Positions 1 to 64,000 of a stretch of 64,000 nucleotides of DNA are shown piece after piece (within the stretch, counting starts at the first letter, position 1; the number at the start of each line of letters is the position of its first letter). The notes beneath the pieces are model-generated. The model searched no databases. It worked only from the letters and a program-made list of their open reading frames with translations, and had not been told where the DNA came from. The translations under genes were made by a program, and so were the position numbers. Source of the stretch: Rufibacter latericius (GTDB taxonomy: Bacteria; Bacteroidota; Bacteroidia; Cytophagales; Hymenobacteraceae); the NCBI RefSeq assembly GCF_003721515.1, contig NZ_RJJD01000008.1, positions 627,666-691,665 on the forward strand. Direction: 5' to 3'.

Positions 1-334
1 AAGCACCCTGCAAGTCTGGGATGGTAGCCTTATCGGCTCCTGTTTGTTCCCGCCCTATGGGGTCTGGCTGATCTGGAATAGAAAGTGTCAGCGACAGGTT
101 TCCCAAGGCGGCTAGGTCTTCACAGGTTGGCAACTGCGACAAGGCTTCTGAAGACACCTGCACCCCACGCGAAGCCAACGACTGCTGAAGATGCTCGGAA
201 ATCTCAACCTTGATATCTTCTCTTACTGCTTCTTTGCAGGAAGATGTCCGCAGATGCAGGGTTTGTCCCTGGGCCGAGCCTACCGCAATGAAAAAACAGA
301 AAAAGGAAAGTAGTTTAGATATTGGTAGTCTCAT
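1..334 (-). CDS. Secreted protein of unknown function, 3' part outside window
   Basis: An open frame starts with ATG at 334 and stays open to the left edge, giving about 111 visible residues. Residues 1 to about 23 form a signal peptide (basic start, Phe-rich core, Ala/Gly cleavage region). The mature part is polar with two visible cysteines (about 33 and 70) and no domain I recognise. The start lies inside the 3' end of the preceding anti-sigma-like gene (20-bp overlap, stop at 315), so translation is probably coupled and the product likely belongs to the same sigma-factor operon. Function unknown; the reading frame itself is well supported by the signal peptide and the overlap. Confidence 0.7.
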   Translation of the reverse strand, partial: MRLPISKLLSFFCFFIAVGSAQGQTLHLRTSSCKEAVREDIKVEISEHLQQSLASRGVQVSSEALSQLPTCEDLAALGNLSLTLSIPDQPDPIGREQTGADKATIPDLQGA

Positions 335-902
335 GGCGAGCGGTTTTTTTGTCTTCACTTCTATTCTCCAGTACTTCCAGTTGCTGGTTCAAGAGCGCGA
401 TTCTCATTTTAAGATTATCGCTCATGGCTTGCAGAAGCACTTCTTTGTTGGGCGTGGTGTATAGTTCTTTTTTAAGCTCGTTGTAGGCTGAGTCAAGCTC
501 GGTGAAACGCACCTGCCCTACGCCCATGGCCTTCAGTTCAGATTTCTTTTGCTCAATCACCTGCACGTACTTGGTTTCTATCTGGCGCACCTCAGGGGCT
601 ATTTTCTCCAGCGGAACGGGCGGCGCGGCGGCCATAGCAGCGGATGGATTCTGGTTGGCCATATAATACCTTGCCGAGAAGGCCACCATCACCAGCAAGG
701 CAATGGCAGCGGCGAATTTCCAGGCGTGGTGCCAGTTCATGGAAATCACTTTGGCCTCTTTCTCAGGTTCAACCGGTAGGATGAGGTTTTTCTCCTCGGT
801 CTGCAGCTCGGCCGCTATGTCCTGCCAGAGATCCGGTCGGGGGGCAAAGGAATCGAACTCTTCGCGGTGGGCCTGTACAAAATCTTTTAATCTATCTTTC
901 AT
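315..902 (-). CDS. Membrane-anchored probable anti-sigma protein
   Basis: A 195-residue protein whose cytoplasmic N-terminus (about 1-60, with a Trp-containing motif near residue 26) is followed by one membrane segment at about residues 61-81. The outer part contains a Lys/Glu-rich helical region, about 100-185, likely coiled coil. It follows an ECF sigma factor gene by 46 bp on the same strand. Architecture and position fit a transmembrane anti-sigma factor; no classical zinc HxxxCxxC anti-sigma motif is visible, so this rests mainly on context. Its 3' end overlaps the next gene by 20 bp. It could instead be a generic single-pass envelope protein co-expressed with the sigma factor. Confidence 0.6.
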   Translation of the reverse strand: MKDRLKDFVQAHREEFDSFAPRPDLWQDIAAELQTEEKNLILPVEPEKEAKVISMNWHHAWKFAAAIALLVMVAFSARYYMANQNPSAAMAAAPPVPLEKIAPEVRQIETKYVQVIEQKKSELKAMGVGQVRFTELDSAYNELKKELYTTPNKEVLLQAMSDNLKMRIALLNQQLEVLENRSEDKKTARHETTNI

Positions 903-948
903 GGCTTATGCTCCTTGTACTCTCTCGTTTTTGGTCCTTTTTACTTTT

Positions 949-1509
949 TCAGCTTAAGAACGACTGCTCCTGCATGAGGCTCAGCAATTTTTTGCGGGCC
1001 CGGCTGTACTGTGACTTTGACGTGGCCTCGCTGATACTTAATATGTCTGCGATCTCACCGTGGTCGTACCCTTCCAGCAGGTACAGCGTGAGTACTACCC
1101 GGTAACCGTCTGGCAAAGACTGGATGGCTTTCTTGATGCTCTCCACCTTGTATTCCAGCTCTTCCTGGTCGTACTCGGGCGCCTCCTCGGCGAAATCATG
1201 ATGTTCTTCCATGGGCACCACTTGCAGGCGCCGGCTGCGCACTTTGGTGATGGACTTGTTGATGACGATGCGCTTTAACCAACTCCCGAAGGTAGAATCT
1301 CCCTTGAAGGTATGCAGCTCTCTGAACGCGCTCAGAAACGATTCCTGCAAGACATCCTCGGCCTCGGTATAGTCATTGGTAATGCGCATGCTCACGTTGA
1401 ACATGGACTTACTGTAAAGTTTGTACAGTTCATATTGCGCCTTACGGTCACCCTCTTTACAGCGGGCCACCACGTGCGCGTTTACGTCGGTGTATTCCAG
1501 CGTCTCCAA
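949..1509 (-). CDS. RNA polymerase ECF sigma factor, sigma-70 family
   Basis: A 186-residue ECF sigma factor that would direct RNA polymerase to alternative promoters. Region 2 covers about residues 15-85 (YTEAEDVLQESFLSA, then TFGSWLKRIVINKS); an acidic linker follows at about 95-115; region 4 is at about 120-180 with the helix-turn-helix EIADILSISEATSKSQYSRA. No ATG precedes region 2 in frame, and an in-frame stop lies just upstream, so the start must be TTG at 1509. It heads a minus-strand group with an anchored protein and a secreted protein, the usual layout of an envelope-signal sigma system. The 225 bp upstream are shared with a divergent hydrolase gene. Confidence 0.92.
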   Translation of the reverse strand: METLEYTDVNAHVVARCKEGDRKAQYELYKLYSKSMFNVSMRITNDYTEAEDVLQESFLSAFRELHTFKGDSTFGSWLKRIVINKSITKVRSRRLQVVPMEEHHDFAEEAPEYDQEELEYKVESIKKAIQSLPDGYRVVLTLYLLEGYDHGEIADILSISEATSKSQYSRARKKLLSLMQEQSFLS

Positions 1510-1734
1510 ATTGTTACCTTTTAATGCTCATCATGACGGTAATTTCAGTAACAGCAACCCGGAACAACACCAACACTTTTCGCTGAGCCTTGTGGCTCAC
1601 TCCTGTTCCAAACTTCTACTCTAAAGACTATGCAAAAGCCTTATGGTTGCACCGTGCTTCAAAAAAATCCTATGTATTAAATAACCTTTATTTTTTCATT
1701 TTATTTCTCAATTTTGCCCAAAAAACAGAAAACA

Positions 1735-2691
1735 ATGAAACAATTGCGTCCCATTTTGCTGCTCTTGCTGCTGTTTGGCCCTGCTTTTTCAACTTTTGCC
1801 CAGAAAACGCCTTTGGTAACCAACGCCTCGGCCCCGCGTGAACTGCGCCTGACCATGAGCGATGGCACTGAGCTGTATGTAAAGGTCTCGGGCAAAGGCA
1901 AGCCCTGCCTGTTCATCCACGGAGGTCCTGGTGCCTGGAGTCATTCGTTTGAGGTGCTGGGCGTGAATACCCTAGAAGATTCCTTGCAGATGGTGTATGT
2001 AGACCAGCGCGGTAGCGGAAGGTCTGGCAAGGCTCCAGACGGCAACTATAGCCTGCAGCGCACCGTGCAGGATTTTGAGGAAGTGCGTCAGCAGTTGGGC
2101 TATCCTACCTGGACGGTCTTGGCCCACTCTTTTGGCGGCATCCTGGCTACCGAGTACGCCTATTACTACCCCAAGACTATTTCGCGCATGGTTTTGTTAA
2201 ATGCCACCTTAAACCTGAATTACTCGGCGCAGGTGCAGATAGACAAAGGACTGGAGATCCTGAAACCCGAGAACCCCGCTCCTTTTCTGGACAAGAACAA
2301 GCCCGTGATTGACCGTTTCATGATGATGATTCAGGCCCTGAACGAAAAGAACGCCTACCACCAGCTCATGTACACCACCACGGACGGTCTAAACAAAATG
2401 AACGCTGAGGATGCCAAGCGGCCACCTAACTACAGTTTTGGGCAGGCCTGGATGAACTACCCAGAATACTTCCAGGATTTCACCGAGGTAACCCGGCATT
2501 TGAAGATGCCCGTGCTGGTGATCTCGGGGGAGCAGGATTTCTCCATAGGGCCGGAGCATTACAAAAGCTTTAAATTCCCGAACCAGACCTCGGCCTCCAT
2601 GCCGGGCGGGCACGTGATTTACCTGGAGCAGAACGCCCAATTCCAGAAGACGATCAAAGAATTCCTGAAGAAAACCAGCCGCAAGAGTTAA
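1735..2691 (+). CDS. Secreted alpha/beta hydrolase, proline iminopeptidase-like
   Basis: A 318-residue alpha/beta-fold hydrolase of peptidase family S33 type. I chose ATG at 1735 because it gives a clean signal peptide (residues 1-23, ending FAQ); the upstream in-frame TTG at 1714 would add seven residues ahead of it. Oxyanion-hole motif HGGPG is at 62-66, the nucleophile Ser132 lies in AHSFGG, the acid is probably the Asp in SGEQDF, and the base the His in PGGHVIYLEQ. These match prolyl aminopeptidase-like enzymes, but substrate cannot be read from sequence. The export signal suggests a periplasmic or surface enzyme. The stop overlaps by 4 bp the stop of the convergent gene. Confidence 0.85.
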   Translation: MKQLRPILLLLLLFGPAFSTFAQKTPLVTNASAPRELRLTMSDGTELYVKVSGKGKPCLFIHGGPGAWSHSFEVLGVNTLEDSLQMVYVDQRGSGRSGKAPDGNYSLQRTVQDFEEVRQQLGYPTWTVLAHSFGGILATEYAYYYPKTISRMVLLNATLNLNYSAQVQIDKGLEILKPENPAPFLDKNKPVIDRFMMMIQALNEKNAYHQLMYTTTDGLNKMNAEDAKRPPNYSFGQAWMNYPEYFQDFTEVTRHLKMPVLVISGEQDFSIGPEHYKSFKFPNQTSASMPGGHVIYLEQNAQFQKTIKEFLKKTSRKS

Positions 2692-3185
2692 GCTTGGTTT
2701 GTTCGCGCTTTGTACGACCAGGTAATCCGGAAACGGGCGACTTCCTCGCCTTGCTGGTTCCGCCCGATGCTCAGGGCCTGCACGCTTCGGCCCTGCCCGG
2801 TAGTTTGGGTTTCGCGTACGGCGGCAGCAATGGCCTCGGCGTCTGAGCAGGTGAAGGTGATGGTTCCCACGGCTTTCTTGCTGAAATCGGCCTCCAGGCC
2901 TACGACCAACATGGAAACCGATGGCTGGGCTTGGTGCAGGTACATCATGCTCAACACCCCTGATGCCATTTCTGCGGCCATGCTCAGGCAGGCAAAGTAG
3001 ATAGACCGGAACGGATTTTTGGTCAGGTACTTGTACCGGATGGTCACCTGCGCCTCCTGCTCCGTTAAACTCCTAATCCGGATGCCCGCCAAATATGCCA
3101 TAGGAAGGCTCCTGAGCATAAACAGCTTCAGCTTCACCGGATTGGTGATCATTTGGCGAAAAGCAGCGGTAGTGACAGTTGTCAT
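2688..3185 (-). CDS. DUF4442 protein, hotdog thioesterase-like
   Basis: A 165-residue soluble protein that I recognise as DUF4442, a hotdog-fold family related to acyl-CoA thioesterases. The N-terminal helix (about 10-35) leads into the beta core (IRIRSLTEQEAQVTIRYK), the stretch NPFRSIYFACLSMAAEMASG that corresponds to the hot-dog helix, then the remaining strands to the C-terminus. Activity and substrate are not established for most of this family; a role in acyl-CoA turnover is inference. The gene is single and convergent with the hydrolase gene, their stop codons overlapping by 4 bp, so the two transcripts must run into one another. Confidence 0.75.
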   Translation of the reverse strand: MTTVTTAAFRQMITNPVKLKLFMLRSLPMAYLAGIRIRSLTEQEAQVTIRYKYLTKNPFRSIYFACLSMAAEMASGVLSMMYLHQAQPSVSMLVVGLEADFSKKAVGTITFTCSDAEAIAAAVRETQTTGQGRSVQALSIGRNQQGEEVARFRITWSYKARTNQA

Positions 3186-3262
3186 GGAACAGAAGACTGG
3201 TGTTTTGAAAAGATAGTCAATCTGGAGCAGCTATTGAAACAATGTAAATAGCGTCTCTTTGC

Positions 3263-3294
3263 TTTAAGCCTTTTTTCCGAAAAACGGCCTTAAA
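3263..3294. repeat. 3'-end palindrome, copy 1
   Basis: Arms TTTAAGCC and GGCCTTAAA around a TTTTTTCCGAAAAA centre. It lies about 170 bp downstream of the SMP-30 gene stop at 3462 and about 80 bp upstream of the DUF4442 start. Confidence 0.7.
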
Positions 3295-3393
3295 TCAAAT
3301 CCCCAACCGCTCATTAAACGGTTGGGGATTTTGGTTGAAACTATCTCAGATCCTTGTTCTCAATTAGCTATTGTCGTAGGCAGCAGCTTCCAT

Positions 3394-3428
3394 GTTTTTA
3401 CGTCATTTCGGCAAAACAGGCTTGAAAC
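3394..3428. repeat. 3'-end palindrome, degenerate copy 2
   Basis: The right half CAAAACAGGCTTGAAAC is well kept and the left half is decayed. It begins 34 bp downstream of the SMP-30 gene stop. Confidence 0.5.
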
Positions 3429-3461
3429 AGCCTTTACTTCTAAATGATACACAGGGCGTAC

Positions 3462-4379
3462 TTACAAACCTTTCACCTTCATTTTCAGTCCATAGACAGA
3501 GCCCATGGCGGTAATAAACAGCGTAGACCTATCCTTTCCGCCGAACACCACATTGGCGGTCCAGTTCTCCTGGATGGGGATGTGCGCAATCTGCTGGCCT
3601 TCTTTGTCAAACACGGTAACGCCTTTGCCGGTGAGGTACACGTTTCCCTGTCTGTCTATGGTCATGCCGTCTGAGCCCATGTTGGCGAACAGCTTTTTAC
3701 CTGACAGCGAACCGTCTTTGTCTATGGTGTACTCATAGGTTTTACCGGCTTCAATGTCTGCCACGTAAAGCTTCTTCCCGTCAGGGGTGCCTACAATGCC
3801 GTTGGGTTTTACCAAAGTTGTGTCTACCGAGTAAAACTTCTTTCTATCAGGGCTCAGGTAATACACATATTCTCCGGCCTGCTGCCGTTCAGGGTTTCTG
3901 GTCCAGTAATCCCTTTTGTACAAAGGATCGGTGATGTACATGGCGCCTGTGGGGGAAATCCAGAGATCATTGGGGCCGTTGAGCGGTTTGCCTTTGTACT
4001 CCTTTACCAGCACGGCGGGCTTCCCTGTTTTGTCAAAAGACCACAGTTGGTTATCCATATCTGCTGCGGCGATAAGGTTGCCCTTCTGATCGAAATACAG
4101 CCCGTTGGACCTACCGGCCTGATCTGTGAACAAGCTGATCTTACCGGTACTGGCCGTCCATTTGTAAACCTTGTTGTTCGGCTGATCGGTGAAGTACACG
4201 TTCCCTTCCCGGTCTACGGCAGGGCCTTCGGTAAAGGCGTAGCCATCGCCAAGTTTTTCCAGCTTGGCGCCTTTGGCTATGATGGAATTCTTGTCTGTGA
4301 TCTGTGCTTTTAGCAAAGCAGGCAAAAGAAAGAAAAGGGCAGCGCCCGCAAATACTACAAGTACAGTTCGTTTCGTCAT
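3462..4379 (-). CDS. Secreted SMP-30/gluconolactonase-like beta-propeller
   Basis: A 305-residue protein with a signal peptide (residues 1-26, ending LKAQ), then a six-bladed propeller of the SMP-30/gluconolactonase/LRE family. Characteristic stretches are FTEGPAVDREGNVYFTDQP, GPNDLWISPTGAMYITDP and PNGIVGTPDGKKLYVAD; the conserved Glu, Asn and Asp of these motifs are the expected divalent-metal ligands. Family members hydrolyse sugar lactones, some act on other lactones or esters, so the exact substrate is open. Location is periplasmic or extracellular. Its ATG overlaps by 4 bp the stop of the upstream membrane-protein gene, so the two are co-translated. Confidence 0.88.
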   Translation of the reverse strand: MTKRTVLVVFAGAALFFLLPALLKAQITDKNSIIAKGAKLEKLGDGYAFTEGPAVDREGNVYFTDQPNNKVYKWTASTGKISLFTDQAGRSNGLYFDQKGNLIAAADMDNQLWSFDKTGKPAVLVKEYKGKPLNGPNDLWISPTGAMYITDPLYKRDYWTRNPERQQAGEYVYYLSPDRKKFYSVDTTLVKPNGIVGTPDGKKLYVADIEAGKTYEYTIDKDGSLSGKKLFANMGSDGMTIDRQGNVYLTGKGVTVFDKEGQQIAHIPIQENWTANVVFGGKDRSTLFITAMGSVYGLKMKVKGL

Positions 4380-4861
4380 TCTTGGTTTAATTTACTTTTC
4401 AGTTTATAGCCGTACCAAAGCCCGGCAATGGATACGGGAATGAGGCAGAGAATGGCCATCCAGGCGAACGGCTTCATGATGAAGTTCACCAGCCAGCCTT
4501 TTTCCAATGATCCGTTTGTGGCCTGCAAAAGCACTGTGGCCACAATGCAGATGATGGTGGAGAGCAGCACCACCTCCAGGCCCGAGAGCACCCCTCGCCA
4601 GGCAAATTCCCTTTTCCGCTGCATGATCTTCACGCCGGTACTTCTGCCAATCAGGAAAGCGAACAGCAGGCTGGACAAGACAAAAAGGACCACATTGAAA
4701 GCTCCCAGGTAAGTAACGAGGTCCCAGAAGGCCTGGACAGAACTGGTGGCCGAAAGCAGGAAGGTAAACAAGAGCACGGCAATGACCACCTCGGTGACCA
4801 GCGTTGCCCTGAGCGCGTAGGAAATCCCTTTCCTTTGCGCTTGTTCAATTGAGGTATCCAT
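4376..4861 (-). CDS. Four-helix integral membrane protein, unknown
   Basis: A 161-residue protein with four hydrophobic segments at about residues 18-38, 50-71, 88-112 and 128-150, a short charged N-terminus and a Lys-rich C-terminus, as in small inner-membrane proteins. I do not recognise a characterised family. It is the first gene of a two-gene unit and overlaps the secreted SMP-30 gene by 4 bp, so a shared physiological role is likely, but nothing in the sequence names it. The upstream 138 bp separate it from the aldehyde dehydrogenase gene and show no convincing terminator. Confidence 0.75.
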   Translation of the reverse strand: MDTSIEQAQRKGISYALRATLVTEVVIAVLLFTFLLSATSSVQAFWDLVTYLGAFNVVLFVLSSLLFAFLIGRSTGVKIMQRKREFAWRGVLSGLEVVLLSTIICIVATVLLQATNGSLEKGWLVNFIMKPFAWMAILCLIPVSIAGLWYGYKLKSKLNQE

Positions 4862-4999
4862 TAGGATTGTTGTTACTCGATGCTGACATCATCACCTGCT
4901 AACTTAATAACAGTGGCACGTTCCTACCCGAAAGAAATTCCTTCCAGATACCTTTGTCCTACTCTTGTACAACGCCTGAAATCCCGGCTTAGTTTGCTT

Positions 5000-6577
5000 T
5001 TAGAAGTCGAACTTGATGCCTTGGGCTAACGGCAATTCCCGCCCGAAATTGATGGTGTTGGTTTGCCGGCGCATGTAGAACCGCCACGCATCTGAACCAG
5101 ACTCGCGTCCGCCGCCGGTGTCTTTCTCACCCCCGAATGCCCCTCCAATCTCGGCCCCCGAGGTCCCGATGTTCACGTTGGCAATGCCGCAGTCAGAACC
5201 CCAGTGGCTCAGGAAGGCCTCGGTCTCCAGCAGGTTGGAAGAGAAAATGGACGACGACAAGCCTTGGCGCACCCCGTTCTGGATGTCGATGGCATTGTTC
5301 ACGTCACCGCTATATTTGATGAGGTACAGAATGGGCGCGAAGGTTTCTTCCTGCACGGTGTGGTACGAGTGCTCCGCCTCCACAATGGCAGGTGTCACGT
5401 AGGTACCGGTGGCATATTCCTCGCCTTCCAGCACTTCTCCGCCGATCAATAGATTTCCGCCCTCCCGCTGCACCCGTTCCAGAGCATCCAGAAAAGCAGC
5501 GGTGGCGTCTTTGTCAATGAGCGGACCTACCAGAATCCCGTGTTTCAATGGATCACCGATGGGAAGGTTCGGATAAACTTTCAGCAGGCGTTCCTTCACC
5601 TCGTCATAGATGCTGTCATGGATGATCAGACGGCGGGTAGACGTACAGCGCTGCCCGCAGGTACCCACGGCCCCAAACACCACTGCTCGCATGGCCATTT
5701 CCAGATCAGCGTTGGGCGTCAGGATGATGGCGTTGTTTCCGCCCAGTTCCAGCAAAGAACGCCCTAAACGCCGGCCCACGGCCTCGCCCACTTTCTTGCC
5801 CATGCGCGTAGAACCCGTCGCTGATACCAGCGGAACGCGTTCGTCATGCGCCATCTTACTCCCGATCACGGCATCGCCGATGATGATGCTGAACACACCT
5901 TCTGGCACTTGGTTCTCGCGCAGCACCTCCTGAGTAATCTGCTGACAGGCCACGGCCGTCAACGGGGTTTTCTCCGATGGTTTCCATACCACTACATCGC
6001 CACAGATCGCCGCCAGCATGGCATTCCAGCTCCAGACCGCCACCGGGAAGTTGAAGGCTGAGATCACCCCTACGATGCCCAGTGGGTGGTATTGCTCGTA
6101 CATGCGGTGCGTGGGCCGCTCTGAGTGCATAGTGTAGCCGTGCAACTGCCGGGACAAGCCCACCGCGAAATCGCAGATGTCAATCATCTCCTGCACTTCG
6201 CCCAGACCTTCCTGCAGGATCTTGCCCATTTCGTAACTCACCAGTTTGCCCAGCGGCTCTTTGTACTCGCGCAGCTTCTGCCCGATCTGGCGCACCACTT
6301 CGCCGCGCTTGGGCGAGGGCCACGTGCGCCACTCCAGAAACGCCTGCTGCGCCGTGGTGATCACCTGCTCGTAATCTTCCTCTGAGGCCATGTTCACGGT
6401 AGCAATGCGCTTGCCATTAGTAGGCGAATGGATGGCGCGGGTCTCTGCGTTGTTTTCTCCGCCCCAGCTTAAACCGGTGCTGTATGCGGGGTTGGAGTCC
6501 TGAATTCCCAGTTGAGAAAGTATATCAGTGATATCGGTTTTGGTTTCGGTCTGCATAAAAGTATTCTGGTTAAGCAT
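5000..6577 (-). CDS. Aldehyde dehydrogenase, ALDH7 (antiquitin-like) family
   Basis: A 525-residue NAD(P)-dependent aldehyde dehydrogenase. With the start at 6577, the catalytic Cys311 sits in GQRCTSTRRL, the general base Glu277 in LELGGNNA, and the oxyanion Asn in SAFNFPVA (about 176). The QRCTSTRR form and overall length match ALDH7, the alpha-aminoadipic semialdehyde (lysine breakdown) dehydrogenases; that substrate is inferred from family only. A second in-frame ATG at 6556 would shorten the protein by seven residues and is equally possible. The gene stands alone between a membrane-protein gene and the terminator of the protease gene upstream. Confidence 0.9.
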   Translation of the reverse strand: MLNQNTFMQTETKTDITDILSQLGIQDSNPAYSTGLSWGGENNAETRAIHSPTNGKRIATVNMASEEDYEQVITTAQQAFLEWRTWPSPKRGEVVRQIGQKLREYKEPLGKLVSYEMGKILQEGLGEVQEMIDICDFAVGLSRQLHGYTMHSERPTHRMYEQYHPLGIVGVISAFNFPVAVWSWNAMLAAICGDVVVWKPSEKTPLTAVACQQITQEVLRENQVPEGVFSIIIGDAVIGSKMAHDERVPLVSATGSTRMGKKVGEAVGRRLGRSLLELGGNNAIILTPNADLEMAMRAVVFGAVGTCGQRCTSTRRLIIHDSIYDEVKERLLKVYPNLPIGDPLKHGILVGPLIDKDATAAFLDALERVQREGGNLLIGGEVLEGEEYATGTYVTPAIVEAEHSYHTVQEETFAPILYLIKYSGDVNNAIDIQNGVRQGLSSSIFSSNLLETEAFLSHWGSDCGIANVNIGTSGAEIGGAFGGEKDTGGGRESGSDAWRFYMRRQTNTINFGRELPLAQGIKFDF

Positions 6578-6624
6578 TGGGGAATAGAAGCCCTAGTATA
6601 GGCCTTTCTGACAACATAAAAAAC

Positions 6625-6656
6625 AAAAAGCTCCTGCCAGATGACAGGAGCTTTTT
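6625..6656 (-). terminator. Terminator of the HtrA/DegP gene
   Basis: A 12-bp perfect stem (AAAAAGCTCCTG with CAGGAGCTTTTT) and an 8-nt loop, with a T run in the minus direction. It lies 42 bp after the protease stop and 48 bp before the aldehyde dehydrogenase start; the A/T flanks would also let it work in the other direction. Confidence 0.85.
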
Positions 6657-6663
6657 AAAAGCC

Positions 6664-6697
6664 GTTTCAGGCTTGATTTTCAAAAAAGAGGCCCAAA
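6664..6697. repeat. 3'-end palindrome, copy 3
   Basis: It begins immediately after the stop codon of the HtrA/DegP gene and ends 8 bp before that gene's terminator hairpin, so it is transcribed as 3' untranslated RNA. Confidence 0.6.
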
Positions 6698-8191
6698 TTA
6701 GCGACCCAACGCATAGTACGCCCGACGGCCGTCTGGGTAGACTCCTTCAATCAGGAGACCGCCGCGGCGGGTACTTTTCAGCACCTTGTCTACGTCTTGC
6801 GGGGCGTTGGTAGGGTTCTTATCAATGCTGGTGATGATGAAACCATCTTTCATGCCGGTTTCGGCAAAAGCGCTTTCCTCTACCCCGCTGATTTTCACCC
6901 CACCGGTGATGTCCAGTTTGTTCAGTTCCTGTTTGGTGGCTGCCTCAAACTTAGCGCCATCAATGGTCATGGACTTGGTGGAGTTAGGATCACGTTTTAC
7001 AAGCTCGGTGCTACCGCTGGCATTGCGTAACGTCACGTTGATGTCTTTCTCGCTTCCGCCACGCATAAATCCCACCTTGATTTTATCGCCCGGACGGTAT
7101 CTGGTCACTTGCTCCTGCAACTGGGCACTGGTGTTCACCTTAACGCCGTTGATTTGCGTGATCACATCACCTTCCTTCAAACCAGCGGTTTTGGCGGCAC
7201 TGCTTTCAGAGAAGCCGGCTACATACACCCCGTTCAAGGTTTTCAGGTTCTTTTCTTTGGCAAGCTCGGCATTCACTTCCTGCATCTGCACGCCCAATAA
7301 GGCACGTTGCACTTCGCCATATTTCAGAAGGTCATCCACCACTTTGCTCACGATGGACGAAGGAACCGCAAATGAATAGCCCGCAAATGTACCGGTCTGG
7401 GAAGCGATGGCGGTGTTGATACCCACCAGATCACCGTTCAGGTTCACCAGGGCACCCCCACTGTTACCAGGGTTCACGGCGGCATCGGTCTGGATGAAAG
7501 ACTCTACGCTCATGTTTCCGGCACCTTGAAGAATACCTACGTTACGGCCTTTGGCGCTCACAATACCCGCGGTTACGGTAGAGTTCAGGTTGAACGGGTT
7601 ACCCACGGCCAATACCCACTCTCCTACTTTCACTTTGTCTGAGTTTCCGTAGCGCAGGGCCGGAAGATTGTCAGCGTTGATTTTAAGCAGGGCGATGTCT
7701 GTGTTAGGATCTGTTCCTACCAAAGTGGCATCAAAGGTGCGTTTGTCATCCAGAATCACCTGGATTTTATCGGCACGGTCAATCACGTGGTTATTGGTCA
7801 CCACATACCCGTTAGAGGCAATGATCACCCCAGAACCCGAGCCCATGGCCGGTCCTTGCTGCGGCCGCTGATATCCTTCAAAGTCATCTCCGAAGAAATC
7901 ACGGAAGAACGGATGCACATTGCTGGGCGAACGGCTGGCCTGTACTTTATACTCGGTGGTCACGTGGACTACGGCCGGAGTCACGAGCTCTGCCGAGGTC
8001 ACGAAGTTCAAGCCTTCGGGCACTACTACGTCAGAGGAGCGCATGGCGCTGGTGTAGCGCACGTTGGTGTTTGGCAATTGTTGCCCGTTTACGGGCGCTT
8101 CATCTTCCAACAGTTTATAACCCCCAACGGCCACTCCCCCACCTACCATAGCAGAGAGCATCAGCCCCAACATAAGCTGTTTAGTTTTCAT
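6698..8191 (-). CDS. degP: Do-family periplasmic serine protease with two PDZ domains
   Basis: A 497-residue HtrA/DegP-type protease-chaperone of envelope protein quality control. An N-terminal hydrophobic segment (about 5-25) serves as signal or anchor. The trypsin-like domain runs about 65-285 with the triad His135 (TNNHV), Asp165 (NTDIALL) and Ser244 (GNSGGAL). PDZ1 covers about 300-385 and PDZ2 about 405-495. All catalytic residues are present. Its stop is followed directly by a repeat palindrome and a strong terminator. Upstream, TTG and TACTTTTC 20 bp apart (8224-8254) form a likely promoter. A small heat-shock gene lies just upstream on the same strand but is separated by its own terminator. 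Confidence 0.95.
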   Translation of the reverse strand: MKTKQLMLGLMLSAMVGGGVAVGGYKLLEDEAPVNGQQLPNTNVRYTSAMRSSDVVVPEGLNFVTSAELVTPAVVHVTTEYKVQASRSPSNVHPFFRDFFGDDFEGYQRPQQGPAMGSGSGVIIASNGYVVTNNHVIDRADKIQVILDDKRTFDATLVGTDPNTDIALLKINADNLPALRYGNSDKVKVGEWVLAVGNPFNLNSTVTAGIVSAKGRNVGILQGAGNMSVESFIQTDAAVNPGNSGGALVNLNGDLVGINTAIASQTGTFAGYSFAVPSSIVSKVVDDLLKYGEVQRALLGVQMQEVNAELAKEKNLKTLNGVYVAGFSESSAAKTAGLKEGDVITQINGVKVNTSAQLQEQVTRYRPGDKIKVGFMRGGSEKDINVTLRNASGSTELVKRDPNSTKSMTIDGAKFEAATKQELNKLDITGGVKISGVEESAFAETGMKDGFIITSIDKNPTNAPQDVDKVLKSTRRGGLLIEGVYPDGRRAYYALGR

Positions 8192-8223
8192 ATTAATCGG
8201 TCAGCTATATAGGTTAATAAATT

Positions 8224-8254
8224 GAAAAGTATCTCTTCTCGTAGAGTAAAACAA
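8224..8254 (-). promoter_or_regulatory. Probable promoter of the HtrA/DegP gene
   Basis: Minus strand: TTG at 8252-8254, a 20-bp spacer, and TACTTTTC at 8224-8231, one base off the Bacteroidota -7 consensus TAnnTTTG. The start codon is 33 bp further on. Confidence 0.45.
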
Positions 8255-8326
8255 GTCTTGTTTCTTTTGTACGTGGCTAACGCTAAAATAGCAAAACTAG
8301 TATTGTTTTTAAACAAAGACTACGCC

Positions 8327-8352
8327 AAAAAGGCACCCTGAAGTGCCTTTTT
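8327..8352 (-). terminator. Terminator of the small heat-shock gene
   Basis: Perfect 10-bp stem AAAAAGGCAC / GTGCCTTTTT with a 6-nt loop, 21 bp after the stop codon at 8373. Confidence 0.85.
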
Positions 8353-8372
8353 AACATATTCTTAACGTTTCT

Positions 8373-8807
8373 TTATTTCACGGAGATCTGGTGTTTCACT
8401 ACTTTCTGCTCCACTTTAGGGACAGAGATGTGCAGAACACCGTTCTCAAACTGGGCATCAATTCCTGAAGCATCTACGTGCTCTGGCAATTGGAAAGCCC
8501 GTCTGAACTTCCCGTACAGGTTCTCTACCCGGTGGTACTTCTGACCTTCGCTTTCTTTGTTGAAAGGACGCTCGCCGCTTACGCGCAATACCCCTTCTTC
8601 AAACTCCACATTGATGTTCTCTTTGGTAAGACCAGGCAAAGCCAGTTCTACTTCGTAGCTTTTCTCAGTCTCCCAAAGGTCAACGGCTGGAGTAAAGCCT
8701 TGCACACGGCGGTTGTTCACGGTGTCTTGAAAGAAGTTGTCTAACAGGCTGCTAAACGTTTGCGGAGCTCTGCCTTGCAATACCGGATGTTGTCTTACAG
8801 TTGTCAT
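8373..8807 (-). CDS. Small heat-shock protein, Hsp20/alpha-crystallin family
   Basis: A 144-residue ATP-independent holdase that binds unfolding proteins in the cytoplasm. The alpha-crystallin domain covers about residues 38-140: it opens with TPAVDLWETEKSYEVELALPG, contains INVEFEEGVLRVSGER, and ends with the beta-strand pair around FENGVLHISVPK. The short N-terminal arm has an FFQDTVNNRR stretch typical of Bacteroidota members. The C-terminal anchor is HQISVK, holding an I-x-V motif used in oligomer assembly. It is a single-gene unit with its own terminator; no inverted-repeat CIRCE-like operator was seen upstream. Confidence 0.93.
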   Translation of the reverse strand: MTTVRQHPVLQGRAPQTFSSLLDNFFQDTVNNRRVQGFTPAVDLWETEKSYEVELALPGLTKENINVEFEEGVLRVSGERPFNKESEGQKYHRVENLYGKFRRAFQLPEHVDASGIDAQFENGVLHISVPKVEQKVVKHQISVK

Positions 8808-9173
8808 TGTCTTTATCTTTTAGGTTTCGACTTTCACTTGGATACATACCTATTATTAAATTTTGTACCAATTGAAAATAAAAGCAAAAAGAAGACACTA
8901 CGTCATACATAAACAGATTTTAAAAATATCAAACAGACATTTTGTCTACAAAACAGGTTTACATGTGGCCATTTGATCCTAAGCTTGCTTCAATCACGAG
9001 GAATTGGAAACGCATTAGCAACATAGGCTAGCTGCAGTTCTGATGGCTGATGATCCTCACACTGGATTTTGCTCTCTGATTTTTCTAGTTCTTGTTTTAA
9101 GGATGGTTTCTAAAAAACCCTACCAAAACGTTGTATGCTGTACCTGGCTTGTTTTATCTACAATCTTTAGCTG

Positions 9174-9239
9174 AGGCTATCGCCTCACTGAATTTGCAAA
9201 CTTTAGATCATTATGGCTCCAAGACGCAGACTTGAACCA
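9174..9239 (+). repeat. 66-bp dispersed repeat, copy A
   Basis: Matches the reverse complement of 26416-26481 at about 52 of 66 positions without gaps. The best-kept parts are CGCCTCACTG, GCTCCAAG and CAGACTTGAACCA. Confidence 0.7.
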
Positions 9240-9609
9240 TGTAAGAAATGGAGCAGTTCACCTGCAGCAGGTCGTGCCGAAGGCCTACCATGAGGCTGAG
9301 GCACGGCCTGACGCACGGAAGAACCCAACAAGCACCAACGGCCTAAGTGAGCTATGGAACAGAGCACGGTTTCCAGGTGGTACTCTCAAGAGAAGAAAAG
9401 ACTGTCTGAGCGTCAGCGAGTTTCTTTTCTTCTTGATTCTTTTGGTTAGGTTGAGCATCAAGGAGAAAAGTAACAAACGCGGGCAGACCGCGACTTCAGC
9501 TCTGAGGCTTGGTAGGGAGAGATTGAAAGGTAAAGGCTTAAAGCTAACCTGAAAGGCAGTCATGGTCGTTGGTGAGAACCCCAACAACGGGGCCGAACAA
9601 CAAAAGAAG

Positions 9610-9637
9610 TCATCCCCCTACCCCCTTCAAAGGGGAC
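9610..9637 (+). repeat. CCCCCTTCAAAGGGG-type dispersed repeat
   Basis: TCATCCCCCTA followed by CCCCCTTCAAAGGGGAC. It is the same family as both ends of the inverted-repeat element at 35693-35869. Confidence 0.65.
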
Positions 9638-9696
9638 CAACCTCAGGAAGCGCAGTTTAGGTACTTTGAACTGGTTAAGCCACAACCGCAAAAGAC

Positions 9697-9753
9697 AAAA
9701 GCCTTCTGTTTAGAGCCCTTTTCCCAAAAACGGGCTCCAAACAGAAGGCTTTT
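9697..9753 (-). terminator. Long terminator with a nested 3'-end palindrome
   Basis: A 22-bp stem with one mismatch, starting AAAAGCCTTCTG and ending CAGAAGGCTTTT, 17 bp after the amidohydrolase stop. The inner part, 9708-9742 (GTTTAGAGCCC ... GGGCTCCAAAC), is copy 4 of the dispersed palindrome, so the outer terminator stem wraps around it. Confidence 0.85.
9708..9742. repeat. 3'-end palindrome, copy 4
   Basis: Inner portion of the amidohydrolase terminator. Arms GTTTAGAGCCC and GGGCTCCAAAC flank a TTTTCCCAAAAA centre. Confidence 0.7.
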
Positions 9754-9769
9754 AACAAAGGCCGACAAC

Positions 9770-10975
9770 TTACAACTGATTTGATAATGCCTGAAGCTCG
9801 CTTATGGCTAACCAAGCCATCAATCCACTCCCCACTTCCAGAGCCGCTTCATCAATGTTAAAGGTAGGGGTGTGTACACCTGAGGTGATGCCGCGTTCCT
9901 CGTTGCGGGTTCCCAGGCGATAGAAGCAGGCATCGGTTTGCTGGGAGTAATAGGCGAAGTCCTCGGCGGCCATCCACATGTCCAGTTCTACTACGTTCTC
10001 AGAACCCAAATAGGCTTGAGCAGCGGCACTCGCGCGGGCCACTAACGCAGGGTCGTTCTTCAGGAAGGGATAACCATCCATGATGTTGATCTCGCAGGAA
10101 CCGCCCATGCTTTCGCACAGGCCTTCCGCTAGCTTCTTTATTTTCTGTTTGGCTTCGGATCGCCAAGCTTCGTCCATGGTTCGGAAAGTTCCTTCTATTT
10201 TAACTTCTCCGGGAATCACGTTGGTGGCGCCGTTCGCGATCACTTTCCCGAAGGACAAGACGGAAGGGGTTTTCGGGTTGGCGCGGCGGCTCACAATCTG
10301 TTGCAGCGCCACCAGCAAATGAGCCGAAATCAGGACGGGGTCTACCAGCTGCTCGGGCAAACCGCCGTGACCGCCTTTGCCGTGCACCGTGATGTAGATT
10401 TCATCAGCGGAGGCCATGTACATACCGGAGCGGAACCCCACTTTGCCGGCGGGCAGAAACGGAAACACGTGCTGCCCCATGATGCTTTTTGGGGCCGGAT
10501 TCTCTAAAACGCCTTCTTTAATCATCAGCGAAGCACCTCCTGGAAACTTCTCCTCGCCGGGTTGGAAAATAAGCTTCACCGTGCCTTCAAACTCTTCCCG
10601 CAGCTCCTGCAGAATACGGGCAGTAGTCAATAAAGAAGAAGTATGCACATCATGCCCACAGGCATGCATCACCCCTTCGTTCTTTGATTTATAAGTCACC
10701 TCGTTCGTCTCCAGAATAGGCAGAGCATCCAGGTCGGCACGTAGGGCGGTGGTGGCTTTCTCGGGATTACGGCCTTTCACCAGGGCTACCACACCGGTTT
10801 CAGTCACGCGCTCCGGCTCCAGTCCGTATTCCTGCAGTTTCCGGAACACATACCCTGATGTTTCAAACTCTTGGAAAGACAGTTCTGGGTGTTGGTGCAG
10901 GTGCTGCCGGGTAGAGACGGTATCAGCCGCGTATTTCCGGGCGAGTTCCTGAACACGGGTAACTAAATCTTGCAT
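9770..10975 (-). CDS. M20-family amidohydrolase (N-acyl amino acid hydrolase-like)
   Basis: A 401-residue M20D-type metallohydrolase that removes acyl groups from amino acids or related conjugates. I chose ATG at 10975; the longer frame to 11038 would need a TTG lying inside a palindrome. Metal-binding and catalytic motifs are ACGHDVHTS (Cys106, His108, His111), FQPGEE (Glu141-142), HGKGGHGG in the lid domain (about 185-300) and AAEDFAYY near the C-terminus. Family members include IAA-amino-acid hydrolases and hippurate hydrolases; the natural substrate here is unknown. No signal peptide, so cytoplasmic. A TACCTTTG box lies 28-35 bp upstream and a long terminator follows. Confidence 0.9.
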   Translation of the reverse strand: MQDLVTRVQELARKYAADTVSTRQHLHQHPELSFQEFETSGYVFRKLQEYGLEPERVTETGVVALVKGRNPEKATTALRADLDALPILETNEVTYKSKNEGVMHACGHDVHTSSLLTTARILQELREEFEGTVKLIFQPGEEKFPGGASLMIKEGVLENPAPKSIMGQHVFPFLPAGKVGFRSGMYMASADEIYITVHGKGGHGGLPEQLVDPVLISAHLLVALQQIVSRRANPKTPSVLSFGKVIANGATNVIPGEVKIEGTFRTMDEAWRSEAKQKIKKLAEGLCESMGGSCEINIMDGYPFLKNDPALVARASAAAQAYLGSENVVELDMWMAAEDFAYYSQQTDACFYRLGTRNEERGITSGVHTPTFNIDEAALEVGSGLMAWLAISELQALSNQL

Positions 10976-11002
10976 GGCAAAAGAAGTAATAGATAAGTGC
11001 TG

Positions 11003-11010
11003 CAAAGGTA
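11003..11010 (-). promoter_or_regulatory. -7 box upstream of the M20 amidohydrolase
   Basis: TACCTTTG on the minus strand, an exact fit to TAnnTTTG, 28 bp before the chosen ATG. No clear -33 TTG at the expected distance; the palindrome at 11029-11070 occupies that region. Confidence 0.4.
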
Positions 11011-11028
11011 AGGGTATAAAACTATTCC

Positions 11029-11070
11029 GCCGTTTCAAGGCTGCTTCCTGAAAAACAGCCTTGAAACGGC
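11029..11070. repeat. 3'-end palindrome copy 5, perfect 15-bp stem
   Basis: GCCGTTTCAAGGCTG and its exact reverse complement around a 12-nt centre (CTTCCTGAAAAA). It lies 28 bp after the SPOR-like lipoprotein gene and just upstream of the amidohydrolase promoter. No T run follows on the minus strand, so it is not a canonical terminator. Confidence 0.85.
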
Positions 11071-11097
11071 AGATGAAAAAGCTAGCGTTTTACGGCC

Positions 11098-11655
11098 TTA
11101 TTTGGGAATATTGATAGTTTCCTGCACCAACAAGGCATTAGGCAACAGGTCCTGAATCTTGTTCAAGGCATTCTGTGCCTCCACGCGGGTGAAGAAATCG
11201 CCTATTTTAAGTTGGTAGGTGGGCTGCTTGTAAGTGAGGTAATCTTTCTCCTCAGGCAGACGGCGGATGATGTTGTTGCGCAGGTTCATGGCTGTTTGGC
11301 GCTCAATGCCGGTATAAGCCAGAATGCGGTACCCAGCCGCGTACTTGATGTTCCGTTGCACCTGCGCCACACTATCCATAAGCAAGGTCACCTGTGGACC
11401 TACGTGATTGGTGGGTGCCGCCGGAGCCATGGGCTCAGCGCCGCCTTTAGGGGCAGCGGGAAACGTAGGCCGGTATTTCTTGGTGTCTACCAGGGTAGCG
11501 GTGCCCGCGCCTTTTTTGTCACCGGAGCGGCTGCTGGAAGCACTTCCGTTCCCGTTGTTGGTGGAAGAGCTTGTAGTGCCGGTGGCAGCGCAACTCATCA
11601 TGGCGCCCAAACAGAGGAAAGCAAAAATTCTAAAGGTCATTTTTCTCCAAATCAT
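11098..11655 (-). CDS. Lipoprotein with C-terminal SPOR-like domain
   Basis: A 185-residue protein with a lipoprotein signal (lipobox AMMSC, Cys at about residue 22), a Ser/Gly/Asn-rich linker (about 25-50), a Pro/Ala-rich segment to about 85, and a C-terminal domain (about 105-185: YRILAYTGIERQTAMNL ... YQLKIGDFFTRVEAQNAL). Its YxLKxGxFxxxxxAxxxL pattern resembles SPOR peptidoglycan-binding repeats, so attachment to the outer membrane with contact to septal or lateral murein is likely but inferred. Its ATG at 11655 overlaps the deoC stop by 4 bp; an alternative in-frame ATG is at 11640 and would keep the lipobox. Confidence 0.75.
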   Translation of the reverse strand: MIWRKMTFRIFAFLCLGAMMSCAATGTTSSSTNNGNGSASSSRSGDKKGAGTATLVDTKKYRPTFPAAPKGGAEPMAPAAPTNHVGPQVTLLMDSVAQVQRNIKYAAGYRILAYTGIERQTAMNLRNNIIRRLPEEKDYLTYKQPTYQLKIGDFFTRVEAQNALNKIQDLLPNALLVQETINIPK

Positions 11656-12332
11656 AGCAATGAAACGCCGGAGGATGTTCCAATCCGGTCTGCTCCTGCC
11701 TTCACCAACGCAAGGGCGGCTTCCTTAGTTTTGATACCTCCAGAAGCTTTAATTTTAATATGTTTGGGTAGGTTGGCGCGCATGAGCAACACGTCTTCAA
11801 TCTGCGCTCCGCTGGCGGCATATCCGGTAGAAGTTTTCACAAAATCAACCTCGGCTTCCACGCAGATCTGGCAAATCTGCACAATTTCCTCAGATGTCAA
11901 CAAAGCAGTCTCGATGATCACCTTCAGGATAGAGTTCTTGAAGTGGCAAAGGGTGCTCAGCTCATGCAGCTCAGACATCACCTCGTCATGCTTCCCGGAT
12001 TTAAACGCAGCAATGTTCATCACCACATCGATCTCAGTGGCACCTTCAGACAAGGCTTGGTGCGCCTCAAAAAACTTCACTTTGGCCAATTGATACCCGA
12101 ACGGAAAGCCAACCACAGTAGCCACTTGTACCCCGGTATCCTGCAGGGCGGCTACCGCCTGACGCACAAAACAAGGTGGCACACACACCGCCGCAAACCT
12201 ATGCTGGATCGCTTCCTGGCAGAGTTGTGCCACCATGGCTTTGGTGGTATCAGGCCTGAGCACCGTATGGTCTATATACGGTGCCAGGCTCTGTTCCGGA
12301 GAAATCAAAGATTTAGTCTTCAAGGAGAACAC
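11652..12332 (-). CDS. deoC: Deoxyribose-phosphate aldolase
   Basis: A 226-residue class I aldolase splitting 2-deoxyribose-5-phosphate into glyceraldehyde-3-phosphate and acetaldehyde, in deoxynucleoside breakdown. Motifs: [10 protein letters not shown] at the N-terminus, GFPFGYQ, EIDVVMN, the Schiff-base lysine region DFVKTSTGY (Lys at about 164) and [11 protein letters not shown] (second catalytic Lys). No ATG precedes IDHTVL, so the start is GTG at 12332 or TTG at 12323. With GTG the gene overlaps the 3' end of secA by 20 bp. It also overlaps the downstream lipoprotein gene by 4 bp. The association with secA looks positional, not metabolic. Confidence 0.93.
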
Positions 12333-15300
12333 AACGGTTGTTGAGCAAATCGTTTTCCACGTTTTTGAACTTCACGTCCTTCATGACCCGTCCATCTGAA
12401 TACATCACATTGACGCGGTCATTGCGGCCGGCGTGCTTCTCTACCCTGATAGGCGCCTGCTTAGGAGCAGCGGCCTGTGGCATAGAGGGCATACCTTGCG
12501 TTGGTTCTTCCAGGGTGGAATGCACCTCTTCTTTCTGCTCGTGCAGTTTTGGAGGTCTCGGTGCCTGGGTCTGACGTGCTTCCTGTACCGGAGCAGGTGC
12601 CTCCTGCTGTACCGGAAGATCTGCCTTGAACAGGAAGGAAACGGTTTCTTCGTTCACCTTGCTGATCATGCGCTTGAACAACTCAAAAGACTCGAACTTG
12701 TAGATCAACAACGGATCTTTCTGCTCATACACGGCATTCTGCACGCTCTGTTTCAAGTCGTCCATCTCGCGCAGGTGCTGGGTCCAGGCTTGGTCAATGG
12801 TAGCCAGCGTGATTACTTTCTCCACCGTCTTGATCAGCTCGCGGCCATGGCTTTTCACCACTTTCTCTAAGTTGGCAACGGCAGTGATCTGCTTACGACC
12901 ATCGGTAAACGGCACGGCGATGTTCTCAATCATCGGGCCACGGTTCTCATAGATATCAGCCATGATAGGTGCCGATTGGTCCATGATCTGGTGGTTTTTG
13001 GCCAGGTAGAAATCCAGGGCCTCGTTGTACAGACGATCAATCACCACATCTACCGCTTGTCCGGCTAACTCCGGCGCGGTGATAGTTGAGTTGAAGCCAT
13101 ACACTCTGATGATGTGCAACAGGAAGTCTTCGTGGTTTCCGGTGGCTTTGTAGGTCTGTACGATATCCTCGGCGGTATCATAGATCATGTTCCAGATATC
13201 CAGCTCCAGACGCTCGCCGTAAAGAGCGTTGCGGCGGCGCTTGTACACAACTTCACGTTGGGCGTTCATCACGTCATCGTACTCCAACAGGCGCTTACGG
13301 GTACCGAAGTTGTTTTCCTCTACTTTCTTCTGCGCTCTTTCAATGGAGTTGGTGATCATGGAGTGCTGAATCACTTCGCCTTCCTCCAGACCCATTCTAT
13401 CCATCAAACGGGCAATACGGTCAGAACCGAACAGACGCATCAAGCTGTCTTCCAATGATACGAAGAACTGGGATGATCCCGGGTCACCCTGACGGCCTGA
13501 ACGACCACGCAACTGACGGTCTACCCGACGGGACTCGTGACGCTCCGTCCCGATAATGGCCAATCCGCCCGCAGCTTTTGACTCTGGGGTAAGTTTAATA
13601 TCCGTACCACGACCTGCCATGTTAGTAGCGATGGTCACCGTACTTGGCTTACCAGCTTCAGCCACGATTTCGGCCTCGCGTTGGTGTTGCTTCGCGTTCA
13701 ATACCTGGTGAGGAATTCCGCGCAGTTTGAGCATACGGCTTACCAACTCCGAGATCTCTACGGAAGTGGTACCTACCAGAACCGGACGGCCTTGTTTGGT
13801 CAGCTCCTGGATTTCCTCTGAAACGGCATTGTATTTCTCACGCATGGTCTTGTAGACCTTGTCGTGCTCGTCTTTGCGTTGGGCAACACGGTTCGTAGGA
13901 ATCACCACCACGTCCAGCTTGTAGATTTCCCAGAACTCACCGGCTTCGGTCTCGGCAGTACCGGTCATACCAGCCAGTTTGTGGTACATCCGGAAGTAGT
14001 TCTGTAAAGTCACGGTAGCGTAGGTCTGAGTAGCATCTTCCACGCGCACGTTTTCTTTTGCTTCAATAGCCTGGTGCAATCCGTCTGAGTACCGACGGCC
14101 TTCCATCACGCGGCCGGTCTGCTCGTCCACGATCTTCACTTTGTGGTCATCGGTCACGATGTACTCGGTGTCTTTCTCGAACAGGGTGTAGGCTTTGAGC
14201 AACTGGTTGATGGTGTGCACACGCTGTGATTTCTCCTGGTACTCCTGGATCAGGCGCTCTTTCTCGTGCAGTTTTTCATCGGCAGACAGTTCTTTGTGGC
14301 TCTCAATGTTGGCCAACTCCGTCCCGATGTCTGGCAAGATGAACAGGTGCGGGTCTTCTCCCTGACCGGTGATCAGGTCAATACCTTTCTCAGTGAGTTC
14401 AATCTGGTTGTGTTTCTCGTCAATGGTGAAGTACAAAGGCTTATCGGCCTCTGGCATCTGACGGGCGTGGTCTTGCAGGTAGAAGGCTTCGGTTTTCAGC
14501 AATTGCTGACGAACACCCGTCTCGCTCAGGAATTTAATTAACGGCTTGTTTTTAGGCAAACCTCTAAAGGCTCTGAATAAGGCTAGGCCGCCTTCTTTGT
14601 CGTTTCCTTCTTTGATCAGGCGCTTGGCTTCTACCAGGTAGTTACCCACTAATTTCCGCTGAGCTTCTACCAGGGCGGCAACGCGAGGCTTCAACACGTA
14701 GAATTCGTGTTCATCGCCTCGTGGCACCGGACCAGAGATAATCAATGGGGTACGGGCATCGTCAATCAGCACGGAGTCCACCTCATCCACCATGGCGTAG
14801 TGGTGCTTGCGCTGCACCAGTTCACCGGGCTCGCGGGACATGTTGTCGCGCAGGTAGTCAAAGCCAAATTCGTTGTTGGTACCGTAGGTGATATCCGCTA
14901 AATAGGCATTGCGGCGCGCATCTGTGTTGGGTTGGTGCTTGTCAATACAGTCAATGGTGATGCCGTGGAACTCAAACAAAGGCGCCATCCACTCAGAGTC
15001 ACGCTTGGCCAGGTAGTCATTCACGGTTACCACGTGTACCCCACGTTTGGCCAGGGCGTTCAGGAAAGCGGGCAAGGTAGCCACTAAGGTTTTACCTTCA
15101 CCAGTCGCCATCTCGGCAATTTTACCCTGGTGAAGCACAATACCACCTATCAACTGCACGTCATAGTGGAGCATGTCCCAGACCACTTCAGTACCGGCGG
15201 CAATCCATTTATTTAACCACACGGCTTGGTCGCCGTTGATCTGCACGTTTGGCTTACGAGAGGCGAAGTTGCGGTCAAGGTCTGTGGCGGTAACTGTTAA

Positions 15301-15693
15301 CTGCCCGTTCTCTTTGAACCGGCGAGCCGTCTCTTTTACAATGGCAAAGGCCTGCGGCAACACTTCCATGAGCACTACTTCCAAGTCTTTGTTGCGGTCT
15401 TTCTCCAGGCTGTCAATCTCAGTAAAGATCTCTTCTTTCTGGGCGATGTCCAGTTCCGGCTCGTTCTCGATGCGCTGATAGAGAACCGTTACTTTATCAT
15501 CAATGGGCTTAAGACGATCTGCGATCACGGCTTGCACTTCCTGGGTGCGTGTCCGGAGCTGGTCATCAGAAAGGGAATTGAGCTTGGCAAACTCCTGATT
15601 GATGAGCGCTACGTACGGCAATACCCCTTTGATATCCCGCTCAGACTTGGTTCCGAATATCTTAGCGACCGTCTTCCCAACAAAATCAAACAT
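12313..15693 (-). CDS. secA: Preprotein translocase ATPase SecA
   Basis: The ATPase motor that drives unfolded preproteins through SecYEG. At 1126 residues it is longer than the about 900-residue E. coli protein; the extra length is spread through the motor and scaffold, as is usual in Bacteroidota. Walker A is GEGKT in [12 protein letters not shown], Walker B region [15 protein letters not shown], and helicase-like motif [16 protein letters not shown]. The C-terminus is a Pro/Gln/Glu-rich linker, then a short basic segment, with no Cys-rich zinc motif. TATTTTTG lies 34-41 bp upstream of the ATG. deoC and a lipoprotein gene follow with overlaps. Confidence 0.97.
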
Positions 15694-15726
15694 ATATAAC
15701 TAGTTAAAATGTACTTGAATCAATTT

Positions 15727-15734
15727 CAAAAATA
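15727..15734 (-). promoter_or_regulatory. -7 box upstream of secA
   Basis: TATTTTTG on the minus strand, an exact TAnnTTTG match, 33 bp before the ATG. The nearest TTG is only 15 bp upstream of it, so the -33 element is uncertain. Confidence 0.4.
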
Positions 15735-15860
15735 CGTGGTTTTTCCGACAATTTTCTACCTAGCTAAAACAATACCATTTACACAATAGTGCCCTGCGCC
15801 TGACGGGATGGCAGAGAAACTTAAAAAATGGCAAAATTGGCTGGATTAATAGATACCGGG

Positions 15861-15899
15861 CGCTTTAGACCCGCTTTTGCAGAAACCGCCCAGAAACGC
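15861..15899. repeat. 3'-end palindrome, degenerate copy 6
   Basis: CGCTTTAGACCCGC ... ACCGCCCAGAAACGC. The left arm is nearly identical to the copy at 29100-29139; the right arm has drifted. It lies 240 bp downstream of the GH1-reductase stop. Confidence 0.5.
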
Positions 15900-16069
15900 A
15901 TTTTCCTCTGGCGTAAACAAATAAGAGAAATTCTTTGATAGAACTAGCCCAGGACGTGGTTAGTTCAGAAGCTAAAGTCTCTTTCTACCCCATAGAGGGC
16001 GTTAGGGGCTGGTCTAAGGCTTTCCCTTACTTTCCTCTTTCCTGTTTGGGAAAGGATTTTATACAAAAA

Positions 16070-16123
16070 GTATCGTCCGTTTAGAGGCTGGTTTTTTAAA
16101 AACAGCCTCTAAACGGACGATAC
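16070..16123 (-). terminator. 54-nt terminator, perfect 21-bp stem with nested palindrome
   Basis: The arms 16070-16090 and 16103-16123 are exact reverse complements around a 12-nt centre (GTTTTTTAAAAA). A TTTTTGT run follows on the minus strand, 17 bp after the GH1-reductase stop. The inner part, 16079-16114 (GTTTAGAGGCTG ... CAGCCTCTAAAC), is copy 7 of the dispersed palindrome. Confidence 0.88.
16079..16114. repeat. 3'-end palindrome, copy 7
   Basis: Inner section of the 16070-16123 terminator. Stem bases GAGGCTG/CAGCCTC differ from other copies but pair perfectly. Confidence 0.75.
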
Positions 16124-16140
16124 ATAAAACACGTGTGGGC

Positions 16141-18381
16141 CTATGCCTGCGCGGCAAAGGGCATTTCGTCTTCTGTGGTATTCTTTGGCCGGAACGAAAA
16201 CTCAGTGGCATGCAGGAACCGGCGCAACGCATCTTCTACGGAAGGCAACACGGCTCGTTTTTCAGTTTCCAACGCCGAAGAGGCGGGTCTGGGGGCGGGT
16301 AAATTCAAGCTGGCCTGGGGCACTGCCTGTAGCCAGGGGCTTGGTTCCAGCCCTGCCAGGTTGGCCGCCAACTCAGCGAATTTCGCCCAACTGTAGGTTC
16401 CCTGGTTGGCCAGGTGCCAGATGCCGCTTTCTTCATCGATCAGCAGATCCAGCGCAGAGTTCACCAGATCAGGCACGTACGTTGGCGTCACGAAACTGTC
16501 CTCGGCGGCCAGGAACGACTCTTGGTGGGCGATGGATTTCAGGGCCTGGTACACAAAGTTGTGGCCATCCCATGGTCCGAAAAACGCACTGGTCCTGATG
16601 ATCAGGGCAGCGGGCATGGTCTCCAGTATCTGCTCCTCGGCTAGGGCCTTACTGGCGCCGTACACATTCACCGGGTTAGGTTGGTCTGCCTCTGAATACG
16701 GTGATGCCTTTCCTCCGTCAAACACCAGGTCTGAGGAGAAAGAAACCAGCCCGATGTTCTGGGCCTGGCATACCTTCGCCAGATTTACGGGGCCCAAAGT
16801 GTTCTCACGGTAGCAGGCTTCGGGTTCCTGTTCAGCGTCGTCTACGCGCACGTAACCGGCGGTATTCACCACTGCCCAAGGTCTGTATTTCTTTACCGCC
16901 TTTTCCACCGAAGCGGCATCAGCGATGTCCATGTCCTGGCGGGAAAGCAGCACGTACGGAATTCCTCTTACCTCGCAGATTCGGCCGAAGGCTTTTCCTA
17001 GGGTTCCGGTAGCTCCAGTGACCAACAGTGGTTGCACCGTCACTTCCTCTATTTGCCGCAATGCCTCAGAAGAAACATTCCAGCCTTCTGGGGTGTCTGG
17101 CAAAGACGGATACAGACTGCGGCAAACGCGCTTCCACCAGCCGTCTATTTTCAGGAGAGGATGGCGTTCTGCCCCAATTGGTAAACCTTGAATGAATCTG
17201 GAAACCGCGGTTCTGGCAGGTACGCTCCCGTTCCGAAGATCGAAGGCACCCATCTCATAGTGTCCGTTCTGCTGCGTGAGCAAAGAGTTCCAGTCATAAG
17301 CGCCCAGCAAGGACCAGGCAGTGACTGCCGCTACGTTTTTGCCCTGTTTTCTTAAAAACGAGGCAGAATCCCAGACATCGGCGAGCCAGCGCATCTGCTC
17401 CTCACGGGTGCAACACAAATGGGCCTCGGTGATGGCCACAGGAATATCATAGCGGGCACAGGCCTGTTCCAGGATGTTTTGCACCCCCAGCGGTGTGGCT
17501 GTCTGCACCCGTACAGCCTCCACATCGGCGTACTTTTGGTAGGCATTGCTGCCGTGCGTGTGCCAGGGGTAATCAATGATGCGCTCGTCCAGGTACCGCT
17601 CACTGGTGACGTAGTAATTTACACCTATGACATCGGGCGGACAAGGCCGCTGCACCATCTCCAAGAGAGTTTCTTCGGGCACCTTGGCTTCGCGCAGGTA
17701 GTTCCACATGGGGTGCTGCGAGTCTACCTTGCCGCAGAGCAGGTCCCAGGAAAGCCAGCGGCGTTGGTTCTCGAAATCTGCCTGGTACTGCAAGGCCGGG
17801 GTGCTGTGGGAATAGCCCAGGTCATCGGTCTGCACCAGTTTGGCCTGAGGGTTTATTTCCCTGATGGCCTGCATGGCCAGGCGGGTACCGTTGAGTTGAT
17901 TTAGTAAAGCTTTTGCAAAGGAAGCGTCGTCTTTGGTGTGAGGATACCAGAAGCCATACAGTGCACTGAACCGAGCCGTGGTAAGGGGTTCATTGACGGG
18001 GGTGTAATACATGACCCACGGAAATTGCTGGGCCACCGACCGCGCGTACTGCGCAAATTTCTGGGGGAAATCGTCGTCTAGAAGGTTGGTATATCGGGGG
18101 CCGCTGCCATGATGCAGCAGCCCCACGATAGGATCAATGTTCAGTTCCCGAAGCCGGTCCAGACGTTCTGTCGCCCAGCTCCAGTCTTGTTGTTCCGGGT
18201 GCTCTGGGGCTACACTTTCCCACAAGACCGGGTACCGCAATTTTTTGATGCCCAACTCGGAAAACAGATCCAGGTCTGAAAGCCGGTGCGCATGCCCGCT
18301 CTGTGCAAGCTGGTCAAAGTACTGGTCACCTACACGGTTGACGGTACACTCAACGCCTCCCCAAAGCTCAATGTTGGCCAT
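16141..18381 (-). CDS. Fusion of GH1-type glycosidase and RmlD-like sugar-nucleotide reductase
   Basis: A 746-residue two-domain protein. Residues 1-400 resemble family 1 glycosidases: acid/base Glu131 in TPVNEP, a GVNYYVTS stretch at about 253-260, nucleophile Glu319 in AITEAHL, and a late W-S-L-L-GAYDW motif. Residues about 450-725 are an extended short-chain reductase of RmlD type: NAD(P)-binding GATGTLG at 456-462, SSD at 549-551, and catalytic YGASK (Tyr574, Lys578). The family enzyme reduces dTDP-4-keto-rhamnose, but no rmlABC genes are present nearby. No signal peptide, so cytoplasmic. It overlaps the glf gene by 14 bp. A joint role in making or editing a surface sugar is inference. 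Confidence 0.88.
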   Translation of the reverse strand: MANIELWGGVECTVNRVGDQYFDQLAQSGHAHRLSDLDLFSELGIKKLRYPVLWESVAPEHPEQQDWSWATERLDRLRELNIDPIVGLLHHGSGPRYTNLLDDDFPQKFAQYARSVAQQFPWVMYYTPVNEPLTTARFSALYGFWYPHTKDDASFAKALLNQLNGTRLAMQAIREINPQAKLVQTDDLGYSHSTPALQYQADFENQRRWLSWDLLCGKVDSQHPMWNYLREAKVPEETLLEMVQRPCPPDVIGVNYYVTSERYLDERIIDYPWHTHGSNAYQKYADVEAVRVQTATPLGVQNILEQACARYDIPVAITEAHLCCTREEQMRWLADVWDSASFLRKQGKNVAAVTAWSLLGAYDWNSLLTQQNGHYEMGAFDLRNGSVPARTAVSRFIQGLPIGAERHPLLKIDGWWKRVCRSLYPSLPDTPEGWNVSSEALRQIEEVTVQPLLVTGATGTLGKAFGRICEVRGIPYVLLSRQDMDIADAASVEKAVKKYRPWAVVNTAGYVRVDDAEQEPEACYRENTLGPVNLAKVCQAQNIGLVSFSSDLVFDGGKASPYSEADQPNPVNVYGASKALAEEQILETMPAALIIRTSAFFGPWDGHNFVYQALKSIAHQESFLAAEDSFVTPTYVPDLVNSALDLLIDEESGIWHLANQGTYSWAKFAELAANLAGLEPSPWLQAVPQASLNLPAPRPASSALETEKRAVLPSVEDALRRFLHATEFSFRPKNTTEDEMPFAAQA

Positions 18382-19567
18382 TCGTACTCAGTTTGGTGGA
18401 ACTTCCGTTTAAGGCTTCGCGCACCACTTTTGGCAGAACGTCTATTCCATCTACCACAGGTTGCTTCACCACTTTGTCTTTCTCGGTTAGCTTTTTGTGC
18501 AGCGTGAGTGCCTGGGCCACCACCTGGTCCATGTTGTAGTACTTGTAGGTAGCCAGACGGCCTACAAAATGAACACCCGGAGTAGCGTCGGCCAGCTTTT
18601 TGTACTTGTTGTACAGCTCGGCGTTCTCTGGTTTTGGAACCGGATAGTAAGGATCTCCCTCGGCGCGGGGGAATTCATATACCAGACTGGTTTTAGGATG
18701 TTGCTGCCCGGTCAGGTACTTGAACTCGGTCACGCGGGTGTATAACTGCTCGTTGGGGTAGTTCACCACCGCTACTGGCTGGAACACTTCTTTGTTCACC
18801 GTTTCATGCTTGAACTCCAGCGAGCGATACGGCAGTTTACCGTATTTAAAATCGAAGTACTCATCTACCGGGCCGGTGTAGATCATCTCCTTGAAAGGAA
18901 TCATGTCAATGATCTCGTGGTAGTCTGTGTTGAGCATCACCTTGATGTTTGGATGGTTCAGCATGTTCTCAAACATCTTGGTAAAGCCGTGCAACGGCAT
19001 GGCCTGATAAGTATCTGTGAAATACCGGTCATCGCGGTTGGTGCGGGTAGGTACGCGAGACGTTACGGACTTGTCTAGTTCAGATGGGTCCATTCCCCAC
19101 TGCTTGCGGGTGTAGTTCTTAAAGAACTTCTCATACAGTTCGCGGCCTACTTTGCTTACCACTACGTCTTCTGAGGTTTTGACAACTGGTACTTGCTCAG
19201 CTACTGATTCAAAGAACTTGTCCAGCTCAAACGAAGTCAGGCTCAGGCCATACAGTTTGTTGATGGTATCCAGGTTGATAGGCATGGGTACTTGCTGCCC
19301 GTCTACACTGGCCAGCACGCGGTGCTCATACGGGCGCCACTCAGTGAATTGGCCCAGGTACTCAAATACCTCTTTGGAGTTGGTATGGAAGATGTGCGGA
19401 CCATACTTGTGCACCAAGATACCGTCTTCATTATAATGGTCATAGGCATTCCCTGCAATGTGCGAACGCTTGTCTATGATTAGTACTTTTTTGTTGGAAT
19501 ACGTAGCCAAACGCTCGGCCAGTACGCTCCCGGCGAACCCTGCCCCTACAATCAGATAGTCGAACAT
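18368..19567 (-). CDS. glf: UDP-galactopyranose mutase
   Basis: A 399-residue flavoenzyme interconverting UDP-galactopyranose and UDP-galactofuranose, the donor for Galf-containing surface glycans. FAD-binding Rossmann motif GAGFAGSVLAE is at residues 8-18, followed by IDKRSHIAGNAYD. KYGPHIFHT and the NYTRKQWG motif mark the substrate-binding mobile loop, and the C-terminal FVGRLATYKYYNMDQVV region closes the FAD site. Length and motifs fit bacterial Glf fully. It is preceded by a likely promoter (19581-19610), overlaps the GH1-reductase fusion downstream, and sits beside a glycosyltransferase, so this is a small galactofuranose-related glycan locus. Flanks lack an obvious polymerase or flippase. 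Confidence 0.96.
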   Translation of the reverse strand: MFDYLIVGAGFAGSVLAERLATYSNKKVLIIDKRSHIAGNAYDHYNEDGILVHKYGPHIFHTNSKEVFEYLGQFTEWRPYEHRVLASVDGQQVPMPINLDTINKLYGLSLTSFELDKFFESVAEQVPVVKTSEDVVVSKVGRELYEKFFKNYTRKQWGMDPSELDKSVTSRVPTRTNRDDRYFTDTYQAMPLHGFTKMFENMLNHPNIKVMLNTDYHEIIDMIPFKEMIYTGPVDEYFDFKYGKLPYRSLEFKHETVNKEVFQPVAVVNYPNEQLYTRVTEFKYLTGQQHPKTSLVYEFPRAEGDPYYPVPKPENAELYNKYKKLADATPGVHFVGRLATYKYYNMDQVVAQALTLHKKLTEKDKVVKQPVVDGIDVLPKVVREALNGSSTKLSTNGQH

Positions 19568-19580
19568 ATATTTATTGGGC

Positions 19581-19610
19581 TAAAGTTATTTTTTATTATA
19601 CTTTTTCAAA
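19581..19610 (-). promoter_or_regulatory. Probable promoter of glf
   Basis: Minus strand: TTTG at 19607-19610, an 18-bp spacer, and TAACTTTA at 19581-19588, one base off TAnnTTTG. The ATG is about 14 bp further on, so the leader would be very short. Confidence 0.4.
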
Positions 19611-19668
19611 TAGTGAATTCCATATCTTACCTGTACTCCTTTTCAGGAGAGAAATTTCTGCTGTGTGA

Positions 19669-19700
19669 TTTAGGGCGGTTTTCTGAAAAGTGGCCTTAAA
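19669..19700. repeat. 3'-end palindrome, copy 8
   Basis: TTTAGGGCGGTTTTCTG followed by AAAAGTGGCCTTAAA, 34 bp downstream of the glycosyltransferase stop at 19735. Confidence 0.7.
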
Positions 19701-19734
19701 GGGCTAGTCTAACCCCATCACCTGAAGCAAAGCT

Positions 19735-21033
19735 TTACTTTGAGGCAGACCCTTTTTTCGATTTTCTCTCTGTGCTCACGCACTGCATCAGGCGCACCAT
19801 GTTTTGCCAGGTTTTGTCCCAAGAGATACCCGAGAGGTATTCATCGGCGCGGTGCATCCATTTCTTATCGTCTTTCTGCACCAAGGCTTTGGCCAGGGCA
19901 GTTTCAAACTCCTGGGCCCCATCGGCTATGTGCACCAGGTTTAATTCGCCGTAAGGGCGCACCACGTCTCTGATAGAGGTAGACACCACCGGTTTACCGG
20001 CAGCCAGGTACTCTGGCGTTTTGGTAGGGCTGATGTATTTAGTGGACTCGTTGTGGGCAAACAACAGCATGGCCACATCCCACCCGGCAAGGTAAGAAGG
20101 TAATTCCTGGTAAGACTTTCCGCCCAGGTAATGAATGTTGGAGCTGGAAGGCAGTATAGCCGGATCAATCTTCACTACCGGCCCGATGATTACAAACTGC
20201 CATTCTGGACGGGCGGTGGCTACTTCACGCAGCAACTCAATATCGAAACGCTCATCTACTACACCAAAGAAGCCCATGCGCGGATGCGGGATGTTGGCTT
20301 GGTCTGCGGGATCTGCCTGAGGTTGGCGCGCCTGCCCGAAATGCACCTTGTCAATGCTGCTTGGGAAGGCATACACCTCCTTATGACGGTCTTTTTTGGC
20401 TTCGTACAGGCTCTGCCCTCCGGTGAACACCACATCGGCTTTGGCCAGCAACTCGGTCTCTAATTCCAGCAAGCGCGGAGGCGCGAATTTAAAGGCAGAA
20501 AGCTCGTCCATGACATCGAAAACGGTCAGGGCCGGGGTGAACTGACGGGAGATCTCCAACGCCATAGGAGTATAGTACCAGAATACGGTATTCTCCAGAT
20601 CATGGTCTGCCATGAAGGCGTTCAGCAGTTCGGTTTGTTTCGCGTCTGATTCTGCCGGGGTAAGGCCATTGGGCAAATGGGCTACAACAATGGTTACTCT
20701 GCCGTTTTCCCGCTCCTGCATCTCCAGACGGGGCTCAGCATTGTCATAGAAATACGGCTCCTCAAAGTAAAAGAGACGCGTGTGCTTGGCAAAACGGGAC
20801 AAAAGGTGCTGCGGACGTTGGTACACAAAGTCCCACCGTAAGTGCGACAAGCAGATGATGGCGGAAACAGAAGTAAGGTAAGCCTCCAAACTACTATCAT
20901 TGGTAAGTTTTGGAGCGGCTTTTGGGGTTGTATTTACAGTAGAGGAATACGCACTGGTGGAGGTTACTTCTGGTTCAGACGAAAGGGAGCTATTCCCCCC
21001 GCCGGGGATGAAATCTAAGTCTAGGTCAAACAT
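19735..21033 (-). CDS. Glycosyltransferase, GT-B fold (GT4-like)
   Basis: A 432-residue glycosyltransferase. The first about 55 residues are Ser/Thr/Pro-rich and probably disordered. The N-terminal Rossmann-like domain begins at about 57 (IICLSHLRWDFVYQRPQHL). The C-terminal donor domain has GFFGVVDERFD, the EWQFVIIGP strand and the conserved SPTKTPEYLAAGKPVVST donor-binding segment (about 345-362). A predicted GT-B retaining enzyme; donor and acceptor are unknown. Position upstream of glf suggests it builds the same surface glycan. No membrane segment, so cytoplasmic or peripheral. A weak TTTG/TAAAATTA promoter-like pair lies upstream. Confidence 0.88.
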   Translation of the reverse strand: MFDLDLDFIPGGGNSSLSSEPEVTSTSAYSSTVNTTPKAAPKLTNDSSLEAYLTSVSAIICLSHLRWDFVYQRPQHLLSRFAKHTRLFYFEEPYFYDNAEPRLEMQERENGRVTIVVAHLPNGLTPAESDAKQTELLNAFMADHDLENTVFWYYTPMALEISRQFTPALTVFDVMDELSAFKFAPPRLLELETELLAKADVVFTGGQSLYEAKKDRHKEVYAFPSSIDKVHFGQARQPQADPADQANIPHPRMGFFGVVDERFDIELLREVATARPEWQFVIIGPVVKIDPAILPSSSNIHYLGGKSYQELPSYLAGWDVAMLLFAHNESTKYISPTKTPEYLAAGKPVVSTSIRDVVRPYGELNLVHIADGAQEFETALAKALVQKDDKKWMHRADEYLSGISWDKTWQNMVRLMQCVSTERKSKKGSASK

Positions 21034-21261
21034 ACAAAAGCTAGTTAAGAAGTGAGGGTCCTGAAAAAGCCCCAGAGACAGGTAGCTTTCCCTAATTTTA
21101 CCCTAGCTTACGCATATTTGCAAAAAAGGCTACATTCTAATAGGATTTACCCTTGATTCTGCCCAGAAAACCTATGAAATTCAGTATAAATGCCAGTGTT
21201 TGGAATGAGATTTATTCTCTCTGCACTGCCCCTCAAACAAGAGAAACCTGATAGCTTTTTT

Positions 21262-21786
21262 TCAAGAAATACACAGAATCTTTTGAAGTTCAACCACATT
21301 TTGCCAGCCTTGACGGGTCTTGAGCCAATCCTTCCGAACGCCAATTTCCTGAAATCCGGCTTGTTTAAAAAGCTTCAAACTAGTGGTATTCTCCTGAGCT
21401 ACGGAACAGTACAGCTGGTGCAATTGCAGTACCTGTGTGGCGTAGTTTTCCAGGATTTGCAGGGTCTCGGTACCGTATCCTTTTCCCCGTTGGTCTGAGG
21501 CCAGTGCTATTCCCACTCCCGCCCGTTGGTGGAGCGGCTCAAAGTCAAACAAATCTACCGTTCCAATCACGCTGGTTTGCTCTTGCAGGCAAATCATAAG
21601 CCTGAGCTGGCGGGCCGCGTAGATATCAAGGGAGGCATTTTCAAGGTACTGCCGCAGGGCATCACGCGAGAAAGGAGCCACCGAAAGACTCACCGGCCAA
21701 AGCGCGGTATCATTTTCTAACCCATAAAGGAAGTCCAGGTCCGTGGGTTCTGGCGCGCGTAGAAAGATGCGGTTTGTGTGGAGCAT
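21262..21786 (-). CDS. GNAT-family N-acetyltransferase (RimJ/RimL-like)
   Basis: A 174-residue acetyltransferase using acetyl-CoA on an amine acceptor. The N-terminus FLRAPEPTDLDFLYGLEND is typical of the RimJ/RimL subgroup. Acetyl-CoA-binding motif A is GIALASDQRGKGYGTETLQ (Q/RxxGxG at about 102-107), and motif B contains NTTSLKLFKQAGFQEIG, where a substituted alkyl-transfer position is usual. The substrate cannot be inferred: ribosomal-protein N-termini, antibiotics or small molecules are all possible in this subgroup. It is a single gene between two glycosyltransferase genes with gaps of more than 200 bp on each side and no shared operon signal. Confidence 0.87.
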   Translation of the reverse strand: MLHTNRIFLRAPEPTDLDFLYGLENDTALWPVSLSVAPFSRDALRQYLENASLDIYAARQLRLMICLQEQTSVIGTVDLFDFEPLHQRAGVGIALASDQRGKGYGTETLQILENYATQVLQLHQLYCSVAQENTTSLKLFKQAGFQEIGVRKDWLKTRQGWQNVVELQKILCIS

Positions 21787-21910
21787 GCCTGATTTGTAAA
21801 ATAAGGAATAGGTACTTCAGATCCAGCGCCCGGAAAATAATTTCGGCCTTAACGCTGGCCAAGAACTAGCAGCATAGAATCTTCTTCTACCGAACAATAT
21901 TTTTATACTC

Positions 21911-21944
21911 GTTTTTGGCTTTTACTAAGAAAACACCCTTAAAA
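21911..21944. repeat. 3'-end palindrome, copy 9
   Basis: GTTTTTGGCTTTTAC followed by GAAAACACCCTTAAAA. It ends 76 bp downstream of the GT2 stop at 22020. Confidence 0.55.
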
Positions 21945-22019
21945 TAGGTTGGCTTTCTATTTATAGAATTTCTAGACAAGAAACCCTGTAATACAGAGTG
22001 CTTCCATGGTAATAATTTG

Positions 22020-22835
22020 TTACCTGGAAAGATACTGATCCAGCCCTTTCTCGCAAAAAGTAATGTTAGTCTGGATGGTGGTGCGCAGCAGTTCCTCGTT
22101 GATGGCTTTGCGGCTGGTGTCTACATACGGATGGGAAAGATGGTACTGCACCCCTCCCATCTTCAGCGACATTTTTCGGATACCGGCATTCATGAGGCGG
22201 GCCGCCAATTCACTGTCCTCAGGTCCCCAACCAGTATATGATTCATTGTACCCGTTCACTGCCAGCAGATCCTTTCGCCAGAAAGACATGTTGCAGCCCT
22301 TGGCGTAGTACTTGTTTTTGCCGGTCAGTTTGTAGCGGTTGGCTAAGGCTCTTCGCAAAAATCCCACCCGTAGGCCATTAAACAGGTTGTTGGTTTTGAT
22401 GATATCGGCCAGGCCGAATCGGGTGATTTCATGGGCCAATACGTGTTGGGTGGCTTCCTCTGAAAGGTTGATTCTTCCGCCCGCCAGGAAACGGCCCGGG
22501 GTAGCCTGTGCCAAATGGTCCTGGATAAACTTGGGGTGCAGAATAACATCGCCGTCTACCTGCACCAGGTAGGGTTCTTTGGCCTGCGCGATGGCCTTGT
22601 TCAGGATTTTGGTTTTTTCGAAGCCATTATCAGGTTGCCAAAGGTGGATGAGTGGCACCGGAAAGTCTTTCTGGAACCGCTCAATCAACTCCCGGGTCTC
22701 GGGCCCAGATCCGTCATCGGCGATTATTACTTCGCTGGGCATTACGGCCTGTTGGGCCACGCTTTGCAGGCAAAGGTTTAAAGCAGCAGGCCAGTTGTAG
22801 GTAGCCACCAGGAGCGAGCACGTGAGCGAGGCCAT
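22020..22835 (-). CDS. Family 2 glycosyltransferase with galactosyltransferase C-terminal domain
   Basis: A 271-residue GT-A enzyme. The N-terminus SLLVATYNWPAALNLCLQS and IADDGSGPET binds the nucleotide; the DxD motif is DGD in VQVDGDVILH; the C-terminal part GCNMSFWRKDLLAVNGYNE then GWGPEDSELAARL matches the glyco_transf_7C (galactosyltransferase-like) module, which carries the catalytic acidic residues. No transmembrane segment, so a cytoplasmic enzyme. Likely adds a hexose to a surface polysaccharide or glycolipid. Its upstream end is 47 bp from the dapF stop on the same strand, so they could share a transcript. Confidence 0.88.
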   Translation of the reverse strand: MASLTCSLLVATYNWPAALNLCLQSVAQQAVMPSEVIIADDGSGPETRELIERFQKDFPVPLIHLWQPDNGFEKTKILNKAIAQAKEPYLVQVDGDVILHPKFIQDHLAQATPGRFLAGGRINLSEEATQHVLAHEITRFGLADIIKTNNLFNGLRVGFLRRALANRYKLTGKNKYYAKGCNMSFWRKDLLAVNGYNESYTGWGPEDSELAARLMNAGIRKMSLKMGGVQYHLSHPYVDTSRKAINEELLRTTIQTNITFCEKGLDQYLSR

Positions 22836-22852
22836 TCAGTAGGTCGTTTTCT

Positions 22853-22887
22853 GTTTTGGATATGTTTTTACGAAATCGGGCCTAAAG
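22853..22887. repeat. 3'-end palindrome, copy 10
   Basis: GTTTTGGATATGTTTTTAC followed by GAAATCGGGCCTAAAG. Its last bases include the dapF stop codon (22882-22884), the closest approach of any copy to coding sequence. Confidence 0.55.
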
Positions 22888-23652
22888 CCGGATCTCGCCT
22901 TTGAATACCTGCTCGGCTGGCCCAATGAGGAACACGTTTTTGAACCCGTGGCCTTCTTTCTCAAAGCTCACCTGCAGCTCGCCGCCTAGCACCCTGATGT
23001 GCACCGGGCTCTCATACCCCGCCCGGCTCGCGGACAAGGCTGCCGCCGTTACGCCGGTGCCGCAGGAGAAGGTCTCGTCTTCCACGCCGCGCTCATAGGT
23101 GCGCACAAACAGCTTGTTTTCGGGCAGATGCTCTACAAAGTTCACGTTGGTTCCCTGGGCCTGGAAACGGTCTAAATAGCGCACGGCGCGGCCTTCTGCA
23201 AACACATTCAGGTGCTCCAGGGCTTCTACCTGTTTCACGTAATGCGGCGACCCGGTGTCCAGGAAGGTAGCCTCGGCCAAATCTTCCACAGCGTCCACGT
23301 CTTTCATCTGCAGGTGCACTAACCCATCTTTCAAGAAGGCCTGGTGCGGTCCATCGGCGGCGATAAAATAGGCTTGGTCCTCCACCACGTCCAGGAACTG
23401 GGCGAAGGCCACTAAACAGCGCCCGCCGTTGCCGCACATAGAGCTGGGCCGCCCGTCGGCGTTGTAGTAGACCATCTCAAAATCAAAGCCTTCCTTGGGT
23501 TGCAGCAGCATGAGACCATCGGCTCCTATGCCTTTCCGGCGATCGCATAGAAAAGCCACCTGCTCCTGACTAAGCTGGATGGTTTGGTCGCGGTTGTCCA
23601 GCACCACGAAGTCGTTACCGGTGCCCTGATATTTATAGAAAGTTAACTTCAT
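22882..23652 (-). CDS. dapF: Diaminopimelate epimerase
   Basis: A 256-residue cofactor-free epimerase converting LL- to meso-diaminopimelate, for lysine and peptidoglycan synthesis. Start chosen at ATG 23652, giving the family's usual N-terminus MKLTFYKYQGTGNDFV; a longer frame to 23724 is unsupported. The two catalytic cysteines are in MCGNGGRC (about residue 73) and SCGTGV (about residue 205). FTRYERG/ETFSCGTG-like segments at the end are intact. Cytoplasmic. Its stop codon overlaps a copy of the dispersed palindrome. The divergent methyltransferase gene begins 270 bp away. Confidence 0.95.
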   Translation of the reverse strand: MKLTFYKYQGTGNDFVVLDNRDQTIQLSQEQVAFLCDRRKGIGADGLMLLQPKEGFDFEMVYYNADGRPSSMCGNGGRCLVAFAQFLDVVEDQAYFIAADGPHQAFLKDGLVHLQMKDVDAVEDLAEATFLDTGSPHYVKQVEALEHLNVFAEGRAVRYLDRFQAQGTNVNFVEHLPENKLFVRTYERGVEDETFSCGTGVTAAALSASRAGYESPVHIRVLGGELQVSFEKEGHGFKNVFLIGPAEQVFKGEIRL

Positions 23653-23789
23653 TTTGATCGTATACGAATGTTTTCCGCCGAAGCGGAGCATCTTTTCTTG
23701 GTAAAAACCTTGAAAAGTAAGCAAAAAACTGATGCCGTGCCAAAGACTTACACCGAATCACGTTTTCTAAAGCCCTGAGGCAGAAATCT

Positions 23790-23825
23790 GTTTCAAGGCT
23801 GTTTTCCAGAAAACGACTTCTAAAC
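23790..23825. repeat. 3'-end palindrome, copy 11 (divergent region)
   Basis: GTTTCAAGGCTGTTTTCCA followed by GAAAACGACTTCTAAAC. It lies between the divergent dapF and methyltransferase starts, the clearest exception to the downstream-of-a-gene rule. Confidence 0.65.
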
Positions 23826-23891
23826 GGATTGTCCTCAGAACCTTGCCTTAAGCACCGAGTAAGAAGAACAGCACCACACGCCACAAAACCG

Positions 23892-23899
23892 TACCTTTG
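23892..23899 (+). promoter_or_regulatory. -7 box upstream of the methyltransferase gene
   Basis: TACCTTTG, an exact TAnnTTTG match, 23 bp before the ATG at 23923. No TTG was found at the usual -33 distance. Confidence 0.4.
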
Positions 23900-23922
23900 C
23901 CTTTTCACCACCCTTAGAACCT

Positions 23923-24810
23923 ATGTACTCTTTCCTGACCACCAGCGCCTGGACCGATTATGAACTGATTGACTGCGGCAACTTTGAGAAACTGGAGCGC
24001 TTTGGAGACTACGTGCTGGCCCGCCCCGAGCCACAGGCCGCCTGGGACAAGCACCTCTCGGAACGCGAGTGGGAAAGACTGGCGCAAGCGACCTTCAAGC
24101 GCGAGAAAGGCAATCAGGAGAAAGGACAGTGGCAACTCAAAAAAGGCATGGCCGAGCAATGGTTCATCAACTACCGCTACAACGACCTGAAACTGCGGTT
24201 CCGGTTAGGCTTGTCCTCCTTCAAACACGTGGGGCTGTTCCCCGAGCAAGACCCCAACTGGCAGTTCATCTTTGACCACACACGGGCGCTGCCCGGCAAG
24301 CCGAAGGTGCTGAACATGTTTGCCTATACCGGTGGAGCCTCCCTGGCCGCCAATGCCGCCGGCGCTGATGTCACCCACTTAGACTCCGTGAAGCAAGTAA
24401 ATTTCTGGGCCCGCCAGAACATGGAAGCCAGCAACCTGGACAACATCCGGTGGCTCGTGGAAGACGCCATGAAATACGCCCGCCGCGAGGTGAAGCGCGG
24501 AAACAAATACCAAGGCATCATCCTGGACCCTCCAGCCTACGGCCGCGGCCCCGACGGTGAGAAATGGCAACTGGAGGAACAGATCAACGAGCTCATCAAA
24601 CTCTGCGCTGAGTTGCTTGACCCGGAGAATAACTTCTTTGTGATCAACCTGTATTCCCTCGGGTTTTCAGCCCTGATTCTGGATAACCTCATCAAAGCGT
24701 CGTTCGGCAACACCGTGCGCAACGAGGAACTGGGCGAGCTCTACCTGGAGGACCAAGCCAAACGAAAATTACCGCTGGGTACGTTTTTCCGGTTCAGCTC
24801 GGTGAAGTAG
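23923..24810 (+). CDS. Class I SAM-dependent methyltransferase, probable rRNA methylase
   Basis: A 295-residue methyltransferase of the Methyltrans_SAM (RlmI/RlmK-like) group that methylates 23S rRNA; the exact nucleotide is not determined here. A preceding module with the FRLGLSSFKHVGLFPEQ stretch (about 85-101) leads to the SAM-binding motif LNMFAYTGGASLAA (about 127-140), THLDSVKQ for the ribose-binding Asp, and catalytic motif IV LDPPAYGRGP (about 204-213). No N-terminal PUA-like domain is visible, so it is shorter than E. coli RlmI (396). Own promoter, downstream repeats. A tRNA or other RNA target is possible. Confidence 0.83.
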   Translation: MYSFLTTSAWTDYELIDCGNFEKLERFGDYVLARPEPQAAWDKHLSEREWERLAQATFKREKGNQEKGQWQLKKGMAEQWFINYRYNDLKLRFRLGLSSFKHVGLFPEQDPNWQFIFDHTRALPGKPKVLNMFAYTGGASLAANAAGADVTHLDSVKQVNFWARQNMEASNLDNIRWLVEDAMKYARREVKRGNKYQGIILDPPAYGRGPDGEKWQLEEQINELIKLCAELLDPENNFFVINLYSLGFSALILDNLIKASFGNTVRNEELGELYLEDQAKRKLPLGTFFRFSSVK

Positions 24811-24851
24811 TTCTATCTGCCAGGATGTCAAGAATGTACCACTCATCACCC

Positions 24852-24942
24852 TTGTCATCCTGAAAGGATCTTGTGGGCGAACTAGAAAGGCTTTGTCATA
24901 AACGCTGTTACCGTTCCCCCACCAGATCTTCCCAAGATGACA
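24852..24942 (+). repeat. 91-bp element with inverted ends
   Basis: The left end starts TTGTCATCCTGAAAGGATC and the right end is its imperfect inverse, ending GATGACAA (about 21 of 26 positions match). The centre is about 39 bp. The left end recurs at 41372-41409 with 35 of 38 positions identical. Confidence 0.7.
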
Positions 24943-24956
24943 AGAAAGAGCGAGAT

Positions 24957-24992
24957 GTTTTTGGCCTTCTTTTTATAAAACTGGCTCTAAAC
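24957..24992. repeat. 3'-end palindrome, copy 12
   Basis: GTTTTTGGCCTTCTTTTTA followed by TAAAACTGGCTCTAAAC, about 147 bp downstream of the methyltransferase stop. Confidence 0.6.
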
Positions 24993-25138
24993 GAATTCTC
25001 TTTTTCCATAAACATTGCCTCGGCGCGGCCGAAGGTTTTATCGTACTGCCCTTTAGAATAAGAATAATAGAAAGCCTATCCCTTTTAACTGTTGTTCACA
25101 CTCGTAATTCCTACTTCTAAATTCCTAATCAATCGAAT

Positions 25139-26077
25139 ATGTCTCGTCGTCTCGCGCTCATAGACCTTGGAACCAATACGTTTCACCTGCTTATTGTTGA
25201 ACTAGATGCCGATGGCGTGCAGCAGACGCTGTACAAAACCAAAGTACCGGTAAAGCTGGGCGAAGGAGGCATCAGCAAAGGCGAGATCACTCCTGCGGCC
25301 CGGGAGCGCGGACTCAAAACCTTGTCTGAATTCAAAGAGATCATGGACCAGCACGGGGTGGAAGTAGTCAAAGCCACTGCTACCAGCGCCCTGCGTAACG
25401 CCAGTAACGGTCCCGAGGTGGTGCAAGCCATTAAAGAACAAACCGGCATTGACGTAGAGGTGATCTCAGGCGCCCGCGAGGCCGAGCTGATTTTCAAAGG
25501 GGTGCAACTGGCCATGGAAGTAGGCCCGAAACCGGTGCTGGTGATGGACATTGGCGGCGGCAGCATTGAATTCATCATCGGGACGGACAAAGGCATCCTG
25601 TGGAAGAAAAGTTTCGAGATTGGGGCGCAGCGCCTGTTGGACAAGTTCTACCCAGAGCAGGAGCAAGCCATTAAACCAGATCAGGTCAAAGCACTGCGCC
25701 ATTACCTGCAAGACCATCTGCAAAAACTAACTGCCGCCGTATTACAGCACCAACCCGAAGTATTGATCGGTTCCTCGGGAACGTTTGACACCCTGGTAGA
25801 CATGGACCTGGTGCCACAAGGCATCCTCCGAGACCTTGACGCCTCCCCAGATATGCCTTTGGCGCTTTCTACTTTTCACCGGCAATACAAAGAACTTCTA
25901 CAAAAGACCCGCCCCGAGCGTCTGGCCATTCCTGGTATGCTGGCGATGCGCGTTGACATGATTGTAGTGGCCTGCGTGGCGATTGACTGGGTACTGGAGA
26001 AGTATAATCTGGAGAAGATCAGGGTGTCTGCGTATGCGCTGAAAGAAGGAATGCTGGCGGAGTTGTTGCAGCAGTAG
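25139..26077 (+). CDS. Ppx/GppA-family phosphatase
   Basis: A 312-residue ASKHA-fold phosphatase hydrolysing polyphosphate or pppGpp. Motifs: ALIDLGTNTFHLLIVELD at the N-terminus (phosphate 1), ATSALRNASN, catalytic Glu region SGAREAELIFKG (about 117-128), MDIGGGSIEFI (phosphate 2) and IGSSGTFDTLVDM. It is much shorter than E. coli Ppx (about 510 residues), lacking the C-terminal HD-like domains, a form common in Bacteroidota. Exopolyphosphatase versus pppGpp phosphatase cannot be told apart here. Cytoplasmic; a monocistronic gene followed by a long non-coding patch. Confidence 0.88.
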   Translation: MSRRLALIDLGTNTFHLLIVELDADGVQQTLYKTKVPVKLGEGGISKGEITPAARERGLKTLSEFKEIMDQHGVEVVKATATSALRNASNGPEVVQAIKEQTGIDVEVISGAREAELIFKGVQLAMEVGPKPVLVMDIGGGSIEFIIGTDKGILWKKSFEIGAQRLLDKFYPEQEQAIKPDQVKALRHYLQDHLQKLTAAVLQHQPEVLIGSSGTFDTLVDMDLVPQGILRDLDASPDMPLALSTFHRQYKELLQKTRPERLAIPGMLAMRVDMIVVACVAIDWVLEKYNLEKIRVSAYALKEGMLAELLQQ

Positions 26078-26415
26078 TCTGTTTGTTGCTGATGTTTTGC
26101 TGTGCACGTAATCTGCTGGTTGCGGTGCATGCAGTTGGCTTGTTCTGGCGAAAGGCCGCAGTTTGCGTGGGTGCATGAGCTTTCTTGTTGCATGGTTTCC
26201 CTCCGAGCGCTCACGGCCGCGAGGCCCCGCCTTCCGGCCTCGCGCTGTGCCAGCTTCCTTTGCTCCCTTTGGTCGCAATGCCTGGCGGCACCGGAACCTG
26301 CCTAGGCGCTCACCCGAAAGACTGGAAATGGGTTCTTTCAACTAGAGCGTTGTAAAGCAGAGAGGTTGAGGTTAAAAGCTTTTTTCTCATTCTGGATATC
26401 CCCTTCTAAATATCC

Positions 26416-26481
26416 TGGTTCAAGTCTGTGACTTGGAGCTAATTTGAGCTGCAGTTTGTAACTGCAGTGAGGCGTAAGCCT
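26416..26481 (-). repeat. 66-bp dispersed repeat, copy B
   Basis: Reverse complement of the copy at 9174-9239, same length, about 52 of 66 positions identical. Confidence 0.7.
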
Positions 26482-26547
26482 AAGAAAACTTCTGCTGATC
26501 CTCCCAAAGGCAATACAGGATAGTGGACTTAGTCGTCGTTTCCCAAC

Positions 26548-26603
26548 GCTTATAACCTAAATCGGCTCTCCTACATGTAGGAGAGCCGATTTAGGTTATA
26601 AGC
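26548..26603 (-). terminator. 56-bp perfect palindrome after the TPR-like gene
   Basis: Every base of 26548-26603 is mirrored with no loop, centred on CTACATGTAG; arms begin GCTTATAACC. It lies 10 bp after the stop of the 785-residue gene. In RNA a 26-bp stem would form. It probably acts as the terminator, although no strong T run follows on the minus strand. Confidence 0.75.
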
Positions 26604-26612
26604 TTTTTAATT

Positions 26613-28970
26613 CTAGGTCAGCTTCTTGAAGTGCTTTTGGTAGGCTTTGTTCAGGGTTTTCAGGTCTTTGTTGCCGCCGGTGTAGGTATTGGCCAGTTGC
26701 TTGTAATCTCCTTTAGGGTTGGCCTGAGCATCGCGGGTGGCCAGAAGTTGGCCTATTTGCTCCTGCAGTTGGTTCAGGTTGTATTTGGTGTACTTGAGGG
26801 AAACCAAACGCTTCACCAAGTCAAGGGCACCGGCAGCATCTCCCTGTGCAGCGGCATACCGGGCGGCCTCGGCCACAAAGGCTTTGTTTTCATGGGCCAA
26901 GGCGTAGGCCAGCAAAGGCGCGTTTTCAAGGCCAAACCGGGCGACATCAGCGGAGGCGAAGTGCTGGCTGGCTTCTTGGTACACTTTCACGGCTTCGGCC
27001 ATTTTGTTTTGCTGGATAAGGTCATTGGCTTTCTGCAAAAGTTCCTGGTAATGGGCCGGGACATCTATGCGGGCAAGCTCCACCTCGGCGGTAGCTGAGG
27101 GAATCGCACATCCGCCGTTCTCTTTTGCGGAAGCCAAGGCTTGGTCTAAGGCAGCAGCGGCCTGAGCAAACTTGTGCTCGCTGCTCAGTTGCAGTGAACG
27201 TTGGTAGTGTTGGTTGTAAGCCGCCTGGGCATTGGCGCACTCTTGGGAGAAAATGCCCTGGTTCAAGGTCCGGAATTTGCCGTCCAGTTCTTTGTCGTTC
27301 ACCAATCCGTAGCGGATCTGCAGGTTGTTCACTTCCGATGCTAACGTGCGGGCTTGCGACAATTTGTTTGCATTGGCCTGTAGTTGACCCTCGGCAATTT
27401 TCTCCAAGATAACCGGACGCGCAGCCTGGCGGAGCAGTTTCTCAGCATCGGCGGCTGGAGTTAAGCTGTAGTCACTGGCCAAGCTTTTCCCTTTCTCGAA
27501 GGCCATCAAGGCGGCGCTGTATTGCTTGGTTTGGAGCGCTTTCCGGCCATCGGCCAGGTAACCAACATAAAACTGCTGTTGCACATCGCGCATCAGGGTA
27601 GAGGCAGCGGCGTCTGAGTCAATGGCAGATTTGTTGTTGCGGGCGAATTGCTGCGCTTCCTTGGCCAGTTTCTCGGCTTGGGCCAGGTTCTTTTGGTTCA
27701 GGGCCTGACGCCCATCCTGCAGCAGGTTGTCATAAAGACCGTTTTTGGCAAACGCAATGCCTTCCTCCCAAACCTCAGACCGACAGGTCAGCCGGGAAAT
27801 GGATCGGCAAAACTCCTGAGCCTGCTCGAACTGCTCAATGGCCTGGCGGTATTTGCCCTGGTTGTTGAGCTGCTCGCCCTGGCGCACATAGGCGTTCTGG
27901 ATATCCAAGGCAAGTTCCTGCCCAAACCGGTAAGTTTCGGGGTCTACCTGCATGCGGTTCAACAGTTCGCGGGTGCGCAGCCCGGCTTCTTTCAGGTATC
28001 CTTCTTTGAAATCAAGGCGGGCCAGTTGCAGGTGCGCGGGCGCAAAAACGGGATTGGCCTGCAGGGAGCGCTCAAAGAACTCACGTCCGGCGCGGCTGTT
28101 GCCGTTCATGGCCAGTTCCAAACCTCGGTTGTAAAAGATCTCGGGCAAACGGGCCCACATCTGTTCCAAAGCGATTCCTCGCTCTTTGAACCGACCATCC
28201 AGGTCTCTCACGCGGCGACGGAGCTGCACCGGGTCATGCTGGTTTAGCGCCAGTTCGCGTTCCATGCGGGAATCATACAGATGGTCTAGTTCCCGTTCCA
28301 AGACTTTCAGCCGATCTATGTGCGCGGTGAGGTGGTCGATGTCGTTGGGATTGATGAGTTGCAGATCACGGGAGAGTTGGGCCAGGCGGTCATCGGCTTC
28401 ATAATACCGTTTCACCCAGGTCAACCGCTCCTGCACCGCGCCGTGGTTACCCGCCGAGAAGCCCAGTTTCTTCTCCACTACCCGCAGTTTATAGCCCGAA
28501 AAATCAGAAGTGTCTTTCAAAGAAGTCTGCACCAGAACGGCAGTTCCGTCTTGGCCCAGGCTCTTGTTGGAAATATCGAAAGTCTGGAGGACCTTGTCTT
28601 CGCGACCGATCAGTTGCACCTTGGCGTTGATGACGGTTGGGGTGAGGGCATCGGCAAAGTCGAACTCCCGGAAAAGCACCCTTTCGCGCACCCGTAGGTT
28701 TTTCACCGAGGCGTTGATCTCCACCTGATCGCCGGAGCGGGTGATTTTCTCCCGTTGCTCAAAATCCCCCGCCACTACCAATTTGCCTGACCGATGGTGG
28801 TTGTCACGGCCCAGTTGCTGCGCCAATGCGTTCAGGTCTGAATTGGTGAAGCTGGAGATAGAGAAAGTTTCCTGCTTGTTTTGCTCGTACAAAACTTTAG
28901 ACTGCGCCTCGGCCTGCCCGCTCCAGAAGAGCAGCGAAACGAAGATGAGCGAGAGTAGGGATGCTTTCAT
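26613..28970 (-). CDS. Large secreted protein with TPR-like helical repeats
   Basis: A 785-residue protein with a signal peptide (residues 1-23, ending AEA). An N-terminal beta-rich part (about 24-165; FDISNKSLGQD, KLRVVEKKLGF) precedes an extended all-helical region of paired helices with Ala/Gln/Leu spacing. TPR-like units can be read around FAPAHLQLARLDFKEGYLKEA, GKYRQAIEQFEQAQEF, KQYSAALMAFEKGKSLA and NKMAEAVKVYQEA. No enzyme motif or TM segment is visible, so a periplasmic or surface scaffold is likely. I do not recognise a named family. It is monocistronic, ending at a 56-bp palindrome. Confidence 0.8.
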   Translation of the reverse strand: MKASLLSLIFVSLLFWSGQAEAQSKVLYEQNKQETFSISSFTNSDLNALAQQLGRDNHHRSGKLVVAGDFEQREKITRSGDQVEINASVKNLRVRERVLFREFDFADALTPTVINAKVQLIGREDKVLQTFDISNKSLGQDGTAVLVQTSLKDTSDFSGYKLRVVEKKLGFSAGNHGAVQERLTWVKRYYEADDRLAQLSRDLQLINPNDIDHLTAHIDRLKVLERELDHLYDSRMERELALNQHDPVQLRRRVRDLDGRFKERGIALEQMWARLPEIFYNRGLELAMNGNSRAGREFFERSLQANPVFAPAHLQLARLDFKEGYLKEAGLRTRELLNRMQVDPETYRFGQELALDIQNAYVRQGEQLNNQGKYRQAIEQFEQAQEFCRSISRLTCRSEVWEEGIAFAKNGLYDNLLQDGRQALNQKNLAQAEKLAKEAQQFARNNKSAIDSDAAASTLMRDVQQQFYVGYLADGRKALQTKQYSAALMAFEKGKSLASDYSLTPAADAEKLLRQAARPVILEKIAEGQLQANANKLSQARTLASEVNNLQIRYGLVNDKELDGKFRTLNQGIFSQECANAQAAYNQHYQRSLQLSSEHKFAQAAAALDQALASAKENGGCAIPSATAEVELARIDVPAHYQELLQKANDLIQQNKMAEAVKVYQEASQHFASADVARFGLENAPLLAYALAHENKAFVAEAARYAAAQGDAAGALDLVKRLVSLKYTKYNLNQLQEQIGQLLATRDAQANPKGDYKQLANTYTGGNKDLKTLNKAYQKHFKKLT

Positions 28971-29099
28971 AATATTAGCAATTTCTTATATTCAACTGTT
29001 GGCAAAATCCGTTCCAGAAAAATTACAGGAGCTTATTTATCTGGAAGATGCACAACCCTGCGGCCAGGTTGCTTCACGGAAAAGAAATAAGCAGCGAAG

Positions 29100-29139
29100 G
29101 CGCTTTAGACCCGTTTTCTGGAAAACAGGCCTAAAGCGC
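29100..29139. repeat. 3'-end palindrome, copy 13
   Basis: GCGCTTTAGACCC ... AACAGGCCTAAAGCGC around TTTTCTGGAAAA, about 118 bp downstream of the MuiA-like stop at 29257. Its outer arms GCGCTTTAG/CTAAAGCGC pair perfectly. Confidence 0.8.
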
Positions 29140-29256
29140 ACATGAATGACCATCAGCCCCCATCTCACCCCTATGTTGTGAAAAGATTAGTGCCTCAGAA
29201 ATAATAAAAGGAAGTGCGGGAGAGCTGTAGTTTGTAGCGTTAAAGAGGTTTTCTTC

Positions 29257-30903
29257 CTAAATGCCGCTGACCTGGCTGTTCTTGGGGTATTTCACCACAT
29301 ACCGAAGTGTGCGCTTTACGGTCTCATTGGGCTTTAGAGAAACAAGCCAGGTCACTTTACCGGTTTCCTTGTCCAATTTGCCGCCGTTGGTGTCCAGGCC
29401 TTCTACCTCAATTTCAGACGTAGTGCTCAACGGAATCTGGTCTTCCACAGTAATGGTCACTGGCTGGGCTTTAGTGTTCCGGAGACTAATTTCAAACCCG
29501 AACTGCTCTTTGGTGTTGTTGCCCAGCGTTGACCGCTTCTGGTAATCTTTCAGGCGCTCGCGTTGCACTACCACGTTCTGGTCCCGGCCTAAAGAAAGCG
29601 TGAGGGTGTCTCGGGTTTGTTCTGGGTTGAGGAACGATTTTCCGGTAAAGGTTCCGGCCAGAAAGACGTTGGCCTCGCCGGGAAGCAGTTTCAGGTTCTC
29701 CCAGTTGGTTAGATACGCCACCAGAAAAGCCGTTGGGTCCAGTTTGGGAACCGTGGTATGCGCGTAGGAAGTGGTAAGGCTGTGCTGCTGGATGTCTACC
29801 GTATGCGGTTCTCCGTCTGAAGGTACGCTGAACGGAATGCCGATCTTGAACTCGGCGGCCAGCGTAGTGGCAATGGCTTCGGTGAAATCAGCGGTGCTGG
29901 GAGACGGCGCTTTCGCTACTCCGTAACCGGTCACCACCACTTCGTTCAGGCTTTGGCTGTCAGATTCTTTTCTTCTGGCAACGCTGGAAGCACCTCTAAT
30001 CCTAACACCAGCTGCTTTGCCAGTCAGCCCTTCCTGCACAATCCCAATCCGCTGCGGGTTCAACGTTGGTTTTTGGGCTCCTTCGGCGGGGTTGGTGGTA
30101 GCTAAGGTCAGTTGCACGTTGTTCCAGTTCACGCCGGTATTCTGCCGCACGTTGGCTTTGTATTGCAGTTGCACGGGTCCCTGGCTTCCGGAGGCTCTCA
30201 GGTCATAGATAGGCTCCCACCCCGCATTCATCACCAGATACGTGACTTCCAGACTGACTTGTGCCCGTCCCGTGGCCTGCACCGCTACAATCACGCGGTT
30301 ATTAGCCTGTAGGTTCTGCCTGTATTGGTTCACCTGGTTGTGGAATTGTTGCTGCCGCTCCCGCAGAATAGCCAGTTGCAGATCCGTGGCGTGCACTTCC
30401 TTCCGGATGCCCAGTAAACGGGTGCGGTAATAATCGGCTACTTCCTTGAGGCGGGCGGCGGTGAGGCCGGTTTGGGAGCCCCCAATGTTCTGGTTGGCCT
30501 GCAGGAGCGCTTCTTCTTTCTGGAGCACTTCGCGCTGATCGGTCAGCGTTCTGATGCGGCCGTTGTAGCTTTGGAGCGAATCATCCAAGCGTTGCACATC
30601 GCGGGGCACCGCGGCATTCTGCAGAAAATTTTGTTCGTAGCGCACCGAAAGCAAGGTCACGTTGCCCGTGGGGTTTACCTGCACGCTCCGTTCATCCAAC
30701 TGGGCGGGCAGGCCTTCCAGCACCAACTCGGTCACTCCTGATTCTACCGTGGCTCTACCCGTGTTGGTGACCTGCGCCCGGTTCAGGAAGACCGTCACCG
30801 CTTTTACCTGCGTGTTCATCGCTTCCTGCTTTTGGGCCAAAACCGGCAAAACGAGACAAAAACAGCTGATCAATAGACCGAAACTAAAGGACAGAACTTT
30901 CAT
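29257..30903 (-). CDS. DUF4139/MuiA-family secreted protein with SusC-like motif
   Basis: A 548-residue protein with a signal peptide (residues 1-23, ending VLAQ). An N-terminal DUF4140 domain (about 30-125, VTVFLNRAQVTNTGRATVESG) and a coiled coil (about 125-205) lead into a DUF4139 beta-domain (about 215-545, ending VKYPKNSQVSGI). This is the mucoidy-inhibitor MuiA family, whose biochemical role is not established. Between the two DUF4139 halves (about 285-345) lies AAGVRIRGASSVAR then SLNEVVVTGYGVAK, matching the plug-domain motif of SusC/RagA TonB-dependent receptors. A likely promoter is at 30921-30950. Location periplasmic or outer-membrane. Confidence 0.85.
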   Translation of the reverse strand: MKVLSFSFGLLISCFCLVLPVLAQKQEAMNTQVKAVTVFLNRAQVTNTGRATVESGVTELVLEGLPAQLDERSVQVNPTGNVTLLSVRYEQNFLQNAAVPRDVQRLDDSLQSYNGRIRTLTDQREVLQKEEALLQANQNIGGSQTGLTAARLKEVADYYRTRLLGIRKEVHATDLQLAILRERQQQFHNQVNQYRQNLQANNRVIVAVQATGRAQVSLEVTYLVMNAGWEPIYDLRASGSQGPVQLQYKANVRQNTGVNWNNVQLTLATTNPAEGAQKPTLNPQRIGIVQEGLTGKAAGVRIRGASSVARRKESDSQSLNEVVVTGYGVAKAPSPSTADFTEAIATTLAAEFKIGIPFSVPSDGEPHTVDIQQHSLTTSYAHTTVPKLDPTAFLVAYLTNWENLKLLPGEANVFLAGTFTGKSFLNPEQTRDTLTLSLGRDQNVVVQRERLKDYQKRSTLGNNTKEQFGFEISLRNTKAQPVTITVEDQIPLSTTSEIEVEGLDTNGGKLDKETGKVTWLVSLKPNETVKRTLRYVVKYPKNSQVSGI

Positions 30904-30920
30904 AAAGACGAAGGATTAGC

Positions 30921-30950
30921 GCAAGGTACAAAGGTGGAACATCTTACAAA
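30921..30950 (-). promoter_or_regulatory. Probable promoter of the MuiA-like gene
   Basis: Minus strand: TTTG at 30947-30950, an 18-bp spacer, and TACCTTGC at 30921-30928 (close to TAnnTTTG). The ATG follows 17 bp later. Confidence 0.4.
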
Positions 30951-30988
30951 GGAAACATTTCTACTGGAAACTTTCCCCCGCTTTCTCT

Positions 30989-30996
30989 TACCTTTG
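30989..30996 (+). promoter_or_regulatory. -7 box upstream of the Ldh-family gene
   Basis: TACCTTTG, an exact TAnnTTTG match, 23 bp before the ATG at 31020. No TTG at the usual upstream distance. Divergent from the MuiA-like promoter 40 bp away. Confidence 0.4.
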
Positions 30997-31019
30997 GCCC
31001 TTTCCATCTGAATTTGCGC

Positions 31020-32078
31020 ATGTACTCTTACCAACGCCTATTTGATTTCTCCCGTCAGATATTCCTAGCCATTGGCTGCCCGCCCGAAGACGCCCAAACT
31101 GCCACTGAAACCCTCCTTTCCGCCGATCTCCGTGGCGTAGATTCGCACGGTGTGGCTCGCTTGATTGGCTATGTGCGCCTCTGGGAAGCAGGCCGCATCA
31201 ACGCCACCCCCAATGTGCGGATTGTGCACGAGACGCCCAGCACCGCCACGGTAGACGGTGACGGAGGACTTGGGTTGGTAGTAGCGCCAAAAGCGATGCA
31301 GATTGCCCTGGAGAAAGCCAAAATAGCCGGCAGCGGCTGGGTGGCGGTGAAGAACTCCAACCATTATGGCATTGCCGGTTACCACGCCATGAAAGCCTTG
31401 GAGCACGACATGATTGGCCTGGCCATGACCAACGCCAGTCCGCTGGTGGCTCCTACGTATTCCCTGGAACGATTGCTGGGTACCAACCCCATTGCCGTGG
31501 CGATTCCGGCCAACGAGCAGCCGCCCTTCGTCGCTGATTTAGCTACCACTACCGCCGCCAACGGCAAACTGGAGATGCTGCAGCGCAAGAACCTAGAAGC
31601 GCCCCTCGGCTGGATTCAAGCGGTAGACGGCTCACCCTCTATCAACCCAAACGAACTTAAAGACGGCGGCGCCTTGCTCCCGCTTGGTGGTGATACTGGC
31701 AGCCACAAAGGCTATGCTTTGGGAGCCGTAGTAGACATTTTCTCAGCGGTATTGTCTGGGGCTAATTACGGACCTTGGGTACCGCCCTTCGTGAGTTTCC
31801 TGGCTCCCCCCGCTGATCCGGTGGGCGAAGGCATTGGGCACTTCTTCGGGGCCATGCGCGTAGACGCGTTCCGTCCGGCAGAGGACTTCAAACACCACAT
31901 GGACAACTGGATCACCCGCTTCCGGAACTCCAAAGCCAAAGAAGGCCACCAGGTCCTCATCCCCGGCGACCCAGAACGCATTTTTACCGAACAGCGCCTG
32001 AAAGATGGTATCCCGCTTCTGCTACCCGTAGTGAAGGATCTGGAAGGATTAGGCGAGAAGTTTGGCGTGACTTTATAA
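31020..32078 (+). CDS. Ldh/malate dehydrogenase-2 family NAD(P)-dependent oxidoreductase
   Basis: A 352-residue enzyme of the Ldh_2 family (malate, L-lactate, ureidoglycolate or 2,3-diketogulonate type dehydrogenases). I chose ATG at 31020 over the in-frame TTG at 31014. Typical stretches are ADLRGVDSHGVARLIGYV (catalytic His at about 44), VKNSNHYGIAGYHA (about 115-128), GLAMTNASPLVAPT, and the Gly-rich GALLPLGGDTGSHKGYAL cofactor-binding loop. Substrate is not readable from sequence. Cytoplasmic, monocistronic, divergent from the MuiA-like gene. A strong bidirectional hairpin closes the transcript. Confidence 0.88.
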   Translation: MYSYQRLFDFSRQIFLAIGCPPEDAQTATETLLSADLRGVDSHGVARLIGYVRLWEAGRINATPNVRIVHETPSTATVDGDGGLGLVVAPKAMQIALEKAKIAGSGWVAVKNSNHYGIAGYHAMKALEHDMIGLAMTNASPLVAPTYSLERLLGTNPIAVAIPANEQPPFVADLATTTAANGKLEMLQRKNLEAPLGWIQAVDGSPSINPNELKDGGALLPLGGDTGSHKGYALGAVVDIFSAVLSGANYGPWVPPFVSFLAPPADPVGEGIGHFFGAMRVDAFRPAEDFKHHMDNWITRFRNSKAKEGHQVLIPGDPERIFTEQRLKDGIPLLLPVVKDLEGLGEKFGVTL

Positions 32079-32131
32079 GAAATTTTTCGGGCTTGGTTAG
32101 GGAATTTTCACTTAGTTAATTTTAAAGAACA

Positions 32132-32172
32132 AATAAGACGGTCACTTCTTAGGTAGAAGTGACCGTCTTATT
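32132..32172. terminator. Bidirectional terminator with 18-bp perfect stem
   Basis: AATAAGACGGTCACTTCT and its exact reverse complement around TAGGT, between the convergent Ldh and CPBP genes. T-rich flanks on both sides allow use in both directions. Confidence 0.85.
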
Positions 32173-32205
32173 TTGAGCATGTTTTCATCAAAACGGGCTT
32201 AAAAC
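32171..32205. repeat. 3'-end palindrome, copy 14
   Basis: TTTTGAGCATGTTTTCATC followed by AAAACGGGCTTAAAAC. It ends one base before the CPBP stop codon and touches the bidirectional terminator. Confidence 0.65.
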
Positions 32206-33000
32206 CTATCTCAGCCGCAAAGTCTTACTCATTCTCCTGCTCACCCAATAATTCAGCACCGCTAAAAGCAGAATAAAGAAGGTCAGTTCCCAAAGTGCTG
32301 AGAAGGCAGAAGGCCCTTCTTCCACGGTAAGGACATCCTGCCCTAAGCGATAGACAATATTGCCGGCCCAGTGGGCACCAACGGTGTACCAGATGTTTTT
32401 GGTGTAAAGCAGCGGAATAGCCAGCATAACGCCTAATGCGAACAGATACGCCAATGCGGTGAAACCATCATCCAGGGAGTAGATGTGGTTCAGGACATAT
32501 ACCGAAGATGAGACCAGGATGAACCCCCACGTGCTGAGCTTGCTTTGAAGATGGCCAAACAGGTAGCCTCTGGTGAGAATGTCCTCGGCCAAAGAAGGAA
32601 GAAAGGTGCCTAGAGCAAAGATCAGGGTTTGGGTTACTAAGGTGGACATATCTGGCACATTCGTCACCACTTCTATCCTCAACCAGATCCGCACGGCAAA
32701 AGCTAGTCCATTCACCAGTAAGCTAAGACCCAGTCCTACAAAGAACAGTAGCGCGTACTTTCCATTGACCTTCATTCCCCAAGCACTCAGCCCTCTGAAA
32801 CCCTGAACCCTTGCCACTGCATAAGCTACGGGTATTACCGCCAGCATCAGTCCTAAAAACAAGGGAATATGCTGATGGAACCTCATAGCATATTCGGCGG
32901 CATGGTAGGTGAAAGCGATCGCAAGAAATCCGGCCAAAACTGCAAGCCAGGATTGTTTCCCAGAGAGGGATGAAGTTCGAAGGGGCTTGGTTTTGATCAT
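32206..33000 (-). CDS. CPBP-family intramembrane metalloprotease
   Basis: A 264-residue membrane protein with about seven hydrophobic segments from about residue 15 to 250. The CAAX-protease/bacteriocin-processing motif is intact but with Glu-Asp in place of the usual Glu-Glu: AEDILTRGYLFGHLQ (about 139-153), followed by the histidines of SSVYVLNHIYSLDD (motif 2) and GAHWAGN (motif 3). These residues usually bind a metal and cleave within the membrane; substrates are unknown, and roles in prenyl-protein processing or peptide maturation are only possibilities. Start ATG at 33000; upstream 187 bp before the divergent metalloprotease gene. Confidence 0.85.
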   Translation of the reverse strand: MIKTKPLRTSSLSGKQSWLAVLAGFLAIAFTYHAAEYAMRFHQHIPLFLGLMLAVIPVAYAVARVQGFRGLSAWGMKVNGKYALLFFVGLGLSLLVNGLAFAVRIWLRIEVVTNVPDMSTLVTQTLIFALGTFLPSLAEDILTRGYLFGHLQSKLSTWGFILVSSSVYVLNHIYSLDDGFTALAYLFALGVMLAIPLLYTKNIWYTVGAHWAGNIVYRLGQDVLTVEEGPSAFSALWELTFFILLLAVLNYWVSRRMSKTLRLR

Positions 33001-33118
33001 CTTGGATAGATTTTAGGCAAGCTTGGAAGCCACCACAAATATATAATTCTTAAGATATATATTCCATTTCGATTTTCTGTCCTCTTTCAGAGCAGCGGCC
33101 AATTTAGGCGAACATAGG

Positions 33119-33150
33119 TTTGCCGCTATGTTCTGAATTCCCTACCTTAT
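33119..33150 (+). promoter_or_regulatory. Possible promoter of the DUF5117 metalloprotease
   Basis: TTTG at 33119-33122, a 20-bp spacer, and TACCTTAT at 33143-33150 (two bases off TAnnTTTG). The ATG is 37 bp downstream. Confidence 0.35.
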
Positions 33151-33187
33151 CCAACTCATTCCGTTTCAGGCTTACTTTATCAAAACC

Positions 33188-35620
33188 ATGCGCAAAACGC
33201 TACTCTCCTTTCTCTTCACTTTTCTGGCAATTACCCAAATCTGGGCCCAAAACAAACCAGCAGGCATAGCCGGTAAAACCGCGGGCATGCAGAAGTTCAG
33301 CGGTTATTTTCCGTTTTACTGGGACGAAGCCACCGGCCGAATCTTGCTGGAGATAAACAACCTGGACCAGCAGTTTCTGTATGTGAATTCCCTGGCCGCT
33401 GGGCTTGGCTCCAATGACATCGGGCTGGATCGGGGGCAGTTGGGCGGCGAGCATGTGGTGTATTTCCATAAAGTAGGTCCTAAAGTGCTTTTGATTGAGC
33501 CCAACCAAGCCTACCGCGCCTTGAACGGCAATCCCGCCGAGGAGCAGGCCGTGGCTCAGTCTTTCGCGCAGTCGGCGTTGTGGGGGTTTAAGGTGGAAGC
33601 CTCTGAGGGAGACAGGGTGCTGGTAGACGCCACCGAGTTCCTGCTCCGTGATGCCCATGACGTGGTGGGAAGCATCCGCCGAAGCCGCCAGGGCTCGTAC
33701 CGTCTGGATGCCAACCGTTCGGTGATGTACCTACCCCGCACCAAGAACTTTCCGCAGAACTCTGAGTTTGAGGCCACCCTTACCTTTGTGGGCGGCGAAG
33801 ATGCCGGTGGGTTCGTTCGTAGCGTGACTCCATCGGCTCAGGCCATTACGTTGCGGCAACACCATTCTTTTGTGCAACTGCCAGACAAAGGCTTCACCCC
33901 GCGGGCTATGGACCCCAGAAGCGGGTACTTCGGAATTGAGTACATGGATTTCAGCACCCCCGTAGATCAGCCCATCGTCAAGCGCTTTATTGCCCGGCAC
34001 CGACTACAGAAAAAGAACCCGGCAGCAGCCACATCGGAAGCCGTAGAGCCGATTGTTTACTACGTTGACCATGCGGCGCCGGAGCCCATCAGAACTGCTT
34101 TGCTGGAAGGGGCCCGCTGGTGGGCGCAGGCGTTTGAGGCGGCTGGCTACAAAGACGCCTTCAAAGTGGAGATTCTGCCTGTAGAGGCTGATCCCATGGA
34201 CGTGCGCTACAACGTAATCCAATGGGTACACCGCAGCACCCGGGGTTGGTCATATGGAGCCACCGTCACAGATCCCAGAACCGGCGAGATCATCAAAGGG
34301 CACGTAAGCTTGGGATCTCTGCGCGTGCGTCAGGATTTCCTGATTGCCGAGGGGTTGCTGGCGCCCTATGAAGAAGGAAAACCTGCCAACCCTGAGATGA
34401 TGAAGATGGCCCTGTCCCGCTTACGGCAGTTATCGGCACACGAACTGGGGCACACCTTGGGCATCATGCACAACTACGCCGCCAGCGTGAGCAACCGCGC
34501 CTCGGTGATGGACTACCCCCACCCTACCGTGAAACTGACCTCCAACGGAGAAATAGATTTGTCTGATGCCTACTCCGTAGGTATTGGCGATTGGGACAAA
34601 TTGGCTGTAACCTACGGCTACCAGGATTTTCCTAATGGCACCAATGAACCCCAAGCCCTGGACCAATTGCTGCGGGCCGGGCACCAGAAAGGACTACAAT
34701 TCATCTCGGACCGTGATGCCCGGGCACCCGGCGGAGCCCACCCGCAGGCGCACCTCTGGGACAACGGACCAAGCGCCGCCGATGAACTTACCCAGGTTTT
34801 GGCCATCAGAAAGAAAGCACTGGAGCGGTTCGGGGTGAATAACATTAAACCGGGCGTGCCCATGGCCATGCTGGAAGACGTGCTGGTGCCCATTTACAAT
34901 TACCACCGTTACCAGGTTGAGGCTGCCGCCAAAGTTGTGGGCGGCCTGAACTACACCTACGCCTCCCGCGGCGACGGACAAACCGTGACCGAGTTCGTGC
35001 CGGAAGCAGAGCAACAGAAAGCCCTGGATGCCTTACTCGCCACCCTGCAACCCAACATACTGGCCCTGCCAGAAAAGATCATCGCAGCTATTCCGCCCCG
35101 GCCGGCAGGTTGGTCGCCCACGCGGGAGTTGTTTGACAAACGCACCGGCCTCACCTTTGACCCGCTTTCCGCCGCCGAAGCATCGGCTGATTTCACGCTA
35201 TCGTTCCTGTTCCACCCTGAGCGGGCTGCCCGTTTGGTGGAGTTGAAAGCCCGCGGGAGCAAACTGGGTCTGGCCGAAGTACTGGACCAGGTCTTGGAAC
35301 AAACCTGGGGCAGCAAACCAGCCTCGGGGCTTAACGGCCAGGTGCAGTTGCTCACCCAACAACTGGTCCTCACCCATTTGATGGCTCTCTCACAGGATGA
35401 AAATGCCGCTTACCCTGCCCGAGCCACAGCCCTGCTGCACCTGACCCAGTTAGAGAAACAAGCCCAAAAGCTCGCCAAATCTTCTGACGGTGCCGTGAAA
35501 GCCAATGCGCTGCTTGCTTTAGACCGCCTGAAAAAACCCACCGAAGCCAAACCTCAAATGCACAAAGACCTTCCGCCCGGCGCCCCTATCGGTTCATTGG
35601 ACATGATTGGCTGCGAATAG
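33188..35620 (+). CDS. Secreted zinc-dependent metalloprotease, DUF5117/DUF4953 type
   Basis: An 810-residue protein with a signal peptide (residues 1-20, ending WAQ). The N-terminal half carries DUF5117-like sequence; the catalytic domain has the metzincin motif HELGHTLGIMH with zinc ligands His418, His422 and His428 and catalytic Glu419, with the Met-turn likely at NRASVMDYPHP about 20 residues on. A DUF4953-like C-terminal region follows (to about 800). The family is widespread in Bacteroidota outer envelopes; physiological substrates are not known. Monocistronic, with a palindrome and terminator directly after the stop codon. Confidence 0.9.
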   Translation: MRKTLLSFLFTFLAITQIWAQNKPAGIAGKTAGMQKFSGYFPFYWDEATGRILLEINNLDQQFLYVNSLAAGLGSNDIGLDRGQLGGEHVVYFHKVGPKVLLIEPNQAYRALNGNPAEEQAVAQSFAQSALWGFKVEASEGDRVLVDATEFLLRDAHDVVGSIRRSRQGSYRLDANRSVMYLPRTKNFPQNSEFEATLTFVGGEDAGGFVRSVTPSAQAITLRQHHSFVQLPDKGFTPRAMDPRSGYFGIEYMDFSTPVDQPIVKRFIARHRLQKKNPAAATSEAVEPIVYYVDHAAPEPIRTALLEGARWWAQAFEAAGYKDAFKVEILPVEADPMDVRYNVIQWVHRSTRGWSYGATVTDPRTGEIIKGHVSLGSLRVRQDFLIAEGLLAPYEEGKPANPEMMKMALSRLRQLSAHELGHTLGIMHNYAASVSNRASVMDYPHPTVKLTSNGEIDLSDAYSVGIGDWDKLAVTYGYQDFPNGTNEPQALDQLLRAGHQKGLQFISDRDARAPGGAHPQAHLWDNGPSAADELTQVLAIRKKALERFGVNNIKPGVPMAMLEDVLVPIYNYHRYQVEAAAKVVGGLNYTYASRGDGQTVTEFVPEAEQQKALDALLATLQPNILALPEKIIAAIPPRPAGWSPTRELFDKRTGLTFDPLSAAEASADFTLSFLFHPERAARLVELKARGSKLGLAEVLDQVLEQTWGSKPASGLNGQVQLLTQQLVLTHLMALSQDENAAYPARATALLHLTQLEKQAQKLAKSSDGAVKANALLALDRLKKPTEAKPQMHKDLPPGAPIGSLDMIGCE

Positions 35621-35621
35621 C

Positions 35622-35656
35622 GTTTTACCCCCGTTTTCCTGAAAACAGGCCCAAAT
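35622..35656. repeat. 3'-end palindrome, copy 15
   Basis: GTTTTACCCCCGTTTTCCT followed by GAAAACAGGCCCAAAT, starting 2 bases after the metalloprotease stop. The terminator overlaps its last bases. Confidence 0.65.
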
Positions 35657-35681
35657 CCCACCTCCAACCGAGGTGGGATTT
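35653..35681 (+). terminator. Terminator of the DUF5117 metalloprotease
   Basis: An 11-bp stem AAATCCCACCT / AGGTGGGATTT with a 7-nt loop, then TTTTT. Confidence 0.85.
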
Positions 35682-35692
35682 TTTATTTATCA

Positions 35693-35869
35693 TCACGCAT
35701 TCCGTCCCCCTTTGAAGGGGAAGGGGGATGACAAGCCCGTTTGAAGAACCATAAGCTTCGGTTAAGAACAAATGCAACCACAAGAGATTGCCCCCTACAA
35801 AATGATACCCCCTTGATCTGCACGAGAAATCATCCCCCTACTCCCTTCAAAGGGGGACGGAATGCGTGA
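35693..35869. repeat. 177-bp element with 39-40 bp inverted ends
   Basis: Ends 35693-35731 and 35830-35869 are near-exact inverses, starting TCACGCATTCCGTCCCCC. Each end contains CCCCCTTTGAAGGG and GGGGGATGA. The 98-bp centre is non-coding. A third, single copy of the end core is at 9610-9637. Confidence 0.75.
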
Positions 35870-36027
35870 TTTTTCCAAGGTGAAATTCCATTCTGAACAT
35901 CGCTTCAAACCCTTCTTCTTAAGCGGCAAACCGAACAACTGGTATATAGAAAATAACCGATACTATCTGCTTGCAGATGCCGCCAAAATCATTACATTTA
36001 ATAGACTAACCCTTAACCTTTTGCACT

Positions 36028-37659
36028 TTGAAACGACGCGATTTCCTTCAACTATCCGGTTTGGGGCTTGGGGCCCTGATGATGCCGGTTCCGCTATGGG
36101 GCAATGATATTGCCCCCGAAGCGATGCTTACGCCCATGGAGGTCACGCTCCAGAAACAGATTGCCGATGCCGCCCTCAATGCCGCCAAATCTAAAGGCGC
36201 TACCTATACCGATGTCCGGATTGGCCGCTACCTCAACCAGTACCTCATCACGCGGGAAGACAAGGTGCAGAACACCGTCAACACAGAGTCCTTCGGGATT
36301 GGGGTGCGGGTGCTGGTGAACGGCACTTGGGGCTTCTCGGCTGCCGATGAAGTTACGCCTGCCGGGGCCGCCAAAGCCGCCGAGCTGGCGGTTGCCATCG
36401 CCAAGGCGAATTCCAAACTGCAGAGCGAACCCGTAGTGCTGGCTCCGCAGCAGGGCTTTGGTGAGGTAAGTTGGAAAGCCCCTATTGAGCGCAATGCCTT
36501 TGAGGTACCCTTAAAAGAGAAGGTGGATATTCTGCTGGGAGCCAACGCTGCGGCCATGCAGAACGGAGCCAATTACGTGAATTCGGCCTTGTTTCTGGTA
36601 AACGAGCAGAAATACTTCGCCTCATCAGACGGATCTTACATTGACCAGGACGTGCACCGCATCTGGCCGGTGCTCAACGTCACGGCCATTGACCAGAAAA
36701 CGGGCAAGTTTGAGACACGTCAGTCCTTGAGTTCGCCGGCGGGCATGGGCTTTGAGTACTTGAGCGCCCGTCCGGAAGGCAAGTACAAGGGCGTAACCAC
36801 CCGCTACGGCAAGTACTATGACATGGTGGAAGACGCCACGGCTGCCGCCAAACAGGCCAAGGAAAAACTAACGGCCAAGTCGGTGCTGGCGGGTAAATAT
36901 GATCTGGTGCTGGATCCTTCGCACCTGTGGCTTACCATCCATGAAAGCGTGGGCCACCCGCTGGAACTGGACCGGGTGCTGGGTTACGAGGCCAACTTTG
37001 CGGGTACCAGTTTCGCCACGCTGGACAAATGGAAATCCAAAAACTTCAAATACGGCAGTCCGCTGGTGAATCTGTTTGCCGACAAGGTGCAGCCGGGCTC
37101 CCTGGGTGCCGTGGGCTACGACGATGAAGGCGTGAAAACCAAACGCTGGGACCTGGTGAAAGACGGTATTCTGGTGAACTACCAGGCCACCCGCGACCAG
37201 GCGCACATCCTCGGGGAAAAAGAATCACATGGCTGCTGCTACGCCGACAACTGGAGTTCGGTGCAGTTCCAGCGCATGCCTAACGTGTCACTGGCGGCGG
37301 GCAAGCAGAAACAGAGCGTAGATGACATGATTAAGGATGTGGAGAAAGGCATCTACATCATAGGTGACGGTTCTTTTTCCATTGATCAGCAGCGCTACAA
37401 CTTCCAGTTTGGGGGGCAGCTTTTCTACGAGATCAAGGACGGTAAAATCGTGGGTCCGCTCAAAGATGTGGCCTACCAGAGCAACACCCAGGAATTCTGG
37501 AACTCCTGCACGGCTATCTGCGACGAAAGCGATTACCGCTTGGGCGGCTCCTTCTTCGACGGGAAAGGCCAGCCTACGCAAGTGAGCGCCGTTTCGCACG
37601 GTTCCGCCACTACCCGCTTCAACGGCGTGAACGTGATCAATACTGGTAGAAAAATCTAG
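36028..37659 (+). CDS. tldD: TldD-type metallopeptidase with Tat signal
   Basis: A 543-residue member of the TldD/PmbA family, proteins that mature or degrade modified peptides such as microcins and are activated by a TldE partner. The Tat-like signal KRRDFLQLSG with a hydrophobic stretch (about 3-25) implies export. The zinc motif is HESVGH at about 305-310 in LTIHESVGHPLE, which is kept in TldD and lost in TldE. The start must be TTG at 36028: no ATG precedes the signal in frame. A 23-bp perfect inverted copy of the gene's last codons follows the stop. The next gene is its TldE partner. Confidence 0.88.
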   Translation: MKRRDFLQLSGLGLGALMMPVPLWGNDIAPEAMLTPMEVTLQKQIADAALNAAKSKGATYTDVRIGRYLNQYLITREDKVQNTVNTESFGIGVRVLVNGTWGFSAADEVTPAGAAKAAELAVAIAKANSKLQSEPVVLAPQQGFGEVSWKAPIERNAFEVPLKEKVDILLGANAAAMQNGANYVNSALFLVNEQKYFASSDGSYIDQDVHRIWPVLNVTAIDQKTGKFETRQSLSSPAGMGFEYLSARPEGKYKGVTTRYGKYYDMVEDATAAAKQAKEKLTAKSVLAGKYDLVLDPSHLWLTIHESVGHPLELDRVLGYEANFAGTSFATLDKWKSKNFKYGSPLVNLFADKVQPGSLGAVGYDDEGVKTKRWDLVKDGILVNYQATRDQAHILGEKESHGCCYADNWSSVQFQRMPNVSLAAGKQKQSVDDMIKDVEKGIYIIGDGSFSIDQQRYNFQFGGQLFYEIKDGKIVGPLKDVAYQSNTQEFWNSCTAICDESDYRLGGSFFDGKGQPTQVSAVSHGSATTRFNGVNVINTGRKI

Positions 37660-37683
37660 CGATTTTTCTACCAGTATTGATCA
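37634..37683. repeat. Perfect 23-bp inverted copy of the tldD 3' end
   Basis: Arms 37634-37656 and 37661-37683 are exact reverse complements around TAGC, which holds the stop codon (37657-37659). The left arm is coding sequence (last 7-8 codons). Confidence 0.85.
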
Positions 37684-37748
37684 GTCCTGAGTTCTAAGTC
37701 CATAGTCTTGAGTCAAATTTCCCCACTTAGGACTCAGAACTCAGGACT
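37683..37748. repeat. AGTCCTGAGTTCT inverted repeat patch
   Basis: AGTCCTGAGTTCT (37683-37695) is exactly inverted at 37736-37748, and further GACTTAGGACTCAGAAC-like units lie between and after. A low-complexity, repeat-like spacer between tldD and tldE. Confidence 0.6.
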
Positions 37749-37792
37749 CAGAACTAAAAAGTAGTTTCAATCAACTTCAGACGTATCTACCA

Positions 37793-39127
37793 ATGGCAAT
37801 ATATAGCAAAGAACAGGCGCAAGCTGTATTAAGGAAAGTAATGGCCCTGAGCAAGGCAGACGAATGCGAGGCGAACCTAAATGGCAACAAAACCGGGAAT
37901 GTGCGGTATGCCCGAAACTCTGTCTCAACCGCCGGCGAGTCCCACACCACCTCCCTAGTCGTGCAATCCTCCTTCGGGAAGAAAGTGGGCACCGCCACCA
38001 TCAATGAGTTTGACGATGCCTCGTTGGAGAAGGTGGTTCGCCGCTCAGAAGAATTGGCCAAACTGGCCCCGGAGAACCCCGAGTATATGGGCGTGCTGGA
38101 GCCGCAGAAATACATCACCACCACCCCCTACGTGGCCGCCACGGCAGCTATTACCCCAGACCAACGGGCTACCATGGTATCGCAGAGCATATCGGCGGCC
38201 AAAAGCAAAAACCTGACCGCGGCCGGGTATCTGCAAGACAGCGTAGGTTTCCAGTCCATGATGAACAGCAAGGGTCTGTTTGCCTACAACACCGATACTG
38301 GCGTGGACTTTTCGCTTACCGTGCGCACCCCAGACGGCACCGGCTCTGGCTACGTTTCCAGGGGCTACAATGACGTAAACAAACTGAACACGGCCACGGC
38401 GTCGGCTATTGCGGTGAGCAAGGCCACCGGCTCCATGAACGCCAAAGCGCTGGAACCCGGCAAGTACACCGTGATTCTGGAACCGGCGGCCGTAGCCGTA
38501 ATGCTGGAAAACCTTTTCTTCAACATGGATGCCCGCTCCGCCGACGAAGGCCGCAGTTTCCTGAGCAAGCCCGGAGGCGGTAATAAACTGGGCCAGAAAC
38601 TGGTGGACGAGCGCGTGACCATCTACTCAGACCCGGCGCACCCCGAGCTGCCTACCTCGCCCTGGGCGCAGGACGGACAGGCCCTGAACAAAGTCACCTG
38701 GATAGACAAAGGCGTGGTGAAACAGATGCCGGTGTCACGGTACTGGGCTCAGCAGAAAAAAACCACGCCGGTTCCGTTTCCAAACTCGGCCATTATGCAG
38801 GGCGGCACCCAAAGCCTGGAAGACCTGATCAAGGGCACCACCAAAGGCATTCTGGTGACTCGCTTATGGTACATCCGGTCAGTGGACCCACAGACGCTTT
38901 TGCTCACCGGCCTCACCCGCGACGGGACCTTCTACATTGAGAACGGCAAAATCAAGCACGCCGTCAAGAACTTCCGATTCAACGAGAGCCCCATCATCAT
39001 GCTCAATAACTTGGAGGCCCTTGGCAAAACCGAACGGGTGGTGAGCGGCGAGTCCAGCAACAACTACCTGCTTCCGCCGCTCAAAATTAGGGACTTTACC
39101 TTCAGCAGTTTGTCTGATGCGGTGTAA
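37793..39127 (+). CDS. tldE: TldE/PmbA-like protein, TldD partner
   Basis: A 444-residue TldD/PmbA-family protein without the HExxxH zinc motif of its upstream neighbour, as expected for TldE, the partner that completes the active TldD/TldE peptidase. The family N-terminal region (CEANLNGNKTGNVRYARNSV) and the C-terminal barrel (around LTGLTRDGTFYIENGKI and NFRFNESPIIMLNNLEA) are present. No signal peptide, unlike the Tat-type TldD, so how the two meet is unclear. ATG at 37793, 133 bp after tldD on the same strand. A strong terminator and a palindrome follow. Confidence 0.88.
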   Translation: MAIYSKEQAQAVLRKVMALSKADECEANLNGNKTGNVRYARNSVSTAGESHTTSLVVQSSFGKKVGTATINEFDDASLEKVVRRSEELAKLAPENPEYMGVLEPQKYITTTPYVAATAAITPDQRATMVSQSISAAKSKNLTAAGYLQDSVGFQSMMNSKGLFAYNTDTGVDFSLTVRTPDGTGSGYVSRGYNDVNKLNTATASAIAVSKATGSMNAKALEPGKYTVILEPAAVAVMLENLFFNMDARSADEGRSFLSKPGGGNKLGQKLVDERVTIYSDPAHPELPTSPWAQDGQALNKVTWIDKGVVKQMPVSRYWAQQKKTTPVPFPNSAIMQGGTQSLEDLIKGTTKGILVTRLWYIRSVDPQTLLLTGLTRDGTFYIENGKIKHAVKNFRFNESPIIMLNNLEALGKTERVVSGESSNNYLLPPLKIRDFTFSSLSDAV

Positions 39128-39137
39128 AGACCATACC

Positions 39138-39170
39138 AAAAAAGCCCTCTCCCATGGAGAGGGCTTTTTT
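39138..39170 (+). terminator. Terminator of tldE
   Basis: A 15-bp stem AAAAAAGCCCTCTCC / GGAGAGGGCTTTTTT with a CAT loop, 10 bp after the stop. Confidence 0.9.
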
Positions 39171-39171
39171 G

Positions 39172-39206
39172 GTTTTAGGCCTATTTTCAAGAAAACAGGC
39201 TTAAAA
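39172..39206. repeat. 3'-end palindrome, copy 16
   Basis: GTTTTAGGCCTATTTTCAA followed by GAAAACAGGCTTAAAAA. Begins 2 bp after the tldE terminator. Confidence 0.75.
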
Positions 39207-39255
39207 AGTGAATCACCTTCTTCTTTCGCCACCTATCCCGCAGGAAACCGTACCC

Positions 39256-39284
39256 TTGTAAGAGGCTATTTCTTCGTACTTTTG
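39256..39284 (+). promoter_or_regulatory. Promoter of the hscA-type gene
   Basis: TTG at 39256-39258, an 18-bp spacer, and TACTTTTG at 39277-39284, an exact TAnnTTTG. The ATG is 37 bp downstream. Confidence 0.55.
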
Positions 39285-39321
39285 CGGAAGTGCGCCCAAA
39301 GCGCTGCATTAACATTGACTC

Positions 39322-41181
39322 ATGGCTAAAATAGCAATAAATCTTACCACCGCTTCCATCCAGAAGGAAGAGGTGATTGTGGGCATTGACCTGGGAACTA
39401 CCAACAGCTTGGTAGCCTACATGCACCCCGAGGACCATGTTCCCATCGCCATCAATGACCAAGGCTTTGGTACCATTGTCCCTTCTGTGGTGCATTTCCC
39501 TCAGACCGGCGAGGTTGTAGTAGGCGATGCCGCGAAAGACTTCCTGATCACCGATCCTGCCAACACCATTTACTCGGTAAAGCGGCTTTTGGGTAAATCG
39601 TACCAGGACCTGGGCGAGCACAAAGACTTCTTCGGCTACAAGATCATTGACGATAACTCTGAGGGGCTGGTGAAGATTAGGGTGCAGGATAAGTTCTACT
39701 CCCCTATTGAACTGAGTGCCGAAATACTGAAAGAACTCCGCGCCCGTGCTGAGCATGCCTTGAAAACTCCGGTAAACCGCGCTGTCATCACCGTTCCCGC
39801 CTACTTTAACGACTCACAGCGTCAGGCAACCCGCGATGCCGGTAAACTAGCCGGACTAGAAGTGCTGCGGATCGTGAACGAGCCTACAGCGGCTTCTTTG
39901 GCCTATGGCATCGGGTTGGACCAAACCGAGGAACGCACCATTGCCGTGTATGATCTGGGCGGCGGAACCTTTGATATCTCCATCCTGCGCATCCACCAAG
40001 GCATCTTTGAGGTGCTTTCCACGAACGGTGACACTTACTTGGGCGGCGACGACCTGGACCGCGCCATTGTCCAGTATTGGTTTAAACAGAAACCTCAATT
40101 TGCCGAGGCAATAGCCAAAGACACAAACATGGCCCAAGCCGTGCGTTTACAGGCCGAGGAAGCCAAAAAAATGCTCAGCAGCCAGGATTCCTTCTCTACT
40201 CAGTTAAGTGGCATAGAACTCACCTTAGACCGTCCTACGTTTGAGCAGCTTATCACGCCCATCGTAGACCGCACCATGGCATCCTGCCAAATGGCTCTGA
40301 AAGACGCTGGCCTGCAGCCAGAGCAGATTGACACCGTGATCATGGTGGGCGGTTCTACCCGCGTTCCGTTGGTATACCAGACCGTTTCTGATTTCTTCGG
40401 GAAGCCCGCCAACAACTCCCTGAACCCCGATGAAGTAGTAGCTCTGGGTGCCGCTATTCAGGCCGATGTCCTGGCCGGTAACCGTAAAGACATCCTGTTG
40501 CTGGACGTGACGCCGCTCACGCTGGGTATTGAAACCATGGGTGGTCTGATGGACTCCATCATCCCACGCAACTCTAAAATCCCAACTAAGGCCGGTCGGC
40601 AGTACACTACTTCGGTAGACGGACAGGTGAACATGAAGATATCGGTATATCAAGGCGAGCGCGATGTGGTGAAAGAGAACAGGAAACTAGCCGAGTTTGA
40701 CTTGAAAGGAATTCCCGCTATGCCGGCTGGTTTCCCGAAGGTAGATGTAAACTTCATCCTGAACGCTGACGGCATCCTGAAGGTGGAAGCCATTGAACTG
40801 CGCTCCGGCGTTCGGCAGGAAGTAGAAGTGAAACCCCAGTATGGCCTCACCGATGAACAGGTAGAGCAAATGCTGATGGATTCCATTACCCACGCCCGAG
40901 AAGACGTATCCACCCGCATGGTAATTGAAGCCCGCACCACCGCCGAGCAGATGATTTACCAGGTTGAGCGCTTCGTGCAGAAAAACGGCGAGCACCTGAC
41001 GCAAGATGAAATTGGCCTCACTCAGCAGAATGTGCAGAACCTGAAAGACGTGTTGTCTACTGGTGATAAGGACACCATCCTGAAAGCAGTAGATGTTCTG
41101 GAAGAACAAACCAGCCCTTTTGCCGAGCGGGTCATGCAGATCTCCATCAAGAAAGCCATGACCGGCAAAAAGATAGAATAA
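39322..41181 (+). CDS. hscA: Hsp70-family chaperone, HscA-type
   Basis: A 619-residue Hsp70. The ATPase domain (about 16-385) has GIDLGTTNSLVA, AVYDLGGGTFDISIL and VGGSTRVP; the substrate domain (about 390-560) and a helical lid follow. A 15-residue N-terminal extension before GIDLGTTNS, the ETMGGLM linker region and PQYGLTD in place of DnaK-like sequence match HscA, which helps Fe-S cluster transfer from IscU. No hscB, iscU, iscS or fdx lies nearby, so this is an orphan, and a general Hsp70 role cannot be excluded. It has its own promoter, palindrome and terminator. Confidence 0.82.
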   Translation: MAKIAINLTTASIQKEEVIVGIDLGTTNSLVAYMHPEDHVPIAINDQGFGTIVPSVVHFPQTGEVVVGDAAKDFLITDPANTIYSVKRLLGKSYQDLGEHKDFFGYKIIDDNSEGLVKIRVQDKFYSPIELSAEILKELRARAEHALKTPVNRAVITVPAYFNDSQRQATRDAGKLAGLEVLRIVNEPTAASLAYGIGLDQTEERTIAVYDLGGGTFDISILRIHQGIFEVLSTNGDTYLGGDDLDRAIVQYWFKQKPQFAEAIAKDTNMAQAVRLQAEEAKKMLSSQDSFSTQLSGIELTLDRPTFEQLITPIVDRTMASCQMALKDAGLQPEQIDTVIMVGGSTRVPLVYQTVSDFFGKPANNSLNPDEVVALGAAIQADVLAGNRKDILLLDVTPLTLGIETMGGLMDSIIPRNSKIPTKAGRQYTTSVDGQVNMKISVYQGERDVVKENRKLAEFDLKGIPAMPAGFPKVDVNFILNADGILKVEAIELRSGVRQEVEVKPQYGLTDEQVEQMLMDSITHAREDVSTRMVIEARTTAEQMIYQVERFVQKNGEHLTQDEIGLTQQNVQNLKDVLSTGDKDTILKAVDVLEEQTSPFAERVMQISIKKAMTGKKIE

Positions 41182-41182
41182 C

Positions 41183-41217
41183 TTTTTAGGGCTGTTTTAA
41201 AGAAAACAGCTTCAAAC
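41183..41217. repeat. 3'-end palindrome, copy 17
   Basis: TTTTTAGGGCTGTTTTAAA followed by GAAAACAGCTTCAAAC, starting 2 bases after the hscA stop and 8 bp before the terminator. Confidence 0.75.
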
Positions 41218-41225
41218 CATTTGAT

Positions 41226-41258
41226 AAGAGAGCGTCTTACTTAGAAAGGCGCTCTCTT
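41226..41258 (+). terminator. Terminator of hscA
   Basis: A 9-bp stem AAGAGAGCG / CGCTCTCTT with a long loop, followed by TCTTT. Confidence 0.65.
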
Positions 41259-41328
41259 TCTTTATCTGCAAGTGAAGCGTGAATGGTTGATTGATTTGTC
41301 ACAGGTATATGGAAGAAAGGCTTCTCAC

Positions 41329-41365
41329 GTTTTTAGGCATACTTTCCGGAAAACGGCCTCAAAAC
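41329..41365. repeat. 3'-end palindrome, copy 18
   Basis: GTTTTTAGGCATACTTTCCG followed by GAAAACGGCCTCAAAAC, about 100 bp downstream of the ftsB/divIC stop at 41466. Confidence 0.7.
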
Positions 41366-41371
41366 ATCTTT

Positions 41372-41409
41372 TTGTCATCTTGGAAAGATCTTGTGGGCGA
41401 ACTAGAAAG
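41372..41409 (+). repeat. Solo end of the 24852-type element
   Basis: TTGTCATCTTGGAAAGATC plus TTGTGGGCGAACTAGAAAG, 35 of 38 identical to 24852-24889, without the right inverted end. Confidence 0.7.
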
Positions 41410-41449
41410 CAGAACGCGCAGCCTTTGAGAGAGCTGCGCGTTCTGCTTT
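41406..41449 (-). terminator. Terminator of the ftsB/divIC gene
   Basis: A 17-bp stem AAAGCAGAACGCGCAGC / GCTGCGCGTTCTGCTTT with a 10-nt loop, 16 bp after the stop at 41466; T runs on both sides allow bidirectional use with hscA. Confidence 0.85.
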
Positions 41450-41465
41450 TTTGAGTATCTAAACC

Positions 41466-41771
41466 CTATTTCTCTTCTTCGTCCTTTTCAACGATGAGGT
41501 AAAGGTCTTCGGTAGGTTTCTTCATGAGGTATTTCTCACGGGCGAACTTCTCCAGAAGTGCGGGGTTACTCATCAACTCCTTGCGGTCTTTCTGCACTTC
41601 GGCAATCTTCTCCAGGTAATAATCGCGCTCCTCTTCCAGGATGGCCAACTTGCGGCTGGTCTGGAACTGGGTTACAAAATCATTGGAGTCAAAGAAGAAC
41701 ATCCAGGCCAGAAAGGCAATGCCGGTCAGAAAATAGAAGTTCCGGAAAAACTTTGGTACGCGTGCTAACAT
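41466..41771 (-). CDS. FtsB/DivIC-family septum protein
   Basis: A 101-residue single-pass membrane protein of the FtsB/DivIC septum-formation initiator family. TM helix at about residues 10-29 (FYFLTGIAFLAWMFFF), then a periplasmic coiled coil (about 32-72, LAILEEERDYYLEKIAEVQK) and the conserved FAREKYLMKKPTEDLYLI segment. Such proteins link early and late divisome parts (FtsL, FtsQ/DivIB). Start ATG at 41771. The eno terminator ends only 14 bp before this start, so ftsB either has a promoter inside the hairpin region or relies on read-through. Confidence 0.88.
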   Translation of the reverse strand: MLARVPKFFRNFYFLTGIAFLAWMFFFDSNDFVTQFQTSRKLAILEEERDYYLEKIAEVQKDRKELMSNPALLEKFAREKYLMKKPTEDLYLIVEKDEEEK

Positions 41772-41785
41772 AGTCTAAACAAAAA

Positions 41786-41813
41786 ATGGCGGCAAGTTTC
41801 CACTTGCCGCCAT
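41786..41813 (-). terminator. Terminator of eno, abutting ftsB
   Basis: An 11-bp stem ATGGCGGCAAG / CTTGCCGCCAT with a 6-nt loop and a T run on the minus strand, 125 bp after the eno stop and 14 bp before the ftsB start. Confidence 0.85.
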
Positions 41814-41872
41814 GAATTTACAAAGAATCCAGAAGGTATCTGCACCAAACGCGAATCAATTCTGCAAATTCT

Positions 41873-41908
41873 GTTTTTGTCCTGTTTTCTACAAAAGAGG
41901 TTCAAAAC
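41873..41908. repeat. 3'-end palindrome, copy 19
   Basis: GTTTTTGTCCTGTTTTCTAC followed by AAAAGAGGTTCAAAAC, 30 bp downstream of the eno stop, between stop and terminator. Confidence 0.6.
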
Positions 41909-41938
41909 TAAAAGCTGCCGAAAGAATCGCGGTGTAGA

Positions 41939-43222
<1,284 letters not shown>

Positions 43223-43232
43223 CTAGTTTGAT

Positions 43233-44345
43233 TTAAGAATTCTTTTCTTTTTCCAGCATCTCCACGAACAGGTCGAATAGATACTCTGAGTCATGCGGTC
43301 CCGGAGAAGACTCTGGGTGATACTGCACAGAGAAAGCCGGTTTGTTCTTTATCCTGATGCCTTCAACGGTATTATCGTTCAGGTTGATGTGGGTGACCTC
43401 CACATTAGGGTGATTCTTCACCGCTTCTGCATCTACCGCAAACCCGTGGTTCTGCGAGGTAATCTCGCTTTTACCGGTAATAAGGTTTTTAACAGGATGG
43501 TTTAAGCCACGGTGGCCATTGTGCATCTTGTAGGTAGGAATGCCATTGGCCTGAGCCAGAATCTGGTGCCCCATACAGATGCCAAACATCGGTTTTTCAA
43601 TGGCCAGGATCTGCTCCACGCTTTTCACGGCTTCGTTGGTCACCGCTGGGTCACCAGGGCCATTGGAGATGAAGTATCCGTCTGGTCCCCATTCTTCCAT
43701 TTCCTCAAAGGTAGTACCATAAGGGAACACCCGGCACTCACATCCTCTTATAGTAAGATTATTCAGGATGTTGCGTTTCACCCCCAGGTCCAGTACAGCT
43801 ACTTTGAAGCGGAAACCTTCTACTGGCAAATCATACTGAGTTGGAGTGGTTACTTTGGAAGAGAGCTCCAAACCTGCCATAGAAGGCACTTCCAGAAGCT
43901 GGCTTTTCAGCAAATCAATATCCGTAATTTCTGAAGAAATGATAGCGTTCATCACTCCTTTATCACGCACGTAACGCACCAACTCACGGGTATCAATTTC
44001 ACAGATTCCCACAATACCGGCTTTCTCAAAGTACTCCTGCAAAGATCCTTCAGCGGTCTTTCTGGAAAAATGATGCGAAAACTCCTTACACACCAACCCT
44101 TTAATCTGAACGTTGCCAGACTCTACTTCTTCTGGCTGAACCCCGTAGTTGCCTACGTGAGAAACGGTGGTGATGACAATCTGTCCATAGTAGGAAGGAT
44201 CAGTAAAGATCTCCTGATACCCCGTCATGCCTGTGTTAAAACAGACCTCTCCGCCGGTAGTTCCAATTCTCCCAAGGCTCTTACCCCGGAAAACAGTGCC
44301 GTCTTCCAGCACTAATACTGCGTCAGTTGTTGTATGAAGCTTCAT
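43233..44345 (-). CDS. carA: Carbamoyl-phosphate synthase small subunit
   Basis: A 370-residue glutaminase subunit supplying ammonia to CarB for carbamoyl phosphate (arginine and pyrimidine synthesis). N-terminal CPSase_sm_chain domain: LEDGTVFRGKSLG, GEVCFNTGMTGYQEI. C-terminal class I glutaminase domain: nucleophile Cys in FGICMGHQILA (about 253-263) and the His/Glu dyad in SVQYHPESSPGPHD. No carB is next to it, so the large subunit lies elsewhere. A -7 box TATTTTTG sits 18-25 bp upstream. The rplQ terminator immediately precedes that box. Confidence 0.97.
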   Translation of the reverse strand: MKLHTTTDAVLVLEDGTVFRGKSLGRIGTTGGEVCFNTGMTGYQEIFTDPSYYGQIVITTVSHVGNYGVQPEEVESGNVQIKGLVCKEFSHHFSRKTAEGSLQEYFEKAGIVGICEIDTRELVRYVRDKGVMNAIISSEITDIDLLKSQLLEVPSMAGLELSSKVTTPTQYDLPVEGFRFKVAVLDLGVKRNILNNLTIRGCECRVFPYGTTFEEMEEWGPDGYFISNGPGDPAVTNEAVKSVEQILAIEKPMFGICMGHQILAQANGIPTYKMHNGHRGLNHPVKNLITGKSEITSQNHGFAVDAEAVKNHPNVEVTHINLNDNTVEGIRIKNKPAFSVQYHPESSPGPHDSEYLFDLFVEMLEKEKNS

Positions 44346-44362
44346 TTATTATAGATATGTGG

Positions 44363-44370
44363 CAAAAATA
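44363..44370 (-). promoter_or_regulatory. -7 box upstream of carA
   Basis: TATTTTTG on the minus strand, an exact TAnnTTTG, 17 bp before the ATG. It overlaps the T run of the rplQ terminator, so termination and carA start are closely linked. Confidence 0.4.
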
Positions 44371-44371
44371 A

Positions 44372-44403
44372 AAAAGGGATACGAGTAATCTCGTATCCCT
44401 TTT
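44372..44403 (-). terminator. Terminator of the alpha operon after rplQ
   Basis: A 14-bp stem AAAGGGATACGAG / CTCGTATCCCTTT with a TAAT loop, 21 bp after the rplQ stop, with a T run on the minus strand. Confidence 0.88.
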
Positions 44404-44423
44404 CATTAATTATTGCATACTTG

Positions 44424-44948
44424 TTATTCTGCGGCTGGAGTTTCAGCTGGAGCAGCTCCTGTAGCCTCTTCAGTAGTAGAAGCAGAAGCATCAGTAGAAC
44501 CCTGAGCATCGGTGCTTTTCTTGCCTGAAGAACGACGTCTTGTTTTTGGTTTAGCAGCAGCGGCAGTACCGGTAGTGGTCAGCATGTCCTCGTTGTAATC
44601 AACAAGTTCAATGATACACATATCGGCGTTGTCACCTAAACGATTCCCAGTTTTCAAGATACGTGTGTATCCACCTGGACGATTCGCAATTTTGCCAGCT
44701 ACGTTGTCGAACAACTCTTTTACAGCCTCTTTGCTCTGCAGATAAGAGAAAACGGTACGACGAGAGTGAGTCGTGTCGTTTTTCCCTTTGGTCAACAAAG
44801 GCTCAGCATACTTACGAAGAGCTTTCGCTTTGGCAACGGTAGTTACCATACGCTTGTGAAGAATAAGAGAAGCCGCCATGTTTGAAAGCATAGCTGAGCG
44901 ATGGGCAGCAGTCCTACCTAAGTGATTGTTTTTTTTACCGTGTCTCAT
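44424..44948 (-). CDS. rplQ: Ribosomal protein bL17
   Basis: A 174-residue large-subunit protein near the peptide-exit tunnel. The conserved core (residues 1 to about 118: [20 protein letters not shown], then the [10 protein letters not shown] segment) is followed by an about 50-residue Ala/Thr/Ser/Glu tail with basic [12 protein letters not shown], not present in the about 127-residue E. coli form. The tail is probably disordered; such extensions occur in other Bacteroidota. Last gene of the alpha operon, separated from rpoA by 68 bp and followed by the operon terminator. Confidence 0.97.
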
Positions 44949-45016
44949 TTTATTAATTGTGCACGTGCATACCGTCGATCAACCTTCGTGGGATCGGGAA
45001 TTATGCCGTAGGATTA

Positions 45017-46006
45017 CTAATCTTCTTCTAATTTGTACTTGGCGATATCCATTCCAAAGGTAAGACCTTTATCGGATACAAGGTTCTCTAGTTCAGTCAA
45101 AGACTTCTTACCGAAGTTCCGGAACTTCATCATGTCAGAGAGATCCAATTGCACTAAGTCTCCTAAAGTTCTGATGTCAGCTGCTTTCAAGCAGTTGTAC
45201 GCCCGAACAGAAAGGTCCATGTCATGCAAAGGAGTCTTCAGAACTTTTCTCATGTGCAGCATTTCTTCGTCTACTGCTTCTTCCTCTTCAGGTTTCACAG
45301 TCTCAAAAGTCATGGTATTGTCAGAGAAAAGCATGAAGTGCTGAATCAAAATATTGGCAGCACCTTTCAAAGCATCTTCCGGGTGGATAGAACCATCGGT
45401 AGTGATCTCAAGCAAGAGACGCTCGTAGTCAGTCTTCTGCTCAACGCGAGTGTTCTCCACGCTGTACTTCACATTTTTTACAGGCGTGAAGATGGCATCA
45501 ATTGCGATCTGACCGAAAACCTGATCGGCAGGTCTGTTTTCTTCTGCTGGAACGTAGCCTCTTCCTTTTTGAATAGTTAATTCAATTTCGAAAGAAGACT
45601 CAGGATCAAGGTGGCAAATCACTAAATCAGGATTCAACACCTGGAAAGAACCAGAGAATTTATTGATGTCACCGGCAGTGAAGGTATCTTGCTTGCTGAT
45701 GCTAACGGTGATTTTATCATCAACCAAGTCACCAATTTTCTTGAACCGAACCATTTTCAGGTTCAGGATAATCTCAGAGACATCTTCAACCACACCTTCA
45801 ATGGTAGAGAACTCATGGAGCACACTAGGAACACGGATGCTAGAGATGGCATATCCCTCCAATGAGGAGAGAAGAATTCTTCTCAGCGCATTCCCAATGG
45901 TAACACCATAGCCCTTTTCTAGCGGCTTAAATTCAAATTGCCCATTAAAGTCATCGGATTTCTCCATCACGACTTTCTCTGGCATTTGAAAGGCTAATAT
46001 TGACAT
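45017..46006 (-). CDS. rpoA: RNA polymerase alpha subunit
   Basis: A 329-residue alpha subunit that dimerises to seed RNA polymerase assembly. The N-terminal domain spans about 1-230 ([36 protein letters not shown]), an acidic Glu-rich linker lies at about 235-248, and the C-terminal DNA- and activator-binding domain covers about 255-320 ([20 protein letters not shown] with [10 protein letters not shown]). Single copy here in the alpha operon between rpsD and rplQ. Confidence 0.98.
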
Positions 46007-46043
46007 GATTGCTGGTTTAAGGTTGATACTTACTTAGAAGGTA

Positions 46044-46649
46044 TTACTTAGAGTAAAGCTCGACAATCAGCTGCTCCTGAATTTTCTCAGGGATCTGATC
46101 ACGCTGTGGATTAGAGATGAACTTACCGGCCATTTGACCACCATCCCACTCCAACCAGGTGAAAGCGCGAGCATTACGGCCAGCAAGGCTGTGCGTAATA
46201 GCTTCTAATGATTTTGATTTCTCGCGTACACTTACCACATCACCTGGACGCAGGGTGTAAGAAGCGATGTTCACCACATGTCCATTTACCTGGATGTGGT
46301 TATGGTTTACCAATTGTCTGGCACCACGTCTTGTTGGAGCAATACCCAAACGGTAAACAGTGTTGTCTAATCTTGCCTCTAAAAGAGCAAGTAAGTTTTC
46401 ACCGGTAATACCTGTTTTACGGGCAGCTTTGTCAAACAAGTTCTCAAACTGTTTCTCCAATACACCATAGATGTATTTGGCTTTCTGCTTCTCCATTAAC
46501 TGGATAGCGTACTCAGATTGTTTCTTTCTACGACCACGGCCGTGCTGGCCTGGACCGTACGCTTTTTTAGCTAAAGCTTTGCTTGGTCCAAAAATTGGTT
46601 CGTTGTATCTTCTAGAGATTTTACTCTTAGGGCCTGTGTATCTTGCCAT
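46044..46649 (-). CDS. rpsD: Ribosomal protein uS4
   Basis: A 201-residue primary 16S-binding protein that nucleates the 30S body. The N-terminal half begins [17 protein letters not shown] and has no cysteines, so it is the zinc-free form. The S4 RNA-binding domain includes [20 protein letters not shown] and [21 protein letters not shown]. In many bacteria S4 represses its own operon; no operator was identified here. Between rpsK and rpoA. Confidence 0.98.
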
Positions 46650-46670
46650 TTCTAATACTAAATAATATCC

Positions 46671-47063
46671 TTAAACTCTTCTGCGCTTTGGAGGGCGACA
46701 TCCGTTGTGAGGAAGTGGAGTAACATCTTTAATAGAGGTCACTTCAATACCAACGTTTTGCATTGTCCGGATAGCAGACTCACGTCCTGCACCAGGGCCT
46801 TTTACAAAAACTTCAGCCTTTCTCATTCCAGCTTCATAAGCTACTTTACCGCAATCGGCAGCAGCCATTTGGGCAGCATAAGGAGTATTTTTCTTAGACC
46901 CTTTGAATCCCATTTTACCAGCGGAGGCCCAGGAGATCACCTGGCCATTGTTGTTGGTAACAGAGATAATAATATTGTTGAAAGAAGCTTTGATGTGTAC
47001 CTGACCAACAGGCTCCACCACAACCACGCGCTTCTTGGCTTTATCTTTTCTTTTCTGAGCCAT
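46671..47063 (-). CDS. rpsK: Ribosomal protein uS11
   Basis: A 130-residue 30S platform protein next to the mRNA exit. Core includes [32 protein letters not shown] and the C-terminal [18 protein letters not shown] typical of the family. It starts 10 bp after rpsM and ends 21 bp before rpsD. Normal length. Confidence 0.98.
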
Positions 47064-47073
47064 TGTCGTTTAA

Positions 47074-47451
47074 TTATTTAGATGCCTTCTTCTTGTTTGC
47101 AACTGTCTTACGCTTACCTTTTCTGGTTCTTGAGTTGTTTTTGGTTCTCTGACCTCTAACTGGCAAACCTTTTCTGTGACGCAGACCGCGATAAGAACCG
47201 ATGTCCATCAAACGTTTGATGTGCAACTGTACCTCAGAACGAAGAACACCTTCAACTTTGTGCTCAGTAGAAATAACGTTACGGATTTCTCCCGCTTCTT
47301 CCTCCGTCCAATCCTTCACTTTCTTGTCAAGATCCACCCCAGCCTTCACCAAAATAGACTGTGACAGTTTACGACCGATGCCGAAAATGTACGTCAAAGC
47401 GATTTCGCCTCTTTTGTTATCTGGAATATCAACTCCTGCTATTCTAGCCAT
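47074..47451 (-). CDS. rpsM: Ribosomal protein uS13
   Basis: A 125-residue 30S head protein that contacts the P-site tRNA and B1 bridges. Motifs [20 protein letters not shown], the helix-two-turn-helix [22 protein letters not shown] and the basic C-terminal tail [18 protein letters not shown]. Directly follows rpmJ at a 9-bp gap, as in other Bacteroidota alpha clusters. Confidence 0.98.
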
Positions 47452-47460
47452 GTTTTTAAA

Positions 47461-47577
47461 TTAACCTTGTCTTTGTTTATAACGTGGATTCTTCTTGTTG
47501 ATCACGTAAAGCTTCCCTTTACGTCTGATCACTTTGCAGTCTTCACTGCGCTTCTTAACTGACGCTTTAACTTTCAT
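47461..47577 (-). CDS. rpmJ: Ribosomal protein bL36, zinc-free form
   Basis: A 38-residue basic protein, start ATG at 47577 and stop at 47461-47463; it is short and easily overlooked. It begins [10 protein letters not shown] and ends NPRYKQRQG, matching bL36. Only one cysteine remains (residue 14); the first Cys and the distal Cys and His of the usual zinc site are replaced (SEDC, NKKNPRY), so this is a zinc-independent type. It sits between infA and rpsM, the standard position. Confidence 0.93.
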
Positions 47578-47581
47578 CTGT

Positions 47582-47800
47582 TTATTTGTATCTGTAAACT
47601 ATTCTGCCTTTACTAAGGTCGTAAGGAGACATTTCCAATTTTACTCTATCACCGGGAAGAATCTTGATGTAGTGCATCCGCATCTTTCCAGAAATGTGAG
47701 CAATAACTTGATGGCCATTTTCTAATTCTACCCGAAACATTGCATTGGATAGTGCCTCAATGATGGTACCGTCTTGTTCGATGGAAGACTGTTTAGCCAT
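47582..47800 (-). CDS. infA: Translation initiation factor IF-1
   Basis: A 72-residue OB-fold factor that occupies the A site during initiation. It shows the full family pattern: [57 protein letters not shown] and RIVYRYK. It lies 3 bp after map and 4 bp before rpmJ, within the spc/alpha gene run, a usual arrangement in Bacteroidota. Confidence 0.97.
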
Positions 47801-47803
47801 GTA

Positions 47804-48574
47804 TTAGTTCAGTGCTTTATCTATGTAATCAAAAGTAGTTAAAATCTCTGCTTTGCCTTTTCTCACCACCACTGTGTGTTCAAAATGGGCAGATGGTTTT
47901 TTATCACGAGTCCGGATAGTCCAACCATCGTTTTCCTGAACCACATGTCTTGAGCCAAGATTGACCATAGGCTCAATAGCTAGAACAAGGCCTTCTTGTA
48001 ATTTCATTCCCTGCCCTCTTTTCCCATAATTAGGAACCTCTGGACTTTCATGTAAATCACGGCCTAATCCATGTCCAACCAACTCCCGAACCACCCCGTA
48101 GCCATATTGCTCTACATGGGTTTGGATAGCATGGCCAACATCCCCAATTCGGGAACCAACTACAGCAAACTCAATTCCTTTGTATAAAGACTCTTTGGTC
48201 CGCTGCAGTAAAGCAGTAACTTCTGGGGCAACTTCTCCTACGGCATGGGTATAGGCGCTGTCACTGTGGAAACCCTGAAAAAAAACTCCACAATCAATAG
48301 ATACAATATCTCCTGATTGCAGAGCATACTGACTAGGTATACCATGTACTACTGCTGAATTTAAGCTAATGCATAAGCTGTGCTTAAATCCATTATACCC
48401 TTTAAAAGAAGGAGAACCTCCATTGTCTCTGATAAATTCTTCAGCGACAGAATCTAATTTTAAGGTAGTAACACCCTCAGTTACATGCTTGGCAACAATG
48501 CCATGCACTTGACTGAGGATGTTAGCACTTTGTTTAATAAGCTCGATTTCTTCTTCGGTCTTATATACAATCAT
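47804..48574 (-). CDS. map: Methionine aminopeptidase type I
   Basis: A 256-residue enzyme that removes N-terminal Met from nascent proteins. Metal ligands appear in order: Asp in VSIDCGVFFQG, Asp in FHSDSAYTHA, His in ELVGHGLGRDLHE, Glu in LAIEPMVN and Glu in FEHTVVVRKG. No N-terminal extension, so the short type Ia form. Located between secY and infA, the normal position. Cytoplasmic, ribosome-associated. Confidence 0.97.
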   Translation of the reverse strand: MIVYKTEEEIELIKQSANILSQVHGIVAKHVTEGVTTLKLDSVAEEFIRDNGGSPSFKGYNGFKHSLCISLNSAVVHGIPSQYALQSGDIVSIDCGVFFQGFHSDSAYTHAVGEVAPEVTALLQRTKESLYKGIEFAVVGSRIGDVGHAIQTHVEQYGYGVVRELVGHGLGRDLHESPEVPNYGKRGQGMKLQEGLVLAIEPMVNLGSRHVVQENDGWTIRTRDKKPSAHFEHTVVVRKGKAEILTTFDYIDKALN

Positions 48575-48577
48575 TCC

Positions 48578-49903
48578 TTAGGAAGCAACCGCTATGTTTT
48601 TTGAACGTCCTCTGAGTTTACCAGATTTCATCATGCCATCATAATGACGCATTAACAAATAGCTCTCAATTTGGTTCAATGTGTCTAAAACAACGCCCAC
48701 TAAGATGATCAGTGATGTTCCTCCAAAGAATGCAGCAAACTCCCTGGTGATACCAAAAAGCATTGCAATGGATGGAAGAATAGCAATGATAGCAAGAAAG
48801 AGAGCGCCAGGTAAGGTAATTCTGGTAAGAACTTCATCAATGTATTCAGAAGTAGCTAGACCAGGTTTTACGCCAGGAACAAAACCTCCACTTCTCTTCA
48901 AGTCATCAGAGATCTGGTTAGGATTCACACTGATAGCGGTATAGAAGAAAGTAAAGATAATGATTAAAACAGCGAAAGATAAGTTATACTGCCAGGAAGT
49001 ATAATCCGAGAATACATTCCCAATTTCATTGGCGATGTCACTATCGTTTCTCCAGAAAGAGGCGATCATACCAGGCAGGAACATCAAAGATTGAGCAAAG
49101 ATGATTGGCATTACACCGGCTGCATTCACCTTCAAAGGAATAAATTGTCTCTGGCCAGCTTGCAAGGAAGCACTTCCGCCTACTTGTTTGGCATATTGAA
49201 CAGGAATTCTTCTGATAGCTTGGGTAAGCATTACTACACCCATTACCACAAAGAAAAGAACAATTAATTCAAAGATGAAGATTAAGGCGCGTCCTAAGCC
49301 AAGGGCAAGAGCCTCACCTACCAGAGCACCAGGGAGACGGGAAACTATACCAATCATGATCAGCATAGAAATACCGTTACCAATACCTTTATCAGTGATT
49401 TTTTCACCTAACCACATACAGAACATAGTTCCAGCAGTAAGGATAATCATGGAAGAAATTGTAAACAGAGGGCCAGCAACTGAAGGGTCAATAGCATCTG
49501 CGTTAATAGTGGCAAGGAAACCAACAGACTGTGCAAGGGTAATTACAATAGTCAACACCCTTGTGTATTGATTTATCTTCTTACGGCCAGATTCACCTTC
49601 TTTTTGCAATTTCTGGAAATAGGGAACCGCAATGGTTAGAAGCTGTAAAACGATGGAAGCAGAGATATAAGGCATGATACCCAATGCAAAGATGGAAGCA
49701 TTGCTAAATGCCCCACCTAAAAAGGCATCTAATAAGCCTAAGATTCCTTGAGAACTACCTTTCAGTTGATTGGGATCAATTCCAGGAAGTACAACATAGG
49801 AACCTAATCTGAAAATTGCGATGAATCCTAAAGTATTTAGGATTCTAACTCGCAAATCTTCAATCGCAAAAATATTCTTAATCGTAGTAATCAGCTTCTT
49901 CAT
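48578..49903 (-). CDS. secY: Preprotein translocase channel subunit SecY
   Basis: A 441-residue channel protein of the Sec translocon with ten hydrophobic segments. Recognisable parts: RLGSYVVLPGIDPNQL before TM1-2, LLDAFLGGAFSNASIFALGIMPYISASIVLQL, the cytosolic loops GGSASLQAGQRQFIPLKVN and RSGGFVPGVKPGLATSEYI, and the C-terminal LLMRHYDGMMKSGKLRGR. Partner of the SecA in this window (12313-15693). secE is not in the window. Follows rplO by 4 bp. Confidence 0.98.
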   Translation of the reverse strand: MKKLITTIKNIFAIEDLRVRILNTLGFIAIFRLGSYVVLPGIDPNQLKGSSQGILGLLDAFLGGAFSNASIFALGIMPYISASIVLQLLTIAVPYFQKLQKEGESGRKKINQYTRVLTIVITLAQSVGFLATINADAIDPSVAGPLFTISSMIILTAGTMFCMWLGEKITDKGIGNGISMLIMIGIVSRLPGALVGEALALGLGRALIFIFELIVLFFVVMGVVMLTQAIRRIPVQYAKQVGGSASLQAGQRQFIPLKVNAAGVMPIIFAQSLMFLPGMIASFWRNDSDIANEIGNVFSDYTSWQYNLSFAVLIIIFTFFYTAISVNPNQISDDLKRSGGFVPGVKPGLATSEYIDEVLTRITLPGALFLAIIAILPSIAMLFGITREFAAFFGGTSLIILVGVVLDTLNQIESYLLMRHYDGMMKSGKLRGRSKNIAVAS

Positions 49904-49907
49904 CTGT

Positions 49908-50354
49908 TTACAGAGTCACAACCTTACCGCCTGCTTTTTCAATAGCCTCTACTGCAGTTTGAGAAAACGCATGTGCGTGGATCTCAACAGCGGTAGTCAA
50001 TTCGCCTCTTCCAAGAACTTTAATATTATCGTTCTTAGATGCTAATCCGTTTTCACGAAATACAGCGAAGTCGATAACAGAAGATCCGGTTTTAGAAGCT
50101 AAGTTCTGAAGCACATCAAGGTTTACAGCAGTATACTCAACCCGGTTAATGTTTTTGAAACCAAATTTGGGCACACGACGTACCAATGGCATCTGACCAC
50201 CTTCAAAACCTGCTTTGGATGAATATCCTGAGCGAGATTTAGCTCCTTTATGTCCACGGGTGGAGGTTCCTCCTCTACCAGAACCGGTACCACGACCAAT
50301 TCTCTTCCGGTTCTTAACAGAACCTTCAGCAGGTTTTAAATTACTTAAATTCAT
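49908..50354 (-). CDS. rplO: Ribosomal protein uL15
   Basis: A 148-residue 50S protein at the base of the exit tunnel. The N-terminal Gly/Arg-rich extension KNRKRIGRGTGSGRGGTSTRGHKG and GYSSKAGFEGGQMPLVRRVPK lead to the globular domain (about 80-148, NLDVLQNLASKTG ... VEIHAHAFSQTAVEAIEKAGG). Usual length; between rpmD and secY. Confidence 0.98.
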   Translation of the reverse strand: MNLSNLKPAEGSVKNRKRIGRGTGSGRGGTSTRGHKGAKSRSGYSSKAGFEGGQMPLVRRVPKFGFKNINRVEYTAVNLDVLQNLASKTGSSVIDFAVFRENGLASKNDNIKVLGRGELTTAVEIHAHAFSQTAVEAIEKAGGKVVTL

Positions 50355-50355
50355 T

Positions 50356-50535
50356 TTAGACCTCCTTAATCGATACTAAATGTTGCACACGGTTAACCAT
50401 ACCTGCAATCTGAGGGGTCAACTCTTTCGTTACAGTCTTATTGATTTTGCCAAGACCCAGCGCCTTCATGGTTTGCTTTTGTCTTTCGGGACGGTCAATA
50501 ATACTTTTGATCTGGGTGATTTCTACACTTGCCAT
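50356..50535 (-). CDS. rpmD: Ribosomal protein uL30
   Basis: A 59-residue 50S protein, start ATG at 50535 and stop at 50356-50358; short and easily missed. It begins MASVEITQIKSIIDRPERQK and contains LGLGKINKTV, the family signature. Lies 2 bp after rpsE and 1 bp before rplO. Confidence 0.95.
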   Translation of the reverse strand: MASVEITQIKSIIDRPERQKQTMKALGLGKINKTVTKELTPQIAGMVNRVQHLVSIKEV

Positions 50536-50537
50536 AA

Positions 50538-51056
50538 TTACCCGTTGAATACACGTTGTAAACTGATTCCACGTTGCTGAGCAACTACCAATGGATCGCG
50601 CATTTTAGACAATGCATCAAAAGTAGCTTTCACCACGTTGTGCGGGTTAGAAGAACCTTTTGATTTAGCAAGTACGTCTCTAATGCCAGCACTGTCAAAT
50701 ACTGCACGCATCGCACCACCAGCAATAACGCCGGTACCAGCTGCAGCAGGTTTGATCAACACAAATCCACCGGAGAATTTACCTTCCATTGGATGCGGTA
50801 CAGTGTGCTTGAACAGAGGAACACGAACCAGGTTTTTCTTAGCATCGTCGATTCCCTTTGCAATTGCATCAGTTACCTCATTTGCTTTACCTAAGCCGTA
50901 GCCTACAACACCATTTCCGTCACCTACAACCACGATAGCAGAAAAGCTGAATCTTCTACCACCTTTAACAACTTTAGCAACACGGTTGATAGCCACTACG
51001 CGCTCTTTGAGCTCAATCTCGCTTGCTTTGATGCTTCTGATATTTAATTTAGACAT
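50538..51056 (-). CDS. rpsE: Ribosomal protein uS5
   Basis: A 172-residue 30S protein involved in decoding accuracy and the mRNA entrance. The double-stranded-RNA-binding-like N-domain contains [28 protein letters not shown], and the C-terminal domain [23 protein letters not shown]. Between rplR and rpmD. Normal for the phylum. Confidence 0.98.
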
Positions 51057-51060
51057 GTTC

Positions 51061-51414
51061 TTAGAATTTTAGACCCGCTTCACGAGCCCCTTCTGCTAAT
51101 GATTTAACACGACCATGGTACAGATAACCACCTCTGTCAAAAACAACTTCGGTGATACCGTTTGCCAAGGCTTTAGCTGCTATATCACGACCTACTGAGG
51201 TAGAAGCAGCACTTTTTGTTGAAGTGGCTTCTCCTTCAATAGTAGAAGATGAAGAACTTGCTAATGTAACACCATTCACATCATCAATCAGTTGCGCATA
51301 AATAGCTTTATTGCTTCTGAAGACAGACAGACGGGGACGCTGAGCTGTGCCAGACACCTTGTTACGGATGCTGCGACGAATTCTCAGTCTTCTTTTTGCT
51401 TTATCGAATGCCAT
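51061..51414 (-). CDS. rplR: Ribosomal protein uL18
   Basis: A 117-residue 5S-rRNA-binding protein. N-terminus [25 protein letters not shown] and C-terminus [25 protein letters not shown] fit the family. Between them is a Ser/Thr-rich loop ([20 protein letters not shown], about residues 53-72) typical of lineage-specific variation. 4 bp before rpsE. Confidence 0.97.
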
Positions 51415-51422
51415 TTTCTTAC

Positions 51423-51977
51423 TTATTTAGAAGCAGTTTTACCAGCTTTTCTTCTAACAACCTCACCCACGAAACGAATACCTTTGCCTTTGTAAGGCTC
51501 AACTTTACGTAACGAGCGGATTTTGGCAGCTACCTGACCAATCAACTGCTTATCAATACCTTCTAAGGTGATTACAGGAGCCTTACCTTTTTCAGTAACT
51601 GCAACTACAGAAATCTCAGCAGGTAAGCCTACATAAATGTTATGTGAATATCCTAACGCAAGCTCTAAGTTCTGGCCTACAGTGGTGGCTTTGAAACCCA
51701 CACCAACCAATTCCAAAGAAAGTTTATACCCTGTGCTAACCCCAACAATCATGTTGTTGATGATAGAACGGTATAAACCATGAAGAGCTTTGTGTCTCTT
51801 TTGCTCAGTAGGACGAGATACGGTAAGTACACCTTCCTCTATAGCAACAGTAATGTCCGTATCAACTTGTGAAGAAAGAGTACCTTTAGGCCCTTTCACT
51901 GTAACCAGGTTATCCTGGTTAACCAACACCTCAACACCTTGTGGGAGCGTGATTGGCAGTTTTCCTATCCGCGACAT
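51423..51977 (-). CDS. rplF: Ribosomal protein uL6
   Basis: A 184-residue 50S protein near the L7/L12 stalk. I place the start at ATG 51977 ([17 protein letters not shown]); a longer frame to 52016 would add 13 residues overlapping rpsH with no support. Two-domain L6 fold is seen, with C-terminal [11 protein letters not shown]-like segment ([23 protein letters not shown]). rpsH ends 10 bp upstream. Confidence 0.97.
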
Positions 51978-51987
51978 TTCTTCTGGA

Positions 51988-52386
51988 TTAATACACGTAA
52001 CACAACACTTCACCACCTACATTAAGGCCTTTCGCCTCTTTGTCAGTGATGACACCTTTTGAGGTTGAAAGGATGGCAACGCCATAACCATTCAACACAC
52101 GTGGCATCTCATCAAGATGCACATACTTACGGAGTCCCGGCTTACTGACTCTCTCAAGTTTCACGATAGCAGACTGCTTAGTAGCGGGATCATACTTCAA
52201 GGCAATTTTAATTGAACCCTGAACTGAACTATCATCGAACTTGTAACTCTGAATATAACCTTTCTCGTAAAGAACTTTGGTTAATTCCTTTTTTATTTTG
52301 CTAGCCGGAATTTCAACTACCCGGTGGTTTGCCTTAATGGCATTCCGTAGTCTAGTTAAATAATCTGCTATCGGATCTGAATGCAT
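51988..52386 (-). CDS. rpsH: Ribosomal protein uS8
   Basis: A 132-residue protein organising the 30S platform through 16S helix 21. Family motifs: DPIADYLTRLRNAIKANHRVVEIPASKIK, and the C-terminal LNGYGVAILSTSKGVITDKEAKGLNVGGEVLCYVY. In E. coli S8 represses the spc operon; no S8-like operator was confirmed here. Its start is preceded by an unusual 86-bp gap containing a -7-type box. Confidence 0.98.
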   Translation of the reverse strand: MHSDPIADYLTRLRNAIKANHRVVEIPASKIKKELTKVLYEKGYIQSYKFDDSSVQGSIKIALKYDPATKQSAIVKLERVSKPGLRKYVHLDEMPRVLNGYGVAILSTSKGVITDKEAKGLNVGGEVLCYVY

Positions 52387-52425
52387 TAGACTATAATTTT
52401 AGATTCCGCTCTTTTTAAGGAGCCG

Positions 52426-52433
52426 CAAAGATA
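52426..52433 (-). promoter_or_regulatory. -7-type box between rpsN and rpsH
   Basis: TATCTTTG on the minus strand, an exact TAnnTTTG, in the only sizeable gap of the spc run (52387-52472), 40 bp before the rpsH start. No clear -33 TTG. Confidence 0.4.
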
Positions 52434-52472
52434 CTAATGTTTTCCTAACTATAATAGTTATAGGAGTAATAA

Positions 52473-52742
52473 TTACCAACTAGCCTTCGTCACTCCAGGA
52501 ATCTTGCCGGCAGAAGCCATCTCTCTGAACGTAACACGAGAGATGCCAAACTTACGCATATAGCCTCTTGGACGTCCGGTTAATTTGCATCTGTTGTGCA
52601 ACCGAACTGGAGAAGCATCTTTTGGCAATTTATCTAGAGCTTCATAATCGCCAGCAGCTTTTAACTGAGCTCTTTTAGCTGCATATTTAGCAACTAACTT
52701 TTGTCTCTTGAGCTCTCTTGCTTTTGCTGATTCTTTAGCCAT
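52473..52742 (-). CDS. rpsN: Ribosomal protein uS14, zinc-free form
   Basis: An 89-residue 30S head protein of the long, zinc-independent type, with only one cysteine ([15 protein letters not shown]) in place of the two CxxC pairs of the 61-residue form. C-terminus [24 protein letters not shown] matches the family. It is followed by the 86-bp gap ahead of rpsH, the longest between spc genes. Confidence 0.97.
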
Positions 52743-52746
52743 TTTC

Positions 52747-53298
52747 TTATTTCTTTAAATTTGCGAACGGTAAACCAAAGCCTTTCAATAACTCCAAGCT
52801 TTCTTCATCAGTAGAAGCAGTAGTTACGAAAGTGATATCCATACCAGCGATAGACTTGATCTTGTCAATGCTGATCTCAGGGAAAATGATCTGCTCTTTA
52901 ACCCCTAATGTATAGTTACCACGTCCGTCAAAACCTTTGTCGCTGATACCTTTGAAGTCACGTACCCGTGGAAGGGCAATGGTTACCAAACGGTCAAGAA
53001 ACTCGTACATCTTTTCGCCACGCAGGGTAACACGGGCACCAATTGGCATACCTTCTCTCAACTTGAAGTTAGAGATAGAGTTTTTTGCTTTGGTTTGCAC
53101 GGCCTTCTGACCAGCGATGATGGTTAACTCATCTACTCCAATGTCAACCAGTTTCTTATCTGCCACGGCATTACCAATACCTCTGTTGATGCTGATTTTG
53201 GTAATCTTTGGCACTTGCATTATGCTCTTGTATTGAAATTTCTCTTTCAATGCAGGCACAATCTCTTTTGAATATTTCTCTTTTAGTCTAGCTGCCAT
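52747..53298 (-). CDS. rplE: Ribosomal protein uL5
   Basis: A 183-residue 5S-rRNA-binding protein of the central protuberance. Key segments: [62 protein letters not shown] and the C-terminal [22 protein letters not shown]-like region. Between rplX and rpsN with 1-4 bp gaps. Confidence 0.98.
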
Positions 53299-53299
53299 G

Positions 53300-53623
53300 T
53301 TAGATTAAGTTTCCAGTTTTTTTGGAATAACGTTGAAGCTTACCATCATTGTTCAGCTTCTTACCGGTTCTGGTGGCAACATTAGTAGCAGGCTCAACTA
53401 CCATGACATTGCTGGCATGGATAGGAGCTTCTAATTTCACAATACCACCATTCGGGTTTTTAGCACTTGGCTTTTGGTGCTTAGATACCAGGTTCAAACC
53501 TTCTACTACAATCTTTTGCTTATCTGTAAGCACAGACGTAACAGTTCCTGTTTTGCCTTTATCATCACCAGCGATCACTTTAACAGTGTCGCCTTTCTTC
53601 ACATGAAGTTTATGCTTTGACAT
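53300..53623 (-). CDS. rplX: Ribosomal protein uL24
   Basis: A 107-residue 50S assembly initiator with a KOW domain at the N-terminus ([22 protein letters not shown]) and a C-terminal [16 protein letters not shown] segment. Lies 20 bp after rplN and 1 bp before rplE. Confidence 0.97.
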
Positions 53624-53643
53624 CTTGTTTTCTTTTCTCGTGT

Positions 53644-54012
53644 TTAAATTACTTCAGGAGCCAAAGAAACAATTTTCATAAACTGTCTTTCACGTAACTC
53701 ACGGGCAACTGGCCCAAAGATACGCGTACCACGTGGCTCATCGTTGTTGTTCAATAACACGGCTGCGTTATCATCAAAACGAATGTAAGAACCGTCTTTC
53801 CGACGAACTTCTTTCTTGGTGCGAACAATCACAGCTTTGTGAACAGTTCCCTTTTTTACGTTTCCTGAGGAAAGAGCAGATTTTACGGTAACAACAATTT
53901 TATCACCAACAGAGGCGTATTTTTTTCCTGTTCCACCCAGTACCCGGATGCACAGAACCTCTTTTGCTCCGCTGTTATCAGCAACAGTAAGTCTTGATTC
54001 TTGTTGTATCAT
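53644..54012 (-). CDS. rplN: Ribosomal protein uL14
   Basis: A 122-residue 50S interface protein, very conserved: [27 protein letters not shown], then [29 protein letters not shown] and [25 protein letters not shown]. Member of bridge B8. 1 bp after rpsQ. Confidence 0.98.
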
Positions 54013-54013
54013 C

Positions 54014-54271
54014 TTATTTAGCTCTTTCTACGATTTCAATTAAGCGCCAGCACTTGTTCTTGCTCAAAGGTCTGGTTTCCATGATGCGTACAGTATCTCC
54101 GATACCGCACTCGTTGTTCTCATCATGTGCCATGAACTTCTTGGACTTGGTAACAAACTTCCCGTAAATAGGGTGTTTTACTTTGCTCTCAACAATAACA
54201 GTGATGGATTTCTCCATCTTGTTACTTACCACGCGTCCAGTTTTTTCTTTTCTTAGATTTCTCGTCTCCAT
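54014..54271 (-). CDS. rpsQ: Ribosomal protein uS17
   Basis: An 85-residue OB-fold protein of the 30S body. It shows [22 protein letters not shown] and [35 protein letters not shown], matching the family at normal length. Between rpmC and rplN. Confidence 0.97.
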
Positions 54272-54282
54272 GGTTTTTAATT

Positions 54283-54477
54283 TTAGCCATTGAGCTCTAG
54301 AGAACGCAGTTGCGTTTCTAGTCTGGCGATGGTTTTTCTTGTATGCTTAATTCTGGAAGGATTCTCAAGCGGAGAGATAGCATGAGCAAACTTCAAGTTC
54401 ACTAAGTTGTTTCTCTCAGTTGTAAGTTGCTCTTTCACTTCATTAAGTGAAAGAGCTTTGATTTCAGATTGCTTCAT
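54283..54477 (-). CDS. rpmC: Ribosomal protein uL29
   Basis: A 64-residue protein at the exit tunnel rim, a docking point for trigger factor and SRP. Family hairpin: [40 protein letters not shown] and [15 protein letters not shown]. 2 bp after rplP, 11 bp before rpsQ. Confidence 0.96.
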
Positions 54478-54479
54478 GA

Positions 54480-54902
54480 CTATTTCTCAACGTAATCTCT
54501 ACGTACTACAAATTTAGTTCTTACTGGTAGCTTTTGAGCAGCCAGTCGTAAAGACTCTTGAGCTACTTCTAGCGACACTCCATCAGATTCAAACATGATG
54601 GTACCTGGTTTAACCACAGCTACCCAGTACTCTGGAGATCCTTTACCCTTACCCATACGCACCTCTGCAGGCTTCTTAGTGATAGGCTTGTCAGGGAAAA
54701 TACGAATCCATACTTGGCCTTCCCGTTTCATGGCACGAGTCATTGCGATACGTGCTGCTTCAATCTGACGAGCGGTGATCCAAGAGGCTTCTAATGATTT
54801 GATCGCGAAAGATCCAAAGGAGATTGTGCTTCCTCTGTGCGCAAGACCAGTTACCCGGCCCTTTTGCATCTTTCTATATTTAGTTCTTTTCGGCTGTAAC
54901 AT
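54480..54902 (-). CDS. rplP: Ribosomal protein uL16
   Basis: A 140-residue 50S protein that helps place A-site tRNA. Signatures: [59 protein letters not shown]. The Arg81-type hydroxylation site region (KGKGSPEYW) is intact. Follows the long C-terminal tail of rpsC. Confidence 0.98.
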
Positions 54903-54928
54903 TTCTTAAATTCCTAAAAGTTGAACAA

Positions 54929-55732
54929 CTACTTGCGCTTGTTAGGTCCACCCCCGCCGCGCTTCTGGTTTGAATCACCAGGACGCTTGTTGCGGTTGTT
55001 GTCTCTACGGTCGCCGCGATCATTTCCACCTCTCTCGCTTCTTTCGTTGCGAGGTCCAGCAGACTGACCACCACTTTGTTGACCAGCGTTAGGAGATAAG
55101 TCACGCTTACCGAATACTTCTCCTTTGAAGATCCACACTTTGATACCTAATTTACCGTACACGGTCTGAGCTTCTGATAAAGCATAATCAATATCAGCTC
55201 TCAAGGTATGCAAAGGAGTACGTCCTTCTTTGTAGTGTTCGGTACGGGCCATTTCAGCACCGCCTAAACGGCCAGAAACCTGGATCTTGATACCTTCAGC
55301 ACCAACTCTGATGGCAGAAGCGATGGCTTGTTTCATAGCTCTTCTGAAAGAGATACGAGCCTGCAATTGCTGAGCTACTGATTCACCTACCAATTTAGCA
55401 TCCAACTCAGGGCGCTTAATTTCAAAGATGTTGATTTGAACGTCTTTGTTGGTGATTTTCTTTAGCTCTTCTTTTATTTTATCAACCTCTTGGCCACCTT
55501 TTCCAATAACCACGCCTGGACGGGCAGTGTTAATGGTGATAGTGATTCTTTTAAGAGTTCTCTCGATGATGATTTTGGAAATACCTCCTTTTGGGATACG
55601 GGCAAGGATGTATTTACGGATCTTTTCGTCTTCGATCAGTTTATCAGCGAAATCCTTTCCTCCGAACCAATTAGAGTCCCAGCCTTTAACAATACCTAGT
55701 CTTAGGCCTACTGGATTAACTTTTTGTCCCAT
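54929..55732 (-). CDS. rpsC: Ribosomal protein uS3 with basic low-complexity tail
   Basis: A 267-residue 30S head protein lining the mRNA entry channel, with KH domain ([36 protein letters not shown]) and C-terminal S3 domain ([36 protein letters not shown]). The last about 55 residues (from [10 protein letters not shown]) are a Gly/Arg/Asn/Asp tail absent from the 233-residue E. coli protein; likely disordered RNA-binding. 5 bp after rplV. Confidence 0.97.
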
Positions 55733-55737
55733 TTTAA

Positions 55738-56124
55738 CTATTTGGCTTCGTTAGAGGTAGATGTTTCAACTGTCTCCACTTCCACTTTAGAATCAATCAC
55801 AAGTGTCACGTGGTTAGATCTCTTTCTGATTCTGTGGCCACGACCCTGCGGAGCAGGACGCAGACGCTTCAGCATCTTTCCTTCATCTACTCTAATCTCT
55901 TTAATATATAGATTAGCATCCTCGATGCGGGCATCTTCGTTAGCTGCTTGCCAGTTAGATAAAGCAGATAAAAGAAGTTTCTCCAGTTTAGGAGCGCCGG
56001 CATTTGGTGTAAATTTAAGCAAACCTAATGCTTGGGTAACTTTTTTACCTCTGATCAAGTTCGCAACCAATCTCATCTTACGCGGTGAGCTTGGTACATT
56101 GTTTAATTTAGCTACCGCTTCCAT
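55738..56124 (-). CDS. rplV: Ribosomal protein uL22
   Basis: A 128-residue protein whose hairpin lines the exit tunnel. Family segments: [54 protein letters not shown] and the tunnel hairpin [23 protein letters not shown] short Val/Glu/Thr-rich C-terminal extension follows. Its ATG shares a base with the rpsS stop. Confidence 0.97.
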
Positions 56125-56402
56125 TATCTTTTACCTTTATCTTTCTTAGCAATATGGCCTCTGAAGTTTCGGGTAGGAGCGAATTCGCCTAGTTTGTGAC
56201 CTACCATGTTCTCTGTTACATACACCGGAATGAATTTGTTCCCGTTGTGAACAGCAAACGTATGACCAACGAAATCTGGGGAGATCATGGAACGGCGTGA
56301 CCAAGTTTTGATCACTGCTTTCTTTCCAGACTCATCCATTGTCTGCACTTTTCTATCGAGCCTGTAGTCAATATAAGGCCCTTTTTTTAATGATCTTGCC
56401 AT
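56124..56402 (-). CDS. rpsS: Ribosomal protein uS19
   Basis: A 92-residue 30S head protein with [64 protein letters not shown]. Complete, standard length, between rplB and rplV with tight spacing. Confidence 0.98.
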
Positions 56403-56405
56403 TAC

Positions 56406-57230
56406 TTATTTCTTCCTTCTATTAACAATCAGGTTCTCGGAGAATTTATTTTTGTTTCTGGTTTTCTGACCTTTTGCGTAAAGACCTTTACGTGATCTTG
56501 GGTGACCTCCAGATGACTTACCTTCACCACCGCCCATTGGGTGATCTACAGGGTTCATGGCAACACCTCTTACTCTTGGTCTGATACCCATCCATCTGCT
56601 ACGTCCAGCTTTACCAAGCTTCACGTTCATGTGGTCAGCGTTCGAAACAGTACCTACGGTAGCCATACAGTTTACCAGTACCATTCTCATCTCACCGGAA
56701 GGTAATTTCAAGGTAGCGTAACGGCCTTCACGGGCTACCAACTGTGCATAAGAACCTGCACTTCTTGCCAGTACCGCTCCTTGGCCTGGAGCTAACTCTA
56801 TGTTGTGAACGATTGTACCCAGAGGAATGTCAGATAACGGCAAAGCGTTACCAACTTCTGGTGCAACACCAGGTCCTGAAACTACAGTCGCATCCACAGC
56901 CAAGCCTGCTGGAGCAATGATATAAGCTTTTTCGCCGTCTGCATAGAACAACAAGGCAATACGTGCTGTTCTGTTTGGATCGTACTCAATCGCTTTCACC
57001 GTTGCAGGAACTCCGTACTTCTGTCTTTTGAAGTCGATGATACGGAATTTTTGTTTGTGACCACCGCCTGTGTAGCGCATGGTCATTCTTCCTGAATCGT
57101 TGCGTCCACCAGATTTTTTCTTGGATGCCAACAAAGATTTCTCAGGCTCGCTCTTCGTGATCTCAGTGAAGGCAGGCGCTACTCTAAATCTTTGACCTGG
57201 TGTTGTCGGTCTTAGTTTTCTTAATGCCAT
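56406..57230 (-). CDS. rplB: Ribosomal protein uL2
   Basis: A 274-residue core 50S protein needed for peptidyl transfer and subunit joining. Features: [16 protein letters not shown] start, [23 protein letters not shown], and the C-terminal [21 protein letters not shown] loop with the conserved His. Between rplW and rpsS. Confidence 0.98.
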
Positions 57231-57242
57231 TCTATTATTTGC

Positions 57243-57530
57243 TTATATACCGCTATAGAAATCGATTACTTCCCCTGCTTTCAAAGTAACAATCGCCTTC
57301 TTAGAGGATACGGTACGTCCGGTTACAACACCAGACTTGGTGTTGCGAGACTTCAATTTTCCTTGGGTTCTCATGGTAGAGATTTTCTCTACTGTAACAC
57401 CGTAACGTGATTGGATCGCTTTCTTGATCTCAATCTTATTTGCTTTTCTATCAACCTCAAAAGCGTATTTACCTACTTCGTTCAAAGCGGTAAGCTTCTC
57501 AGTCAATAATGGTCTTTTCAGGATACTCAT
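57243..57530 (-). CDS. rplW: Ribosomal protein uL23
   Basis: A 95-residue exit-site protein that anchors SRP and trigger factor. Family features: LKRPLLTEKLTALNEVGKYAFEVDRKANKIEIKKAIQSRYGVTVEKI and the C-terminal KAIVTLKAGEVIDFYSGI. Start shares its base with the rplD stop. Confidence 0.97.
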   Translation of the reverse strand: MSILKRPLLTEKLTALNEVGKYAFEVDRKANKIEIKKAIQSRYGVTVEKISTMRTQGKLKSRNTKSGVVTGRTVSSKKAIVTLKAGEVIDFYSGI

Positions 57531-58162
57531 TATTTCGATGTGTAAATTTCTTCAAAAACAGAAAGAGATTCCTCTAAACAAACTACTTTGTCTGCGTTCA
57601 ACAAGTCATAAGTTGTCAAAGCACCAGGAGTAGCTACTTTTACCTTTGACAGGTTTCTGCTTGACAGAACCACATTGGTATCAGCTTCTTTGGTAACGAT
57701 CAACGTTTTTCTTTCTCCTACTTTCAGACCTTGCAGGATTGCTGCAAATGTTTTTGTTTTTGGAGTATCAATGGTGATGTTATCCACTAACACCAGACGC
57801 TCATCTTTCGCTAATTGAGAAAGTGCAGAAAGTCTAGCTAAAGACTTCAACTTCTTGTTTAATTTGAAGCTATAGTTTCTAGGTTTTGGACCGAATACAC
57901 GACCACCGCCTACAAACACTGGTGATTTCAAAGAGCCAGCTCTTGCTCCACCAGTACCCTTTTGACGTTTGATCTTCTTGGTTGAACCAGCTACCTCAGC
58001 ACGCTCTTTTGATTTGTGAGTACCTTGACGTTGGTTAGCTAAGTATTGCTTAACATCCAGATACATGGCGTGTTCGTTAGGCTCAACCCCAAACACAGAC
58101 GCAGGAAGGGTTACTTTCCTTCCGGTATCTTCGCCTTTACTATTGAAAACTGATAGCTCCAT
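57530..58162 (-). CDS. rplD: Ribosomal protein uL4
   Basis: A 210-residue 50S protein with an extended loop lining the tunnel ([41 protein letters not shown]). I use ATG at 58162 ([14 protein letters not shown]), 1 bp after the rplC stop; a longer frame would overlap rplC. In gamma-proteobacteria L4 controls its own operon; only a short 5' leader (about 60 nt) precedes rplC here. Confidence 0.97.
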
Positions 58163-58163
58163 C

Positions 58164-58784
58164 TTATTTCTCAACTACAATAAATGAATTTTTAGCGCCC
58201 GGGATAGAACCGCTAACTACAAGTAAATTTTGCTCTGGCATAATACGTAACACGCGCAGGTTTTGAACCTTCACACGGTCACCGCCCATTCTACCAGCCA
58301 TGCGCATTCCTTTGAATACCCGTGATGGCCAAGAGCAGGCTCCAATTGAACCAGGGTGACGTGCTCTGTTGTGCTGACCGTGAGTCTGGCCACCAACACC
58401 ACTAAAGTTGTAACGCTTTACAACCCCTTGGAAACCTTTACCTTTTGAAGTGCCAACTACATCAACGAATTCGCCTTCTTCAAACAGGTTTACATCTACT
58501 GAATCTCCCAGTGAGAAAGAAGCTACGTCTTCCAGTCTGAACTCTACCAACTTTTTCTTAGCGGTAGTGTTTGCTTTCGCGAAGTGTCCGGCAAGCGCCT
58601 TGCTTACTCTTTTAACCTTCTTCTCTCCGTACCCAAGCTGAACAGCTGTATAGCCGTCTGTTTCTTGCGTTTTAACCTGAGTTACTACGCATGGTCCTGC
58701 TTGAATCAAAGTACAGGCCACGCTCTTCCCTTCAGGAGTGAAGAGGCTTGTCATTCCGATCTTTTTACCGATAATTCCAGGCAT
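58164..58784 (-). CDS. rplC: Ribosomal protein uL3
   Basis: A 206-residue 50S protein reaching the peptidyl-transferase centre. Segments: [90 protein letters not shown]. First gene of its transcript, behind a promoter at 58849-58879, and separated from rpsJ by 406 bp. Confidence 0.98.
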
Positions 58785-58848
58785 TCTACTTTTTTATTTA
58801 AACAATTAAAATTAACTACCCGTAATAGGGGGTCTATTTTCGGGAGTG

Positions 58849-58879
58849 CAAAGTTCTATATTTAATTTTTATTTTACAA
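58849..58879 (-). promoter_or_regulatory. Promoter of the rplC-led ribosomal operon
   Basis: Minus strand: TTG at 58877-58879, a 20-bp A/T-rich spacer, and GAACTTTG at 58849-58856 (close to TAnnTTTG). The rplC ATG is 65 bp downstream. Confidence 0.55.
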
Positions 58880-58999
58880 GCCCTGCTAAATTATTTGTTT
58901 TCAGATACTAATGTATTTTCATCCATGTATCTCGCTGCCTGTAAATTTTGAGTAGCCCTTTAACTCTCATCTTTCCTAAATGATTCCTTCCTCTTCCCT

Positions 59000-59035
59000 G
59001 TTTTCAGCTTAGATTTTGAAAAACAGGCTCTAAAC
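59000..59035. repeat. 3'-end palindrome, copy 20
   Basis: GTTTTCAGCTTAGATTTTG followed by AAAAACAGGCTCTAAAC; right half close to consensus, left half drifted. About 155 bp downstream of rpsJ. Confidence 0.6.
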
Positions 59036-59087
59036 GGAAGAATTTTCCTTGCACCTCTTTTTTTGGAAGTAAATAACTTTCAGGAAA

Positions 59088-59122
59088 GTTTTTAGCTTCT
59101 TTTCCGAAAACAGACTTAAAAC
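59088..59122. repeat. 3'-end palindrome, copy 21
   Basis: GTTTTTAGCTTCTTTTCC followed by GAAAACAGACTTAAAAC, about 70 bp downstream of rpsJ, just past the terminator. Confidence 0.75.
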
Positions 59123-59143
59123 AAAGATTCACCTATACCCATA

Positions 59144-59175
59144 AAAAAAGGGAGAGGTCACCCTCTCCCTTTTTT
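59144..59175 (-). terminator. Terminator of the str operon after rpsJ
   Basis: A 14-bp stem AAAAAAGGGAGAGG / CCTCTCCCTTTTTT with a TCAC loop, 15 bp after the rpsJ stop; T run on the minus strand. Confidence 0.9.
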
Positions 59176-59190
59176 ACTTAAACTCTTTTA

Positions 59191-59496
59191 TCAAACTTTG
59201 ATTTCAACATCAACTCCGCTTGGTAATTCAAGCTTCATCAACGCATCTACCGTTTTAGAAGAAGTAGAATAGATATCTACCAATCTCTTATAGGTGCAAA
59301 GTTGGAATTGCTCTCTTGCTTTTTTGTTCACGTGAGGTGAACGTAAAACAGTGAAGATATCTTTTTCGGTAGGCAAAGGAATAGGACCACTTACGATCGC
59401 ACCAGTTGCTTTTACCGCTTTCACGATTTTCTCTGATGATTTATCAACCAGATTGTGATCGTAAGATTTCAGTTTGATTCTGATCTTTTGATTCAT
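59191..59496 (-). CDS. rpsJ: Ribosomal protein uS10
   Basis: A 101-residue 30S head protein, also a NusB partner in antitermination. Features: [38 protein letters not shown] and [28 protein letters not shown]. It is 10 bp after fusA, so it belongs to the str operon in place of opening the S10 operon. Terminator directly downstream. Confidence 0.98.
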
Positions 59497-59506
59497 TCTA
59501 TTTCAA

Positions 59507-61606
59507 CTATTTCGAAGTCCCTTTAATTTTTGCGATGATCCCATCTGCCAGGTTCTGCGGTACTTGCTCGTAGTGTGAGAAAGTAAGTGAAGCAGTTGCT
59601 CTTCCTGAAGTAATGGTACGTAAATCAGTCACGTAACCAAACAGTTCTGATAAAGGAACATCGGCTTTCACTACCGTAGAAGTACCTTTGGTATCCATAC
59701 CTTTCATGATACCTCTTCTTCTGTTCAAGTCACCTGTAACTGGACCAGTGTATTCATCTGGAGTTACCACGTCTACTGCCATAATTGGCTCAAGAAGTTT
59801 AGGGGCACATTGCTTACCAGCTTCTTTGAAACCTGCCCGGGCAGCTAATTCAAATGACAAGGCATCAGAGTCAACGTCGTGGAAGGAACCGTGGAATAAA
59901 CGAACTTTCATGGAATCTACCGGGAAGCCGGCAAGGATACCATTCTTCATTGCTTCTTCGAAACCTTTCTGCACCGGAGGAATGAATTCTCTTGGGATCA
60001 CACCACCTACAATGGCGTTTTCAAACTCTAGACCTGTTTTCCCGTCCTCACGTGGACCCATGGTGAACACGATGTCCGCGAATTTACCACGTCCACCTGA
60101 CTGCTTCTTGTAAACCTCACGGTGTTCGAAAGACTTCGTGATGGTTTCTTTGTAAGCTACTTGAGGAGCACCTTGGTTCAATTCAACCTTGAACTCACGC
60201 TTCATACGGTCGATGATGATCTCCAAGTGAAGCTCACCCATACCTCTCAAGATGGTCTGACCAGTTTCCTCGTCAGTGTTTACCTGTAGAGTTGGATCTT
60301 CTTCGATCAACTTGGCAATGGCCATACCCATTTTATCAGAGTCAGCCTGAGTTTTAGGCTCAATAGCGTATCCGATAACTGGCTCTGGGAAGTCCATTGA
60401 TTCCAGCACGATTTTCGCATTCTGGTCGCAAAGGGTATCTCCAGTTTTGATATCCTTAAAGCCTACTACCGCTCCGATGTCACCGGCAGCCAATCTCTCG
60501 ATCTGGTTCTGCTTGTTAGCGTGCATCTGGAAGATACGGGAAATACGCTCTTTGTTGTTGGAACGGGTATTGTACACGTAAGAACCTGACTCCAGTACGC
60601 CTGAATAGGCACGTACGAAGCAAAGGCGGCCTACGTAAGGGTCAGTAGCGATTTTGAAAGCAAGACCTGCAAAAGGATCGCTTTCGCTTGGCTTACGCAC
60701 TACTTCTTCGCCAGTGTCTGGGTTTGTACCAACAATGTTGTCCTTGTCTAAAGGTGATGGAATCAAAGCCATCACATAGTCCAACATGGTTTGTACCCCT
60801 TTGTTTTTGAAAGAAGAACCGCAAAGCATTGGCACGATTGCCATGTCAATGGTTGCTTTACGAAGAGCGTTCATGATTTCAGCTTCAGTGATCGTTTCTG
60901 GATCATCAAAGTATTTCTCCATCAAAGACTCATCGTAATCTGCTACTGCTTCCAGTAACTTCTCACGGTACTCAGTAGCCTCCTCCAGCATATCGTCTGG
61001 AATTGGAACTTCTCTAAAGGTCATCCCTTTGTCGTGCTCATTCCACTCAATACCTCTGAAGTTTACCAAGTCAACTACACCTTTGAAGTCATCCTCAGCA
61101 CCAATTGGCAACTGAAGCGCTACGGCGTTGCTGCCCAGCATTTCTTTTACTTGCTTACAAACAGCAAGGAAGTCAGCTCCTGAACGGTCCATTTTGTTAA
61201 CGAAACCAATACGGGCTACTTTGTAGTTATCGGCAAGTCTCCAGTTAGTCTCAGACTGTGGCTCAACACCGTCTACTGCGCTAAACAAGAAAACCAAACC
61301 ATCCAATACACGCAGGGAACGGTTTACCTCTACGGTAAAGTCAACGTGGCCTGGCGTATCAATGATGTTGATGTGGTATTTGTCACCTCTGTAGTCCCAG
61401 TTTACAGTAGTAGCTGCAGAAGTAATGGTAATACCTCTTTCTTGCTCCTGCTCCATCCAGTCCATGGTGGCAGCTCCATCGTGTACCTCTCCTATTTTGT
61501 GGCTTACACCAGCATAGTAAAGGATACGCTCTGTAGTTGTGGTCTTACCGGCATCAATGTGCGCGGCAATACCTATGTTTCTGGTAAATTTTAAGTCTCT
61601 AGCCAT
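59507..61606 (-). CDS. fusA: Elongation factor G
   Basis: A 699-residue translocation GTPase. G1 [19 protein letters not shown], switch 1/2 region [13 protein letters not shown] and [12 protein letters not shown], and NKMDRSGAD are intact; domains II-V follow at usual lengths. Single copy here. 2 bp after rpsG, 10 bp before rpsJ. A second EF-G elsewhere cannot be excluded. Confidence 0.98.
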
Positions 61607-61608
61607 TC

Positions 61609-62076
61609 TTAGAATCTGAAATGCGAGAATGCCTTGTTGGCTTCTGCCATTCTGTGAGTATCATCTTTCTTTTTCACAGCAGCACCTTCTCCTTTGGCAG
61701 CGGCGATGATCTCACCAGCTAATTTATCCATCATGGTCTTCTCACCTCTCTTGCGAGCGTAAGAGATCATCCATTTGATACCAAGAGAAATCTTTCTATC
61801 CGGACGTACCTCAGTTGGTACCTGGAAAGTAGCACCACCTACACGGCGGGATTTTACCTCTACACCTGGCATGATATTGTTCAATGCTTTTTTCCAGGTA
61901 TCTAACCCGTTCTCTTTAGTTCTTTTCTCAACTAAATCGCAAGCATCGTAAAATATTCTGTATGCCACACTCTTTTTACCGTCTACCATCAGGTAGTTCA
62001 CAAAACGGGTAACCAGAGTCTCTTTGTATTTTGGATCAGGAAGAAGAATTCTCTTCTTTGGTTTCGCTTTTCTCAT
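61609..62076 (-). CDS. rpsG: Ribosomal protein uS7
   Basis: A 155-residue 30S head nucleation protein. Sequence [40 protein letters not shown] and [24 protein letters not shown], with C-terminal [28 protein letters not shown]. Between rpsL and fusA. In E. coli S7 represses the str operon. Confidence 0.98.
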
Positions 62077-62089
62077 TGTCTTAACTCAA

Positions 62090-62506
62090 TTATTTTTTCT
62101 TACCGCCTTTTCCTGCAGCAGCTGCTGGCTGACCTGGTTTAGGACGTTTTGCTCCGTATTTAGAACGGGACTGTAGACGACCGTTTACACCAGCAGTGTC
62201 CAACGCACCACGGATGATGTGGTATCTTACACCTGGTAAGTCTTTCACACGACCACCTCTGATAAGCACAATGGAGTGCTCTTGCAGGTTGTGTCCTTCA
62301 CCTGGGATGTAGGCATTGACTTCTTTACCGTTTGTCAAACGCACACGGGCCACTTTTCTCATCGCTGAGTTTGGCTTCTTAGGTGTGGTTGTGTAAACGC
62401 GTGTGCACACGCCACGTCTTTGTGGGCATGAGTCAAGAGCTGGAGACTTAGACTTTGATGTTAGCGCTTCTCTTCCCTTTCTTACTAATTGTTGTATAGT
62501 AGGCAT
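62090..62506 (-). CDS. rpsL: Ribosomal protein uS12
   Basis: A 138-residue decoding-centre protein. [57 protein letters not shown] and [14 protein letters not shown] keep the lysines whose change gives streptomycin resistance (TPKKPNS and GGRVKDLPG), so wild-type. The tail is [19 protein letters not shown]. Behind the promoter at 62551-62582; 13 bp before rpsG. Confidence 0.98.
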
Positions 62507-62550
62507 TTACTAACTTTTTAAACTGATTTCTCTCTTCAAAAAATGGTTTG

Positions 62551-62582
62551 CAAAGGTATAAAATTCACTTTGCAAATTCAAA
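62551..62582 (-). promoter_or_regulatory. Promoter of the rpsL-rpsG-fusA-rpsJ operon
   Basis: Minus strand: TTTG at 62579-62582, a 20-bp spacer, and TACCTTTG at 62551-62558, an exact TAnnTTTG. The rpsL ATG is 45 bp downstream. The best Bacteroidota promoter in the window. Confidence 0.7.
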
Positions 62583-62608
62583 GTTTTAATTCATTAATTA
62601 TTAATGGC

Positions 62609-62923
62609 TTAGGCTTCGCCAATAGTTCCCCCAAAATTGAGCGGAAAGCTTGGGGTTTCCGGCGTCTGCTTTATCACCCCGAAGCTTTGCTCATATTTTA
62701 GGATGTTTTCCTCCAAAGCAGCCAAGAAACGCTTGGCATGCTCTGGAGTAATCACCACTCTTGACTTTACTTTTGCCTTCGGGATCCCGGGCATCAGGCG
62801 GATAAAATCAATCACGAATTCACTGTGGGAATGTGCGATCATGGCAAGATTTGCATACTCACCCTCGGCAATTTCCTCTGTCAACTCAATGTTGATCTGT
62901 CCTTGTTGTTCTGCGGCGGCCAT
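62609..62923 (-). CDS. DUF3467 protein
   Basis: A 104-residue protein of the DUF3467 family (EGEYANLAMIAHSHSEFVIDFIRLMPG, VVITPEHAKRFLAALEENILKYEQSFG). Function is not known for the family. It starts 1 bp after the rpoC stop and lies just before rpsL, a position I recall as conserved in Bacteroidota, which suggests a link to RNA polymerase or translation. No terminator is seen between it and the rpsL promoter. Confidence 0.9.
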   Translation of the reverse strand: MAAAEQQGQINIELTEEIAEGEYANLAMIAHSHSEFVIDFIRLMPGIPKAKVKSRVVITPEHAKRFLAALEENILKYEQSFGVIKQTPETPSFPLNFGGTIGEA

Positions 62924-62924
62924 C

Positions 62925-64000
62925 TTATTTCTCTTGCAGTTCGCCTTGTTTAGCTGCTTTCACTCCTGATTGTCTGCTGGAAGTCAGAGCTTCATACTCA
63001 TCCTTAGAGCCTACAATGATTTTAGAGTACTCGCGCAAACCGGTACCTGCCGGGATCAAGTGACCTACGATTACGTTCTCTTTCAAGCCCAGTAATTCGT
63101 CCGCTTTTCCTTTGATGGCTGCCTCGCTCAACACCTTGGTCGTTTCCTGGAAGGAAGCCGCGGAGATAAAGCTTTGCGTACCCAAAGAAGCCTGGGTGAT
63201 ACCCTGCAAGGTTGGTCTTGACACGGCCGGCTGTGCATCACGCACGGTTACGATCCGTAAGTCACGACGCTTCAAGCTGGAGTTCTCATCGCGTAGACGA
63301 CGCGCCGTCACAATCATACCTGGCTTCATGGCGGTTGAGTCACCTGCATCCTCCACTACTTTCATGTCAATGATCATGTCGTTCTCTTCCATGAACGTCA
63401 CTTTGTCAACCGTCTGGTTCTCCAGGAAGCTTGTATCACCTGGGTCAATCACGTTCACTTTCTGCATCATCTGACGAACCACTACTTCAATGTGCTTGTC
63501 ATTGATCTTCACACCCTGCAGACGGTATACTTCCTGAATCTCGTTCACTAAGTATTCCTGCACGGCACCAGGTCCCTGGATATTCAGGATATCGTTTGGC
63601 GTAATGGCACCGTCTGACAACGGAACACCAGCTCGCACAAAGTCATTGTCCTGCACCAGGATGTGCTTGGAAAGAGGTACCATGTACTTCTTCTTCACAC
63701 CGTCTTTAGACTCAATGTAGATTTCACGGTTACCGCGTTTCACGCCACCGTAGGTTACCACACCGTCAATCTCACTCACTACCGCTGGGTTAGACGGGTT
63801 ACGGGCTTCAAATAGCTCAGTAACGCGTGGCAGACCACCCGTGATGTCACGGGTCTTACCAATGGCACGAGGGATTTTAGAGATAATCTGACCTGCTTTG
63901 ATTACTTGTCCATCTTCTACGGCTAAGTGAGCACCTACTGGAATGTTGTAGGTCTTAGGCTCACCATTGGCAGGGATGATGACAATAGCTGGGTTCTTCG
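62925..64000 (-). CDS. rpoC: RNA polymerase beta-prime subunit, C-terminal part
   Basis: Open frame from the right edge to the stop at 62925, about 358 residues, the C-terminal portion of RpoC. Visible stretches include [20 protein letters not shown] and [20 protein letters not shown], then the jaw and beta-clamp-related segments to the C-terminus. An internal GTG (63779) can look like a start, but the coding frame continues without stop to the edge. The N-terminal catalytic NADFDGD part lies outside the window. DUF3467 begins 1 bp after the stop. Confidence 0.97.

What the first reader, a model, noticed from the sequence alone, without database searches (positions are those of the whole stretch)
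3263..59122. A dispersed 35-nt palindrome marks the 3' ends of genes, about 21 copies
The pattern GTTT-stem-TTTTCnnGAAAA-stem'-AAAC occurs at 3263, 3394, 6664, 9708, 11032, 15861, 16079, 19669, 21911, 22853, 23790, 24957, 29100, 32171, 35622, 39172, 41183, 41329, 41873, 59000 and 59088 (start positions), about one per 3 kb. No copy lies wholly inside a gene; the dapF copy overlaps the stop codon. About 19 of 21 lie 0 to about 240 nt downstream of a stop codon, on both strands. At degP, the DUF5117 metalloprotease, hscA and eno, the order is stop codon, palindrome, terminator, so the element is in the 3' untranslated RNA. It is missing from the gap-free 42-59 kb operon. Possible roles include a 3'-end or mRNA-stability element, a REP-like mobile repeat, a protein-binding site, or a DNA-uptake-like sequence that often sits in terminators.
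Basis: partly seen in the sequence, partly recalled or inferred. Interest (0 to 1): 0.8.

Follow-up and report, generated by a model that had tools for sequence, protein, structure and literature searches.

The report
Genus-wide chromosomal DNA palindrome with dialects
Bacteria of the genus Rufibacter carry very many copies of a 36-letter mirror-symmetric DNA mark along the chromosome, mostly at the same places in different species but spelled in a species-specific way, which suggests an unknown protein that reads the cell's own chromosome.

Summary
The palindrome is real and far more abundant than reported. A symmetric 36-bp matrix (GTTTTnRGSCYGTTTTCnnGAAAACRGSCYnAAAAC) finds 32 copies in the window and 489 in 800 kb of the same genome, against 0-1 in randomised sequence (about 3,500 per genome by extrapolation). 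The genus is Rufibacter: a strict pattern hits all 16 genomes of the genus 11-820 times, and 104 genomes of five sister genera 0-2 times each. It is not mainly a 3'-UTR RNA element: 87 of 489 copies lie inside genes (8-11 after synonymous shuffling), most copies lack arm covariation, and an R. tibetensis plasmid has 1.7 copies per 100 kb against 47 on 100 kb of its chromosome. Copies do prefer gaps just past stop codons, and about 11% look like terminator hairpins. Positions are mostly orthologous across species, yet species have their own consensus dialects. Best reading: a double-stranded recognition site of an unidentified oligomeric protein, evolving somewhat like the uptake sequences of Neisseriaceae. 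Whether it serves DNA uptake, chromosome architecture or something else is not shown.

The parts
3261..3296 (.). copy, 37.7 bits, intergenic, followed by a terminator-like hairpin (by eye)
3393..3428 (.). copy, 24.7 bits, intergenic
6664..6699 (.). copy, 32.3 bits, overlaps the stop codon of the - strand trypsin/PDZ (DegP-like) gene 6698-8191
9707..9742 (.). copy, 28.3 bits; near-perfect hairpin extending into the flanks, A/T runs at the base (terminator-like)
11032..11067 (.). copy, 36.3 bits; near-perfect hairpin; touches the called 5' end of the M20 peptidase ORF
15862..15897 (.). copy, 27.8 bits, intergenic
16079..16114 (.). copy, 37.1 bits; perfect outer stem extending into the flanks
17335..17370 (.). 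strong copy, 31.7 bits, wholly inside the 746-aa ORF 16141-18381 (-)
19667..19702 (.). copy, 29.6 bits, intergenic; orthologous site occupied in 7 of 8 congeners aligned (not called in G048)
21910..21945 (.). copy, 20.9 bits, intergenic
22853..22888 (.). copy, 32.6 bits, overlaps the stop of ORF 22882-23724 (-)
23790..23825 (.). copy, 37.6 bits, in a gap with no 3' end by the ORF list (- then + genes)
24957..24992 (.). copy, 32.2 bits, between tandem + genes; orthologous site called in 4 of 5 congeners aligned
29102..29137 (.). copy, 39.7 bits, near-perfect hairpin
32170..32205 (.). copy, 35.8 bits, abuts the stop of ORF 32206-33000 (-); terminator-like hairpin on its left (by eye)
35622..35657 (.). 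copy, 38.0 bits, 1 nt past the stop of the DUF5117 protein gene, before a terminator-like hairpin
39172..39207 (.). copy, 41.4 bits, directly after a terminator-like hairpin
41183..41218 (.). copy, 35.8 bits, 1 nt past the stop of the Hsp70-family gene; orthologous site occupied in 9 of 9 species aligned
41330..41365 (.). copy, 35.3 bits, same convergent gap
41873..41908 (.). copy, 35.7 bits, downstream of the enolase gene; orthologous site occupied in 9 of 9 species aligned
59000..59035 (.). copy, 30.8 bits, intergenic
59087..59122 (.). copy, 28.8 bits, intergenic
62695..62730 (.). copy, 20.9 bits, inside ORF 62609-62923 (-)
2179..2214 (.). weak copy, 17.1 bits, inside an ORF
5734..5769 (.). 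weak copy, 16.5 bits, inside the aldehyde dehydrogenase gene
24663..24698 (.). weak copy, 15.8 bits, inside an ORF
30828..30863 (.). weak copy, 17.0 bits, inside an ORF
33218..33253 (.). weak copy, 14.1 bits, inside an ORF
44047..44082 (.). weak copy, 17.7 bits, inside an ORF
46414..46449 (.). weak copy, 15.4 bits, inside an ORF

Best explanation
The 36-bp dyad is a double-stranded DNA recognition site for an unidentified sequence-specific protein of Rufibacter that binds as a dimer or as two dimers: four A/T tracts, two per arm, 11 bp (about one helical turn) apart. It marks the chromosome about every 1-3 kb at permissive places: mostly intergenic, often close behind stop codons, sometimes inside genes. 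Sites mostly stay at orthologous positions while their sequence follows a species dialect. SHOWN by computation: abundance, genus restriction within the genomes searched, dyad, lack of arm covariation in most copies, orthologous positions, dialects, information far above need, presence in genes, depletion on one plasmid, somewhat even spacing, and a minority that look like terminator hairpins. INFERRED: that a protein binds it and that dialects follow changes in that protein. FURTHER INFERRED, my most likely single role: a self-recognition signal kept by molecular drive, as for DNA uptake sequences (donor DNA with a better site is taken up or recombined preferentially), about 0.35. A chromosome-structuring protein is the close rival (about 0.27). 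The confidence below is for the protein-site reading as a whole, of which uptake, architecture and road-block are sub-readings.
For: 489 copies in 800 kb against 0-1 in one Markov null. Strict pattern: 16 of 16 Rufibacter 11-820 hits, 104 sister-genus genomes 0-2 each, reversed-pattern control 0-3; a stricter pattern: 129 in the own genome and 0 in 295 other Bacteroidota, no other Rufibacter being in that draw. Own copies: dependence mainly between neighbouring bases (mean z 5.4), little between distant ones (mean z 0.32; 3 of 284 pairs p<0.01), as for protein contacts and unlike copied blocks. Arm pairing of matrix-selected copies does not exceed partner-shuffled arms in own, G022, G048. 16-species comparison: 1550 species-pair gaps with copies in both, 325 in one only, 1700 in neither (pairs share sites, not independent). 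Tract positions 92-100% identical between orthologues in six species pairs. Dialects: leave-one-out, 923 of 1015 tests (each copy of six high-information species against the five others) favour its own species. Information 25-49 bits against 10.7-11.4 needed to locate the extrapolated number of sites. In genes: 87 against 8-11 after synonymous shuffling, frames 30/30/27. R. tibetensis plasmid 4 copies in 235 kb against 47 in 100 kb of chromosome. Spacing CV 0.99 against 1.20 (sd 0.05) in a null keeping coding/intergenic numbers.
Against: No binding protein was identified; HU (one in each of 14 Rufibacter, 1-3 in 46 others) and ComEC (41 of 41) do not track the motif. A tract-only selection shows an arm-complementarity excess in the own genome (3.76 v 3.43 pairs of 9, z 4.9), in G045 (z 3.3) and weaker in some others, none in G048 and G022; in the own genome it comes from a near-perfect-hairpin minority. 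Own dyad pairs also show some dependence (mean z 2.25; 4 of 12 p<0.01), and G048 shows distant dependence (19 of 129 pairs p<0.01), so subfamilies or partly decayed copies exist there. Concerted evolution in the strict sense is only partial: orthologues are less alike than unrelated copies of both genomes in 7 of 15 high-information pairs, by 0.03 or more in four, all with G045; in 8 of 15 they are not (7-17 sites per pair). Free positions diverge faster than gapped flanks in 4 of 6 pairs, which leaves some in-place replacement possible. No uptake motif known to me is a dyad that needs both halves; free half-sites are only 1.1-1.8 times a null. Natural transformation of Rufibacter was not tested. 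Even spacing may partly reflect one site per gap; plasmid depletion could mean recent arrival.
Confidence: 0.72

Rival explanations
1. Sub-reading of the protein-site view: sites of an abundant chromosome-structuring (nucleoid-associated, insulator or segregation) protein. Dialects arise because the protein and its many sites co-evolve; intergenic 3'-side places are simply the least harmful.
For: Same anatomy: dyad with A/T tracts one turn apart, chromosome-wide, orthologous, fairly even spacing, depleted on a plasmid.
Against: 25-49 bits at some 1,700-3,500 sites is far above what locating the sites needs, and dialect change at so many selected sites is hard without drive. HU does not track the motif; no candidate gene.
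Confidence: 0.27
2. REP-like mobile palindrome moved by a Y1 (RAYT) transposase, now decaying.
For: High copy number, mostly intergenic, palindromic; Y1 transposase domain in 15 of 16 Rufibacter; near-identical copies somewhat more frequent than in matrix samples; a hairpin minority; some distant linkage in G048.
Against: Y1 genes are in all six genera, so do not track the motif; G017 has 564 strict copies and no Y1 hit. Of 10 Y1 neighbourhoods looked at (of 45 Y1 matches in the genus), the gene was called in 6: 3 have a copy within 300 nt on one side, 0 on both, against 73 and 24 of 104 other genes in the same loci. Positions are mostly orthologous, distant positions nearly unlinked in own copies, most arms do not covary.
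Confidence: 0.08
3. A 3'-UTR RNA hairpin for termination or mRNA stability.
For: Bias to the stop side of gaps and to convergent gaps. 39 of 348 tract-defined copies pair at 7-9 of 9 arm positions, against about 10 expected; 18 of the 39 extend pairing into the flanks, 23 have A4/T4 at the stem base, 37 lie in convergent or tandem gaps.
Against: The other 309 of 348 do not exceed shuffled pairing, and 49 of them lie in genes, 51 in divergent gaps. Copies in genes exceed the synonymous null about tenfold in all frames. 0 of 13 convergent plasmid gaps of 60 nt or more carry it, 4 of 5 on the chromosome segment. No Rfam match in the window at gathering threshold.
Confidence: 0.1
4. Sub-reading of the protein-site view: a road-block or insulator site that stops RNA polymerase at gene ends through a bound protein.
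For: 3'-side bias, 67 of 87 convergent gaps occupied, protein-site signature.
Against: In-gene copies are about tenfold enriched over the synonymous null rather than avoided; plasmid gene ends lack the site; 52 of 90 divergent gaps have it.
Confidence: 0.1

Closest known systems
DNA uptake sequences (DUS) of Neisseriaceae, with dialects (PMC3630211, PMC2397512; passages read)
   Same: High copy number, restricted to one lineage, dialects following phylogeny, permissive core-genome positions, occurrence in genes, a share forming terminator-like inverted repeats.
   Different: Here the unit is a 36-bp dyad without free half-sites; host is a Bacteroidota genus; no receptor, competence or uptake test.
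Uptake signal sequences (USS) of Pasteurellaceae (PMC1626085 and PMC7811141; search listing and abstract starts only)
   Same: High copy number; recalled, not from a call: lineage variants and an extended motif with A/T tracts one helical turn apart.
   Different: USS core is 9 bp (abstract start of PMC1626085); recalled: not a dyad and more often within genes.
HIP1 of cyanobacteria (PMC4390886; abstract start in the search listing only)
   Same: Lineage-wide, very frequent DNA palindrome of debated function.
   Different: 8-bp GCGATCGC with overlapping methyltransferase sites; here 36 bp with dialects.
REP/RAYT elements (PMC3733652; passages read)
   Same: Short palindromic, mostly intergenic, often downstream of genes, high copy.
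   Different: REPs there carry a GTAG or CGTC tag and stems with complementary changes; here I see no tag (by eye), most arms do not covary, and no transposase link was found.

Membership tests
DNA uptake sequence / USS | promotes uptake or transformation of DNA that carries it | not testable with these tools
   needs a wet-lab uptake assay
DNA uptake sequence / USS | hundreds to thousands of copies, lineage-restricted, chromosome biased | tested here: met
   (one whole plasmid and 40 kb of a second contig examined)
DNA uptake sequence / USS | species dialects at conserved positions | tested here: met
   dialects are weak in low-information species
DNA uptake sequence / USS | short directional unit that works singly | tested here: not met
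   half-sites outside palindromes only 1.1-1.8 times null
DNA uptake sequence / USS | host has DNA-import machinery | tested here: inconclusive
   ComEC domain in 41 of 41 genomes of all six genera, so not discriminating; no receptor sought
REP/RAYT | stem complementarity kept in individual copies | tested here: not met
   absent in most copies, present in an 11% minority
REP/RAYT | associated Y1 transposase flanked by the repeat | tested here: not met
   3 of 6 called Y1 genes with a copy on one side, 0 on both, against 73 and 24 of 104 control genes; no correlation across genera
REP/RAYT | mobility: presence/absence at orthologous loci | tested here: not met
   22 both, 1 and 0 single in the closest pair; no strains of one species were available
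Intrinsic terminator / known RNA family | hairpin plus U tract at gene 3' ends | tested here: not met
   23 of 39 hairpin-like copies but 32 of 309 others have T4/A4 at the stem base; no Rfam match in the window
Nucleoid-protein site | bound by a chromosome-structuring protein in vivo | not testable with these tools
   no candidate; HU does not track the motif

The most novel reading that the evidence does not exclude
Rufibacter has evolved, once in its ancestor, a chromosome-wide self-recognition code in Bacteroidota: a 36-bp dyad read by an unknown oligomeric protein, kept at thousands of fixed loci by molecular drive and diverging into species dialects, functionally parallel to but unrelated to the uptake sequences of Neisseria and Haemophilus.
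Probability: 0.35. Interest if true: 0.9.

Novelty: new variant of a known kind. Interest (0 to 1): 0.73.

Why it matters
High-copy, high-information DNA motifs with species dialects at fixed loci are known to me only from uptake sequences in two proteobacterial families. A third, independent case with a different architecture (a 36-bp dyad) in Bacteroidota would let one test how such motifs arise, how dialects shift at very many sites, and whether drive or selection maintains them. If it is instead a chromosome-structuring site, its information content per site would be unusually high for so many sites.

Tried and rejected
RNA reading: an alignment of 22 window copies gave little covariation above shuffle (75.0 v 73.0% paired, 37 of 500 shuffles as high). 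The matrix-selected genome set agreed (9.59 v 9.61 pairs), but that selection could hide covariation, so I repeated it with a tract-only pattern and found a real minority of hairpins; the first statement was softened accordingly. The 13-species pooled excess (z 6.7) is inflated by mixing dialects; single species range from z -0.7 to 3.3.

In-place block replacement was considered after (half of an element seemed swapped at the enolase site); in the closest pair free positions diverge as fast as the flanks (0.76 v 0.763), and in G022-G054 too (0.642 v 0.643), but in the other four pairs they are 0.11-0.20 less alike than the flanks (flanks were aligned with gaps and pairs filtered on flank identity of 0.55 or more, both of which favour flanks; 4-21 copies per pair). 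So replacement is not required but not excluded.

Element-free tracts were suspected to be foreign islands; Pfam on 10 of the 24 genes that one search listed from four tracts showed SusC/SusD-type polysaccharide loci and a cytochrome oxidase operon among others, hence mostly ordinary operons.

RAYT, ComEC and HU were tested as explanatory genes; none tracks the motif. In one search the distant-pair z-scores for G022 and G048 were spoilt by invariant columns; one search repeats them on variable columns only and is the one used.

Literature: searches (open-licence PMC library only) listed no paper on this repeat that I could recognise from titles and abstract starts; one search returned 0 papers. 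One search was the search for uptake-sequence dialects.

Caveats: gene calls are from a simple hexamer scorer of mine, not a standard annotator; species matrices are symmetrised, so their consensus is palindromic by construction (arm dependence was tested on raw copies); the 11-, 14-, 16- and 18-bit thresholds (22 and others; 48; 72) are mine.
Full report
OBSERVATION. All 21 listed copies exist within 2 nt of the stated starts, but the exact core TTTTCnnGAAAA occurs only four times in the window (0.17 expected). 22 window copies align without gaps. A symmetric 36-position matrix started from them and refined on 800 kb of the same genome (contig C10) finds 489 copies at 14 bits or more, against 0-1 in one order-3 Markov sequence, i.e. 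about 3,460 per 5.67-Mb genome by extrapolation. In the window this matrix finds 32 copies, 25 of them above 20 bits, 9 of 32 wholly inside ORFs.

ANATOMY. GTTTTnRGSCYGTTTTCnnGAAAACRGSCYnAAAAC. The strongest positions are T3-T4, T14-T16, A21-A23 and A33-A34: two A/T tracts per arm, 11 bp apart. Half-sites outside palindromes are only 1.1-1.8 times a null, so both arms seem needed. Among own copies, dependence is concentrated between neighbouring bases (mean z 5.4), weaker for dyad pairs (2.25) and nearly absent for distant pairs (0.32; 3 of 284 with p<0.01). G022 is similar (2 of 88 distant pairs), but G048 shows distant dependence (19 of 129), so some subfamily or decay structure exists there.

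TAXONOMIC RANGE. A strict pattern hits all 16 genomes of the own genus (11-820 places) but each of 104 genomes of five other genera of the family only 0-2 times; the reversed-pattern control gives 0-3. A stricter pattern finds 129 places in the own genome and none in 295 other genomes of the phylum; that draw held no other genome of the genus.

NOT MAINLY RNA. Among matrix-selected copies arm pairing does not exceed that of partner-shuffled arms: own genome 9.59 v 9.61 (400 non-redundant of 489), G022 13.70 v 13.87 (76 copies), G048 12.84 v 13.35 (108 copies). A selection that looks only at the tracts shows an excess in the own genome (3.76 v 3.43 of 9 pairs, z 4.9) and in G045 (z 3.3), smaller values elsewhere, none in G048 and G022. 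In the own genome it comes from a minority: 39 of 348 copies pair at 7-9 of 9 positions where about 10 are expected; 18 of these extend pairing into the flanks (5 of 309 others), 23 have an A4 or T4 at the stem base (32 of 309 others), and 37 lie in convergent or tandem gaps. I read these as copies that double as terminators.

POSITION. In the window plus 800 kb (16-bit threshold), 67 of 87 convergent, 206 of 414 tandem and 52 of 90 divergent gaps hold a copy; in tandem gaps of 150 nt or more 152 copies lie in the stop-side half and 50 in the start-side half. 87 of 489 copies are wholly inside called genes, against 8-11 after synonymous codon shuffling (five shuffles), and frames are 30/30/27. 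Spacing is more even than a null that keeps coding and intergenic numbers (CV 0.99 v 1.20, sd 0.05), and 73 in-gene copies of 18 bits or more lie further from intergenic copies than random coding positions do (median 1036 v 764, p 0.015). The 235-kb R. tibetensis plasmid has 4 copies (1.7 per 100 kb) against 47 in 100 kb of its chromosome; of gaps of 60 nt or more, 0 of 13 convergent, 3 of 79 tandem and 0 of 17 divergent on the plasmid have one, against 4 of 5, 20 of 44 and 3 of 6 on the chromosome segment. 40 kb of the separate 155-kb contig C2 of G048 have 3.

EVOLUTION. Eno-centred regions of 58-100 kb from 15 congeners and the 64-kb window were compared (enolase confirmed). Density is 33-56 per 100 kb in all 16, null 0-1. 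Over all species pairs, 1550 orthologous gaps have copies in both species, 325 in one, 1700 in neither (pairs share sites, so these are not independent). In the closest pair (G051, G037; 11-bit threshold) it is 22 both, 1 and 0 single, 31 neither. Alignments show copies at the same place in up to nine of nine species. Species consensus sequences differ, e.g. G048 GTTTTCGGGCTCATTTC, G045 GTTTAGGGGCTGTTTTT, G022 and its sister G017 GTTTTTGGCCTGTTTTC; in low-information species the middle positions are too variable for a clear dialect. Leave-one-out matrices favour a copy's own species in 923 of 1015 tests among six high-information species. Orthologues are less alike than unrelated copies of either genome in 7 of 15 pairs of these species, clearly (by 0.03 or more) in four, all with G045 (e.g. 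G022-G045 0.669 v 0.774 and 0.761); in the other 8 they are not (sisters G022-G017 0.884). Between orthologues the tracts are 92-100% identical in six species pairs; free positions equal the flanks in two pairs and are less alike than the flanks in four. Information is 25-49 bits, while 10.7-11.4 bits would locate the extrapolated number of sites.

MECHANISM. Neighbour-limited dependence, a dyad, absence of arm covariation in most copies, orthologous positions and constrained contact tracts indicate a double-stranded site for an oligomeric protein. Excess information, dialects, permissive chromosomal positions, presence in genes and fairly even spacing together recall uptake sequences: passages of PMC3630211 and PMC2397512 report DUS dialects matching phylogeny, inverted-pair association with terminators, preference for permissive core-genome places, high conservation, and molecular drive as a model. 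I therefore rank a drive-maintained self-recognition signal first (about 0.35) and a chromosome-structuring site second (about 0.27). Neither is shown. The binding protein is unknown: the Y1 transposase domain (15 of 16 Rufibacter, all six genera), ComEC (41 of 41 genomes) and HU (one in each of 14 Rufibacter, 1-3 in 46 others) do not track the motif.

MEMBERSHIP. It is not filed as a DUS/USS: uptake is untested and the single-unit feature is not met. It is not a REP by the tests made. It is best called an unassigned high-copy dyad motif family of Rufibacter that evolves somewhat like uptake sequences.

Noticed in passing
window 24852-24889 and 41372-41409: A second dispersed repeat (TTGTCATCCTGAAAGGATCTTGTGGGCGAACTAGAAAG type, 92% between the two copies), close to palindromes 24957 and 41330; a similar stretch occurs in G022 in the gap orthologous to 24957.
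   Followed up: no
window 9605-9635 and 35825-35855: A third short repeat, AGAARTCATCCCCCTACYCCCTTCAAAGGGG, 94% identical.
   Followed up: no
L145 15768-15891 (G051), and the matching place in 14 other congeners: A strongly conserved non-coding leader (core GTTGCTAGATAT found in 15 of 15 congener regions, not in the window) directly upstream of a called gene start; possibly a regulatory leader. The exact core was not found in the 80 enolase loci of other genera.
   Followed up: partly
contig C10 of the own genome, about 320537, 414573 and 700638 (0-based positions in the joined stretch): Half-elements arranged outward as long inverted repeats with A/T runs, looking like terminators built from half-sites.
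   Followed up: no
L205 (G006 contig C3, matches NZ_CP012645.1): A record listed as an R. tibetensis plasmid carries dihydroorotase and glycosyltransferase genes, has a stretch similar to hundreds of unrelated plasmid records (rDNA-like, my inference) and 3 copies of the palindrome in 7.5 kb, the chromosomal density; probably a chromosomal fragment.
   Followed up: partly
window 16141-18381 (-): One ORF that joins a glycosyl hydrolase family 1 match to an RmlD-type epimerase domain.
   Followed up: no
G024:C1:218564-218595: One typical-looking element in a genome of another genus of the family; possibly transferred DNA or chance.
   Followed up: no
G048, 240 kb examined: Distant positions within copies are statistically linked in this species (19 of 129 pairs p<0.01) but hardly in two others; subfamilies or partly decayed copies could explain it.
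   Followed up: no
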